From Tetmemena sp. SeJ-2015 (lineage: Eukaryota; Ciliophora; Spirotrichea; Sporadotrichida; Oxytrichidae), in NCBI GenBank assembly GCA_027382625.1, contig JAJKFJ010021523.1, positions 159,537 through 223,536 on the forward strand: 64,000 nucleotides of DNA. Direction: 5' to 3'. The notes under the pieces are model-generated. The model worked only from the letters and a program-made list of their open reading frames with translations, searched no databases and had not been told where the DNA came from. The position numbers and the translations under genes were made by a program. Shown here piece after piece: positions 1 to 64,000 of the stretch. Positions within the stretch are counted from its first letter, which is position 1. Every line of letters starts with the position of its first letter.

Positions 1-316
1 TGCTTTTCTTGTCTATTTTTGCAACAAATGTAAGCAAAGTTTTATCAAGTAATTCCATGTAGATAAACTATCAAGAGATAACATACTGCTTGGAGTGCCC
101 AGACTTATAAGCTAAATATACTAGCTGGGATCTAGAATAGTAGGAAAACCTTTAGTAATTTAGCAAGAAGACTAATAGAAAGAAACTGCAAAGCCTCCTA
201 GTAAATCTAAAAGAGAGAAAGTAGAATGAATTAGATATTATATTGCAGATTATACTATTGATGAATCGATCACAAAGTGAAAATGAAGCATTAATTACGA
301 CTTAGGATATCTTTAA
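1..316. other. left edge, no confident gene
   Basis: No recognisable gene. One plus-strand frame stays open under the TAA/TAG=Gln code and is rich in Q, K and E. It could be the 3' end of a gene lying to the left, but there is no recognisable domain and its end would run antisense into the next gene. Confidence 0.3.
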
Positions 317-2228
317 TCAAAACTCGTCAACAAATGAGGCAGCGTCATCCATTCTTTGCATTTGAGACTCTTCTTCCTCATCATAGTACTAGTCATCCAT
401 TTGACTATCGTCGACTCTGTTTATTTCACTCTGCATATCGGAGAGTAAGGTTCTTTGTCTGGGTCTTCTTGGAGTAGTGCCTTCAGGGAACTGAAACATA
501 CCCCCTTGCGATTTATTTCCATCTTGCAGAATAGGTCTTCGAGCCTTTAGCTCAGACATCTTTGCTGTCATTCTCCTGTCTCCTTCTTTGAAATTGTATC
601 CAAACATCTCCGTAGTTTTAATGGCAGCTTCCTTGATATCTATCTTCTTAACTTAATCCAAAGACTTAGATCTTCCCTTAGCTTTCTTGTTCTCATTTCC
701 TGGAGTCTTATAGATCTCTGTGACATAACTTAAAATTTAGTTTACATCGTCTAAGGAGTTCTCATCGTTCAGCTTCACAATGTCTGAGTTGTTTGATTCC
801 TCATCCCAACCTCCTCTAATTAATTCCTCCTCTTCTTCGTCGTCATAATCATACAAATCTTCTCCGTATTCCTCAAAGTTTTGCTCAATCATCATTTGAG
901 GCTGGTCTGCATCCATCTAAATCGTACTTTGCCCTTAACTAAGTCCATCAAAAGAGGGCTTCTTTTTAAACACTGAGCTGGATTTCTAAGAGAGCTAGAG
1001 ACTATTTCTTGCATCAGGTACTCTATTGAAGATAGTTGAGGATTTAAAAATACATAAGCAAATATTTTCCACTGTACATGCTACCAGATTCATTAACCCT
1101 CCTGAATGAAGTATCGGACATTTATCCACTTCTAAAGCTTCTCATGGATTAAGAATCATCCCCAACTCTGGCAAAACTTGTATCAGATTGATCATCCCTC
1201 GTGCTATTTCCTCTTTGGCTTCTCTGAACACTCCCTCCGTCTTCCACTCTCTTGAAGAAAGTGTTTTGAGAGGATTAACTCTGCATATCATATTAAGAAG
1301 CTTCTCCTTCAAATTTTTCCATTTCAGTTTCCCCACTTCTTTCAGAGTTCTGATCTCCAGCGATTACTTCATCCTTTGGAGAAGAACCTTAAGCTTTTAA
1401 GAGCCTAGAAGGATCCCTAACTAATAAACTCTGAGCCGCAGCTCTCCTGTTTATAGTCACAGAGCTGGAGGCTTCTCTTCCAAGTTCAAGCTTAGAAGAG
1501 CTAAATTTAAAAACTGTAGCCTTTTGAGATTTCTTCGCCATAGTCTTTCTTGCTTGTTTATTAGCTATTGCGTTGAGTTATGCATTTGATGGGGTTTTAA
1601 GATTTCCTCTGATCAGAACGCTCTGATTTCTTGTTGATAGCAATCCTCCATTTTTAGTTATCATAGCGGCAGAGGGAGTCATTAAGGTATTGTTCAAATT
1701 AGCTTCAAACATATCTAACTATTCAGTGTCTATGATCTATTTCAGGAGGTCTCTTTTCTGAGTCTATTTTTTAACAACTTGCTCAGAATTATTTGGCTAT
1801 GAATTTTGAATCATAGTTATCACTTGGTCAGATTCTTTTTCCACTTATAGGTTATTTTTTATGGAATTTTTAGATTTTACCCCTTAATTTTATGGAGAAG
1901 TCTAATCATTATGGCCATTGAATGGCTCTGCTTTTACTTTAAAAAGAGCAATAAGTATATCTTCAACGTAGCTAACAGTTCTACCTTAATCGTACTCATC
2001 CTCATCTAGCTCAGCTAACCTTTCTCGTATGTTTGGCTTTTGGTTCTGTTGTGAAGTTGAGATCTGGTTGCTTGCATTTGTAGCAGTGGTTACTTGATTC
2101 CTGGATGATAATAGCTTTATTTGGGAGATCTTTTAATCATCTGAGGATTTATTGAAATCCTGCCTTCTCTCTTATTCAAGAACGGCTTAGGAAGAACCAG
2201 TGCATGCACTGCAAACAAAGTTACCCAT
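317..2228 (-). CDS. Ser/acidic low-complexity protein with MGNFVC N-terminus
   Basis: Function not recognised. From the ATG at 2228 the frame is open (TAA/TAG=Gln) to TGA at 317, once a 55-bp GT-AG intron at 1023-1077 is removed; this gives 618 residues. The N-terminus MGNFVCSAC fits the pattern for N-myristoylation plus palmitoylation, so membrane anchoring is inferred. The middle is Ser/Arg-rich with a SDTSFRRV motif, followed by an acidic stretch of Tyr, Asp and Glu. The C-terminus is acidic and ends FVDEF. A different frame around 1142-1336 looks open, but the low-complexity frame continues across it and is preferred. The neighbouring gene shares the MG-x-C start and the SFRR motif, so the two may be paralogues. 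Confidence 0.7.
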
Positions 2229-2459
2229 TTATCGTTCTGTTCTATATTTTACAGATTAAATATCTTTCAGTTCTATCCTACAATCAAACTAAGGAGAATG
2301 ATGTAATGTATAAGGTTTCATGATGAATTAATGATGATGAGAATTTGGATATTTTCTTACTATGAAGGGTATAATAATAATCATACTATAATGATGGCAG
2401 ATATATTTCAAAAACTATGGCTAGGACCACATGAAAATTATTAATTTTGAGTTTCTCTT

Positions 2460-4199
2460 TCAATCAACAGTGTTAATGAGGACGCCTTAAGCTCTCTTAG
2501 CAATAAAGGATTCTCCACCTTCACTTGCCCCATCATTATAGTCATCGTTGTACATGTTGAAATCGTTTCTGCTCTTGTTCATGAAGCTAGGTCTTGCATC
2601 TTCTTCATCATCGTCGAATTCTCTCAAATTCAAAACGTTGCTAGTCCTTCCCGCTTGCTCTTAGTTATCTCCATAGAAAGAATCTCTGTCTAACTCAGAG
2701 TTGACATAAGCACCATTTGGTTGCTACTTTTTAGAATAGCCACCCAATTTCTTTCCTTTGTTCTTTTAAGCGATCATCATTGACTAATCCACACTCTGAT
2801 CATTTTCGAAAGCTTCAGCGTTGAAGTTATTAAAGCACCAGGACCAGCGTCGCTATAGAGAGTGTCTCTATTCTTCAGACCTGCATTTACTCTTGCTCCT
2901 TAGAAATCGAGCATGCTCTCATCTCCCTAAGAGCCGATTATGTCTCTTTCGTTGAAGACATAGCCACTCTGGTCAGTTCTTTAGCTGAAGCGACTATTTT
3001 ATTGGTTACCTCTTGGGGAAACACTGAGCATGTTCTTGCTATTAGCGGCTGTGTATTGGCTTGATGATTAGAAACCGGTCTAATATTGGGATTGTTGGTT
3101 CTGTTCTTAGTTTCGTTTGAAAACATTCAATCAATAGAATGATAATTAAATTTCAAGTTTGAAAAGCGCCATTCCAAAGTTGTTGCTTTCATCCTCCTCA
3201 TCATCATCGTCCATATTATCCACTCTCAGGATTTGATCTTGAGTGATGTCTCCGTAAGAGGTATTTCCACCATCCATGCGTCTGAAGCTGGTGGATGACA
3301 TCTAAGAGATGGATTGATTGGTACCTGCTCTCAGACGCACCATTTAAGTTTGTGTCTGGTCAGAAAAACCGCTCAGTCTATTCGTAGTGTTATTGTCCTC
3401 CATTCTGTAAACTTCAGATTAAAATGTTGTGTTCATGTCATCAAGTACTCTAATTACTGAAGCCTCTGACTGTTGGTATGATCCGTTTTTCATTCTCTCA
3501 ATTTCCACTGAGGTATTTGCGGCATCATCCACATCATCTATCATATCAGCTTATCTTTGGAAGGTTGTGACATCAACATCAGTCAATCTCGCCTGATAGT
3601 TAGATTCCATATGAGGGACCATGCTGTCTCTCTAGCTGGCATTATCCGAAGGCGACTATCCATGTAGGGAGAACTGTAACCTTTAGTAGTATTTTATTAG
3701 CCATTTTTAAATTCTTTGATAGTGGATCCTCTCTTAGTGGAGGATTCATCTAAAATTACTTTTATTTTGCGCTAATTTTAGTCTCATATGAGACTTATAA
3801 TATTTGAAAAATCCTCTAAGGGTTGAGCCATAACAACAGCAGCAGGATCTTTACTTACTTTCTTGCTCAGTGATTTCTTGGAACTATTAATTCTTGAAGA
3901 GAGACTTCTCAAGCAGATTTTGGCGATTTGGCTCGCTCTCGCCAACTATCATATTGGTATCCAAACTCATGTTGGTTGATAGCATTTGCCTCTTTTGGTT
4001 CGAGGAAGTCATGCTATCATGGTGACTCATTTGGTTAAAGATTTCTATAACAAAGATAAATACTCAGCAGATAAAGTTGAATATCTTACCCTTTTCAGAA
4101 TTGAAGGCTCTGGAAGCCTCTCTTGCTAGGTCGCATATTAGGCACGACGTTTGGATCTCCTGACTTTTAGTCAAGGCATCTGCAGGCGTTAGCTCCCAT
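2460..4199 (-). CDS. Ser/Gln-rich protein with MGANACRC N-terminus (frame-broken)
   Basis: Function not recognised. It starts at 4199 with MGANACRCL, again a lipid-anchor-like start, and ends at TGA 2460 after an Asp-rich tail. A GT-AG intron lies near 4045-4090 (GTAAGATATT...TTATAG) and another near 3752-3797. A roughly 42-bp IES near 3115-3166 is flanked by the 9-bp repeat TTTTCAAAC (minus strand) and holds an in-frame TGA. Removing it joins ALFK to RNQEQNQ. The middle holds STSFRRMDGG, close to a motif in the left neighbour. Three single-base frame changes (near 2838, 3900 and 4095) are not explained by IES or introns, so the gene is either damaged or carries sequence errors. Confidence 0.6.
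3115..3166 (-). other. IES, pointer TTTTCAAAC (9 bp)
   Basis: Two copies of TTTTCAAAC (minus strand) flank an AT-rich segment with an in-frame TGA. Deleting one copy plus the segment (about 42 bp) restores a long Gln-rich frame. There are no GT-AG ends, so this is not an intron. Confidence 0.8.
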
Positions 4200-4432
4200 A
4201 GTAGAGGTAGTAATTATTTAAACTTCGCAAAACAAATAAACTTAAATATTATTTAGAGTCAATCTATTTCAAACACACTTCATTCAATAAAGTATATTTA
4301 ACTCTTCTCTTTCTTCCTCTCTATCTTTTAATATCCTCCTTCCTCAATCTATCTTCTCTAAAACCAATGCTTAATTAACTAGAGTATATAAAGTGCAATG
4401 CTTTGACTATATTTATTAGCTTATACTGAGGA

Positions 4433-6814
4433 TCAATAATCTTCTCCCTTCTCTTATCTCTTCCTCTTGTAGGCATCGATGACGTCTTGGACTTCAAACT
4501 CTGAGACTGGTGAGTGAGTCTTATACTCCATTGAATACTCTCCCTAACCTTGGGTCACTCCTCTCAACTCAGTAGCGTAACCAAACATGCTTGCTAGTGG
4601 CACGTCGGCATTCAAGATAAACAGGCCAGTCTTAGTCTAGGTATTAGTGACTGAACCTCTTCTCTTAATCAGCTAACCCATAATAGGTGCTTGGAACTCA
4701 GCAGGTACTGTAACTTCCACATCCATGATTGGCTCAAGAATTTGAGGATCAGCTTTGTCGAAAGTTTCTCTGAATGAAGCTTTAGTAGCAATACCGAAAG
4801 CCAAAGAACTGGAGTCAACTACGTGAGTTTGACCATCTGTCAACACATATCTATAATATACTTTAATGAGTTGAAATTAAAAAAATTATTATAACTCCTA
4901 CGACAGGATAACCAGTCTTAGGTCCTCTTTTTGTAGCTTCGTGGAAGGCCTTCTCGATAGCAGGAATATATTCATTGGGAATGTTGTTACCCTCAGTTGC
5001 ATCCTTGAAAACACAAGAGAGATCTGCATCTTCAGAAGTCACATCAGCGTTAACAGGCTCAATATATCCAACAACTCTAGCGTACTGACCAGCACCACCA
5101 CTTTGCTTTTTATGGAGGTAGTTGAAGCTTGCTTTTTATCCGATGGTTTCTCTATAGTTCACAGTTGGGTTACCTACGAATAGGTCGATGTCGTATTCTC
5201 TCTTCATTCTCTCACAGTAGATAAACAGATGGAGTTCTCCCATACCTGAGATGATGATCTCTTCGCTCTCAGCGTTTTGCTTTACCACGAAAGTAGGATC
5301 CTCTCTCTAGAATCTGTTCAGAGCTTTCAAGAAAGTTTCAAGTTAGTCTTGTCTCTTTGGCCTTATGGTCAGAGACATGACTGGCTCGGGTACGTGCATA
5401 TCTTGCATAGAGTAGTTAACGTTCTGATCGCAGAAAGTTTCTCCTGATGCGCAATCTACACCGAAGATAGCAAAGATGTCTCCTGCACCTGCCTCACTAA
5501 TATCCTCCATCTGATTTGAATGCATTCTAACCATTCTACTGATCTTGACCTTCTTCTTGGTAGCAGTGTTAGTTAAGATTGCTCCCTTCTTAACCTTGCC
5601 TTGGTAAATCTTGATATAGGTAATCTGTCCAAACTGACTTTCCTCAAGCTTAAAAGCGAGACCAACGAAAGGTTTCTTGTTGTCAATATCCATTCTAATC
5701 TTGTCGTCCTTTTTACCGATTTCATAGGCGAAATTTTCAGACTCAGTTGGGTTGGGCAAGTAATCTAGAACTCCATCAAGAAGAGGCTGAACACCCTTGT
5801 TCTTGTAGGCCGAGCCCATGAAGACTGGGCAGAACTTTCTTGAGAGTGTCTATGCTCTGATAGACTTTTTCAAGATATCTACTGGCACATTCAGATCTTC
5901 GTTTAAGAAATACTCCTCAATAACTGGATCGTTCTCAGCTAGGGTTGCTATCAGCTCTTGCTTTTTCTCATTGACTAAGTTGATCATATCTTGAGGGATT
6001 TCTCTCTCGACTGGAGTCTCTCCCTTATCACCCTCGAAGTAAATTGCCTTCATTTTAATGAGATCTACAACTCCTTGCAGACCGTTTTCAACTCCAATAT
6101 TCACTTAAACAGCTGCACAGTTGAGATCAAGTCTGTCTCTAACTCCTTCGATACAGTTCCATGGGTTTGCTCCTGCTCTGTCTAATTTGTTAATAAAGAT
6201 AAAGAGAGAGTAAGATATAAGAAGATGACTCTAGGTACGTTGTATCTCTTCATTTGCTTATCAACAGTAAGAGTTTGAGGCTGGACTCCTGATGCTCCGC
6301 AGATGAGGAGAATAGCTCCATCGAGTACTCTTAGTGCTCTTTCGACTTCAATAGTGAAATCAACGTGACCTGGAGTATCAATGATGTTAATATGGTGATC
6401 CTTCCATTCGCAGTGGGTAGCTGCTGACTTAATGGTAATACCCTTTTCTCTTTCAAGCTCCATGCTATCCATAGTTGCTCCAACATTATCGCTTCCCTTG
6501 ACCTCGTGGATTTAATCGATCTTGCCAGTGTAGTAAAGAATACGCTCAGTGATTGTAGTCTTCCCAGAATCGATATGAGCAGAGATACCGATGTTTCTCA
6601 TGATTGAGGTATCGATCAGTGAAAATCCTCTTCTTGTGAGTGCTGAGTTCATTAAGAAACTGCTGGTGGGCATCTGAGCATATGAGGCCATGCGGCTGTA
6701 GTTCATAGCTTATCTTCCAAGCTAGTTAGTGGACATCTTCAGCAAGTTTCCTGAGGCAGGAGCTGCCATTGAGCCCTGGAGTGAGGTATAAGCGCTTCTT
6801 ATGAAGTTTTGCAT
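4433..6814 (-). CDS. GFM1: mitochondrial elongation factor G
   Basis: Translational GTPase that moves tRNA and mRNA on the mitochondrial ribosome. The start at 6814 gives a roughly 65-residue Ser/Met/Arg-rich leader typical of a mitochondrial presequence, then the G domain. G1 is [12 protein letters not shown], the switch II/G3 region is DTPGHVDF, and G4 is NKLD. Domain IV carries the GYPVVGV and [14 protein letters not shown] blocks, and the C-terminus ends [18 protein letters not shown]. Two inserts interrupt it: a 26-bp IES within VIFINKLD and a 40-bp IES within VVGVRYVL. Both lack GT-AG ends, and removing them restores conserved sequence. The full set of EF-G domains is present. The assignment to mitochondrial EF-G1 rather than EF-G2 is by overall pattern only. 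Confidence 0.93.
4852..4893 (-). other. 40-bp IES in EF-G, pointer TA
   Basis: Removing 40 bases (4853-4892) bounded by TA joins GYPVVGV to RYVLTDG, as in EF-G domain IV. The available GT and AG positions give lengths that break the frame, so an intron is excluded. Confidence 0.8.
6196..6226 (-). other. 26-bp IES in EF-G, pointer ATCTT
   Basis: On the minus strand ATCTT occurs at both ends of a 26-base CT-rich insert. Keeping one copy gives GTC ATC TTT ATT AAC AAA, encoding VIFINK, the conserved approach to the NKxD GTP-binding motif. No GT-AG pair fits the frame. Confidence 0.9.
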
Positions 6815-7021
6815 TCGGTTATAGAGTTCTTGTGAATGAGTTAATTATCAAATAATTATATTTCAGACAAAGCAACATTGAACTACTGAGTTTGAATTAT
6901 ACGGTTTAGATAATTTTATAGTGTCTAGCAAATTTTGCATCACGTGAAGATGAATCGGAAAGAGTAGAATTTGATAAATAAATCCTTATTGATGCACATC
7001 TCTAAAGCGAGATGAAAGCCT

Positions 7022-8059
7022 TCATCGGTAAATTCTGATGGGGAAGTTTTCAGTGAGCTGATATCCATTCACGAAGATAACTATGATGTTAATTTGGAAC
7101 TCAATCTATAAACGAAGTTTAAGTTTTACAATTAACTTACTGAAAACTTAGGGTGAATGATAGTAGGGCAAGAATAAATCTTAGGGAAGAGCATGTAGAG
7201 TGGAATCTCCATTTCTCTAATGACATCTCCATCTGCCACCTAGATATTTTGAACTTCAGTAGCATAGGTTTTTGTTTCAAATGTCTCCACTCTCACCAAT
7301 TGCACTTCGATAGACTTAATAACATACTCTGAGTCTTTGGTTATTATAAATCCGTCAAAGGCCTCTGTGAATGCGCAGTTAGTCGAGTAGATCTGTCCAA
7401 TAAAACTAAACTTGGGGATGGACTTAGTAGTGGAGGCTTCTAAGTTCTCAGGACTGATCTGAAACTCTTTAGGAATATCTCTTCTTCCAACAGCAACATC
7501 AATTCCAGCTCCCTATATATTTAAAGAAAAATTAAAAAGAGTACTGGAACAGCGCAATAGAACTTATCAGCTCCCTTGAGTTGCTTTCCTCCTTTGTTCA
7601 AGACCACACTCACTTCGTACTATGAAATTATTAAAGAAAGATAAAGATCTTACGATAATGGAAAACTCAACTCCAACATAAGCATCGATGAGGCTCTCCC
7701 CTCTTTCAGTAGCTTCCATTATGAACTCAAATGGAATGGTGGTTGAGGTGTTAACCTTTCCTCCTTCGCTGAGAGTGAACTTCTTTTTCATGAAGTAGAT
7801 TTTGTCTTCTTCCTTCATGGCTGCTCTGCCGATGTTACCTCTGATGATTGAGACTGTATCCATATATCCCTCAGCTGTGACTACAATTCCAGAGTGCTGA
7901 ATCTGAGACTAGGTGTCCACAACAATAAACACTAAATTTATAGCAACTGTGATGGTGCCTGTTACTTTTTCCTGAAAGCATAAGTTAACTTAAATTGGTC
8001 AATCATACTCCTGGTTCATAGAACTTGCTGGCTCTGTCAAGCTTGATTTCGAGAGACAT
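7022..8059 (-). CDS. VPS26C: VPS26C (DSCR3), retriever complex subunit
   Basis: Arrestin-fold subunit of the retriever complex, which works with the Commander assembly in endosome-to-surface cargo recycling. The protein starts MSLEIKLDRASKFYEPG and ends ENFPIRIYR before TGA at 7022. Diagnostic VPS26C blocks are IEVQLVRVETFE, ATEVQNIQVADGDV, IPLYMLFPKIYSCPT and LTENFPIR. Four short GT-AG introns are visible at 7106-7140, 7513-7544, 7620-7653 and 7972-8008, and each restores the arrestin-fold frame. No IES is needed. The gene lies head-to-head with the CCDC40-like gene, with about 105 bp between the two ATGs, so the two may share a promoter region. Confidence 0.92.
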
Positions 8060-8165
8060 TTTTCCTTTGCGCTTTAATTATTATATTTTAGAAATATCTA
8101 TCTCTTGATCTCTCCATGTGAAGATGGAGGGGGTGGGTAATTGTAAATTAAATTAAACCTAAGAA
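8060..8165. promoter_or_regulatory. short divergent intergenic region
   Basis: About 105 bp separate the divergent VPS26C and CCDC40-like start codons. The segment is AT-rich apart from a purine-rich tract near 8128. It presumably holds both promoters; after chromosome fragmentation it could also contain a telomere-addition site. No specific element is recognised. Confidence 0.35.
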
Positions 8166-11100
8166 ATGAACGACGAGAACGGAGGCGAGAACTACGACCA
8201 GAACGACTACGATATGATGGGAGACCCCAACAACATGGACCCCAACGATCCCAACAACAACCCTAATCAACATAAAATAATAAAAGATAATCTTCTCGTT
8301 TATATATTTGTGAATGGAGGGGAGGGAGAAGATCCTGATGTGGACCAGTACTTCGACGACGCAGGCGATATCGGCTACCTGCCCGCTGATCATGTAACTC
8401 TTTTGGCTCAACGCTTTATCTTATTTGAAATAAATGATGTCTGACTCTTTGATTATAGCCCCTGATGCAAAGACTGCAGAATGCTCTGACTAAGCAACTG
8501 ACAGATGAGCATGAAAGAATCGACCTCCAACTCAGAGAAAAGGTAACCTGCTTAATTCACTCCCACTTCAGGGATTAGAATTTACAGTCTAAAATTTGAG
8601 TGCTTTTCAAAATCAGTTACCTAAATGCATTTGCATAGGAGGAAGAGGTGCGAAAGATCAAGAAGAAGAGAGAGGAGACTGGTGTCTAAGCTCTATGGTG
8701 TGCAGCACTAACTGGCTAAGATGCAGACCACTTTCGAGAGAACTCATGACAACTACAACATAGTTTAGAAGTACCGCATGGATGCTGAGAAGCAACACGA
8801 AATCCTCCAGAAGCAGTACGAACAAAAGAAGGAGGAAGCTGACGAGCAGCTGAAGAGAGTGCTGAAAGCACAGGAGGAACTTAACTAGCTCAACCGAACA
8901 CTCAAGCAGGTGGAGGAGTACAACGAGGTCATGAAGAGTGAGAACTTGATCATTAGAAGACCACTTACAGAGCTGAGGAGAATGTAGTAAACCTTGAGAA
9001 GATGAAGAAGAAGTAAGATCTGCTCATCGACTCTATGAATGAGGAAATCAAAAGACTCAACGAGCAGAAGACTCTCTACCAAGCTCAGCTCATTTCCCAG
9101 AAGGAAGAAACTGCAGCTGCAAGAAATAACCTGTTTTTATTTTAAATGGTATCAAATCGATTTATGTGTGTAGTTTACTCTAAAGGAAGCAGCAATTGAG
9201 ATAGAGAAGATCATAATGAGTAAGAAGACTTTGCTTGAGGACTGGCAGAAGTCGCTGTTCGGTATGTAGCAGAGAGACAAGGCGCTCCAAGCCATCAAGG
9301 ATCTAATAAAGCAGAAGAACGACGAGATCCTGCAAGTGGAGAGCGAGATTACTGGAGTGAGGAACGAGACTCGTAAAGAGCAGGAGGTGAGTGAGAAGCT
9401 GCACGAGAAGCTGGCTAAGTGCAAGAGCGAATAGGAGTTCCTTTAGAACAGGAGGACAGAGATTGAGAACGAGAAGAAGCGTCTGAACGAACAGTACATC
9501 ATGCTCAAGAACTCTCTTAATTCTACTGAGGCTGAGAGTCAACGTATGGATATTGAGAAGAGCAATGTTGACGATAAGATGCAAGTACTCGAGAAGAGCA
9601 TTCAATCAATCTAAGAATCTCTGAATATAGATTAATATGGACATAGATTATGCAGCTGCACACCAAGACCAAGGCCATTAGAGATGATATCTTGAACCAC
9701 GCATCTCAGCAGAAGACAATTGAAAAGAGTTCAGCTAACCTCCTCAAGCAGACCAAGTCAGCTTACGATAACATTTCCAAGAAAGAAGTTGAAATAGAAG
9801 ACATCTCTAACGAAATCTCAAGAGTGCGTATTGACAACCTCAACACTCAGTCCTAAAATGAACTCCTCCAGAAAAAGCTTAACGACCTCATTTCAGAGCT
9901 CAAGGAGAAGGAAAGAGAAGTCGAGAAGTTTGAAACCGATATCAAGCAACGTCACGTCAAGATCGCCAAGAAGCAGCACAAGGTTGATCGTCTGAATCGT
10001 CAGCTTGCAGAGCTAAGCAAAAATGGTGAAGACGAGAACAGCGGCCCCCTTGAGGCCAAGAAGAATAACATTGAAAAGGAAATCAACGAGATGGAAGACC
10101 AGATCACTCAAATCCAGAAGGAGTGGATTGCAAATCAGACTGAGCTTATTGAGTAGCAGAACACTCTCTCTCAACTAAGCAGAGACTGCGATGACCTAAG
10201 GACTTCAAAGACTATCCTCGAACAGAAGAAACTCAGACTTAACAACTCTGTTTAACAATATGAGAAGGATACACAAAAAAGTATTTTACATGACTTAATC
10301 TTAAAGAAGTAGGGTTTATTAGAATGCTTGAAGTAGCATTGAAGAACTTGGACTTTGAAATGAACAAGTTGAACGATCTGTACTACAAGAACACTGCCCA
10401 GCAGACCAAGATGACCAACGACAACTTCAACATCGAAAACGAGTTCAAGCAGAAGCTGAAGGAGCTGGAGAACGAGAGCATCAAGCTAGAGAACTCGATC
10501 GCCACCCTCAAGGAAGAGAAGGCCGACATCTTGGCTGAGATAGTGGAGGCAGAGAGACAGATCCTGCTTTGGGAGAGAAAGATCCAGTTGGAGAAGGAAA
10601 TGCAGGACGCTCTGGACCCCAACATCGGTCAGACTGAGATCGTGGCCATGAAGAAGGAAATCCACAGAATGGAACTGAGGTACGAGCAACTCAGGAAGAA
10701 GCAGGAGCAGATGATCAAGGATATGGAGAGAGCTGTCTTCAAGAGAGAAACCATCCAGCTCAAGTACCTGCCCAAGGTAGAGAAGAAGAACGCCCAAGAT
10801 AAGTGTAAGCTCAAATATCTAACTTTATAATCTTCTTATAGCTTCTCAGGGAAAGCTTTCGAGACAGATTGCAAACCTGAAGCAGACTCTGAGACACACC
10901 ACTGAGAACACTATGCAGCTGGATACCACTATTGAGCAAAGGCTGAAGGAACTGGAGTAAGTGAACGATGAGATCGAACAAGCAAGGAATGATGCAAACC
11001 AACTGGAAGAGTTCAGCTAGAAGGTGCAAATTGATCTGCTCGCAAACAAACTAGAGAAGAGTCAAAAGCTAAACCTAACTAAATAGAAAAGTATAAATTG

Positions 11101-11371
11101 TTCTCATTTGATAGATAGATATATTTGAAATCTTGAAGTTCCAATCTATCGCCAAGAGATACGACGAAGTTGCCACAAGTAATCATCCAATATTTTTAAT
11201 AAATTTCCCTCTATAGATAAGTTCAAGGGCTAAATAAGAGAAGAGCAGCAAGCAATTAAGGCTTTGGGCGAGTCAAGAACTCAGAATGCAATTATCGAGG
11301 AGATCATAGAGAAAATAAGAAATGAAAACCCACAGTTTGACATTATCCTTTCCAAGCTGGTGGGCTGGTGA
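8166..11371 (+). CDS. CCDC40: CCDC40-like axonemal 96-nm ruler coiled-coil protein
   Basis: CCDC40, with CCDC39, forms the molecular ruler that sets the 96-nm repeat on axonemal doublets and places inner dynein arms and radial spokes. The protein has an acidic disordered N-terminus, then the family signature YLPADHPLMQRLQNALTKQL and REETGVQLYGVQHQLAKMQ. Long coiled coil follows, with the conserved block RHVKIAKKQHKVDRLNRQLA, and it ends LSKLVGW before TGA 11369. GT-AG introns lie at 8394-8458, 8543-8638, 10805-10841, 11091-11118 and 11179-11216. IESs lie at 8265-8315, 9131-9181 and 9621-9658. A further insert at about 10276-10323 is either an intron beside a miscounted A-run or an IES. Coding GC is clearly higher than in the inserts. 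Confidence 0.9.
8265..8315 (+). other. probable 48-bp IES in CCDC40, pointer AAT
   Basis: An AT-rich in-frame insert sits inside a GC-richer Asn/Pro/Gly/Glu region. The repeat AAT bounds it, and removal joins NNNPN to GGEGEDPD. It is in frame and open, so this rests on composition and the pointer only. Confidence 0.6.
9131..9181 (+). other. 49-bp IES in CCDC40, pointer CT
   Basis: The frame breaks in an AT-rich insert after ARNN. Deleting 9131-9179 between two CT copies restores NLKEAAIEIEK in coiled coil. There are no GT-AG ends at usable positions. Confidence 0.75.
9621..9658 (+). other. 35-bp IES in CCDC40, pointer CTG
   Basis: CTG flanks an AT-rich insert that shifts the frame. Its removal joins SIQSIQESL to HTKTKAIRDDIL without a break. 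No intron boundaries fit. Confidence 0.75.
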
Positions 11372-11483
11372 CCGATATATTTATAAATCTACTCCTACTT
11401 ATATTCATCTATCAATCTTCTCTCTTTGTGCATAATAATCAGTAATCCAAGTCCAAATTAAGATAAAATATTTGCTGTTTAAA

Positions 11484-14400
11484 ATGTTGCAAGACTATGC
11501 AATCGGAATGTTAGACTCTGCCTCAAGCGAAGCAAACTCAAGAGTCCATCTTCCTCAACTCAATTTGTCAAACATCACAACCATAGACTAGCTAGATAAG
11601 ACTAAGGATTCTGGTGTTCCAAAGACAGCCATGAATCAAACCTCCTCAACTTTCGATTTCGATTTCAAACCAAAAATTGCTCTACCCAATCATAGGAGAC
11701 CTGACTAAGAGAGGCCTTCCAAAAAAGTCGATATTAAAGTGGATAACCAATTCAGTAACGAGAATGAGGGCAATAAGTAAAACTAGTTTCAGGCACAGGC
11801 AACTAAGAGAAAAAGTCAATTCCAAAGGAGACTCATGAATGACTAGCTAGTTATGATAAGTACACCAGACAGAAAGCCAAGATAGAATGAAATTAAGATT
11901 CTTGATGAGTCTTATATTCCTAAACACCAGTACACTCGCATCAAACTCAATGTAATTAATAATCTTTTCAATTCCTGATTATTCTATCCTTGATTTGTTA
12001 AATCATTTATAGAATTCGAATACTCTAGCATTAAGTGAGGTGAAGCATAGAATTGAGGATAATTACTTGATTAACAGCAAGTGGTCTTATATTGTGGACC
12101 CACAAGGCTTGAGCTTGAAATACTACATCAAGCCAGCTTCTCACTACATAGGTCTCGAAGATCTTGCAAGTCTCAAGCCTGATGACCTGAGGAGAATCTT
12201 TGTGGACTGCATCAAATCTGGGAAGTGGTTAGCTTTTGACTTTGAAAATGAAGAAGCGACTAAACTTATACGATTCTTTGATAAAAACTAACTGCCTTTA
12301 GGGTTATTAGACCCTGCAAAAATCTACAGCGATGAGTGTGTGGCCCTCTATACTAAACCTCATGATAATTTTTACAAGAATGACAGTTTCAGGGTGATCT
12401 TCTATAGTTAGTCAGTGTTGATTCCAGAGATCTTCAAAGACTCATTTCAAACTATTTTTTTATTTGAAGTGATGGTCGTAGATGATAGCAAGATAGAGGA
12501 GAAGAGTTAAATGCCAGACTCAAAAGAAAGGACCCTGGCAACAGTGAGACAGTAAGATTAGGAGAGGAGCTGATCGAAGCAGCTTTCAATGGAGAGCAAA
12601 TGAAAGTGAAGGACCTCGTCTTTAACGGAGCTCCAGTTAAGTATAAAGACCACGATGGGAATACTTGCTTCTTAGAGGCTTGTTTGATGGGGCACTACGA
12701 TATCGTGATATTCTTGATGGGGTTGGAAGATCAGAAGATCGATGTAAACTCAAAGAATGAGGCAGGAAGAACTGCTCTACATAAAGCTGCTTTTGGAGGG
12801 CATCACTCTATCTGTTTGCTTTTGTTGGAGAATGGAGCAGACCCAAGAGTTAATGATAATGCTCTTGGCAAGCCTATAGATTATGCCCAAAATAAGAAAA
12901 CTAAGAAGATACTAAAGCACTGGGACTATGAGAGAACAAAGGCATTTTGGGACAAGACTAAGGATAAGAAGCCAATCAAACTCTTTTATGAGTACTTAGA
13001 ACTAGACAATGACGAAAAAGAGAAGATAAGATATCAAATGTGTGAGTATGCACAAAAGGGTAACTTCACAGAAATAGAGAAGATCATTCTCAAGGGACAC
13101 GCATCAATTTAAACGTTATCATATTCATTTAGAATTGAGACTAGGAATGATTAGGGGAACTCTTTACTTGCGATAGCTTGCAAGCATAATTAGTTCAAAT
13201 GTGCTGACTAGCTTTTGGGTATCTTCAACTGCTCAATCAACACAAGAGACCACAAGGGTTGGACTCCACTAATGATATCTGTGTTCCACAACTACCCCAA
13301 GATAGTTCAGTTGCTTCTCTAAAATAAAGCAGACCCTACAGTTGAAAACAACAAGCGAGAAACTGCTCTTGACTTAGCCATCAACCCATAAATCAAGAAC
13401 ATGCTGAAGACCTATACGATTAGTTGGGCGAGGGAAAAGTTTGACAAGGTAATTAAAGATGAAGTTATAAACTAAAACCTGGAAATGAAGAGTATGGCCA
13501 TCCTCAATGAAGCTAGTCTTATTTCAATAAGCTAACAGCCATCATAGCCGCAGATCACAAATAAGGATAGCCAAGGCTAATAAACCACTTCTTTTGGTAA
13601 ATCCACCTTCAAAACAAATACTAACAACTAATCACAGGCTGCTAGAGCACAGCTTAATAACAGTTAGCTAAGTAACACCTTGTATTTATTTTGCCAGATG
13701 AGAAAAGCTTCGATGCTAATAAAACTGTAACTACAAACACCTTGAATAACACCACCACTTAGTAAAAGAAGTTATCCCAGGTAAGCATCCTAACTTACGA
13801 GTCCAACTAAAAGCTGCCAATAATTATAGCGAAAAGAGAGTAGTTCTTTGATTAGGATAAACTCAACAAGTAATACAATAAGAAGAATAATCTTCCATCA
13901 ATTGATCAGAGGATTCAAGGAAATATTCTTAGTTATTGATTATTGATATCTGGATAATTTTAGACTTATTTTACATTCCCAGATGACCCAATGGAGTTGA
14001 GTGCAAGACTAAAAAGCAAGATTACCATAGAGCAAGCTAAGCAAAAGAAGACTCTCTAGCAGTCTTAGTCAGTTAAGACTTCTCCAAGAGCAAGCAATAA
14101 GATGAGAAACAACAATAGCAACTAGCACACCCTCTCAACTAATGTGTCTCTAAACAGGGGTTAGCAAAGTATGGACATGTCTAGTGGAGAAGATTAGTCA
14201 GGCGAAGATAGCGACGACAAGTCTAATCTCAGTGGCTATAAGGGTGGTTTGCCCCAAATATCCAGCAAGTTAGCAAAGAAGAAGAAAAAGGATAACTCTA
14301 AATCTAGTTTAAGATCTGGTTTGAGAAAGTCTAAAAATATTCAAAATCTAAATGTTAAAGTCAATTTGAACAACAGTCTCTTAGATAAAAGTCAAAGTGA

Positions 14401-14524
14401 CATCAGCAATAAAACTATAAAAAGGTTAATTATTTTTCTCAGCAGTGCAGCAAAGTTAGGTCCAAAGGGGAATCTTAATTAAAATTCAGGATTATTCCCT
14501 TCTCTTGCTAAAAATAAAAGATGA
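11484..14524 (+). CDS. ankyrin-repeat protein
   Basis: Large cytosolic protein with at least five ankyrin-type repeats. The clear ones are DHDGNTCFLEACLMGHYDIV, NEAGRTALHKAAFGGHHSI and DHKGWTPLMISVFHNYPKIV, each followed by the usual L-rich helix. The N-terminal third, about 350 residues, is unrecognised and includes DPQGLSLKYYIKPASHYIGL. The C-terminal part is Ser/Asn/Gln-rich with a lysine run near KLAKKKKKDNS. A GT-AG intron lies near 11952-12011. Frame changes near 12470-12530, 13690 and 13935-13985 point to IESs or sequence errors; the last is AT-rich and IES-like. The partner and function are unknown. Confidence 0.75.
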
Positions 14525-14634
14525 CAAAAACAAGATCTATATTTAGGTTATATTCCTTCTAAAAGCTTTATAAATTTTCATATTGACAAATAAAGCAGGA
14601 ATAATTAAATTATTTAAGAAATTGTAATAAAACT

Positions 14635-15806
14635 ATGAATAAGCATTTCTAAAGCATAATTGCTTCGCTTTCAGTCATCTTCTATTTAAGCCTTACCATA
14701 GAAATACAAGCAGTTTATGGGCACTAAATCAGACACCGAAAGAATAATCTAACCTAGAAGTAGTTCGACCAAAAAATACTACGTTGTCTATTTTCAATGC
14801 AATAGATCTTGGTTTAAATTATTTTTTTATCTTGAAAGAGAATGAGGGAAAGGAGGGCGAATAAGCAAACTTTCTGAGCGAAACAAGCAGTACTATTAAG
14901 AGCTTAGAGTCGAAAGATGAGGCGGAATGCCTAGTAACTTAATCTTACACTTGCTTTGACGCTTCTTCAAACTATGTCTACAAGTAGACTCTCTCAATAC
15001 CAGATTATCAACATATCCTTCACTCTCCTGAGTTGAACACTTACTGCTATGAGGAGGAATTGCCTTTGAAGATTTTTGTGACTGGCTTTTGGTTTGAACT
15101 GTGTGACTAGATTCACTAATCATTCTCATTGTGCCATAATTAATCTGCCCAATCTCACAATGAGAGCTGTGTCGAAAATTAGCTCAGATACCACTCACAA
15201 ATGTACTTCACCCAGCAAATCTATCTCAACCTCAAACTGGATGATGGACTGAGAGATAGGTTGTTCTATCAATGCCAAGGCAAGTATAACCCAAAGCTTC
15301 ATTCTGCAGGCTCATAAGCCAACTTCACTGTCTCTTACAAAAAGTTCAACAAGGCTCTAATCAATATCGAAGTAGGAAAACTTTACAACGATAGTCTGTG
15401 GGAGTATAAGGCTCCAGATGACTGTGTCTAAATAAGTAATGAATACACCTTTGACATGGACTTATTCTATAAGGTGGAAGATATGAGGCAGCTTTACAAA
15501 TGGGACTCTTCGATGGAGTTTCTGGCGATATGTGAACTTGCAAGTGGAGACTTTCCTGAGTGTAGGAGAGGGCAGTTCAAAGAGTGGGATGACTTCAAGA
15601 TATGTGTTGGAGCAAGACTTACAATGCTGGAATGCTTTAACTATCTCTCAGAAGATGAGAGAGCTCGCTAGGTGTTATATTAAGTCTGCAGATACAATTA
15701 AAGTAAGCATCAGCTAGATGGGGAAGATGGAGAAATAGATGATGACTATATAAACTTCAATGAGCACTTCAGCTCTTTTGAAGAATTTAATGACTTGTTT
15801 GAGTGA
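14635..15806 (+). CDS. secreted cysteine-rich protein
   Basis: Function not recognised. The start MNKHFQSIIASLSVIFYLSL followed by a short polar stretch and A-V is a classic signal peptide. The mature part of roughly 350 residues has many spaced cysteines (for example SYTCFDASSNY, NTYCYEEE, IFVTGFWFELC, FYQCQG, DDCVQ, AICELASGDFPEC) and several NxS/T sequons. It is therefore probably a disulphide-bonded extracellular or lumenal protein. The end is acidic (DGEDGEIDDDYINF) before TGA 15804. A frame change around 14800-14850 in a T-rich stretch is an intron or IES that I could not place exactly. Confidence 0.7.
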
Positions 15807-15904
15807 CTTTATAAAATGGCGCATAATTTATAACACTTTGCGATTTCACAAGATGAGAGAGAATATAAACTTTTAGCTAAGAGAAATTAAAAAGGAAAAA
15901 TGAT

Positions 15905-17859
15905 TCACATGGAATTGATAAGCCTGAAAAATTCATCAAATTAGATCGTCTCATCTCTGTCCCTGTCCAAAACTTTGTAAAGTAGCCTAGTTTCCAAAAA
16001 GCTGCAGTCAACTCCTTAACAGTTCATAAATCTTACAAGATCTTCCTCGATGATGCTATTTGGATCCTCACTACTTTCTTAGTCTCTTATCTATTCAAAT
16101 AGCCCTCTTATACCAATACTCTAAGCCACTACACACTTATTTTAGTTCATTTGTCGTATTTTGGATCTCCTTTAAACCTTCAAAAAGTTTGGAGAAAAAT
16201 TCCAATAAGTACTTCTTAGCCTTGTAAGAGAACATATATTCCTTAAAATCTTTGTCTAGAGATTCTGGCTTTCTATCTTGCAAAGCAGAGCACTTTATAT
16301 TATCTACTGGTTCAAACAGATAAGAAAACTCAGAGAACTTCAACGTTCCATCTTGATCAAGGTCATATCTTTTAAATAGCCTATTCACATCTTCTATGCT
16401 TATTTGAGAAAATCCAAGCTCTTTAAAACCTCTAAGCATGTCGTGGGCATAAACATAGCCTCTAGAGTAAGAGTCAAAGAATCTAAAGGTCTCATAGAGA
16501 TTAAACTGCTTTTAATCTGCGCAGTCTTCTCTCTTTTCTTCGATACCGACTTCAATAGCTACTATTTTCAAGAGAAAGTCTAGTAATACCTTTTAAGAGT
16601 GATTTTCATCGAAAAACTAATTGGTAAAAGCTTACTTGATCTAGAAGTCATCGGCATCAAGACGCTTCTTTTAGGGACTATCTTCATTTATCCTCAGCTT
16701 CTGATTATTGGGTTATGTTCCACTTTCCTAATCTCTCAAAGTTTTATAAATTTTGTCTGATTCATGAGTATTCATTCTAAGAGGAGAGGTGATGCTCTTT
16801 AGCTAGTCTTGAGTATTAAAAGCTTGATTGGCCTCTTTTCTCTAACTTTTCTTAGACCTGAGAGGTGAGTATAGTTTGCCAGAGCTTATTATATTTTCTT
16901 TGCTTGGCTGTTTATCATCTACAAATTAAGTGCCTCTGCTTGGGAGACTTGACTCTAAGTGACTGCTGCGAGTTGAAGTTGTCTCTTTAAATATCTCTAT
17001 GAGATGACTAGCTATCGTAGATCTCTCTTATTGAGTTGATTAGCTGCTTCTCATCATCTTTCTATTTAATCGAAATTGACTGCTCTCTGTGATTCAAATA
17101 CTTTCTAAAGTCATCTAAGTCAATCTTCTGGTCTCCATTAACGTCCACTCTCCTCATTATATGCTACAGAATAGTATGAGAAGATGAAGACTATAAATTA
17201 TTAGATAACCTTATTAATCTTAATATGTGATAGGCATCTATCAATCTATGCTTCACCAAAAGCTCTTCTAAATCTTCAAGATAGAGCACTCCACTTTTGT
17301 TTTCCTATTTCAGTAACTCAAACATATCTTCATCAGTCAACTCTGCGAACACCTAATCTTTGAATTGCTGCTTTTAGAGAATGTGCAGATACTAGCTCTC
17401 AATAAACTTTGCAGCAATACTTGTAATGTCTTTTATTTGATTACTACTGAGACTTGCTTTTTCCTTTACAGCTTGCTTTTAGATCCTTTATGAACTTGAT
17501 CCTGACTCATAGGTGGTTGGAAGGTAAAATAGAGTCTCGAAAATAGGACTAAACTCAGAGAAGTTGAGCCTTCCATCCTTAGGTCTGGCATCAAACTCGT
17601 CAATCAATATCATGGCTTCTTTGAACTGCCATTATATCCCATGCCCTTTTAGGAACTCAATTAAACTATCGCTGTCTATCTCTCCTTTTCCTTGCCTATC
17701 TATATGGCTGAACAGGAACTATATTGAAAAGCCTGGTAGCTCACTCAATCTTTATCGAATCGACTCGAATTTAAAGTCCGTTTCTCCTGTTATTAGAAGT
17801 AACTCTGCAAGTGCTTTTTGAAGTTACTAAAATCTGGTAGTCTCCTTTTTCTCAGTCAT
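15905..17859 (-). CDS. multi-EF-hand protein
   Basis: Calcium-binding protein with at least three good EF-hand loops. These are DVNGDQKIDLDDF in the middle, DLDQDGTLKFSEF, and DRDRDETIQFDEFF at the C-terminus. Degenerate EF-hands (for example IDEFDARPKDGRLNFSEFSP) lie at the N-terminus. The start MTEKKETTRF at 17859 and TGA at 15905 bound roughly 630 residues. A Ser/Arg/Lys-rich linker lies between the N- and C-terminal EF-hand groups. A frame change near 16110-16130 could be a 16-nt GT-AG segment or an IES; it is needed to join QNTTNELK to the last EF-hand. The target is unknown. Confidence 0.8.
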
Positions 17860-17974
17860 TAGCTTTTTAAAATAAAATTTATTTCTGTAACTCATTAAGT
17901 CACACATGCCATCTAGTGGTTATTCTCGTGATTTTCGAAAAGAGTCAATTTATATTTAAAATTGAGGCAATATA

Positions 17975-20900
17975 ATGACAGATACCGCCAAATACGCAAG
18001 CTTCGATCCTGCTCTTTACCAAACTGCAGACTAGGATTCTGAGCGAGACAACTACAAAGCTAATGACGCAAATAACCAATATGATTTGGGAGATAACGAA
18101 GTTGAAGATTACCAGGAGTAGGAGATCAAGAGAGACTAAGTAGAGGAGGCAAGACTCTTCAATGAGCTAATCTTCTACATCTAAGGAGTTGCCAATAACA
18201 AAGTCATGGAAGGCGAATTTCAAGCATTTCAAAAAGGAGAGTTCGCAGAGGAGAACCTCAAGTACATATTATCCGCACTTAAGAAAGATGGAAAGGTTTT
18301 TCCTTCTATCAAACTTAACTTGGGAAGACTGCAGTTCTTTGAGAAGGAGTTGACCTATATCGTGTGTGTACATACTCAGGACAAGAGACTATCTTTCATC
18401 TCCTTGCATGATCATGTATATGCTCACACAACCGCCTGAGGAGGAGTGCAGAGACATAATCCAAATCAACAAACTGCTGAGACACTATAAGAAAGTATTC
18501 ATAGAAAAGGAAATGGTGAAGATCCTACTCGAACACATGTCAGAGTGTTTACAGCAGACAAATAGAACTGAGAAGCATGAATAGATGGTAGAGCTAATTA
18601 TAACAATCTTGAAACATATCATCATGATCCCTGACGAGAAAACTTCTCAAAAGAGCTTGTATTCCTCTCTTTAAAAGCAACTGCTGCTATAGTTCGATGA
18701 ATTCAATACTCTAGAGGCACTGATTTATGTGGGTCAGGAATTCACTGATCCCTTCTTCTAGAAATTGTCAGTGCACTTGCTTGAAATATGGTACTTCATC
18801 TTCAAAGACTTCAACCCTCAGCAAATTTATCTACATCAAGATTCTAAAAGAGAAGCATTTGAAGATGCAGAGGCAAGATAGCTATCAAAGCAAAAGCACA
18901 ATAGTTGGGTGAGAGGTATGAGACACGGTAAATTCGGAGCTTAATTAGGAGTACAAAGGGAAGATGGGTCTGTTAGACTCTTCACAAATATCTACAGCAA
19001 GAGTATCGATATCAATGAACCGGGTATTAAGAATTAAAGGCGAAAACCCTAACCAAGGATGCTGAGAGACTAGAAGTGTATCGTAGAAGCACCTAACACA
19101 AATCAAATAATAAACGATGCAGCACTCGAAGAAGTGGACATGAGGATACTGTCTTATTTGAACTTACCTTTATTTAAGTTTGATTGAAGAGCGCGCTGCA
19201 AGACTTTTTATAGAACTCTTACTCTCCATTAGTGGAGCATCTCTTCAATGAAATCTTGAGGAATGGAGAACTAATAGAGGAGATGAACAAGTACCACTAC
19301 TACAAGCTCTCAACTTTCATGCTTCAGATTTGCAGACTCCATGCCTACGAAAATTAGAAAGCTGCTCTTGTTGAAGCTAAGAAAAAGCAAGAAGAGCTCT
19401 AAGCAGAGGAAGACATTATCTATTAATTCCATTAAAATCTAATAATGTCTAATAAGACAAGAAGAATTTGTTTGCGATAAATAAGAAGCAGCAAGGAAAT
19501 AAAGTGCCTATGCCCAAAGTACCTTTCAACATTGACATCTCCTCGATCGGAGCATCTTTGTAGCTTCAAAACTTCGAAATGGTATACACCACTCTCTACG
19601 ATGAAGTAACTGAAAGTAAGCAGTCTCAGAGGAAAATTAAATACTTCCACGCCGCTCTTCAGCTTATGACACAAATGCTGTAAGTGGTAAAGGACATGGC
19701 AAGATCTGATGACGAGAAAAACATCCGCAACTCCCACATTCTCCTAGCAAACTACCTCAATCACGATCTCATTGAAGTAGCAAGAATCGGATTCCTCTTA
19801 TATAGGGAGAAGGCTCACCATAAGAGCTTCATTCACGACGTCATTGAATTTTTCCACTTGATCTCTGGGATGCTCGAAGAGTACTCTCGGGGCAAACAGC
19901 TAACAGTTATCACTAACAAAGTCAAGAAGACTAAGAAATCTAAGAAGCCAAAGAAGAAGGAGATATTTGGAGAAGTTGACTAGGACGATATTTAGAGAAT
20001 GAGAGCCAAAAATGATGAAGATATGGACGAAGATTACAACCCTGCTAAGCCTGAAAATATGGATAAGGAAATAGACAAATTCTTAGAGAATCAATAAGAA
20101 AATGAAGAGGAGGAAGAGGAAGAAATCGACCCTATGGATTAACTTTCAGGTTCAGAAGACGAGGGAGTCACATATGCTCAGAAAGAGTTTAAATTTGGAC
20201 CTGAATTAGCTAAGCTCGTAGACTATTAAATTATCTCTCGGTATATGACTGTACTCAAGGAAAAAGACTACGTCAAGAATCCTTCTTTGCTGCAGGCGGC
20301 TATCACTTGGTTCAAGAGAATTGTGAATTAGATTCAGTCAACTTGGATCTTCTTTCAGTTTGAGTACCTTCTAATGTTTGACGAGATTATGAATTCAGGT
20401 TTGAGGACAAATAGTTTGCTCAAGAATTTCAAAGACAATTCGCTAGTTACAAAGAAAGAATTGCAAGTAGAGGCTCTACTTCAAGAGTTGAGGGGGGTTA
20501 TTTAAAAGATCCTAAGATAGTTCTTTGACTTGTTCAAAGTAAATAGTCTACTTGGTATAGAATGCTTATTCAGGTTTTAGTCGAATGAAGTCATGCACTT
20601 GATTCTCTCTAATTATGAAAGCATGAATTACGGATAAAGTACTGTCACACTATAAGAGGATTAGGAATCCGAAAAAGAAGATGACTTCAATAGCAAATTG
20701 CCTGCTTAGAAAGTTGATCCTTACAAAAATTTAGGCAATAACGATATAGAAAAAGTAGTGTGGACCTAGGAGCAAGATTTGATGCTGATTTCCAGCTACG
20801 AGTAGTTTAAACAACTTGGCAAAAAGGAGTGCAGCACCTTCATCGCTTCCATAATCGATGGAAAGACTCCAAAGGACATTTATAAGAGAATAAAGCTACT

Positions 20901-21698
20901 CAGGCTTCACAAGAAGTCTGCTTAAGAAGCCAAGGAAATATCAAGGTAGCTAAATGTGCAATAGTTTATTTTAGTCTGAGATTTTGGTTACAGCAAAAAT
21001 AGACTCCTCAGTTCAAAAGTTCTTGATGTTTAAGCTGGGATAATCCAAAGAAATTTCCATTAAAATGACATAGAGTAGTACTTATCATTTGTACTGGAGA
21101 TTGAAGGAGAATATAAGGCTTTCAAAGCTCTAGAGCATTTAACCACGTCTTTTAATATTTTTAAAAGCAAGATATAGTTCTGTATGGGAGTAGTGAAGAG
21201 GCCAGCGACTTAAGAAGGGCTTCTCCTGATTTCTCAGTGGTTGCAATAAGCCGATCTCATTTCCAAATGCTGAATGAAAAAGCTTTCTTAGACTTATTAG
21301 CTTCTCTAGGAGTAACAAAGGCTTAAGATTTGTAAGTTTTTTATAATTGTTTTATAAATTTGTTTAGTGGATTAAAGATAAGACCAAATGTGGGTTGTGA
21401 TGAGTTGCAAGCCAACATTACCAAAATGGTTTGGATTCTTTCTCTAAAATGAGCACAGAGAATCCAAACTTTCACCTTAGAGTCAGTGCAATCTCTCAAA
21501 ATACAGATAGATCTACCCAAGAGCAAGCTGAGGATTGAGGGTGAAGAACAAGCAGAAGATTAAGATGAAAGTAAACACAAAAAGGACAAGAAAAAGCATA
21601 AAAAGCACAAGAAGCACAGACATGAAAATAGAGATAGCTAGGATTAAGAGGAGATGCAGTAAGTTTATCAGGATGAAGAGGAGGAACTCATGGAATGA
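17975..21698 (+). CDS. TIMELESS: Timeless / Tof1-Swi1 replication fork protein
   Basis: Fork-protection protein that with Tipin couples helicase and polymerase and supports the S-phase checkpoint. The N-terminal helical-repeat domain contains LKYILSALKKDGKVFPSIKL and MLTQPPEEECRDIIQINKLL. Next comes the family hallmark WVRGMRHGKFGAQL, then acidic linkers. The C-terminal region has VVWTQEQDLMLISSYEQF, like the Timeless C-terminal domain. The end is Lys/His-rich. Frame breaks near 18360-18420, 18910-19030, 19170-19200 and 20980-21530 indicate IESs or indels. The region 20990-21500 is poorly resolved. Confidence 0.85.
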
Positions 21699-21840
21699 TA
21701 GCAGTTCAATTTTTGTTATTTAGAGATCAAGATTATTAAATTTAACTGTTCAATTTTATTCTTATAAAACAAATTGCAGAAACAATAAATTGATCAAATA
21801 TGTAAGATTATCTTATTTTTATAATATTTCCATTATAATT

Positions 21841-24800
21841 ATGAGTTACCAACCTAAAATGCAAAAGAATTCCTAAATAGAAAATCAAGATATTTTATTC
21901 TAAGAACAGCTCATATAACCTCAAACATATAACGCTAAGAATAATTAAATGTTACTAGAAGACAGAAAAATCAACAACTAAAATTTAAAAATTTAAAACA
22001 GCGGATTAGAAAATGATTTTTTCGAAAGATAGATCTAAAAATCTCAGACTGAATATAAGAAAAGACCTTTCACAACGCAATTCAAAGAATGAGAAAATTA
22101 GTATTTCGAAGACAAAATTTTAACATCTACTCAAAATCCACTTGATCTGCTCAATATGACAGCAAGATAATTATGTTTTTAAGTGGAAAGGTGAATTAAT
22201 AGAGGAGTCAGGAGATTCATTCTAATTTAAGAAGTGCAAGAAACTCTACTAGTTTGTTTCCTAAACAAAGCGAATCTATCTTTTAAACAAGTGAGAAGAG
22301 TGAAGTTAAAAGACTAGCAAAGAAACCATCTATCATATCTCAGATTTTTAAGTCATTAAAAATTAAATTTGTTTTAATTAGTCTTAGGCCTAGGGTGAGC
22401 GCAAAATCCTGATTAATTTATTTAAGATTAGTGAAAGTAGAGCGTTTCATTTCAATAAGTACGGGCTCTACAACTATCATAATCAAGGCTCCCTTTAGAG
22501 AACTGAAGAGCAGCACAATATATTAAGAAAGCTGAGTAAAGTGAAAGAGAACGACAGATATGACAAACCAGAGTAGTAGTAGTCGTTATTGAAAGCATCT
22601 GAGACTTTTAACATGGAACTTAATGTCCAAGAGGGAACTTTCCCTTAACTCCTTCATTATCTTAATCTTTTGTCTTCATGAGGATGTCATTCATTAAAAT
22701 AAATATGGAAACATAAATTTGACTAGAGAAAGTTCGGAAACTAGCTTTTTTATTAAAAAAGAATCACCAGTCAAGATTTACTAGCAAATTGACTAAATCG
22801 AAGAAGAAAGGGAACAGCCCTTAGAAACTGCAAACTCTAATTTTGAGAGCTCTAATTCGTTATCAGAAACTAAGTAAACAGAAATATTCCTTTGTTTATA
22901 TTGAGATTGAGGACGATCAAGTGCAGAATGTACAGTCTGAATAGCCTAACAGACCAGATGATTCTAAAATGGAAGATATCATACATATTTTTGTTTCAAG
23001 AGAGCAGCCTTAGTTGAAATGAGATTTAACCCACTTCTTCCTCCTGGTCTCTAAAATCAAGTAAATGAGCTCTCGAATAATGCTAAATTATAAAATCGAA
23101 ATCAAACCTAAAAGAAGAAAAAGAAAAAGAGAGGGATATTTATGAGATTTGCAAAGAGAATATACAAATTTATCTGGTTTGATGGTGAAGATGAGTCTAT
23201 CAACCTATTCTAAGTATATTTTTACAAAGCTGTGTGTGCCCTGACTTGCAGAATTATTGGAGTTGGATATCTTACATTTCCTACTAACTATTAAAAAGAT
23301 GATTACGCCATCTACTATGTCACTCTCTACTTTGGAGTTAACTTTATCATTGGCCTAATTTCTGAATTATTTTTATTTCGTGTATGCTGATCATCTCTAT
23401 GAGAATTGACTTCCCAAACTAAAAGTAATAATTCAAATACTTAATTCATTGTTTAGATCACTTCAAGAACTGTCTTATTCATTCTTCAAACGAAGATCCT
23501 TAGTTATATTCATGTCAGGTGTTTAGTTTGTTTACTACCTATTTATCCCTCCCACCCATTTCAGTAAGTATTTTATTCATAACTTTAAATTTTACTGCAG
23601 GTATATGCGCAAAGTCGATCTTCTTTCTTTTGTACCCTTTCAAAAAAAATTACTATGGTTGTGATTAAGGAACGCCTGAAAGTCTTTAAATTGGGTGTGA
23701 AGATCCAAACACATCATTTCACTTTACTTTCTACACGATTTTGACTGGAGTAATCTTTGCGAGTGCTCATGTCGTTTACTAAATGACTTTCCACAGATAC
23801 ATCAAACTTTCCATTTTCACTTGCATTATTGCATTCATTATCATGTTTATTTTGATAGCTTTTATCATCTTCATCAACACTACTAAAGGAACTGATTATG
23901 ATATCTCATCTCCACTCTAATATTCATTTGAACAAGGTTATAGTTATGGTTTAAATAAACATTAAAAATATGAAAAATGAAAACAATATATAATCTCTTG
24001 ACATAGCAAATCATAATTGATTGCTATTTATATCTATCTCAATGAATATAAATTATTATTTAATGTATTTTCCTAAATTGGATAATAAAATAATTTGATG
24101 GTTATCAATAAACATATTTCTTGCTTTTGCCAATATCAGCCTTCTCTTTTCAATTTGAACTACAGTTAATACCAGTTACTTGCTATTTTAAGAAATCTGA
24201 TGGAAATGGGAAGAGTGCCACTCGCATTTCTATATACAGTTTGATTATCTCTTTGGTATTCTACGTGGCAATAATGGTCTGCTTGTTCCAAATAAACTAT
24301 CACTTTACAGATGAATATTGCCTTTCTAATATGAACTGCTCTTTTTTCCTTCTCCTATCAAGGTACATGGGATATTTAAAATAAGTTTAAGATGGTTTGG
24401 CTTCATTTGCCTGATATTAGTTGCTATCAAATCCGTACTTTAAGGCATCTAGCTATACCACATAGCTTTCGAGCAGCTCTGCATTTTAGTAGATGAGATA
24501 CTCAATTTCTCACTATCAGACAACATGATCCAAACTGGAGAAATCAAAATCAACTCAGTCAAGTTTAATCAAGGAGAAAAAGCTCGCAAAATATTCAATA
24601 ATATAAACTAATACAGGCAACTGCAATAATAAGCATCCAATCATAATTAACACCAAGCATTACATAATCATCATTAATCTTTTAACAGTGGATAAAACCC
24701 TTTCTCTGAAGGAGACGATTAAATGGAGTTCAATTTAGGATCTGAAAGGGATTCCAGAGCCTAATCGTAAGCTCAAGGTATGAACCGATAAAGACCAAAG

Positions 24801-25172
24801 GAGCTCTTCAGTTCTATCAAAGATCAAAAGTATTGGATGGCCTATATGAACATGCCAGAGAAATAGAAGTAATGGTGCAAAATCTCTCTCTTCATTCTAA
24901 TCATTTCTATAACTTACTCTCCTTTTGACTTAGGAACTCTTATCAATATAGTTGGTTCAACAACTGTTCCTTTGATGATAGTAGTGTTCCCTGGCATGCT
25001 ATACTATAGACATCACTAATTGAAACTTATGTTCGAAAGTGAAACTTATAAAGACAGATTTTATCTTGGAAAGATTTCTTTATTTTTTACATGGTTTGGA
25101 GTGCTTCTCATCGTAATATACTCATCATGCTATCTATACTCTTACTCAGATTCAATCAATCTAAAGAGCTGA
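21841..25172 (+). CDS. AAAP-family (SLC38-like) amino-acid transporter, IES-rich
   Basis: Probable proton- or sodium-coupled amino-acid transporter. Membrane segments are seen at 23215-23400 (IIGVGYLTFPTNYQKDDY), 23440-23900, 24120-24400 (ISAFSFQFELQLIPVTCYF, then SLIISLVFYVAIMVCLFQI) and 24880-25150 (ISLFILIISIITYSPFDLG, then VPLMIVVFPGMLYY). The 'AFSF' core and the late 'FPGxxY' helix are typical of the AAAP/SLC38 group. The long N-terminal tail, 21841-23130, is Gln/Asn/Lys-rich with several frame changes. AT-rich inserts such as 23935-24115 look like IESs. The join between tail and membrane part is inferred, so two genes are possible. Confidence 0.6.
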
Positions 25173-25347
25173 CAAAAGTCTCTAAATCATCATCTCATAA
25201 TTTATCCGATGTTCAACAAGCTAATATTTTTAAGCTTAAATTATTCAAGCCTTTCCTTATCTATAGAGTATTTCCATTATATGTGTTGAATATTTTTTGT
25301 GTGGAAAATCTCAACTTTTAATATAAAACTATTTGTGTATAAAGAAA

Positions 25348-28300
25348 TCATAGCTATTTTTTTAATATAGAGTATTTTGATTTGATTCTTTGGAGCTCAT
25401 TCTCAAAATTTTGCTGCTGCTTAACTTCCCTATCCTTTTAAATTTTCTCTAAATTCTTGATTCTCTCTTGATGCTTGAGTATTTCCTTCATCTGCTTGTT
25501 CTACTATGTTATTTCATCTAATGTGGAGAACAAATTTATCGCTCACATAAATTATAGTAGAACTATAAATAATAATTTGCCTGCTAATTTGTGAAGCCGT
25601 TATTCCTTCCTCTGATTCGCAAATTTAGAAGTGGCTCGTACTCTTCATCTTCCTGCTCATCATCTGCCATAGTCTCTCCATAATTATTCCTCGGCCTCAC
25701 ATTCTTAAAAAGACTTTGTTTGTGATTGTTGTTGGCAGATCTGAATACAACAGATTGATGGTTTCTCTATCTTGAAGAAGCAGCTTATGAAAAATCAGTG
25801 AAACCACTTCCACCAGCTCCGAATTCAAATTACTACCCACTAGAGATACCACTCTAAGCTCCTGGTCTGGCATTTATTCTGGAAGTGCTGGTAGTTATAT
25901 CCGGTAGGACGCTTTAATCCGCTACAAAAGGAGAGCTTTATCTCTGATACTGCTAGTTCTAATGAAACATAGTTGGATTATTCTTTCGTGTCTATGATTG
26001 ATTCTCGTACCTAAGATTAGATCCTTCTAAGGGGGTGATTTGATTCTTATAAAAAAAATACATCTAGGCTTGTGTAGAAAACTTTTAACTCTATGAAGGT
26101 ATATTTGGCAGTTAAGGCAAGCTTAAGTTGTACTTCATCTTTTACTTTTCCAATTAAGGACTCTCTTGCTTAGAACGCAGATCGTACTCTCTGTCAGAAG
26201 CTTCCTCGTATATACCTTGTCTAAATATCTCAGATTTGTCCTTGTAATGGTTACATGGAGGATTTAAAGTGCAAATCGGGCAACGACCATTCTTCTGTAA
26301 GTCCCCTTAAAACTACTTCACTTATTTAAATTTCATAATATTGCTGCTTCTGCATTTAAACTAACAGCCTCGGAGATGATGATGAGTTTTCTTCAAAGTT
26401 TTTGGGGGAGAAAGAATTCTATTTTATAAATTCTGAAGCCCCAAAGGAGGAGCCATACGTATCTCGAAAGTCAACTTATGAATCTAACTTATTTAAGTTA
26501 TTATTGAAATTGTGTAAGCTTCATTCAAAATAAAATTTATTTTCAATTGTTTAATCAACTTACAATTTAGAATTCAAGATATCTCTAATTGAAAGTAGCC
26601 TAATTTAATGAATTTTGTTAATAAATTTTTTTAAGCTATGCTTAAGTTTGCTTGACTGGGAAGCACTATCTCTGAACGACATCATATCAGTAGATCTAAC
26701 AGTATCTCCAAAGCTACTCCCGTCTTTCAATCTCTATATTTCAAGCCTCATCAATTTATTTTCGAACTTAAGTTTCTCCACCATATCCACATTTTTAGCT
26801 ATTTCCTTTAGCTTTTAGTTTTCCTATTTGAGGACTATCAGCTAACTATTAATTTCATCACCTTAACCCTTCTTTCTCAAATGTAAAACCTCCTTCAGAG
26901 ACTGCAGCTCTTTTTGTAACTTCTACACAAGAGCATCGTCATGAGCATTTATCTCATTTATTTTAGCGTTAGTCATTACCTGTCTAGCTCGATCTGCAAA
27001 CTTCAAAGTGCTTATCGTTTCTTCAATATTGTCACTCACTGGTGAAACTGTTGCTATAAGCACAGTACGAGTGTTTCCACCTAATGAATCTTAGAGAATC
27101 CTAGTCAAATGAGAATCTCTGTAAGGCACGTGTACTTTGACTTTAAAATATTCCTGCTTACTCATTCCATAAGGAGCAAACATATTTTTAATCTTCATTT
27201 CTCCTTTGCTCTGTTTACTGAGAGCTGAGATTACCTTTCCAAGGGTTGTTAAGGAAAGATTTATAGTCTTTAGTTCAGCCAGATGTGCATTATTTTCAAC
27301 TGAGTCATTTATCAATCCCATAATCTTCTCAGAACCAGCTAAGTCGCACAAGTTTAACTTAGCTCTCTTATAATTTATATAATCTTAATGAATCCCCTTG
27401 TGTCAGGCTTATCGCTTTCAATAAGCAGTTGGAAAATAGAGTGACTTCTTGAAGACACCATATTCTTTTTGGTGGATCTCGTTATTCTATTAATTTCTCC
27501 TCTTTTCAAAAGTCCAAAGCAGTCTTTCTCCTGCTGACTATATATTCAGAAAGACCCTCTACAAATATCTGGCCTCCTTCCTCTTCTCTTATTTTGAGAG
27601 GGTGCTTGGCTTCAGTATCTTAAAGTAGATCAAAGATTTTTTCATTATATATCTGTATGAAGGAGCAGTATATAGTTAAATTAGAATCTCTCATTGCTCA
27701 TACTTCTTCGAATATTTATCGAATAGCTCTAGGTATCACGCCTTCTTAAGTTTGGTGCATTCCAAACATCATTTAAAATTATACTAAAAAAGATATCTAA
27801 GCATTTCTCTTATGTTATTCTTTATTGAAGATTTCTGCTGCTTTTTATTCAGCATTATAGTTTCCTCCCATTAAGGTCCAAACATGGTGTAAGTTTTACC
27901 TGATCCCGTTTACCCATAAGCGAAAATAGTTGAATTAATACCTTAAAGTACTCCCTTCACAGTTTCTGAAAAGGATATATTAATGATACATGATAGTAAA
28001 AACAAAATTTGATACTTACCACTTACAAAAGAATAAATTTTCTCTTGCTCGGATTTCTGATCAAGGACCAAATCATACTAGCTTTCAATGAGATGTCCAC
28101 TATCAGTCACTCATATTCAACAATTCTAAGAGATTTTATCAACTGCTAATCTTACTTATTAATCCACAGTTACCACTTCTTCGGAGAGAAACTCTTGTCT
28201 TACTTTTGGCCTCACTCTCACTGCTACCTGTATTCGCTCTCTTTTACTTTTTTGAGTTTCGCTTGTCTTCTGACTTTCATAAAACATATCATTATAATCA

Positions 28301-28467
28301 TTTAAGCTATTAGCATTAAGATTTTGCGTAGAGGATTAATTGCTCATTATCTTAAGCGAGTTAGATTTGACTTGCTACTTCAGAATTGACAAGCTCTCCT
28401 AGGATTTGGATTAGTTGATCTATGAGAGATTTTTCTGAGGTATTTTCTTCTTTGCCGAATTATTCAT
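25348..28467 (-). CDS. kinesin with N-terminal motor
   Basis: Microtubule motor ATPase. The P-loop is STIFAYGQTGSGKTYTMFGP. Switch I is near NMVSSRSHSIFQLL, switch II is KLNLCDLAGSEK, and the motor ends with VPYRDSHLTRIL and NTRTVLIATVSP. About 75 residues, Ser/Lys-rich, precede the motor start RIQVAVRVRP. After the motor come a coiled-coil stalk (KLQKELQSLKEVLHL) and a C-terminal coil ending FENELQRIKSKYSIL before TGA 25348. A GT-AG intron at 27966-28019 precedes the P-loop. Some frame changes remain (27580-27840 and 25560-26600). The subfamily was not assigned. It is convergent with the transporter gene. Confidence 0.88.
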
Positions 28468-28545
28468 TTCCTAAATAAAGTTATTAAAAAGCCTTCATAA
28501 TCATGCATTTCCATTAAGATTACTCGCTTTTTATGGCAATTAAAA

Positions 28546-31406
28546 TCAAACCTTAGATTAATTATAAGTGTATTCTGGCTTCAGTCTTAATATTCTTGAA
28601 TAGATTTTGGTTGATGATTCTGCACTTTCTTAAGCACTTGAAAAGGAGTTTGCTGGTTCTGTCTGCGCTAAGTTCTATATTAAATATAAATAAAGAGACT
28701 TGGACTTACTGTGAACATTAGCAAAAATGAGAGTAGTTTTCTCTGCATGGTCAAAAGTTGTATATCTAAATGCTGTGCTTGCCTTTCTCATCTCCCAAAT
28801 TAACATCTATCACCATCAAGGGCTTCATTTGGGTCTAGAGGATAGATCCTCCTATCCTGGTCATGCTAGCTAATGAAATAAAATTTAAGTTAAATGAGTG
28901 GCTCTTGCTCAGATTCAAGCTCTCGTTAGTGCCTGTCATAGGTTCAGTGCCTGGATTAGTTAAGAAATGTTTGTCTCCTTCTACCACTATTTCTCTTTGG
29001 AATAAATACGACATCTTCACCTTCCTCTCAACTTATAACACTTAAATAATCTTTAAAGAATGAAGATCGTTTTAGACTGTGTTCATAAAATCAAAAGATC
29101 AAAATTGTTCTGTTGAGTCAAAGATGAATCTACCCTTTAAATAGTGCTGACATCTCGCTTTTCCTTTTTATCTCGGCTGTTAGATCTGAGTCTCTAAGCG
29201 ATTCCTAACGATTTTTTATTTATGGCTGGCCTGAATTCATGAGTAAGACTGCTGTCTCTTGATTGCTGCTTCTAATCCTTAGTAGTTTTCTTTCTATCAT
29301 ACAAGGCTTTGAATTTAGAATGGAAAGCTAACACATCTTTCTCGTCTTTGAATTTAAAAATCTTCTCAGGTTAAAAATCAAATTTCTCAGTTTTATACTC
29401 AGAATTTTCAATGGTGTTCACGAACTTACTTTAAAATAAAACATAGATTTGTGCCTAAGGTTTAAGATTCCAGCTATAGCAATTATCACATTTCTGAGAT
29501 CAGAGTAATCAAATCTATCATGCTTAGTGAGATAGTTAATCCAAATATCATCTACCATTTTCATTTCAGATGCTAAAATCTAGTCCCGCTTAATAAAGCC
29601 TAGTTGGCGTAGCAATTCCTTGAAGTTTTTTAAATCTATCATATATTCTATATTATCCTGCCTCTCCTTTAACTTAAAGAATTCGATGGATTAGGTTTGA
29701 ATGTACTTGAATACCAAATCTTCATTAAGTCTCCTAGAATAATTACTACTTAATTCCTCTCTAAACCTTGATGTAGAAGAGTTGTCTCTTGCTTTGGCAG
29801 GACTCCTTGACTTGGAAGTTCTTGTTACTTCTGGATTTAGAAGTCTGGATATATGTTCTTTCTACTAATCAAGTGTTCTATATTAGGCGCTCAATTGTCT
29901 TTATTTACTATTATGCTCTTGCTTTCTATGCTCTTCTGCATTTTTCTTGCTGATACTCTCTTTGAAAAGTCTCTCATGTATAGAGTAGCTCTAAGTGTTT
30001 TACTTATTCTATCTTGCAAGTTGCTCAATAGTGGAAGCCTTCCTTAGCATTTCTAGAAGTGTATTGCTTGTGGTTCTGGTGTGTTTTCCTTAGTTAGTTT
30101 AGGTACTTTTCCTTATTCACTAAGTAACTCAACTCATCATTTAGTTTTTACTTAATTGCATTTTCTAAAAATAATATTCTCTTTTTTAGGCTTGATTGCT
30201 TTAGAATTACTACTGGGATTTGAGGAAAGAATCAAGCTTCTTCTTCGTCATTACTTTCTTGTTGCTGAGCTAGTTATCTCTGTCTTTTCCTCTGGCTCTG
30301 GTTCAGTCTCTGCTATCTTGTGTAAAAGAAAGCATAATTAATGATAAGAGTGCCTTATAGGGGATATTTACTGCCTGTGGGTAAATATTTCTCTTTCTTT
30401 TGAATCTGTCCTCTTATCATTGCACTAAAATAGCTTTGGGTTTCCTTTGTTCTAATTCTTTAGTTCAGGTTTCATATACTTCATGTGTTAGCTTATTTAG
30501 CTCTTTAGATTGTAAATTTATAATGAGCTGTAAATAATATATTGTATATAAAAATGAGCCTAGTTAATTGAGATGGAGGCTTTTTTAGTCAGAATGCTAT
30601 TTTCTTTTCTCCGTCTTGAAAGCACTTCCTAAATTCTTTTGCACTGAATCTAAGTTGTTGATATTTGCAATGGAGTTTTGCATTTAAACTGTTTGATTTG
30701 AGGTGTTAGTGTGGTTGTGGTACTTGTTTAGGTTATTGCGAACTCTTTTCATAATGTTGTTGCTTCCTCTTGGCTGAAAACTGCTCACAAAATAATTACT
30801 AGAAATAGATATTCTATCTCGATTGTTGAGAGAGACTCATATTCAGGTTTGAAATGACAGAGGCTTTATCGAAATGATAGTTTTAACCTGCCTTGGTATC
30901 TGTGGTTCTCCCATCTCTATAAAATAATAAGTTAATGTTTTTTACCTAGTTGGGCTTCCTTTAAGAGAAGTTTTGTATTTGGTGGTAGCTCGTTCTTCAT
31001 TCGAAAGGATGCTTGAAGGCGCTAAATCATCTTAAACTCTTAAATCTTACAGAGTTAATTACAAAATATAATTAATCTATAAATTCTTGAAGTAAATCTC
31101 TTTTTCAATTTCAATATCCTCAGTTGTGACTACAGGATTGATGAGCTTTGCGTAATTGGACTGGTATTTGTTCATTGTCTATCTGGGATCAGGTTTCTAA
31201 AATAAATAAACTCCAAATTCTCACTAAATTATAAACAAAATGAAGCAAGCTTATTTACCTTAGCAGTAGAATCATCTATTTGTGTTTCATCTAATACTCC
31301 TGTGTCATTTTCACCCTATGGCTTTACTTGCTTAACTATAACTGCATAAAGAGTGTGCAAGATATTTACCTTAGCTTATATAGCCAGAATTTTATTGAGG
31401 TTTCAT
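28546..31406 (-). CDS. large ciliate-type protein with VIDVNLG C-terminal domain
   Basis: Start MKPQQNSGYIS at 31406, TGA at 28546. Introns near 31346-31379, 31199-31259 and 30915-30943 join a Gln-rich N-terminal region. Coiled coil follows (SKKNAEEHRKQEHNSKQRQ), then a helical module with FKELLRQLGFIKRDQ and the hydrophobic helix NVIIAIAGILN. The last 150 residues contain GTEPMTGTNESLNL and MKPLMVIDVNLGDEKGKHSI, then DHAEKTTLIFANVH. This is a pattern I associate with conserved axoneme-related ciliate proteins, but I cannot name the family with certainty. AT-rich frame-broken parts (30330-30600 and 29440) are probable IESs. A one-base break lies at about 28758. Confidence 0.6.
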
Positions 31407-32119
31407 TGGAGAGAACAACATTTTATTTTGATTAAACCTTAATTAATTATTGCAATAAAAACACTATCATCACCCAAAATGTATTTTTAATTTTTAGTTT
31501 ACCCTGAAATAAAAGTAAAAGGATAAGATGAAATAAAAGTAATCATAGTGAGAGATGATTTATGAGTAAAATGAAAATCCACTTATAGAAAGTGTATTTA
31601 CTTTAAGTACAGATTATTAAAGTTGAGATGCAGGAATAGAATAAGAAATAGGATTAGAAGACTTTTGGGGACTGAATATGAGCAAAATATTTTGAGCAAA
31701 TAAATCTAAGGGAAGAATATGTATATACAACGAGAGAGGAGAATAGTGGAGGCTGTTAGGATTACTGGTACCAATTTATTGATAAGTTTGTGAATTACTT
31801 TCGCGTTAGCGATAATGAGCTTAATAAGCTGCTTTTATTTACATGAACCTCCTTGTTCGTCCTTATTATTTTGTGAGATGGAACTCTATATTTAGATAAT
31901 TGTTAGTATGTAAGTCTAAGTTTAGCTTTATTGGTGGTTGATTATTTGCACTCAAAATACTGAACAGCAATTTGAAGAGGCCCCTCCATTACTTTCATCA
32001 GCGTTATACTTTTTATACGATTCAAAACAAATACATGCATAACCACTCTAATAAAAAATTGATAGATATAATAAGTTTTATAACATTTGTGGAATGCTAT
32101 CTTTTAAATATTATAATTC
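31407..32119. other. AT-rich spacer, no gene seen
   Basis: No open frame of note under the ciliate code and no recognisable RNA. Repetitive purine motifs (for example near 31505-31545, AAATAAAAGTAA variants) are present. It probably contains intergenic and eliminated DNA. Confidence 0.4.
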
Positions 32120-32950
32120 TAAATGAATAACAGTAGATCTAATAAGCCAAGAATATAGTCACTTTCACAGGCTGAGTTGCAAAAACTGCCTCATCATTAG
32201 TACTCTCTCTCCTAGGCAGATATTTAATCTCACTATCAGGCCTAAGAAAACCTTTAAGCGCATAACCAAAGGAGGAGAATGCAAAATTAGAGCAATGCAG
32301 AAAGCATTCAAACAGTAGCACAGCAAAGCAATTTTACTCCTAACCCTTTCAATCCCGGCTAGTAAAACCTTTTTAATGTAATTGTGCATAGGAGATTGGA
32401 GATAAATCAAAATCTCAAATAAAAGAATGAGAGCATCATAAGTGGAGGTACTTTGCTCCACTAGTAATTCACTGTCAATGGTAACTTACATTAAGTGAGC
32501 ATGAACATAGGAAACCCTTAAAACCTTCCTCATCAATACTTGTAATTGTTATCGTATCTTAAACTTAATGACGTAGAAATGGCTATCAATAGCAGAGACT
32601 AGATTCTCAAAATACTGTTAAAGCTAAGACAAAGAATCAGAGCCTTAGATTTGTAAAATTCTTGCCTCTCATTTTCTTTATAGATCAAGGAGAAAAAGCT
32701 AGCTAAACTTATCAAATTTAGATTTGTTTTACCAATCTCATTGATAAGTTTGATGAGCCTAAAAAGAGAATCCTAACGAAGTAAGATCTTCCATTTAAAT
32801 CTCACTTTTTGAAAGGTTGATTTCAGAATCATGGTTTTGGGATAAAGAATAATTTACATTACTTTCTTTCTTTTTAATATAATCCCATAGGTTATTTAAC
32901 TTCCAGGAGGGAATGAAAGGCTAGAAGACTCAAATTGAAATAATAGGCAC
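32120..32950 (-). CDS. hypothetical Leu-rich helical protein, IES-interrupted
   Basis: Not recognised. Coding blocks read on the minus strand in order: SLSQNHDSEINLSKSEIQ (near 32850), NLISLASFFSLIYKENERQ (near 32680), VTIDSELLVEQSTSTYDALI (near 32470) and a Leu/Cys-rich helix down to EAVFATQPVKVTIF near 32160. Each block is followed by a frame change or TGA in AT-rich sequence, so at least two IESs or introns are likely. There is no clear start codon. It is adjacent and divergent to the first piece of the scrambled RING-CH/FHA gene. Confidence 0.4.
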
Positions 32951-32962
32951 CTCAGTTATTAA

Positions 32963-33591
32963 TTGAGTTTATTTATTGCTAACGATGTCAAAATAATTTC
33001 TAAGGTTGAATCTATCCAAGCTTCAAAATTTCTAGACGAACCCTATATCGACTATGAAAATGACGATATCGAAATTATGAAGGATCTAAAATCGAAGAGG
33101 TTGCTCAACGTGCTATTTCATAACAACAACTACTATTTGGCCGAGCATCCTTAAAAACCAGTAGATAAAACAGAAGCATACGACACTAATCTCTGGCTCA
33201 TGCCTAAATTTATGCCCAAAGTAAGATTGAACTGAATTCTTATTCATAATTTTAGAAAGAGATAGAAATTAAAGAAGGGGATACTATCAGGATGGGCAGG
33301 ATCCCATTTAAAATCACTAAGCTTGTTCTTCAGCTTAACAAAAAGATATTTATGACAATTTATTTAGAGTGATGACTCAAGAATAATTTCACAAGACGAG
33401 CCCACTTTAATCAATGAAGGAGAAATCATCTCTGATCACGCAAATTCTCCTTCGAGAGGCAATGCCATAAACACTAGAGTAAACTCTGAACTCCCTTTGA
33501 ATCAAGTCCATGAAAGCTAGGTTAATTTTAACTTTAAATTTAATGATACTGTCACTCTAGATAACTCCGACAGCAGATTTCCAAAGAGTAA
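32963..33591 (+). CDS. scrambled RING-CH/FHA gene, N-terminal MDS block (piece A1)
   Basis: This is the N-terminus of the dispersed gene. MSLFIANDVKIISKVESIQ is followed by a small FHA/SMAD-like fold whose end EIKEGDTIRMGRIPFKITKL is typical of a ciliate protein group carrying FHA and RING-CH domains. A GT-AG intron lies at 33221-33255. An AT-rich frame break at about 33340-33372 is a probable IES before SDDSRIISQDEP. A Ser/Asn-rich linker runs to AAAGAGTAA at 33583-33591. The same 9-mer opens the RING-CH piece at 49554-49562 (minus strand) in the same codon phase. No RING-CH domain is encoded here, so the gene cannot be complete at this locus. Confidence 0.75.
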
Positions 33592-33668
33592 ACAGCAAGG
33601 TCCTAAAATAAAATTTTACAAGTAAAACTAATAGCCTTAATCATTATTTCAGAGGAGTTATAAAATTA

Positions 33669-33697
33669 TGTTTGGATGAGGCAGAGACTGAAGATAA
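33669..33697 (+). other. 29-bp displaced MDS of RING-CH/FHA gene (piece A2)
   Basis: The segment is TGTTTGGATGA, then GGCAGAG, then ACTGAAGATAA. Both 11-mers recur at 49455-49465 and 49433-49443 on the minus strand, where an 11-bp insert replaces GGCAGAG. Inserting this segment there yields CRICLDEAETEDNPFITPC, the first half of a canonical RING-CH motif. Only 7 bases of unique coding lie between the two pointers. Confidence 0.85.
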
Positions 33698-33747
33698 CCT
33701 CACTCATTTTATAACTATGCTAACTTTTACTAAATTCTTAAAAATAA

Positions 33748-35704
33748 TCAAATTTAGTCTAGAATTTTAAGCTTTGCTTGTATAGCATCTAAGTACATAT
33801 CGTTGACTGCAAGAGTTTTTTCAACATGATGAGCAGGATCACCACCCTTATAATTATTTCTTATCAGCTTTTCGTCCATTTTGGCTCTCTATTCCATAAG
33901 CTGAGCTCTCTTCCTAACTTCTTCCAGCTTTTCAAGCTCACTAAGACTCTAGTTGTTCATGTACTTATCAATTACTTTTCCATCTAGGATATTGGGCCTC
34001 TTTCCTTCCATGTCTCTTTTATACCTTTGGTCTTTCAAATAGTCAACTGCTTTTACAGTCTCAATTTGAGAAGTTTTAAGAGAAGTAGGGTTTATTGAAG
34101 AGTTCCTCATCGGCTTTGTTTTCTAGTGGAGTTTGATCTTCTTTTTCATTGAATTGGGAAGATTAGGAGTGCTTGAATTTACGCTGCTGAATTATGGAAC
34201 ACTTTAAGCATGAGACAGTCCGCCTTTTAACATTAATTGATGCATTATGATATTAAAAGGCGCCTTTAATTAATTGGGAGAGTCATTCATAAAGTCTTCA
34301 AATGGTTCATCATTTAATGATGGTAGGGTCCTTCTAGCTGATCGAAGTCTTCGTTATACAGGTTATGTTTTCAAGCTCTATTTAAGAACCATAAGCTCAT
34401 TTCGTTTTGCATCACTGACTTTAGGCCAGTACATCTCTTTAACATACTTCGCATAGTTTCCAACTTTCTCTAAAATGCGCTTCTTTTCTTCTTTGATTTT
34501 CTCTAGCTCTTCCAATTACCTCACTGCATCTTCATCTTAGACTTCGAGATAAGGTTTGTACTTTAGAGATTGCATGTGATCTCGAATTGTATCCTTTTCT
34601 TTTTCTCTCTGCCTCATAATCAAGTGCTCCATTTATCTTCTTTGCTGTTCGTACTATCTTTTGTGCTTTTCAATTCCTAGTTCGCAAACAGGTTTGTACA
34701 TGTCTCTCAAACTTTTTAGTTTCTCCTTTTAGCTCTCAAGTTCTGGCATCTCTATTTCCTACTTGTACTTCTACTCGTATTGCATATATAGAGGTTGTGC
34801 ATTCATAACTTGCTTGACTGTGACAGCTGTTTCTAGTTAGAACCTTCTCCTTTCCTCCTCTTTCTCTTTCATTTTCTAAATTATTTCTTGCTTTTTCTAT
34901 TTGAACTCTATTTCATTCCTCTGTTTTTCTTCCTCTCTCCTTTTGTTTTATTCTTCCATTTCCTTGCTTTGCTTCTCATCAAGCTACTTCTATTTCAATT
35001 ATTTAGCCTTTTCTCGTTCTTCTCTCTCCTTTGCTATGCGCTTTATGAAAGTCTTTGCTTATTTCTCTTATATAACCTGAAAGTGAAATTTATATTTGAA
35101 GTTTTATACTTACTTGATCTTCTTGGTTTATTCTTTCATGGTAGTTTGATACTTGCTTCAAATGCTGCACCAATCCTAATTTCTCATACAAGGCTAGGTC
35201 TTAGTCATAGAGTTCCTCAAAGATGTGCTTCTAGTCAGAAATCAGTTTCATCTTAGCTTCCTATCTCAAATTAAGATTAAAACATATCACCAAACATTCC
35301 CTGGAGTTATTTAAATTCAATTTCTTAATGGATGCTAAATCTTACAAACTCTTTTTTGCTGAGAGCATTTTGGTGTACAGTCAGAAATAGTAATTATTCC
35401 TCTATCTCGTGCCTTTTTAGCTTTCCTTTTATTTTCTTTAGCACTTTTTCAGCAGATATATTCTAAATAAAGTAAAGTAGGAATTCTAGATTACCTTATT
35501 GATTGAGGTAGAGCCATGAATCAGGGTCTCATGCACAAAGTCATTTTCTTTTGATACAACTCCAAATATAACCTAAAGTTTTCAATGTCAAAATATATTT
35601 ACAGGCCCTAGCTCAACATGATTTTCTTGAGCCTCTTTTAACAAAGACTTAAGCTTCTATTTTTTGAGAATTGAATGGCTGTCTTAGTGCAAAACAAGTG
35701 CCAT
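33748..35704 (-). CDS. coiled-coil protein, possibly ciliary
   Basis: Not named with certainty. MALVLHQDSHSILKKQKLKS starts at 35704, and TGA at 33748 follows AIQAKLKILDQI. The protein is almost entirely charged helix and coiled coil (for example KEMEEQNKRREEEKQRNEIE). It has a distinctive conserved-looking block KVGNYAKYVKEMYWPKVSD and an ordered N-terminal stretch LYDQDLALYEKLGLVQHLKQ. The C-terminus contains RNNYKGGDPAHHVEKTLAV. A GT-AG intron lies at 35087-35113, with two more inserts near 35465-35495 and 35575-35605. The block composition resembles axonemal coiled-coil proteins, but this is inference. Its 3' end nearly abuts piece A2 of the scrambled gene. Confidence 0.6.
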
Positions 35705-35838
35705 TTAGTTTTTTATTTATAGAAATTACTCTCTAATGCTGTTTGTTGAGTTAACAATTGATTGGTTAAGTAATTTATAAAGCATAATAGTATTCTAGCT
35801 CATTATCAAATATCATTATTATATAATAAGTCGCAATT

Positions 35839-37897
35839 ATGCTATCTCTCCCTAAACATCTTGGAAGCCTCATTGGTAAATCAGCACTCAGAGCCATGCC
35901 TGGCCTTACTGAGAAGATTCAAGTCACCCCAGAACGTAACAAGGAGTGGGATTACACTTGTCCCTCAGCTATGAAAGTCTTCAACATGACTAAAAAGAAC
36001 GGCTCCTATGGCTTCCCTACTTGCTAGGAAATGGCAAATTCTATTGTCCAGAATCTTGATGAGGAGGCATACTCAGCTATTCAATCAATTGAACTCAAGC
36101 AAGCCGGAAACGGAGACCCTGCAAAGTCAGGATTTTTCCTGAACATCACTCTCAAGAATGAATTCATTGAAAATGAAATCATGAGCATCATCAACTCTGA
36201 ACATCTCTCAGTTAAGCAATCCGAAGAGGAACTTCAATCCAGACATCAAAGAGTTGTAGTTGACTTCTCCAGCCCAAACATTGCAAAGAACATGCACGTC
36301 GGTCATTTGAGATCAACAATCTAAGGAGACAGCATCTGCAGAGTCCTTGAATTTATGGGATATGACGTACTTAGAACTATTTTATAAAACTAACCACTTA
36401 GGTGATTGGGGAACTCAATTTGGAATGCTCATTACTGAACTCAACGACAAACATCCCAATCTTTTGCAAGAGGGTATTGACTTGGGAGATCTCCAAACTT
36501 TCTCTCCACATTTAAAATGTCTATATTCTATCAGCAAGCTAAAAAGAGATTCGATGAGGAGCCTGAATTCCAAGAGAGATCCCGCCTTAATGTAGTGAAG
36601 TTGCAGTCTGGAGACGAATAATGCTATAAGTCTTGGTAATATCTGTGCGAAATCTCTCGTCAGTTGTTCCATAGAATTTACGAAAGATTGGACATCGTCA
36701 TTGAAGAAAGAGGAGAGTCTTTCTACAACCCTTTCTTGAAGCCCTTAGTTGAAGAACTAGAGGCAAAGGGATACCTCAAGGAAGATAATGGAGCCAAGTG
36801 CATTTTTATTCCTAAGCAAAAAATTCCTCTTATGCTCCAGAAGAGAGATGGTGGCTTCAACTACGACACCACTGATCTTGCAGCTCTTCGTTATAGAATT
36901 GACGAGCAGAAGGCTGATTGGCTTATTTACATCTTTTGATGATAGTTTAGTTTTAAATTTCATCACTGACTGTGGACAGGAGCTGCATTTCAGATTAGTT
37001 TTCGAGGGTGGAAAGATTGTTGGAATTTATGACCCTTCTAAAACTAGAATCGACCATATGGGCTTTGGATTAGTTCTTCAAGAATCTGCAGAGGAGGAGA
37101 AAAAAGAAGAGGAAGTTAAGCCAGAGGAGGTCAAAGCACCTGCTGAAGAAGAAAAGAAGCAGGCTCAGCCTAAAAAGAAGAAGGTGGAGAAGATCAAGAC
37201 CAGAGAAGGAAAGAGCACTAAACTTGAGGACTTGCTAGATGAGGCAAAGGCCCGTGCACTTAAGATATTCAAGGATAGAATTGGTGAACAAGAAGGAGAA
37301 GATGGAGCTAATGCAGGAGTCAGCAAGGTGTAAGTTGATGAAAGTTAACTCGACAGCACTGCTGAAATTCTTGGAATCTCCTCAATCAAGTACTACGATA
37401 ATCACAGTATCAAAAGAATTTTACTTATAATGAAATACGACTTAAAGCAAAACCGTATCCAGAACTATGTTTTCTCTTTCGACAAGATGTTAGACCCTAG
37501 AGGAAACACTGGAGTGTATCTTTAGTACATGTATGTGAGAGTTCTCTCTATCATGCGTAAAGGAAATTACAGCCCTGAGATGATTAAGGAATTGGCCAGA
37601 AATGATAAGTTTGTCATCACTTCAAAATCAGAGAAAGAACTTGCGCTTACTCTCTTGAGACTGCCTGAACAAATTGATCTCACCCTCACTGACCTTCAGC
37701 TAAACAGAATCACTGAACTCCTATACTTGATAATAAATATTTACGAAGTAGCTGTGAAGATTGGAGAGTTCTACAGTCACAACAAGGTTATCGGCTCTCA
37801 GGAGGAGAAGTCACGTATTCTTCTTTTAGAGGCAACCAGAAAGATTATGCTCTAGCTATTCACACTTCTTGGAATGAAAACTATTGAAAGAATCTGA
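35839..37897 (+). CDS. RARS1: cytosolic arginyl-tRNA synthetase, interrupted by at least five IESs
   Basis: Class I aminoacyl-tRNA synthetase that charges tRNA-Arg. The HIGH-type motif is [17 protein letters not shown]. Then follow [31 protein letters not shown], the [13 protein letters not shown] block, [20 protein letters not shown], the anticodon-domain [11 protein letters not shown] and the C-terminal [19 protein letters not shown]. IESs lie at 36375-36392, 36500-36529, 36930-36964, 37394-37440 and 37724-37744. Each removal restores an invariant ArgRS block. Odd feature: a Glu/Lys/Ala-rich insert of about 35 residues sits between VLQES and [16 protein letters not shown], where the KMSKS-like loop occurs in relatives. 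The start [10 protein letters not shown] is the first ATG. Confidence 0.95.
36375..36392 (+). other. 13-bp IES in ArgRS, pointer AACTA
   Basis: AACTA at 36375-36379 and 36388-36392. Removing 13 bases joins GYDVLRT to NHLGDWG, an invariant ArgRS block. This is at the very short end for an IES. Confidence 0.85.
36500..36529 (+). other. 26-bp IES in ArgRS, pointer TTCT
   Basis: TTCT at 36500-36503 and 36526-36529. Excision gives [20 protein letters not shown], matching the expected ArgRS sequence. Confidence 0.9.
36930..36964 (+). other. 31-bp IES in ArgRS, pointer CATC
   Basis: CATC at 36930-36933 and 36961-36964 brackets an AT-rich insert with in-frame TGA. Excision gives [13 protein letters not shown], the conserved ArgRS block. 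Confidence 0.93.
37394..37440 (+). other. 42-bp IES in ArgRS, pointer TACGA
   Basis: TACGA at 37394-37398 and 37436-37440. The insert is in frame and open, so gene prediction would translate it. Its excision joins SSIKYYD to [13 protein letters not shown], as in other ArgRS. Confidence 0.88.
37724..37744 (+). other. 18-bp IES in ArgRS, pointer TAC
   Basis: TAC at 37724-37726 and 37742-37744. An 18-bp in-frame open insert; removal gives [14 protein letters not shown] as in relatives. It is invisible to frame-based detection. Confidence 0.75.
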
Positions 37898-38020
37898 GCA
37901 ATTCATTTTCAAAGACTGAAATTATGATTGATTAAATTATTCCAGATTTATTCTCTCATAGTCAAGAATACTAGTTGTAATCAATGATATGAGTGTAAAG
38001 ATATAAAGAGATAAAATAAA

Positions 38021-38698
38021 ATGGGAAACTTAGCTTGTGGAGGAACTCAGAAGCAAGAAAATCATCTTGATGTTTTTCTAAAAGGTACTACATTTCATTC
38101 TTAAGATTATTGTAGCAAACTATCCGATGAGGAAGGATCAATAGATTGAATGTAGCTTTGAATATGATCAAGTAAAAATTACAGATTTAAATTTACATAT
38201 AGGACTTCTCTGGGGACCAATAAATCATTTAAATAGTCTTTAAAATATTTATTAAATCGTGAAAGCACAAAAATGCATGCCTTTTGAGGATGACACTACT
38301 AAAGCAGTAGAAAAAGTTGAGACACTTCAAAAATAGAAAGAAAAGAATAGAACTCTGGAGTACTTCATTCTCTTATCCTCAGAACTCAATTCAAACATTG
38401 GAGCTCAGTCAACTTCTCTTCATCCTTGCAATTCAAACATAGACTACCAAAGTAGAATTGAAGGCATTTAAAGTGCAAAAGAAAAAACAATCTCAATAAG
38501 AAAGGTAGAGAGCGAGCTCATTCACAGCACTATCGAGGATCTTGGACCCGGACTTCCTAAGTAAATAATTGAAGTTATTATATTTATAGACCTGCTTCAA
38601 GATTCAGTCAGAGTCCAAATGAATCAGGCAGATTTAAAAATGAAAGCATCAAGAAGAAAGGAGCATTGCCTAAGTATTCATACAAAAGTGGATTGTGA
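38021..38698 (+). CDS. small protein with MGNLAC N-terminus
   Basis: Function not recognised. It starts MGNLACGGTQKQ, a myristoylation/palmitoylation-like start. GT-AG introns near 38073-38106 and 38551-38590 join NYPMRKDQQIECSFEYDQ, a helical part TTKAVEKVETLQKQKEKN, and ELIHSTIEDLGPGLPKPAS to a basic Ser-rich tail ending YSYKSGL before TGA 38696. A further intron or IES lies at about 38172-38260. The length is roughly 190 residues. It sits just downstream of the ArgRS gene on the same strand. Confidence 0.6.
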
Positions 38699-38917
38699 GA
38701 TTTTCATTCAATTTTATTTTTATTTACTCATCAAACTACCCATTTCAATTTGCAATAAAATTTAAAAACATAAATATTTTTGTAAAATCTTATCTTCTTT
38801 GCAATTTTAAATTAACTATATTTCTAAAAGCAAGGATATGATTTAGATTTCGAAATAAATTTAATAGTTCACTAATATATCAAACTAACAGATTCTTAAT
38901 TATTGATCTGATACTGT

Positions 38918-41270
<2,353 letters not shown>

Positions 41271-41278
41271 AGTAGTTA

Positions 41279-41306
41279 AAGTAAAGTAAAGTAAAAGTAA
41301 AGTAAA
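41279..41306 (+). repeat. microsatellite, AAAGT-type
   Basis: A short run of GTAAA/GTAAAA units (plus strand) just beyond the likely 5' end of the kinase gene. Confidence 0.7.
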
Positions 41307-41394
41307 ATTTTAGGAATATAATTAATAATCAATTTCATTAAATCAGCACTTTCGTACTGTTTATAGAAATCAGTTACTATCCTATGTAATCTAG

Positions 41395-43585
41395 TAGTTA
41401 ATATTCATGGTGTTGTTTATGTTTTACCCAAGGGCTCCATGAAAGAGAACAGAAGTGGTCTTTGTGGTCTCAATGATCTTCTTCTTGCCTCTGTTGTTCT
41501 TTTTCCTGTTAAATATAAAATGTTCTTTGACTTGCTATTTGCTTTTTCAAGAAACAGAGTGGGCTGGTTGTCTAAGTTAACCACCTAGATGTCAGTGATG
41601 TTTTGGTTTCTCGTTAGTTTCTATATCGCATGCTAAAGTCTATTTTAGTCTTCTTTGGTGTCTGCAGATAATTAATATAATTTACACAGGCTGATCATTT
41701 ATAATTTGACCACTCTCTTAAGAAGCTTTTACATGCGATCTCCCAGTATTACTCAATAAAAAGCAAGTTAATAGATAAATTGAAAACTTTATTTATGCTT
41801 AAATTTAATTATAAATATTTTATAGCAATATCGAAGTAGAGATTAAATTAAAAGTAGTACTCTTTGATCTTTGTCACTTCTTGCTGTATGATCTCAACTG
41901 TAGGCCCATTTCTATTGGAGGAGTTACAATACATTAAATAATATTTTAAAAGGATATATGTTATAGCTGGGCCCTAACTATAATAAAACTTTATGAGTTT
42001 ATTTCCTTTTGTTTTTCATTTATCAAGTTGATTTCAATAGAGTGTCTTTTGTTCTTGACTATCTGCTGGTCCACTTGTCTTTGCAACTTATTCAATATCT
42101 ACCCTATGTTTGGATAAAACAAAACAGATCCTGCAAGATTTAGCTGATGTCTATCTCATTATTCTGAAGCTTCACCTCTTCACTTACTTTTAAAGGCTTT
42201 GCATCTTTCTAAACCTAAAAATTGAAATGGGAAATATAATCCTCATCATCATCCTCTTCTGAATTGCTAGTTGTCTGTTTATTGTTAGTCTTCTGAATAG
42301 GCTTGAACTTAGACTTAGCAAATTATTTATATAGCAGATATGCCTATTCATTTATGTTTTAAATTGATTCTTCCTTCTTTCATTTCTATCCATGGCCTGT
42401 CCTTTTTCACCTTCACTTTCCTCGCTGCTAGATTCTTTAAGTAAGTCGACATAGTTATTCTAGGATTTGAGTATTTCCCTTGAGGTTTGAACTTGTCTGT
42501 GGGAGCTTGACCTACCACTCTTGTGCATACTTCTTGCAAAGCTTTTGAGTTTCTTGTCTGAGAGATCAGCGTATTTTCCGCTATTTCTGGACTTCTCCTC
42601 TTCCTCACCTTATTCCTGAACTGAGTCGTTGGAGTAATTATGCACCATGTCGTGGGATCTCTTTAATATTTTGTCGCTTTCACTCACGCTGCTGCTTACA
42701 TCAAAGTTATAATACAAATATAAATCATTAATCTTTCAAGCAGATAGAGAATAAGCAATTTATTTGCAATATTTCTAAAGAATATTTCTCAAAATTGATT
42801 ATAATTTTTAAAGTTCTATAGATTATTGATCTGGTTTTAGGTTTCTGCTACTTGTCTCTCCTCATCTGGAGCCTTAGCGTTAAACAGTTCAATAGGCTTG
42901 AAATTTCTATTCTTCAAATCTTCATCATAGTTAAGCTTATTCTGCAAAACATTAAATTGGGCGAACTGTTGGAACATAATAGGTGTGGTAGTTTTTCTAG
43001 GCATGCTTAATTTCATATTAGTTCCAACTCCACCTGACGGAAGAAACATGCTCTTATCTAAGTTCTAAACTATGTGACTCGCTCTATGATGGTTTTACAA
43101 CACAGATCGATCTGAAAATTAGTTGCCTCTCAAAAACTACTTACTCTCATCCTCATTTACCAATTTATCATTTTACTAGTTACCTTCATTATTCTTTTTT
43201 AAATGATTAGGTAACACACAAATGGTAATTCATAATTATAAAAACAACTCGATTAAGTTTATGTTGACAAGAGTTATAGATTTTCTATGTACAGTTTTGA
43301 GAGCGTGTCTTGACTTCAAAATATGCCTCAAATTCTAGTCTAGTTCATTTGCTTCTTCATTTTAATTTGTTTGCAAAAGACCAGCTGCTTTTTTATTTCC
43401 AGTTCGGTCAAAAAGCTTATCAGTTTATTTTTTACCTGCCAATCCCTTTTAATTTTCATCCGCTGCTGTCTCAATTGAGATTTATGGAATTTGTTACGAT
43501 GAACAACAAAAGCTACGAAAGTAAGATTTACCAACTTTTTCGTCTTGAACATATTTAATGTCAGATCGGAAAGATTCTGACTCAA
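41395..43585 (-). CDS. coiled-coil / Ser-rich protein in several pieces
   Basis: Not recognised. Minus-strand coding blocks in order: a basic helical N-terminal part near 43585-43340 (RQQRMKIKRDWQVKNKL), LDKSMFLPSGGVGTNMKL near 43060, a Ser/Arg/Glu-rich region near 42660-42350 (DLLKESSSEESEGEKGQ), an acidic stretch SNSEEDDDEDYISHF near 42260, coil ILNKLQRQVDQQIVKN near 42070, TVEIIQQEVTKIKEYY near 41900, and the C-terminal TKTTSVLFHGALGQNIN near 41440. AT-rich breaks between blocks (42690-42830, 41940-42000, 41760-41850) are probable IESs. Treating this as one gene is inference from strand, order and spacing; the true start is not identified. Confidence 0.45.
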
Positions 43586-43647
43586 TTTTAGATTAATTGA
43601 GGGTTATTGTAACCCCATTATTTTTGTGATAGCTTACTTAGTCTTTT

Positions 43648-45000
43648 TCACTTAAAAATTTAAGAAGCGTCGCATTCAAATATCTGAAATATAATTATAT
43701 TTAGAAAATAATAAAGGTAATGATTGTTTGGCTGAATTTTTCTGTTAGATTTTTCTTTGGTAGATTTTTTCTTGACATAGGTTTTTAAATTGTTCTCCTT
43801 TACAATTGCTGACTAAGAAGATTGATAAGAGTAGTCAAGATTATTTTAGTTAGATTCAGATTCGAAAGAGATGTCTTCATTGATATTGGTTCGTTAGTTC
43901 TAGCTTTATTGGCAACCCATTTTACTTTTCAATACAATCTTAATTCCATAGCAATTCTCAATACACTCTTGGGATTTAATGATCAAGTTTTAACATGAAA
44001 GAAATTAATTATCAACAGTGAAAAGTTGGCTTAATGACCTTGGCTTCTACGTTAGAATGACTTGCAAAAGCTGATCCACTTTCTTTAATGTCTATTATGT
44101 CCTTCCCTCTGAACTGCTTAGAGCAAACGCTGCAAGAATATTTATCTTCTTGTTTATCTATTTTGCAAAGGTTGGTCAAGCAAGATTTGCAAACTACGTG
44201 CCCACATCTTTTATTTGTAGAGATCTTTTAGAAAGCAAGTTACTTCTTGCAAATCCAGCACACAAATTGGTTGCTCTCGTTTTCATCCATCTTCAAATTT
44301 ACAAGCTTCTTAAGCTTTATGTTATGTGAGTTCTAATCGCTTACTTGTGTTGGACATGTTAGCTTTCTAAACAAGGTTAAGTAATTCTAGTTAATTTACC
44401 TTGATGGAGGATTTATTTCATCCTCATCCTTAGACTAAGGAGTATCAGATACCCAAAAGCTATTTGCAACCCAATCTTTCTTTGACTCTTCTCTCGTCTT
44501 GGCAGGCGCTGCTTTATCTTTAATTCTGTCCTCTATAGTGATTAGTTTGCTTCTTTCTTGTTCGTCTAAAAGCTCATACTTAACTTCCTGCTAGTTAACT
44601 CTTGTCTTTGGAGCTGCTAACTCTGAGTTTTCAAATTATCCTATCATTTACATAACTTTTTCTTGTCTCTCCTCCTCTTACTTTTACTTCTTCTAACTCA
44701 CTCTTTACTCGTACATCTGCCTCTCTTTTTCTTTATCATTCTGCTGTTTCATTAGGTTTTCAATAATGCAAGTTCTGCAAAATATGTGACCCTTAGAGCA
44801 TGCAGTAGGCTGATTCACTCTACTCAGACACAGTTCACATTGCTCAAATTATTTCTAAGAGTCCTCTATAGTATTGATATATCTTTAATTTATTGCTTAC
44901 TTCCTACTCTGGCGGTAACAGTACCCCAGTCTGCAAGTTTAGACTTTTCTCCGTATGTGAAGATAGAATTAGCAGTATTGTTTTTACTGTGACGAGACAT
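43648..45000 (-). CDS. NOSIP: NOSIP-like RING/U-box E3 ligase
   Basis: NOSIP-family ubiquitin ligase, associated with splicing complexes in other eukaryotes. The N-terminus MSRHSKNNTANSIFTYGEK matches the family start. It is followed by a first modified RING (CELCLSRVNQPTACSKGHIF), a basic coil, the FWVSDTP linker, RKLTCPTQ, and a C-terminal RING with CWICKKQLAF, CGHVVCKSCL and CSVC, then KDIIDI. GT-AG introns lie at 44866-44900, 44367-44399 and about 43970-44018. A tail of roughly 90 Ser/Lys-rich residues continues past the usual end to TGA 43648. Both RINGs keep intact metal ligands. Confidence 0.88.
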
Positions 45001-45046
45001 TTATAGCTTTAATTTATTAATTAATGTAAATAAGAAGTTAATCTAT

Positions 45047-45845
45047 TCATAGTTAATCATCATCAGCAGTAGTATAAACATTTGTGCTCACTACTTAGCC
45101 AACCACTCCTCCAAATTGGAAACTTTTGTAGCCTTTAATTTCCTCCACTTTCTTGAACAGTCCTTCCTTGGCATATATTTAATCTAACTCATCACTCGTG
45201 CAGTTGCAACTAGTTATAATGAATATTCCTCCTTTCTTCAATCTGAATCTTACTGATCTTGCATACGCATCGTTGTCTAACTCTGCGTTCATCACTACCA
45301 CATCGAAGGTACCCTTGTCGTGAATAATATAATTCAAATCAAAATTAATAAGAATATATTATAAATATCGTAAAAATATTTATCTTTGTTTTGTCTTAAT
45401 TTATTCTTTGAATATCATACTAAGCCTGTTCTAGATGATCAAAAGCATTCTGAAATTCAAATTCTATGGTGTGAGCATACTCAAGAGATTCTTTAATAGT
45501 TTGAGCTAACTTAGCATAAATATTTAAACTTGATTGAAGACTCACTGTAGTCTATGCCTTTAAGATTAGTAAACCCTTTCTTGCAAGCTTAAACAAAAAC
45601 ACACCGTTTCCCGTACCCACATCTAATACCCATGGCTGATTTGATGAGATATCGTAATTCTTGAGGATATACTGGATCGTCTTTTTCTAAACATCTTCTC
45701 CAAACCACACTTCTCCCTCGTCACCAAACTCCTCAAAGTTCTTAAGCTCCATTTCAAAATTCTACTGCCAGTACTCTTGCTTTGACAGTTTAGACTCATA
45801 GTCTTCCTTTTATTACTTCTCCTAAATGCTTTCACCTCCTTCCAT
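45047..45845 (-). CDS. EEF1AKMT2: EEF1AKMT2 (METTL10/See1)-like lysine methyltransferase
   Basis: Seven-beta-strand SAM methyltransferase that modifies a lysine of eEF1A in other eukaryotes. Signature blocks are KQEYWQQNFEMELKNFEEFG, EVWFGEDVQKKTIQYIL, motif I VLDVGTGNGVFLFKLARKG, KGIDYSESSIKLA, HDKGTFDVVVMN, GGIFIITSCNCTSDEL and the C-terminal FQFGGVVGQVVSTNVY. An AT-rich interruption at about 45320-45420 between the Rossmann half and HDKGTF is an IES or intron. TGA at 45047 ends after TTADDDQL. It lies 47 bp from the NOSIP ATG on the same strand. Confidence 0.9.
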
Positions 45846-46028
45846 TTCTATTATTTATTATCCTCAAAATCACAAATTTTTGCTTAAAAGATTACATGGA
45901 CGGTTTTAATTCAAATTCATTTTTAAAAACATTATTTTATAAAGTCATAATATACTTATTTATAAATTTAAGTTAATTATAAAGTTGAAATATATTTTAA
46001 TTGTAAAATAAAATATCAATAAATTTAA

Positions 46029-47778
46029 ATGGGAAATTGTTAGTGTGAAAGAGAAGATCAAGAGTAGTACGAGACTTATGCCCACCAACGAAAACAACTT
46101 CCAGTAATGAATGAAAACTAAAACAACCAGGACCTTAATATTGATATTTACAAATCCTTTTATTAATATGATGATAAAATTGATTAAATAATTATATTTC
46201 AATGTAAATTAATTGATTAAATAATTAATTGGAGTGATAACGAGTACGATGTGGATTTGATGATGAGTGAGTTAAACCTGCATCCAAAGACTCATCTACT
46301 AGATTCCCAACCCTAGCTGTTCAAACACCAAAATGGTAAGCCAAATTACTCAAGTTAATCTAAGTCATTTCAATAAAATGGAAGCCTCAGAATTGGAAGA
46401 CTCCCAAGATGGCAGGAGTCCAGCCACACAAAATAGTCTCACTCTTACTCAAACTTCAAGAACATAGTATCTCAATACCAACCAAAATGGCCAACCCACT
46501 GAATTCAATCAAAATGAGATGAGTCCATATGAAAAAACAAAACCTTACTCTCATAGACTCAATAACAAACAGCAAAGCTAAAATATCAATAACTACCAGT
46601 TTCCATTATATTTATTAGTCAGAAAAGACTGTAGTCAATTTTTAAAATATAAATAACAAAAGCAGCACTTCAAATTCCTAACTTGATACAATTGTTGATG
46701 AATCTAAAATTAGGATTTACCAACAACCCTTATCAATTGACTATCGCAATATTGAAATCCTAAATAGCAAATACGATCCAATCTTATTTCAAGGAGAACT
46801 CTTAAAACTAAAGCCAGGACTAAAATATGAGTTCACCCCAAGATGGATTCAAGTGACAAATAAGGCTTTACGTTATTACAAGAACAGATGGACTTAAAAT
46901 AGTTCCCTCCAGAAACCTTTAAGCGCTGTTCCAATAAGAGCAATAAAACACATAAATCCTTTGGAATAAGATATTACTCATGTTCATGCTAATTGCTCCA
47001 CTAAATACTAATTCAATTTCGAGATAGTTTTGAAGCAGGAATTCCTAGATCTATTTTTAGACCCCTACTATGACATCATTCTCTCCAAGGACTAGGAAAA
47101 GCTAATAATCAGTAATTTAAAAAAGAAATAAACCTTAAGCCACTTTTAAGAATCAAATATCGATTACTATAGTGATTCAAATTAATTTATAAAGGATTAA
47201 AGATAAGTACCCAATTATACTTATTTTATAATCCATTCATTCTTAAGTTTAGTAAAAGTTATTTATGACCTAAATCTGAATTAATTTGTGATCCTTTGAG
47301 AAAGGAGATTTTGGTGCAGAACTATTTACAAGACTCTGAGTCTGGATACATAAATTTTCATATTGATGATGGGTTGAATTAATCTTAGAAACTTCAAAAA
47401 AGCTAATTCGGAGTAAACTCAACCATCATCGGTGAAAATAAGCAATAAAGAATGGAAATGACATACTAGCTAAATATGACAAATTTAAGTAATAACGTTT
47501 CCTAGAGGTTTAGTCAAAATCCTTTACTAGACTTTTCTTAAAATTAAAGCTCAACCTCCTAATTTTCTAAGTTAAGAAACAAGTTAGGTTCTAATGGAAA
47601 CAGCCCAGAGCACTCTAAATAAAAGAGACAAGCTAAGGTAGGAATGAGCAGTAGGGAGGAAAGCTGGTTTTTAATGGATAAGAGACTGATTTTTGGAACT
47701 GATGATAAAGACGTTTACAAAGAGTGGATTAATAGCTTTAACGATATTATTTCTATAATTAAGAATGAGCAGTGCTGA
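46029..47778 (+). CDS. PH-domain protein with MGNCQC N-terminus
   Basis: It starts MGNCQCEREDQ, strongly suggesting N-myristoylation plus palmitoylation. A 33-bp IES (46179-46211) with a 16-bp pointer interrupts the N-terminus. A Ser/Gln/Asn-rich linker follows, then a split PH domain: GELLKLKPGLK, RWIQVTNKALRYYKNRWTQ and VPIRAIKHINP at 46790-46970, and the final strand/helix REESWFLMDKRLIFG...EWINSFNDII at 47655-47760. A long Ser-rich insertion (LLDFSQNQSSTSQFS) separates the two halves. A 19-bp GT-AG segment near 46337 or an indel changes the frame. It probably acts at membranes through the lipid anchor and PH domain. Confidence 0.75.
46179..46227 (+). other. 33-bp IES with 16-bp pointer
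   Basis: ATTGATTAAATAATTA occurs at 46179-46194 and 46212-46227. Deleting one copy plus the spacer (33 bp, with in-frame TGA) joins YQYDDKIDQII to NWSDNEYDVDLMM. This is a long pointer for so short an IES. Confidence 0.92.
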
Positions 47779-47868
47779 GAACTCAGATTATTTATAAGTT
47801 ATTTTCCCTGTTATAGTTAGAAATAATTGTTATAAATACATGTATGAAGCTAAAATGAGCAATTAATC

Positions 47869-48291
47869 TCAATTTTTAATTTACTTATTGTGCAGGGGTA
47901 ATATTTGTTAGATAGACTGATAAGTGTCTTGGTTTTAATCAGTCGGAAATTTGACGATGCTCTTGGCTTCTTCAAAAGCAGAGTTTGAGTATATCCTCTC
48001 ATTATCAAAGTTAATCTATGTATTCGAATATTGATGTTAGTTTTTGATTGAGTTCTTTTTTGACTGGATGGGAGGGAGGTGCCCTTAGTCTAATTAAAAA
48101 TAACCTCTGTGAGTATTATACTCTGTAAACACTTGAGATTCATTAGCTTGAATTGTTCTTAATGAATTTTCATTCAAACCATAACTATTTTTAGACGCTC
48201 TAACTTATTTTTCTTAATTTAACTCGTTGACAGATATAAGATCATCTTAAATATCTGCATTTAGAGATAGGTTTCCTTGAGCAATAATTCA
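47869..48291 (-). CDS. 3' part of a Gln/Asn-rich gene, 5' end missing
   Basis: Open on the minus strand (TAA/TAG=Gln) from about 48291 to TGA at 47869-47871, giving roughly 140 residues with no recognisable domain. Typical text: LSLNADIQDDLISVNELNQE and NSAFEEAKSIVKFPTDQNQD. The frame closes upstream with TGA and no ATG, so the 5' MDSs must lie elsewhere or behind an IES. Confidence 0.5.
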
Positions 48292-48689
48292 TAAATTACA
48301 TTTATAGCTTTTTAATATAATTTTAATACATTGTTTATTAAATAAATTATAATTTACATTAAAAATACAAACATAAGGTACTTCTTTGACCATTAAAATA
48401 CTACACCTCTGAATCCTTATCACTATTCCTGAATTTTCCCCATATAGCTTTTAATTGCACTCAAGGGAAATATAGAAATTCCTTCTGCTTTTATAATAAT
48501 TGAAATGGTGTTTTGTCTCTTGATATTTCATAGAGTATACAATCAACACTAAAATCCTAATTTTAAAACGAAACACAGTAAGTTTTTTTTATAACTTAAT
48601 TATGATTAAATTGTCCTTGAGCGTAATTGTCGATGTTAAAATATTGCTAGGTAATAAATGGAACATAAAACTAATTTTGGTAATGTTAG

Positions 48690-48960
48690 TGAAATTATCA
48701 GGATAGTCAACAGCAAGTCTATGATCAGTATGAACAGTCATTATGCTGTTGTCACGATTATGATAAGAAGACTCATTTTAATCTTCCTTACTTTTATCAA
48801 TATGCTTCACATTTTTGTCCTTTTACTGCTAACCAATCACACTTTTTAAATATGTGGGGAACTTGCTCGTCACATTCGCATAATGATCGTACAGTTCTAT
48901 TTTACTTCCAAGATTTATTTACATAATTATTAGCACGAAAACCTGTTTTCTTATCTGATG
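48690..48960 (+). CDS. Tyr/Gln-rich coding island, possible C-terminal MDSs of RING-CH/FHA gene
   Basis: A plus-strand open stretch begins YQDSQQQVYDQYEQSLCCC. Near 48884 it contains DRTVLFYFQ, which resembles the segment (GRTVL-type) that follows the FHA domain in relatives of the scrambled gene. Piece B5 of that gene, on the opposite strand only about 90 bp away, ends LPIQT at ACTGA. The two share TGA in the same codon phase, giving LPIQTDRTVLFYF. Three bases are weak evidence, and assignment to that gene is tentative. Confidence 0.35.
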
Positions 48961-48975
48961 AAAAAGCACTTTCTT

Positions 48976-49562
48976 TCAGTTTAAATGGGTAAACTTTCGT
49001 CTCTGGGAACAAGAATTGGCTACTCTATCTTCACAAAGGTTCCAAATTTATGTCTTATTTTATCAGAAATAGTGATGTCATTTGAGACTCTTCTGCCATT
49101 TAATTTGGGTATTATATAGTTTGGCTGCTTGTAGTTTAGCAAGTAAATAGGCTTTCCTTTACTCTTCAAGCTTATATTGTCTATAGTTTACTTTATTTTA
49201 TTAAAGTAATTACTTAGTTCTAATGCTTCTTTGCAGAGTTCACAAGCCAGTTCCTCCCAGTAGTAAGAATACACTCCGTCTAGTTTTTAAGAAATTCTCT
49301 TTGAATCCAACCTATCAAATTATTTCATGAGATGCTACTTACCATTCTCTTAAACACTCCAGATGGATAAATTTCATTGATCCTGAACATTAAAAATAAT
49401 ATTTAATGCATTTGCAAGGAGTAATGAAAGGATTATCTTCAGTTATAGTATTTATCATCCAAACATATTCTGCAAGCTCTTCCTGATTCAAGCTTACTTT
49501 ACATATCACTTAATTATAATTCAGACAAAACTTCAACTTTATAATTTATCTTATTACTCTTT
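48976..49562 (-). CDS. scrambled RING-CH/FHA gene, inverted central block (pieces B1-B5)
   Basis: Minus-strand pieces: B1 49455-49562 (ends GRACRICLD), B2 49409-49443 (TEDNPFITPCK), B3 49114-49391 (CSGSMKFIHLECLREW, a 31-bp intron at 49312-49342, then YYWEELACELCKEAL to KQPNY), B4 49063-49098 (GRRVSNDITISD), B5 48976-49050 (KFGTFVKIEQPILVP). Gaps are 11-21 bp AT-rich IESs. B2 and B3 join on AATG. The other gaps each lack coding that is found elsewhere: A2 fits between B1 and B2, C1 between B3 and B4, C2 between B4 and B5. RING-CH ubiquitin ligases act with E2 enzymes; FHA domains bind phosphothreonine. Confidence 0.85.
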
Positions 49563-49924
49563 AGATCTGAGATAAAAATACTCGGATATTAAAATATCAG
49601 CATAAATTATCATTAAAAGCCTTGGCTATCAAGATTTCCTAAAATAAAATATGAAATTTATTTAATATTCTTGAATACTGTCTCTTGCTCCACCAAGTCT
49701 CTTGTCGTGACTAGCATTCACTCCTCTGATATTATTTTTTTATAATTTTAATACCATTTAAATTGTTAATAAGCTTTAATTAAATCTAAATAGATTTTCA
49801 CAATATAAAAAATCTATCTAGACTCTATAAATTGTGCTAGTTGTTTAGTTCATAGCATTTTATAAGAATTTACAAATTATAAATTGAACTTGGAAATTGC
49901 GAAATAATCTCTAATCAGTCAGAT
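49563..49924. other. AT-rich spacer, no gene seen
   Basis: No supported coding. It is AT-rich sequence between the RING-CH block and the next plus-strand start at 49925. Confidence 0.4.
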
Positions 49925-52315
49925 ATGGAAAGACAATAAGCAGCCAACTCAAATTAAACAACAAGAGAGGCAACTGAACAAATTCAACTCAATATCAATC
50001 CCTAACACCTAACAAGGCCAACTGCCTCTCACGGATACAGGCAGCCTATCTCAGAACCCTTAATCTAACCTGAATCTAATAGGACGAGACTTAACCCCAG
50101 AAGAAGAAGGAACGAGGAAAGGGCTTTGGCCCAAATTACGACTGAATTTGAGTAAAGTTTTGCAGGTGATTTTACTACAAATTCACACCTATCCTCATCT
50201 AATCCAAGAATTCTCAACCGATCATTTTATTTCCTTACATTTCTTTTTGGATCTTCATAAACATTTAATAACTTGTTATTCTCATATTGCTTAATATGGA
50301 ATATTTTACAACCCTTATATGCACGAAAGAGCTGCTCTTGAAGAAGAGAGAATAGACTTCATTCTAAATGAAGAAGAATATAAACTTCATATTTTAATTT
50401 TTTAGACTACGATTAAGGAGAAAATTTGCAAGACTAAGAAAGCACCAATTTACATGAGCCAAGAGAGTACCCTAGAGGTTACTTAAGTTCTCAGAGATCC
50501 AGCAGAGAAACTTAAAACCTCACAAGAATATTGCACTCTTTAAGTCATTTAACAACTTATTTTTTTAACCTTTTGGAAATAAAGAATATATCTATACAAA
50601 TTATAGCCTCTTATACCCAACTCTTCATAAATCATATCCTTCTTAATTTTTATTTTGAAGATTAACTATATTTTTATTAATTTTTTAATGAAAGAGATAT
50701 ATATGCCTTTCCTCCTTATGACAAACTTAAGATTTCAATATTTATCATCCATTATTTTTAATATTGATATGATTTTTTATATTAAAAATATTATAAATGA
50801 AGAGGTTTAAATCTATATGGACAATATTTGTACTATTTTGATTTAAGGAGTGTACCTGAAAGTATGAGTGATTACACAACCCAAGAATAGGCATATTAAG
50901 TTGCAAACAGAGACCACAGCAGTGAGGAAAGCCTCTAACTCTTCAGAGATTACGCATAGCAATATGTAATCTCAGTCAGAACTCAAGAACCCTCTACACT
51001 TCAAACTTCAAGCAATAATTTTCACCAAGATCGATTTTAAAGCCCATCAAACAATTCCTTAACACTTCACAGAAATACCACACACAATAGACTCCAAATC
51101 ACTAGCTCATAAACATTTATATTAAAACTACTACTGAGGAGTTAGAGTCAGTCCCATTCTCCAGATATCTTTAAATGAGCAACTTCAGGAGGTCAAGGGA
51201 ATCTCTGCAATTCTATCAAGATTCTAATCACGACAGCAGTGCTTCAAACCCTTAAAATATTCAAGAAGAATAACCTAATATTCAACAAAACATAAATAAA
51301 GAAATAAATTATTTCACTCATTTAAAAAATAGGATCACATTTGTACATCTTTAAAATCCAAGTATAATAATCCTTATAATAGTTTTTGGGTAAAATTGAG
51401 CAATAATAACAGTTCTGGAGATGATTTGGGCTTATCAAGTGCAACCCTAAATTAGTTGAATAGACTGCGACTAGAGTACTTCAGGAACTCAGTTAAAGTG
51501 TTTAAGAAATCGATTCCCGATTTTTGGGTTGAGATTCTGGAAAGTGATTCCCCCTACATTTTTCAAATTATTGGGGCCTATGGCTCTCTAGCTGCTCTTC
51601 TCTATTCTAGACTACAGACTCTATGCATCGAGCAATCGGCCTACATAATCGAGCTCAAGCAGATTCATTATTTTATTTCAAAACTGTCTGAGCCTTAAAT
51701 CCCAAAATACTAAGCTTGAAGAGAATGCAATAAGGTTCAAAGAGCTCAGATTTGTAATAGAACTGCTGGATGTGTTCCACTATTTCTTTTGCCTCGCAAA
51801 GAGAGACAGAGAGTCTAGAGAGAAGCTAGAAACTATCATGAAAATTTTCCCACCAATCAAAGAAATCAAAGCCTCCCTTAAGCACTTCTACAATCATCCA
51901 GATGTAAATTAAACTCTCTCTTACTCATTTTTAGGACATGATTATTCTAAAAATAGACAATAATAATTCTTTTGCTGATAAGATTTATCTAATTGAATTA
52001 AAAACACTCTGAATATAATTTTATTTGTGAAATATCTACAAGATTGTTTTGGAAATATTGTATCGGTATAATTATGAGTTCAAAGGCCCAAACTTTAACT
52101 ACATTAAGAAGCAGATTATTCCATTTGCTAAGAGCTTCTATACTACCATATCTCAACAAAGCTTTAAAGAACTCGTTGAAGTTAACAGTTATGCCAAGCA
52201 ATTTCATCCTAGTAACTTTTTTACCTACATTTTTAAACCCTTTTTTAGAGCTAATTCATTACGAAAACAAGCAAGAATATCACGCAAATTATATTTTCCT
52301 ATTTTAATTTAATAT
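49925..52315 (+). CDS. Gln/Ser-rich multi-MDS gene of unknown function
   Basis: Not recognised. It starts MERQQAANSNQTTREATEQ at 49925. Coding islands continue on the same strand: PYMHERAALEEERIDFIL (50311), DYDQGENLQDQESTNLHEP (50406), MSDYTTQEQAYQVANRDHSS (50864), SNFRRSRESLQFYQDSNHD (51178), then a structured domain EYFRNSVKVFKKSIPDFWVE, IIGAYGSLAALLYSRLQTL, FKELRFVIELLDVFHYFFCL and, at 52050-52310, ILYRYNYEFKGPNFNYIKKQ. The islands are separated by AT-rich inserts of 11 to about 300 bp. The IES at 50224-50308 (79 bp, pointer ATTTTA) is frame-proven. Whether all islands are one gene is inferred from order and strand. Confidence 0.5.
50224..50308 (+). other. 79-bp IES, pointer ATTTTA
   Basis: ATTTTA at 50224-50229 and 50303-50308. 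Excision joins RILNRSF to YNPYMHERAALEEE in frame. The insert is AT-rich. Confidence 0.8.
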
Positions 52316-52606
52316 CAAATTTGAATTCATTTTATCTTGGTATTTACAAATTTAATATGTACATATGTTTTTAATTGCATTTGTAGATTATTTAGATTTC
52401 TACGAGAATTAAAGCGTGCAATTGTGTGGTGTATCTGGAGGCGTAAAGAAGGGAGATTTCTTATTATGATATAATTTTGAAGCAAGATTGTTAACATTAG
52501 TAGCAAGTTTATCGATTGTATATTACTCATTTTAATAACCCATTTAACAAATAAACCCTCACTGAATTAGAATATTTTGATGAGTATTGTTAAATTAAAT
52601 ATTTAT

Positions 52607-53230
52607 AATGGAAGAAACTAATTATTCATAGCAGTAATACAAACAGAATGGGGCTTCTACAAATTCATAAGCTCAATCATTCAACAAGGATGTGCCAAAT
52701 GGACGGTAGTAAACACTCCAAACTGAAACTACTTCAGTTGGAGGATAATTACTCTTATTTAAATATATGATAAGCCAGTCTAAAACCTTACAATTACTCC
52801 ACAAGCAGTGCAAATAAAACAGACGACTATGGAGCAGATGTCTCATCAAATGTAAATCCTCCAGGAACTATTCCATAATATATATATATATATATATATA
52901 TATAGTTTATATCTTAATAAATAGCTTATCTTTAAATCAAACATTAAACATAAGGTATAGATTTGTATGAGAATTTAAATAAAAAAAGAGAGTAAATTTA
53001 TATTTAAAGCAGTTAAACAATAGTGCGAAGGATATTTCAGATATATCAACTCTTCCTGTAAATGCACAATTATCAAAGGAACCTCATCGAAGAGATCAAC
53101 TTGGCACTCAAATAAAATCTGGCTATAAAAAACACAAAGTCACCTTCCTAGACTAAATTTAAAAGAAACCTGTTGCTGAAATATACATTGTTGAATCGTA
53201 TATAATATTTAGTTACATAAATTAAATGAA
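52607..53230 (+). CDS. Gln/Ser-rich protein with KVTFLDQI C-terminus
   Basis: Not named. It starts MEETNYSQQQYKQNG at 52607. Coding islands: NYSTSSANKTDDYGADVSSN (52785), then at 53020-53200 STLPVNAQLSKEPHRRDQL and KSGYKKHKVTFLDQIQKKPV, ending AEIYIVESY. The last block resembles a conserved tail I associate with ciliate proteins of unknown function. The repeat AATTACTC (52746-52753 and 52785-52792) flanks an insert, so an IES is likely, although the upstream frame is ambiguous. A (TA)n tract at 52879 lies in another eliminated or intronic segment. Confidence 0.5.
52879..52904 (+). repeat. (TA)n microsatellite
   Basis: Perfect TA dinucleotide run of about 13 units, inside a non-coding insert of the 52.6-53.2 kb gene. 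Confidence 0.9.
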
Positions 53231-53251
53231 GAGATTAAGAGTTAGGATAAA

Positions 53252-54430
53252 TCATTTCCAACCTTTTGGTTTAGATATATAATCAAATGATTTAGAGAGG
53301 TCATATTACCCTACTGCAGGCAGATTTTTTGTTTACTTTTGAACTATATCCGTGAACTTGTAATTCTTTGCCTTTGAAAGAAAAGAACTCACTTTAGGGG
53401 CTTACGTTTTTTTCCATGCATTTTCTGTTTGATAATTATTCATTTTGAATATATTTATTTATGTGATATGTTAGTTGAACATTGTTAAAAATAAGTTTAT
53501 TCAAAATTTGATTATTATGATTTTTATATCTATTTTAGAAGAATAGGTTAAATTATTAAATATAAAAATAAGATGATAAGTGACTGGAGATGGGTCATTT
53601 TTCTTGGTATTGTCTCTTTTCTTTTGTTCCTTTTCCATATTAGATTCTGCTCTTATTTTAAATGCGGATGTCCTTGGCTTAAAAAGTTCCTAATATCCAT
53701 TACCATTCAATAAATTTACAATCTTAGGAGTAGGATAATGCCCAGGCACCTGCGATGAGGCATACATAGCTTCATCCATGCAGCTTATTCTGTCTAATGA
53801 TCTAAATTATTAGTATGATGATTTAATGATCTTACTGTTTATAGCAGCCCTTAATTTTAGACTTTAGATCTGAATTATAATGGACCCACACCTGGAGTTT
53901 ACTTATGAAGCTTTTATAATGTCTTCCGTATATACATCTCTTAAATAAATTATAATTCAAAATATTTCTTGAATAAATTGAAATATTAGTATTTAAAATA
54001 ATGTACTCTTTTCTTTTTATAGATGGATAAGTTTCTCTTCATGAGTAAGTTGAGTTGCGTCTCGTATTTGTCTGGCCCAGGTAAAGGCCCATTCTTCTTC
54101 ATTACTTGGCTTATGAAATCGTTATTGATAGACTTAGAAATCACAAAGGTCCTTGGTTTTTCAATATGTGCATAATTATCAGGCACGTAGTAGCCATCTA
54201 TTCCAAACTAAGATTAATTCCTTGATTATCTTATCATGTCCTTCACACTGATGTTTGTTGTGGATTCTACATTTATTAAATATAAAGTTTCTTACAATTA
54301 ACAAGTTCTTTCAAAGCACTTTAAGCAAAACGAGAGCCTGGATTTTTTAATTCAGTTACTGATTTCACTAAAGATTGAGAGGATCTTATTCTTCCTCCAT
54401 CCCCATTATTCAAATAATTTATAATTTATT
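53252..54430 (-). CDS. PG-rich-repeat (STPG/ODF3-like) protein
   Basis: Sperm-tail PG-rich-repeat type protein; relatives are microtubule inner proteins or axonemal components. Minus-strand islands in order: NPGSRFAQSALKEL (54340), GPLPGPDKYETQLNLLMKRN (54080), HKQTPGVGPLQFRSKVQNQG (53890), ASSQVPGHYPTPKIVNLL (53750) through NDPSPVTY, and YKFTDIVQKQTKNLPAVGQY down to FDYISKPKGWK before TGA 53252. The last join is proven by a 144-bp IES with pointer TTATCA (53430-53435 and 53574-53579), giving SPVTYQTENAWKKTQ. Islands are in linear order, not scrambled. No ATG precedes the first island. Confidence 0.75.
53430..53579 (-). other. 144-bp IES, pointer TTATCA
   Basis: TTATCA (minus strand) at both ends of an AT-rich insert with in-frame TGA. 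Excision joins NDPSPVTY to QTENAWKKTQAPKV. Confidence 0.85.
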
Positions 54431-54466
54431 AAAAATAAAACTTAAACTTGTATTTTCTTTACAAAA

Positions 54467-55708
54467 TCACTTCTTAAAGATTCGATAATTTTGAAAATAG
54501 CAATATTTATTAAATAACTAAATATTTGACTATGAATGAATTTGAGGAAGGCTTAAGTTGTGTACATCAAGGCTGCTTAAGCCCATCTCATTTCTTGATA
54601 TGTTTAGAGCATTCTTTTACAAATTTTTATATGGATTACTAGTAACTATGAGGGACTAGTTCAGATTTATTTTGCTTGGACTTAAGTTTGCAATGCTGCT
54701 GTTTAATGAATCCATTTTATTTTATTCTGATTCTCATACATTATTTCTACATTAATATCATCAGGTAAATTAATACTTTTTGAAATAAATTGAAATGATT
54801 CACGTTGCAAAGAAATGAAGCACATCGATTCTTTATTGATTCGTTTACTTGCTTATAGTAAATATGTTGGTACAATTCGTGCAATATATTTTATAGGCTC
54901 CTTCTGGTACCAAGAGGTCTTGCTAGCAGTTTAGGCATTTCACAAAAGTTTTCTACAGTAGCATTAGTTGAATGAAATATCTTACGTTTTAGTTATTGTT
55001 GATATGAGTTTCAACAACTTCATGACACTAATAGCACATCACTTAATTAAATTAAGCTTTGTATAACAGTCGGCTTTTGCAATTCCAACATAAAACTTCT
55101 TTCTATAAGTGCACACTATCAATATTTTAATTCTTACTATATGTCTATCTTTGGACTCTGTGCCGATATTCAATGTTCCATCAGGCATTTTAATGATTAT
55201 TGGATTAAGAAACTCTTCTTTGGAGTAGTTATAGTCGTGATCTTATTTTTCTTCCTCTTCACTACTTGCAGGCTCATACTCAAAAAACTCATCCTCCTCT
55301 TCTTCTACTTCCTATTGTCTTCTCTATTGAGCAAGCATTCTTTCTCTAAGAGCCAGCTACTACTGTCGCATTCTTTCTATTTGGGCTCTAACTTCCGACT
55401 CATCCGGAGAATCCGATCTCTAAAGAGGTGGAGGAGATTGCTACATTAAATTCTTAACCTTATATTTGGATTACATTTTGGTTTCTTCTTTGAGTCTAAG
55501 GAGCTTAGCTCTAAGGAATTTGAGCTCTTCTGTTTTAAGATCCTCCTTACCTCCTTTGTTGTTGATCAGAGGCATCTAAATTAGCACTCCCATTATTGTT
55601 AGAAGATACTTGTGAGGAGTTTTAGTTAGAAGAATAACTTCGGTCTTCTTGATTATGATTCTATATATTCAAAAATTATTGCTCTTGGTTTCGTTAGCGA
55701 GAAGCCAT
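54467..55708 (-). CDS. Gln/Glu-rich protein with LSD1-type zinc ribbons
   Basis: It starts MASRQRNQEQQFLNIQNHN. A Gln/Ser-rich region, PPPLQRSDSPDESEVRAQ and a Gln/Arg coil run into an acidic stretch (EEEEDEFFEYEPASSEEEE). Next come zinc-ribbon-like repeats: CWNCKSRLLYKAQFNQVMCY...C and CLNCQQDLLVPEGAYKIYCT...C. The second fits the LSD1-type CxxCxxxLxxPxGAxxxxCxxC pattern. The C-terminal island SLNSSIANLSPSKINLN runs to TGA 54467. A GT-AG intron lies near 55100-55141, and AT-rich breaks near 54970 and 54730-54800 are probable IESs. A role in nucleic-acid or protein binding is inferred from the zinc ribbons only. Confidence 0.6.
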
Positions 55709-55794
55709 TGTGATCTTATTATATTTCCAAAATTATATTTGTATTTGATTAATTTATGTAAATAAATAAATTAAAGCAGCCAAAAAATAAGAGA

Positions 55795-55884
55795 TATATG
55801 GTTTTGGACTCAGACATAGAATGTCTTTCTAAAGCGATCCACGTTATAGTGTTTTCAGTTAAGAACGACTTCTACATTGGCAGA
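55795..55884 (+). CDS. scrambled RING-CH/FHA gene, piece C1
   Basis: A 90-bp segment from pointer TATAT (55795-55799) to TGGCAGA (55878-55884). It encodes VLDSDIECLSKAIHVI...NDFYIGR, the first strands of an FHA domain. TATAT joins it to the end of B3 (minus 49114-49118) and TGGCAGA to the start of B4 (minus 49092-49098), both in frame, giving KQPNYMVLDSD and FYIGRRVSNDI. Confidence 0.8.
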
Positions 55885-55888
55885 TATT

Positions 55889-55978
55889 CTATTTCTGACA
55901 TTAGTGTTTCCAGATAATAGTCAGCAATCAAATTAAGAGAAGGCAAAGTTTACTTCAGTGATTGTGACTCTAAATTTG
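55889..55978 (+). CDS. scrambled RING-CH/FHA gene, piece C2
   Basis: A 90-bp segment from CTATTTCTGA (55889-55898) to TAAATTTG (55971-55978). It encodes ISDISVSRQQSAIKLREG and KVYFSDCDSKF, the FHA core with the S-R pair. The same 10-mer and 8-mer end B4 (49063-49072) and begin B5 (49043-49050) on the minus strand. Joining gives DITISDISVSRQQS and DSKFGTFVKIEQP with no gap. Only 4 bp separate C1 and C2. Confidence 0.88.
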
Positions 55979-55983
55979 AATTA

Positions 55984-56572
55984 ATAGTTCCATGAATATG
56001 TTTTCGTGCTGGATGAACTGTCTCTCTTCCATAAATCTTTAAAGGATGAATGCTCTATTCTTAAAGCATAATTGTATGAAAATTATAATCAGTCTATAGT
56101 AAATAATGAGGCCTTCAAGCTTAAGCTTAAAAATCCTATATAGAAAAGAAAAATCCCTAGCCTTGATCAGTCTAATCAAAGATAAACTTAAGACAATCAA
56201 GATCATTCCATTTCATAATACACCAAAAGCCAAACCTAGGTAGATTAATCAGAATATCAAAAGTAGATATCCCCTATCAAAGAAATCAAATCAAAATAAG
56301 ATAAACTACATACTCTCTCAAAGAATAAGTTCTTCCAAAGCCCTCACTAAGATTAAGATGATGCCAATTAAGATTTATAGAAAAACATACCAGACGAGGA
56401 ATAAATTTATTAAATCAGACCAAAACACAAAAGATAAACAAACTTTTAAACACAATTACATTAAAACAGATATAAAAATAAAACTAGCGATGTAGTGTAT
56501 GATAATCAAGAGTTCTAAAGTCATAACTAATTAAACTAGTTTTATTCCCCTCAAGATTATGAATTACAATGA
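55984..56572 (+). CDS. Gln-rich 3' gene fragment
   Basis: A clean open frame of roughly 195 residues (TAA/TAG=Gln) to TGA 56570. It begins with a helical part (VFVLDELSLFHKSLKDECSI) followed by a Gln/Asp/Lys-rich tail (QRQTQDNQDHSISQYTKSQT). No domain recognised and no credible start: upstream it runs straight into piece C2. Its 5' MDSs are therefore missing here, or it is a further part of a scrambled gene. Confidence 0.5.
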
Positions 56573-58649
56573 AGTTAAGATAATCCAAGACTTTATTAAT
56601 CAATTTATTTAAAATATTCTCTATTCATTATGGTTACAAAAATTGAAGTAATCTTGAAAGATATATAACTTGAAACAAATTACGAGAGTAATTTTATCTT
56701 ATTCTCATAATGAGCTAAGTTTTGATGTTAAAAATCTAGCGATTTTCTTTTATATTATTTTAATCACTAATAAGTGCGCTGACATATTGAAAATTATTTT
56801 TTTTTGCAATTAAAAGTATTTGACCATTATAATAATTTGTATTTCATTACAAAATAATTTACTATAAATTCATAATTTATTAAAACAAGTAATTTCATGA
56901 TATTATTGAAATAGCATTGATAATTATCTCAAATTATACTTAAAAATACTTATAAATTCTTATTTCCATAATATTTTTTATCTATTGCAAATTTAAAAAA
57001 AGCACTTAAGTCTACATTAATTTACACTATCACTTATTCAAAATAATTTATGATTTTTTATTTAAAAATTCTCTTTCTAAATTAATCCATTTTTTAAAGT
57101 TTATTTTGAATTAGCTTGTTTGAGATAGAGAGAGCATTAAATAAAATCAAACTTGTTAATTAAAGCAAATAGAGATTTGCGCATTTGTTCACTTTTTCTT
57201 TTTGGGCTATTCTACTTTACTTAGAGTAGTGAGTTTGCTTTTCCTCTATAAAGAATATTGAATGATAGAGAGTGCTTACAGGGAGTGCCTTAATTATATT
57301 TTTGGCAAGTTAAATTTGACTCTTTTCTTCTGCCAATCTATTGCTAATTTTAATGTAGCTACTTATTATACAATATTTTGTTATTCCTAAAATAAATACA
57401 CTTATGGACAAGTTTTCATTATAAATAAATTGCCCCTCTAATCAAGTTAAACACAAAGAAATTAAGATTTCAAGGAAGTCAGATTATCAAATTTTAAAAA
57501 AATGTAATATTCTATATAATTTAGATCTTGATTAACTATAAAATAAAAATTAATTATAATAATTAAGTCATAATAGTTTCTGAAAGTAGGTCAATTTAAA
57601 TCTTATTCATTTAATATCATATCTTTACCAAGCAATCCTTTTCTGAATGAAATGATGATTTAAATAATCTAAAGGATATTTATTTTCCTTAGTATGATTA
57701 TAAATTTAATTTTAGAGAATATAGCTGAGTATTTATAATGTGAAATAAGAGAATATTAATAAATAAAATTATATTCTTATGCCCTTTTAGATATAGAGAT
57801 TACTCTTTGCATTTGTCTTTGAATCATTGGAAGCAGCGTCTTCTTTTGTAATAGGAAGCAGTGTTAATAGCTATGAAATGTGTGCTCCTCCGTTAAAATG
57901 CGATTGGTTCAATGCTTCTTCTTAAGACTCTATTGACATTGAGATATTTGCTTTGCTTATTTTATCATCATTCTCATTTGCAAATTATTATTCTATTCAA
58001 CTTATATATATGCAAATAGTATATGATAAAATGGCAGTTTAGTCATTCTTTTATATATCCATTAATTTGATAAAAAGAAGGGAGTATTTATTTTAAATTT
58101 GCATCGTTCAGCTATAGATTGAAATTGCTCTATTTTTTTAGTTTTTCCAATCTCTTTTTCAAATTGAAGCTGCCTTATATGCTATTCAGCTGATTAGGGT
58201 TAAACTATATCATGTTATCAAAATAGCATAAATAAAGTCTATGAGAAGCAAAATTGTGAATTATATCATAGAATAATTTGGATAAGCGAAATAAATTAAT
58301 GTTTCGATTAAAAGGGAATAAAATATGGAAGTTAAATATCTCGCATTTATATTGTTATTACACTTTTCTATATGATTTAGAATTATAAAATATATATTCT
58401 TGCTCATTCGTGTGCGAGAATAAAGTTTTGAATTATAGGTGCACTGTTAAGTATTTCAAATTGAAGAGTTAGTTAATTGCTGGAAGCATTTTTCGCTCAA
58501 TGAAGTGATATTGATATTAGCAAAACGGAAGCTGATAAATCTTTTATAATATCTAAAAACCTTGAGACAGAGGGAGATATTTTATTATCCATAATGCTGC
58601 AATTTTTAATAAATTATCAATTTTAATTAAATTTTAAACAATACTTACT
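56573..58649. other. very AT-rich region, no coding seen
   Basis: About 2 kb of AT-rich sequence without supported coding under either code. Short runs of A or T and TAATTA-type motifs are common. It is probably eliminated germline sequence between gene islands. Confidence 0.5.
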
Positions 58650-58855
58650 CCTTTAGGGAATTCAAATAGGATTAATTAGGTGGTTGGCTTTGAAATGATC
58701 TTATCTATTTTAGCCCAGGTCTTGTCTCCAGTTTTCATAATTTTAAGGCCTGCCGATTCGTTAAGAGTAGATCCTAGGATAGAGTCTAATCGCTGCCTCT
58801 TTTTAAGCATAGTTTGACTTTGCTGCTCATCCTAAGAGTTATTTTCCTCGACCAT
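58650..58855 (-). CDS. N-terminal coding island of a small Gln-rich gene
   Basis: ATG at 58855 opens MVEENNSQDEQQSQTMLKKR, then SILGSTLNESAGLKIMKTGD and KTWAKIDKIISKPT, followed by a possible splice donor GTAAGTATTG near 58640. Not recognised. The sharp contrast with AT-rich flanks supports a real MDS; the downstream part was not found. Confidence 0.5.
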
Positions 58856-59601
58856 TATTTAATCAAAAACTTATTTAATATAGCTGAGAATTTAATGGAA
58901 AATCAAATTAATTTATATATTAAATTAAAATGGATTTAATGAGTGGCAGTTGAAGTGTGTCAGATTTGAATAATAATTACACCATTCGATTCAGCATGAA
59001 ATTCTAAGAATTATTTATCCATGCAATTTTTGTGTGGGAGCACTCAGTCAAGAGTTATAAGCGACACAAGTTTAATAAAAACCAAGCATTGTGATGACCT
59101 TAAACTGTGCTAATCATATCTCGATGCTGAGAAGGACTATTAAGATGATTAAAGAAGAAACTCATATTATTTTTCGATAAGCTATCGAACAAGCTGCAGA
59201 TCGGAGGGTGTTTGAGCGATTTTAACTGTCACCAAGTTGCAAGTCTTCATTTATTATTTTAAAAAATCTCCGATTTTAATTAAAATTTCAACTATATTTA
59301 CCTTATTTCCTCTTAAATATAAAATAGCACTTCTTCTATTTTAATTTAATATAAATAAATATTAAACTGCAAGTGTAATTTAAAACTAGGGCAAATAAAA
59401 AAATCCTACTATAAAATATCATAAATTTATTCAGTTTAATTATACGAGAATCCCAAAAATATATTTATATTCCTATATTTTTATTTATTTAATTATATTT
59501 ATTTTGTGCTATAAAATGATTTATCCTATAGACTATTTGCGAGTAAATTAGGTTTTGGTAAAATTAAATCATTAAAATTTATAGTTTAATTAACGTCCTA
59601 A

Positions 59602-62569
59602 ATGGAAATCGATCTGTCGGGGGATAGCGATGCTTTTCAAAATGATAATCAGCCTCAGCCTGGTTAATCAAAACCAAAATAAAATCAGCATAACCCTCAA
59701 GAAAATAAACCCAAGCAAACTAACAAACAGATTAAATTTAATATTCTTTTAAACAGATTTCATAGACTGCCACCTAAAGTTAAAAAATGAATGGGAATGC
59801 GAAAAATGGTAACAATTCGGGAGAGATGTCTGATTTCGGGGATGACTCGTTTGACGATGATCTGGGGTCGGACAGAGGCGTAGGAGCTAACCTTGGAGCA
59901 GCATTAAATGACAATCAATTCAAGAGCAAGAATATATTCAACGGAATGTATATTATTTTGTACAAAGAGGAGAGTGAAAGACCTGCTCAAATGAATGAAA
60001 GCAAATAAAAAAGCAATCGCCAAAATCTCAAATAAGCTAGTCAAAATGATGCTCACCCTAAAGGCAGAGTATTTATAGATGCGAACGGACAAAGGGAAGA
60101 TCATAATCCATCCTAACCAGAAGCCTCTAAGTAAGATTCTACTATTTATGATTAAAAATAAAATTTAAATTTTCATTTTATCTTTTCCATAAATAATAGC
60201 ACTAATTCTAATAAATTCTTACAAATGATTAAGATTTTTAGAATATATAATTCTTTAATATTTTTGCTAGATTATTTTATAAATTTTATTATTGATACCA
60301 ATAAACATAAATTTTAAAAAAACTAATTTATAATTAATAAGAAAATGTTTTGAGAAGTGTTAAATAATCTATATTTAAAAATTGCTATGATTTTGAATTA
60401 GTGGAGTTCCATAAGATTAAATATTAGATCTTCCTCCTGCTAAAAGAAAAGAGTAAGATATTTTAAGATTATCTTAAATCATATAGTTAAAATTATTAAA
60501 ACTATCTTTCACTTGATATTTTTTAAAATATTATTTTTAGTTAAGATATAGACTTATCTTACTTTAATTATTCTATCAAATGGTTCAATTTGTAGAAGAT
60601 AAAACAAGGTAGCTCATTTTTTTATGAATTCTCTTAAGTCTAAGAATTTACTTCTCAAGTAGATTGAGAGATTAGATATAAAAAACTTTAGTAAAGTAAA
60701 AATAATAACTATTAAAATATATGGAAAATTAAAAGTCTATAAACGTAAATCTTCTACTTTTTGTATTTTAAATTAATTTTATTTATATTTAAAACAAAAT
60801 ATAGAGGAGTTCAAACTTAATTTTAATTTTTATCATAATTATTATTTAATCGAATTTTCGCAAATCCCATTTTTTTTATAAAATAATATAAATTTCAAAA
60901 AATTAATTTGAAAATATTTTCCTTTAAAAAAAATAAGATGATTAATTAAGTTTTAAATTATTTACACTCTAGTTATATAATTACTGTTCAAATAAAAATA
61001 GATTATTTTTGATTAGTAATATTTGAGATTAATGTATATAGTTTGGAAGAGATAAGATAAGTGGTGGGCCCTGATCACGACTTGATGGTGATTTCTGATA
61101 TTTATGACTAACTTAGTAAGATCTAAAAAATATTATTGAAGAGAGCACTAATGACGTAATATATAGATGGAAACAAACAGATTGTAATCGAATACATTTT
61201 GAGTGGAGGATAACTTGATCCAGAAGTGTACCAGCAAATTGAACAATAGGAGAGGCCTCAGAGATCAGCATTCATATTTTTCATGTCATTAATTAAATAG
61301 AGTATTAGTAATGTTAAGTTATATAATTTCACAACGTAAAAAACTATTTAACTTTAGTTAGTATGAAATCAAAAGTATATAATTTATTAGCATTTTAGGA
61401 CGAACACGTATATTAAGGATATAATTAAATCTAATCTTAATTAAATCTACTAATTTGAGCAAGGTTTGGAATTAAATGTATTAACTTTTAAAATGAGACA
61501 ATTACTTTTTAGAATTTTATTTATTAAAATAATAATATTTTCAATATGCTTAAGAGGTCAATGGAAATTTGAATGATGAAGATTATGCGCTACGGTTACA
61601 TGAGCGAGAATTGAAACAGATGCAGAAAGAGCAGAGATAAATAGAGGAATAGCGAAGAATAGAGGCTTAAATTTAATTGCAAAACTCTATGCATAGAAGC
61701 TAGCAATAAAGAGTAAATAATAATGGCTACTCATTTTAATTATAAAAGCCATCAAATTATAAATTTGCAAAACACTTTGCTTTTGCAAATGGGACTGCTC
61801 AACAAACTATAACTATGTATATCTTTTTTCTATATCCAAGTTATATGTTTACTGTTCTTTGAAGAATTATTCTCTAACTAAAATACCTCACAAATATAAT
61901 ACTAAGTTAGTTCTAAAAAATTATCATTCAAGATCTACCTCAGAATTTCTCAAAAAGTTTTAATTCACTATTAAATAATTAAATTTTACTGATTATTTAA
62001 TTTGCTTTTACAAGTAATTAATTTTCTTTGTTTAATTTTTGTTTTAAATAAAGTTTAAATACTTAAAGAAAAATATAATTTATCATTAATTTTGAGTATT
62101 TAGTAATTAATCTTGTTCCGAACAAAATTATTAAATCCATTTTTAAACACTTATTAAAAAATATATTTATTAAGATTAATTTATTGTTTTCTAGAAATTA
62201 TAATAAAAATATATCTTGAGTAATTGTCATTATAATTTTATGCTTAATTTTAATTAATATTTTCGCATTGTGAAGATATTTAATAATAACTAGCTAAGAT
62301 AAATTATTAATTTAAATTTTAGGATTAGAATGAAGTCTTAAACTTTATAAATAATAATTATTTTGGGATATTTTTTTTTAAATAGCTACAATGAAGAAGA
62401 GAAGTAAAGCTAACCTAACTTCGAAAGGAGATAATAAAATGAAAGAGGAATATAAAAAGAAAACCAATAAAGAAGAGAAGGAGGTGGAGGAGGAGGTTTT
62501 CTAGGTCTTTTTAGCTGCTGTATTTCCAAAAATCCAAAAAGAGATGATAGAAATAAAAGACCTTAATGA
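59602..62569 (+). CDS. acidic/Gln-rich multi-MDS gene with C-terminal Cys-Cys tail
   Basis: Not recognised. It starts MEIDLSGDSDAFQNDNQPQ at 59602. An IES at 59725-59759 with a 9-bp pointer is frame-proven. The acidic block DDSFDDDLGSDRGVGANLG is followed by HPKGRVFIDANGQREDHNP. Later islands are LMVISDIYDQLSKIQKILLK and EYILSGGQLDPEVYQQIEQQ (61080-61265), LNDEDYALRLHERELKQMQ (61570-61730) and NEEEKQSQPNFERRQQNER...GGGGGFLGLFSCCISKNPKR (62390-62560), ending TGA 62567. The long AT-rich gaps (60150-61020, 61310-61550, 61740-62370) are IES-like. The FSCCIS tail may be palmitoylated. Membership of all islands in one gene is inferred. Confidence 0.5.
59725..59759 (+). other. 26-bp IES, pointer AAACAGATT (9 bp)
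   Basis: AAACAGATT at 59725-59733 and 59751-59759. Excision joins KPKQTNKQI to SQTATQSQKMNGNAKNG in frame, restoring about 70 further codons. Confidence 0.9.
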
Positions 62570-62756
62570 AAATCTAGATAAAATTTGTGTTTTTAACTTC
62601 ATATTATTATTCTAACTATGCATATTTTTAAATCTTATCTAATTAAAAATTTTATCAATTAATTTATATGATAATCCTCTGCCCTTGACATGATGGTGTC
62701 TACCTTCCTCTGATAAAATATATTTCTTTATAATTCATTAGGCGTAAACAGCACTT

Positions 62757-63119
62757 TGCACATGGAGTTCGAAGAAAGCTCCAACAAAATACCGTTTTTA
62801 GGGGTATTACTCGATCCCGCAACATTTTTAGCGAGTTCTCAAGCAGGGCTATCTGGGTCATCTAAGTGGCAGTGAGTCCGATTTGCGCACCCGTTTACAC
62901 CGCAAAGCATTGGTTGAGGAGCTAAAGCGGGCGTATAATCACATTTTTGTCTAGATTAAGGTACCTGATCATAAAAACAAGAGCTTGATTTTGAAAAGTA
63001 TTTATTGGCAAGGAATTGTCCACAAATATGAAGCTTTTTCATTGCCATTTCCAAAAGACTCTTTTTATTCTTAGATCGTTTCAAAAAATTTTAAAATCTT
63101 TAACATTGTAAGAAAGTGA
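62757..63119 (+). mobile_element. degenerate Penelope/LINE-like reverse-transcriptase C-terminal fragment
   Basis: The plus strand shows LHMEFEESSNKIPFLGVLLD, then after a frame change GYLGHLSGSESDLRTRLHRK, VEELKRAYNHIF and FSLPFPKDSFYSQIVSKNFK. This order, 'E...NKIPFLxVLL', then 'GYLxxxSxxxxxxR', 'L..RA', and a late '...LPF...S..I.K.F' block, matches the end of the RT and thumb of Penelope-like or LINE elements. The frame change and missing catalytic part mean it is a dead remnant. The assignment rests on pattern memory, so moderate confidence. Confidence 0.45.
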
Positions 63120-63725
63120 GAATAAGTTGTGCATAATTAATTTCTTTATTAATACTATAATCAATGCTATTTTGAAAAAATACACAGGCAAAAACATTTT
63201 TTCAAGGAAAGGTGACTTAAAATCTGTTTTCATTTTTTCTCTGAATTTTAAAACCTTTAAATGCTTCCTTATCTCAGATAAATGAGTGTTAGGTTTCATA
63301 GGTGCTTGATTTTTACTTTGTTTAATAACTTTTTCAAAGGTTCTGATACCTTGTTCATCTTACAATGTCTTGTTCGAATTATATTGCATCACTTCACTTT
63401 CACACTATATTTCCCTTTTTTCATATCGCATTCAAGTATGATTGCAACTCAGAAAAATGTCACTACACTGACCGTTGAGCCAAAATCTGTCTCTATGGGA
63501 AGTAGCCTCAAATTCCTTGACCGATGCTTTCCTCAATGTTTTCTCTTCTTAAAACTCTGTTGAAGTAAATGACAGGTGCTCTGACTGGTTCAAATTTTAT
63601 CATGATACTATATGATTAATAAGAAATATAAGTCGAGGATTATTAAAGCAAAATTGAGTCTATTTATATAGGCTGTACATAGGAAGATGGACATAGAACA
63701 TCTATATTTATTAAAGCAAAGGCTC

Positions 63726-63787
63726 ATGACAACCCTCTACCCCGGTCATTCAAAGGGCTAATGAGCGGCTTGCCCATATTGGCGTCC
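63726..63787 (+). repeat. GC-rich repeat copy 1
   Basis: Segment resembling CAACC..TACCCCGG..TTC.AAGGG..AATGAGCGG.TTGCCC.TATTGG. It recurs about 210 bp downstream. Its GC content stands out from the AT-rich surroundings, so it is probably part of a germline-limited repeat or transposon. Confidence 0.65.
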
Positions 63788-63937
63788 GATCAGTCGTTCG
63801 CGAGTTTTTAGCCAAATGATGGGGGATTTTTAGCCCAAATTTAGATATTTTTGTTTTTTATTAGGAATTTGAAAGGGTCCCCAGAGGTACCTAAAAGGAT
63901 AAGAGGGAGGTCTTTGTACCTAAAGCTGTAACACTCC

Positions 63938-64000
63938 CACAACCTTACCCCCGGATTCCCAAGGGGGGGAATGAGCGGGGTTGCCCTATTTGGGGCCCCT
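63938..64000 (+). repeat. GC-rich repeat copy 2 (truncated at window edge)
   Basis: Second, diverged copy of the 63726 repeat, with extra C and G in several short runs. It ends with the window. The doubled homopolymers could be divergence or poor sequence quality at a contig edge. Confidence 0.6.

Follow-up and report, generated by a model that had tools for sequence, protein, structure and literature searches.

Among the genes that ciliates rearrange during development, the closest described relatives of the locus presented here are the odd-even scrambled genes of Oxytricha and Tetmemena (PMC9797194, PMC5940158). As these accounts describe them, odd and even segments lie in separate clusters, the even cluster is reversed, micro-segments occur, and the pointers that join the segments fall within the usual range of 2-20 bp (PMC9797194). 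All of these traits recur in a RING-CH/FHA gene within the 64,000-nucleotide stretch of Tetmemena sp. SeJ-2015 that we analysed, hereafter the window. Its kind is already known, an odd-even scrambled gene with an inverted even block. Unlike the genes of those accounts, it has its odd cluster in two loci, A and C, with the inverted even cluster B between them, and a paralogue shares its permutation at seven junctions. Read from its sequence, it is very probably the scrambled germline (micronuclear) form of a spirotrich ciliate gene, whose nine pieces would be joined by pointers in development.

A possible further likeness is to the nested (Russian doll) loci described for Oxytricha (PMC5940158), as other genes lie in the gap between A and B. 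Pfam matches with E <= 0.01 were obtained in seven of ten ORFs tested, five of the seven exceeding the cut-off and all seven lying in this gap. Ordered domains of an arginyl-tRNA synthetase (35.7-37.9 kb) are among them, as are a protein kinase (39.8-41.0 kb) and a RING protein (44.0-45.0 kb).

Layout of the gene at three loci

The gene spans about 24,000 bases, from an ATG at 32753 to a TGA at 56572, and its nine scrambled segments lie at three loci in the germline order 1 3 | -8 -6 -4 -2 | 5 7 9 (A forward, B inverted, C forward). Segments 2, 4, 6 and 8 are confined to B, with 1 and 3 in A and 5, 7 and 9 in C. The full tally comprises eight scrambled junctions with pointers of 5-13 bp, two ordinary IESs and six predicted introns:

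32753..33591, + strand: segment 1 (A1), from the ATG at 32753 to pointer AAAGAGTAA at 33583-33591, placed by frame and homology to protein P0001
32781-32826, 32955-33004, 33221-33255 and 33325-33367, + strand: predicted introns in segment 1
32853..32882, + strand: putative ordinary IES of 30 bp in segment 1, pointer ATAA
33592..33668, + strand: germline-limited spacer between segments 1 and 3
49455..49562, - strand: segment 2 (B1), from pointer AAAGAGTAA to pointer TATGTTTGGATGA
33667 (start), + strand: 13-bp pointer of segment 3
33669..33697, + strand: segment 3 (A2), a 29-bp micro-segment coding for CLDEAETEDN of the RING-CH domain, with a counterpart in the paralogue
49114..49443, - strand: segment 4 (B2+B3), which completes the RING-CH domain and includes CELCK
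49388-49408, - strand: ordinary IES of 21 bp in segment 4, pointer AATG
49312-49342, - strand: predicted intron in segment 4
55795..55884, + strand: segment 5 (C1), from pointer TATAT to pointer TGGCAGA, first part of the FHA domain
49063..49098, - strand: segment 6 (B4), from pointer TGGCAGA to pointer CTATTTCTGA, coding for RVSNDITISD
55889..55978, + strand: segment 7 (C2), from pointer CTATTTCTGA to pointer TAAATTTG, FHA ISDISVSRQQ...DSKFG
48845..49050, - strand: segment 8 (B5+B6), from pointer TAAATTTG to pointer TTTAAA, coding for GTFV...CFFIRQENRFSC...LYDHYANVTSKFP
48897-48922, - strand: predicted 26-nt intron in segment 8
55979..56037, + strand: germline-limited spacer between segments 7 and 9, holding GTTTTCGTGCT and GAACTGT, both also in segment 8
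56038..56572, + strand: segment 9 (C4), from pointer TTTAAA to the stop TGA at 56570-56572, a Q-rich C-terminal tail

The order A1, B1, A2, B2, B3, C1, B4, C2, B5 given in a preliminary description of the window is borne out and now extended at both ends. All eight repeats that it named were found at their loci, two of them with a change of role or length: TGTTTGGATGA is present, but the actual pointer is the 13-bp TATGTTTGGATGA, and AATG flags the ordinary 21-bp IES within B, not a scrambled junction. The start proposed at 32963 (LSLFIANDVKIISK) falls inside the predicted 50-nt intron 32955-33004 and gives way to the ATG at 32753. B5, taken there as the last piece, is indeed used but extends as far as 48845, where TTTAAA links it to C at 56038; the gene then ends at the TGA. 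At the N-terminus, the 30-bp IES is in-frame, has a GC content of 13% and is missing from the homologue P0001; with it removed, SWFWDKEQSHRLFNF matches TWIWEKEQSHRLFNF of that protein.

Pointers, reading frame and the joined protein

A repeat of 5-13 bp is present at each of the eight scrambled junctions. As first claimed, joining by these repeats preserves the frame at every step and restores two domains, CRICLDEAETEDNPFITPCKCSGSMKFIHLECLREW and the FHA core; the frame suggests that one pointer copy is retained per junction. The early judgement that chance is an unlikely source holds as well: when the reading frame sets the register and 11 in-frame registers are corrected for, the excess of pointers over the eight junctions has a Fisher p of 4.7e-6. 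Free windows of 30 x 30 nt give p = 3e-8, an optimistic value because the window positions were picked by the pointers. Six junctions are individually below p = 0.03 after correction and two are not; these, at TATAT (p 0.46) and TTTAAA (p 0.14), have short pointers and rest on frame and homology.

Two other candidate pointers were rejected. A junction from B5 to C at GTTTTCGTGCT (48932-48942 / 56000-56010), followed by GAACTGT and inserting a 22-bp C piece, broke the frame; if B is instead read through with a 26-nt intron, the frame is kept and the product shows YDHY..V..KFP, a motif that the paralogue and homologues also have. The use of CAGAGGAGT, which occurs both in the A spacer and upstream of B1, lost the frame, as judged by eye.

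Joining of the pieces in RNA by trans-splicing instead of DNA, for which the ordinary GT-AG introns predicted elsewhere in the gene might speak, is exceedingly improbable, since direct repeats at the joins are unexpected for splicing and a search of the eight junctions for a donor-side GT with an acceptor-side AG found no pair that fits at any breakpoint (0/8).

The joined product is an open RING-CH/FHA protein of 637 aa that reaches 51.2 bits for Pfam RINGv and 42.8 bits for FHA (cut-offs 21.6 and 20.7). Of the three pieces scored singly, one exceeded the RINGv cut-off (31.6 bits) and none that of FHA (best 18.1). Among 3447 candidates, 444 proteins matched at E <= 1e-3, and their collinear succession of RING-CH and FHA places the product in the ciliate RING-CH/FHA family. 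The closest of the best 120 of the 444 was P0001 (42% over 89% of a 401-aa query); no Oxytricha or Stylonychia names appeared among these 120, which carries little weight as most rows are nameless. For an EF-G exon of the same genome, the top match bearing a name was from Halteria grandinella (77%). A profile of 60 homologues, gathered with the joined protein as query and each collinear in itself, scores 294 bits on the product as it stood before the N-terminus was added. Alone, this profile places the pieces interleaved, with profile positions 81-109 in B, 102-137 in B, 138-190 in B, 175-255 in C and 244-304 in B.

The genome does hold other RING-CH/FHA genes, on contigs C3555 and C2138, each matching 182 of 241 query residues in one stretch (that of C2138 with two TGA inside), and the three loci might then be fragments of separate paralogues or pseudogenes. 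This is very unlikely, as B and C cover complementary profile columns, not repeated ones, and as the joined product is under strong purifying selection in two genes (see below). A DNA search of the assembly (146 Mb, 5213 contigs) points the same way. The 1506-base query still contained the rejected C piece and had neither the N-terminus nor most of the tail; outside the three loci, one stretch of contig C2963 (69%, one of seven rows) was matched among the matches listed. These included neither a contiguous copy of the gene nor separate complete paralogues of the three loci, either of which the preliminary description had counted as evidence against its reading. A 24-base C4A4 repeat occurs on only three contigs of the assembly.

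A paralogue with the same permutation at seven junctions

The C2963 stretch belongs to a paralogue with 75% identity across 192 aligned RING-CH/FHA codons. It joins at seven pointers of 17, 8, 12, 14, 9, 9 and 9 bp (pointer excess p = 1.1e-7), and these traced junctions follow the same permutation and the same +/-/+ layout with different pointers. For the eighth, to the C-terminal tail, 19 shared words of at least 7 bp offered no placement. Across the junctions of the two genes, pN is 0.175 vs a pS of 0.81 over the 192 aligned codons: the joined product of both is under strong purifying selection. The gene adjoining A (33751-35157, - strand) matches the one adjoining A' of the paralogue (25382-25669, - strand; E 1e-11).

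The shared permutation is a strong argument against an assembly error, in which a contiguous gene would have been broken and misjoined with one block inverted. A single assembly is the source of the sequence, and yet such an error is highly improbable: a matching repeat stands at every scrambled break (six of eight significant singly), the paralogue with its different repeats lies on another contig, and the same pieces recur in additional copies of two of the three paralogue loci, with all four C' pointers on C3935 (99.3% identical) and the A2' micro-segment on C638 (90-94% identical).

Germline unscrambling with inversion, as originally proposed, is the best reading because the pieces, their order and orientation, the pointers, the frame, the homologue profile match and the permutation of the paralogue all support it. 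During macronuclear development, pointers at the segment ends would direct joining in the order 1-9 through a rearrangement of DNA in the cell, possibly guided by RNA templates as published for Oxytricha. The B block would be inverted on joining, one pointer copy would stay at each junction, and the spacers and the ~21 kb between the loci would stay out of the gene product. The outcome would be a single continuous gene for the 637-aa protein.

Spacers, history and implications

GC content is 0.223 in six spacers and the two IESs (229 nt) vs 0.317 in the segments (2246 nt), the 59-nt spacer in C being an exception at 0.34. The duplication-and-decay model (Gao et al. 2015, as presented in PMC9797194) takes spacers to be decayed copies of the segments they replace. 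Ten spacer-segment pairs from the two genes, a count without the two pairs of the window whose spacers measure 4 and 11 nt, gave one fit (p 0.004) and nine values of 0.11 to 1.0, for a combined Fisher p of 0.13; four control pairs gave 0.37 to 0.80. An earlier scoring of seven window pairs, the two short-spacer pairs included, returned 0.07 to 0.88 (two controls, 0.06 and 0.33), and the A spacer against B with its upstream region gave 0.07. Decayed copies in the spacers are thus suggestive only. Within the spacer between segments 7 and 9, GTTTTCGTGCT and GAACTGT, alone not significant, may be the remnant of a decayed segment 8 copy.

Taken together, the two genes suggest that the scrambling is most probably older than the duplication behind them. 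We regard as quite possible, though short of probable, a history in which an already-scrambled germline block was duplicated long ago (synonymous sites are saturated) and both paralogues kept the permutation. Junctions 2-3 and 3-4 would have remained fixed at the same codons and 4-5, 5-6 and 6-7 would have slid by ~7-15 codons, the C spacer retaining its decayed segment 8 copy as a fossil of a duplication-and-decay origin.

Homologues and pointers, used jointly, make it possible to reconstruct a scrambled gene when only germline sequence, and no macronuclear genome, is at hand. If the paralogues do descend from one scrambled locus, a single genome would allow one to measure how junctions shift, how pointers change and how spacers decay, with no need to compare species. 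The unscrambling machinery would then also tell apart two loci that are laid out alike, perhaps by differences in their pointers or templates.

Gene model and domains

The pieces and pointers (short repeats common to segment ends) of the RING-CH/FHA gene are present in the window at the coordinates of the preliminary description, and the pieces join in frame as it had claimed. Its placement of the gene's end in B5, the start of segment 8, was premature: homologues, a paralogue and a homologue profile all carry the reading beyond this point. An extra pointer, TTTAAA, connects to the C-terminal tail, and the missing N-terminus was placed upstream of the first piece, A1, using the longest homologue. 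The complete model runs from ATG 32753 to TGA 56572 and encodes 637 residues without an internal stop, TAA and TAG being read as glutamine in the window genes.

In the full model, Pfam places a RING-variant domain at residues 239-300 and an FHA domain at residues 365-410, both above cut-off. The RING-CH score is 52 bits when joined versus 31.6 bits in separate pieces, the latter still above cut-off, and the FHA score is 44.1 bits versus 18.1, the latter under the cut-off of 20.7.

Scrambled genes as such are well described. Published work reports that rearrangement in Oxytricha is guided by template RNAs, with joins marked by pointers (PMC9797194, PMC5940158), that 29.2% of 18,111 Oxytricha chromosomes are scrambled, among these 21.4% through inversion and 14.7% through inversion combined with insertion (PMC10901763), and that scrambled-gene paralogy, odd-even patterns and pointer sliding occur (PMC9797194). 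Here, pieces, order and pointers are read directly from the DNA; from these we infer that the even block B (minus strand, near 49 kb) would have to be turned round and interleaved with the odd segments, which lie in A and C (plus strand, near 33 and 56 kb).

Junctions, homologues and contiguous copies

Since the reading frame fixes the register of both loci, each junction could be compared with 800 shifted registers, with a correction for 11 registers. Six of the eight junctions gave p 0.014-0.027 after correction; TATAT (junction 4-5) gave 0.46 and TTTAAA (junction 8-9) 0.14. Together they reach a Fisher p of 4.7e-6, a value bounded by the count of control registers. Splice-site dinucleotides were sought at all eight junctions and none was seen.

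The joined protein matched 444 proteins, the best at 42% over 89% of the query. For a test independent of the pointers, a profile was built from homologues without the window sequence, taking 60 of them (the first among 119 with suitable length in the best 120 of 444); they were gathered using the joined protein as query, yet each is collinear in itself. Scanned against 1991 six-frame pieces of the window, it gave five matches with E < 0.001 (3e-22, 2e-13, 4e-12, 6.5e-10 and 7e-4). Four of these fall in B and the fifth in C, while the sixth best (E 0.02) lies in A. The C match, profile 175-255, slots between B matches at 138-190 and 244-304. Against this profile the joined model reaches 294 bits.

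The window (positions 159537-223536 of contig C2601) belongs to an assembly of 146.2 Mb in 5213 contigs. A 24-base C4A4 telomere repeat has only 21 matches there, confined to three contigs (C204, C2542, C2828), and this scarcity suggests, without proving it, that the assembly is mainly germline DNA. The window's mitochondrial EF-G exon finds its closest named match, at 77%, in Halteria grandinella, which points to a spirotrich.

The three loci might instead have been parts of separate complete copies. The whole assembly was searched with 1506 joined bases, including a small C piece later rejected; among the matches listed were seven rows, six within the A, B and C loci and a single one elsewhere, at 69% on contig C2963. 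A contiguous copy would have appeared and none is among them; the idea that each locus belongs to a complete copy of its own therefore looks unlikely.

A paralogue with the same segment order

Contig C2963 (113,918 bases, examined whole) carries a paralogous RING-CH/FHA gene in three pieces.

Pieces of the paralogue on contig C2963
23730-24996, plus strand: N-terminal piece (A')
30231-29360, minus strand: RING-CH and part-FHA block (B')
53600-54447, plus strand: FHA core and acidic tail (C')

Seven junctions, via pointers of 17, 8, 12, 14, 9, 9 and 9 bp (p 1.1e-7 by the same shifted-register control), restore CRICLDDTEEEANPFITPCKC and the FHA core. The order, 1 3, -8 -6 -4 -2, 5 7, is the window permutation at the seven traced junctions, with the tail in C'; an eighth junction was looked for on C2963 and not found. 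Even the 29-bp micro-segment A2 (segment 3) has a counterpart at the identical codon position. Spacing differs: A to B is 15 kb in the window versus about 4 kb on C2963, and B to C 6 kb versus about 23 kb. A limited, non-thorough check of partial literature sources found no discussion of two paralogues with one shared permutation.

Within the RING-CH/FHA part the two proteins can be aligned in three blocks, 192 codons in all, and are 75% identical there; N-terminal matches are weaker, about 53%. Over those codons pN is 0.175 and pS 0.81, with synonymous sites saturated, which indicates that selection acts on the joined product of each gene and that the duplication is old.

A duplication-and-decay model predicts that each spacer began as a copy of the segment it replaces and has since decayed. 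In the paralogue, the C' spacer that follows segment 7 aligns over 63 columns with intron and exon sequence of segment 8 (p 0.004); ten spacer-segment pairs jointly give p 0.13, which is not significant.

Further copies lie on contig C3935 (19450-20500; C', 99.3% identical, all four pointers present) and contig C638 (300-2400; A', 90-94% identical, micro-segment retained). In the latter, the first pointer carries a single substitution and the micro-segment a synonymous change. Both are perhaps alleles or recent duplicates. Two other RING-CH/FHA members, C3555:5304-5843 and C2138:48365-48931 (the latter match containing two TGA), each cover the greater part of the query with a single match and are apparently not scrambled in the matched part.

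Neighbouring genes and the age of scrambling

An arginyl-tRNA synthetase gene, its domains in order at window 35671-37894 (plus strand) between A and B, is apparently unscrambled and embedded in the scrambled locus. Upstream of B1 (segment 2), one reading frame of the stretch 49570-49740 (minus strand) gives RGVNASHDKRLGGARDSIQEY; this stretch, which has CAGAGGAGT in common with the A spacer, could belong to another scrambled gene.

Window and C2963 share 39 protein matches at E <= 0.01, of which 18 fall on the RING-CH/FHA gene, read on its own or the opposite strand. Four further matches surround A and A', collinear and on the same strand.

Neighbour matches around A and A'
Window 28754-29098, C2963 15445-15933, same strand: E 0.008, weak
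Window 29421-30116, C2963 16619-17239, same strand: E 1e-8
Window 33751-35157 (minus strand), C2963 25382-25669: E 1e-11, 33% over 87 aa; about 50 bp from segment 3, its counterpart adjoining A'
Window 35238-35528, C2963 27060-27641, same strand: E 0.002, weak

Three more pair 15.9-17.1 kb with 7.2-8.1 kb, ordered and on the same strand (best E 3e-6); the remaining 14 are scattered. At this threshold, no genes shared in order turned up between locus B and locus C. The similarity at A/A', two of whose four matches are weak, may possibly reflect low-complexity or family-wide resemblance. Taken together, the collinear neighbours at A/A' and the identical permutation favour the duplication of a germline block that would already have held the scrambled gene, rather than two independent scramblings.
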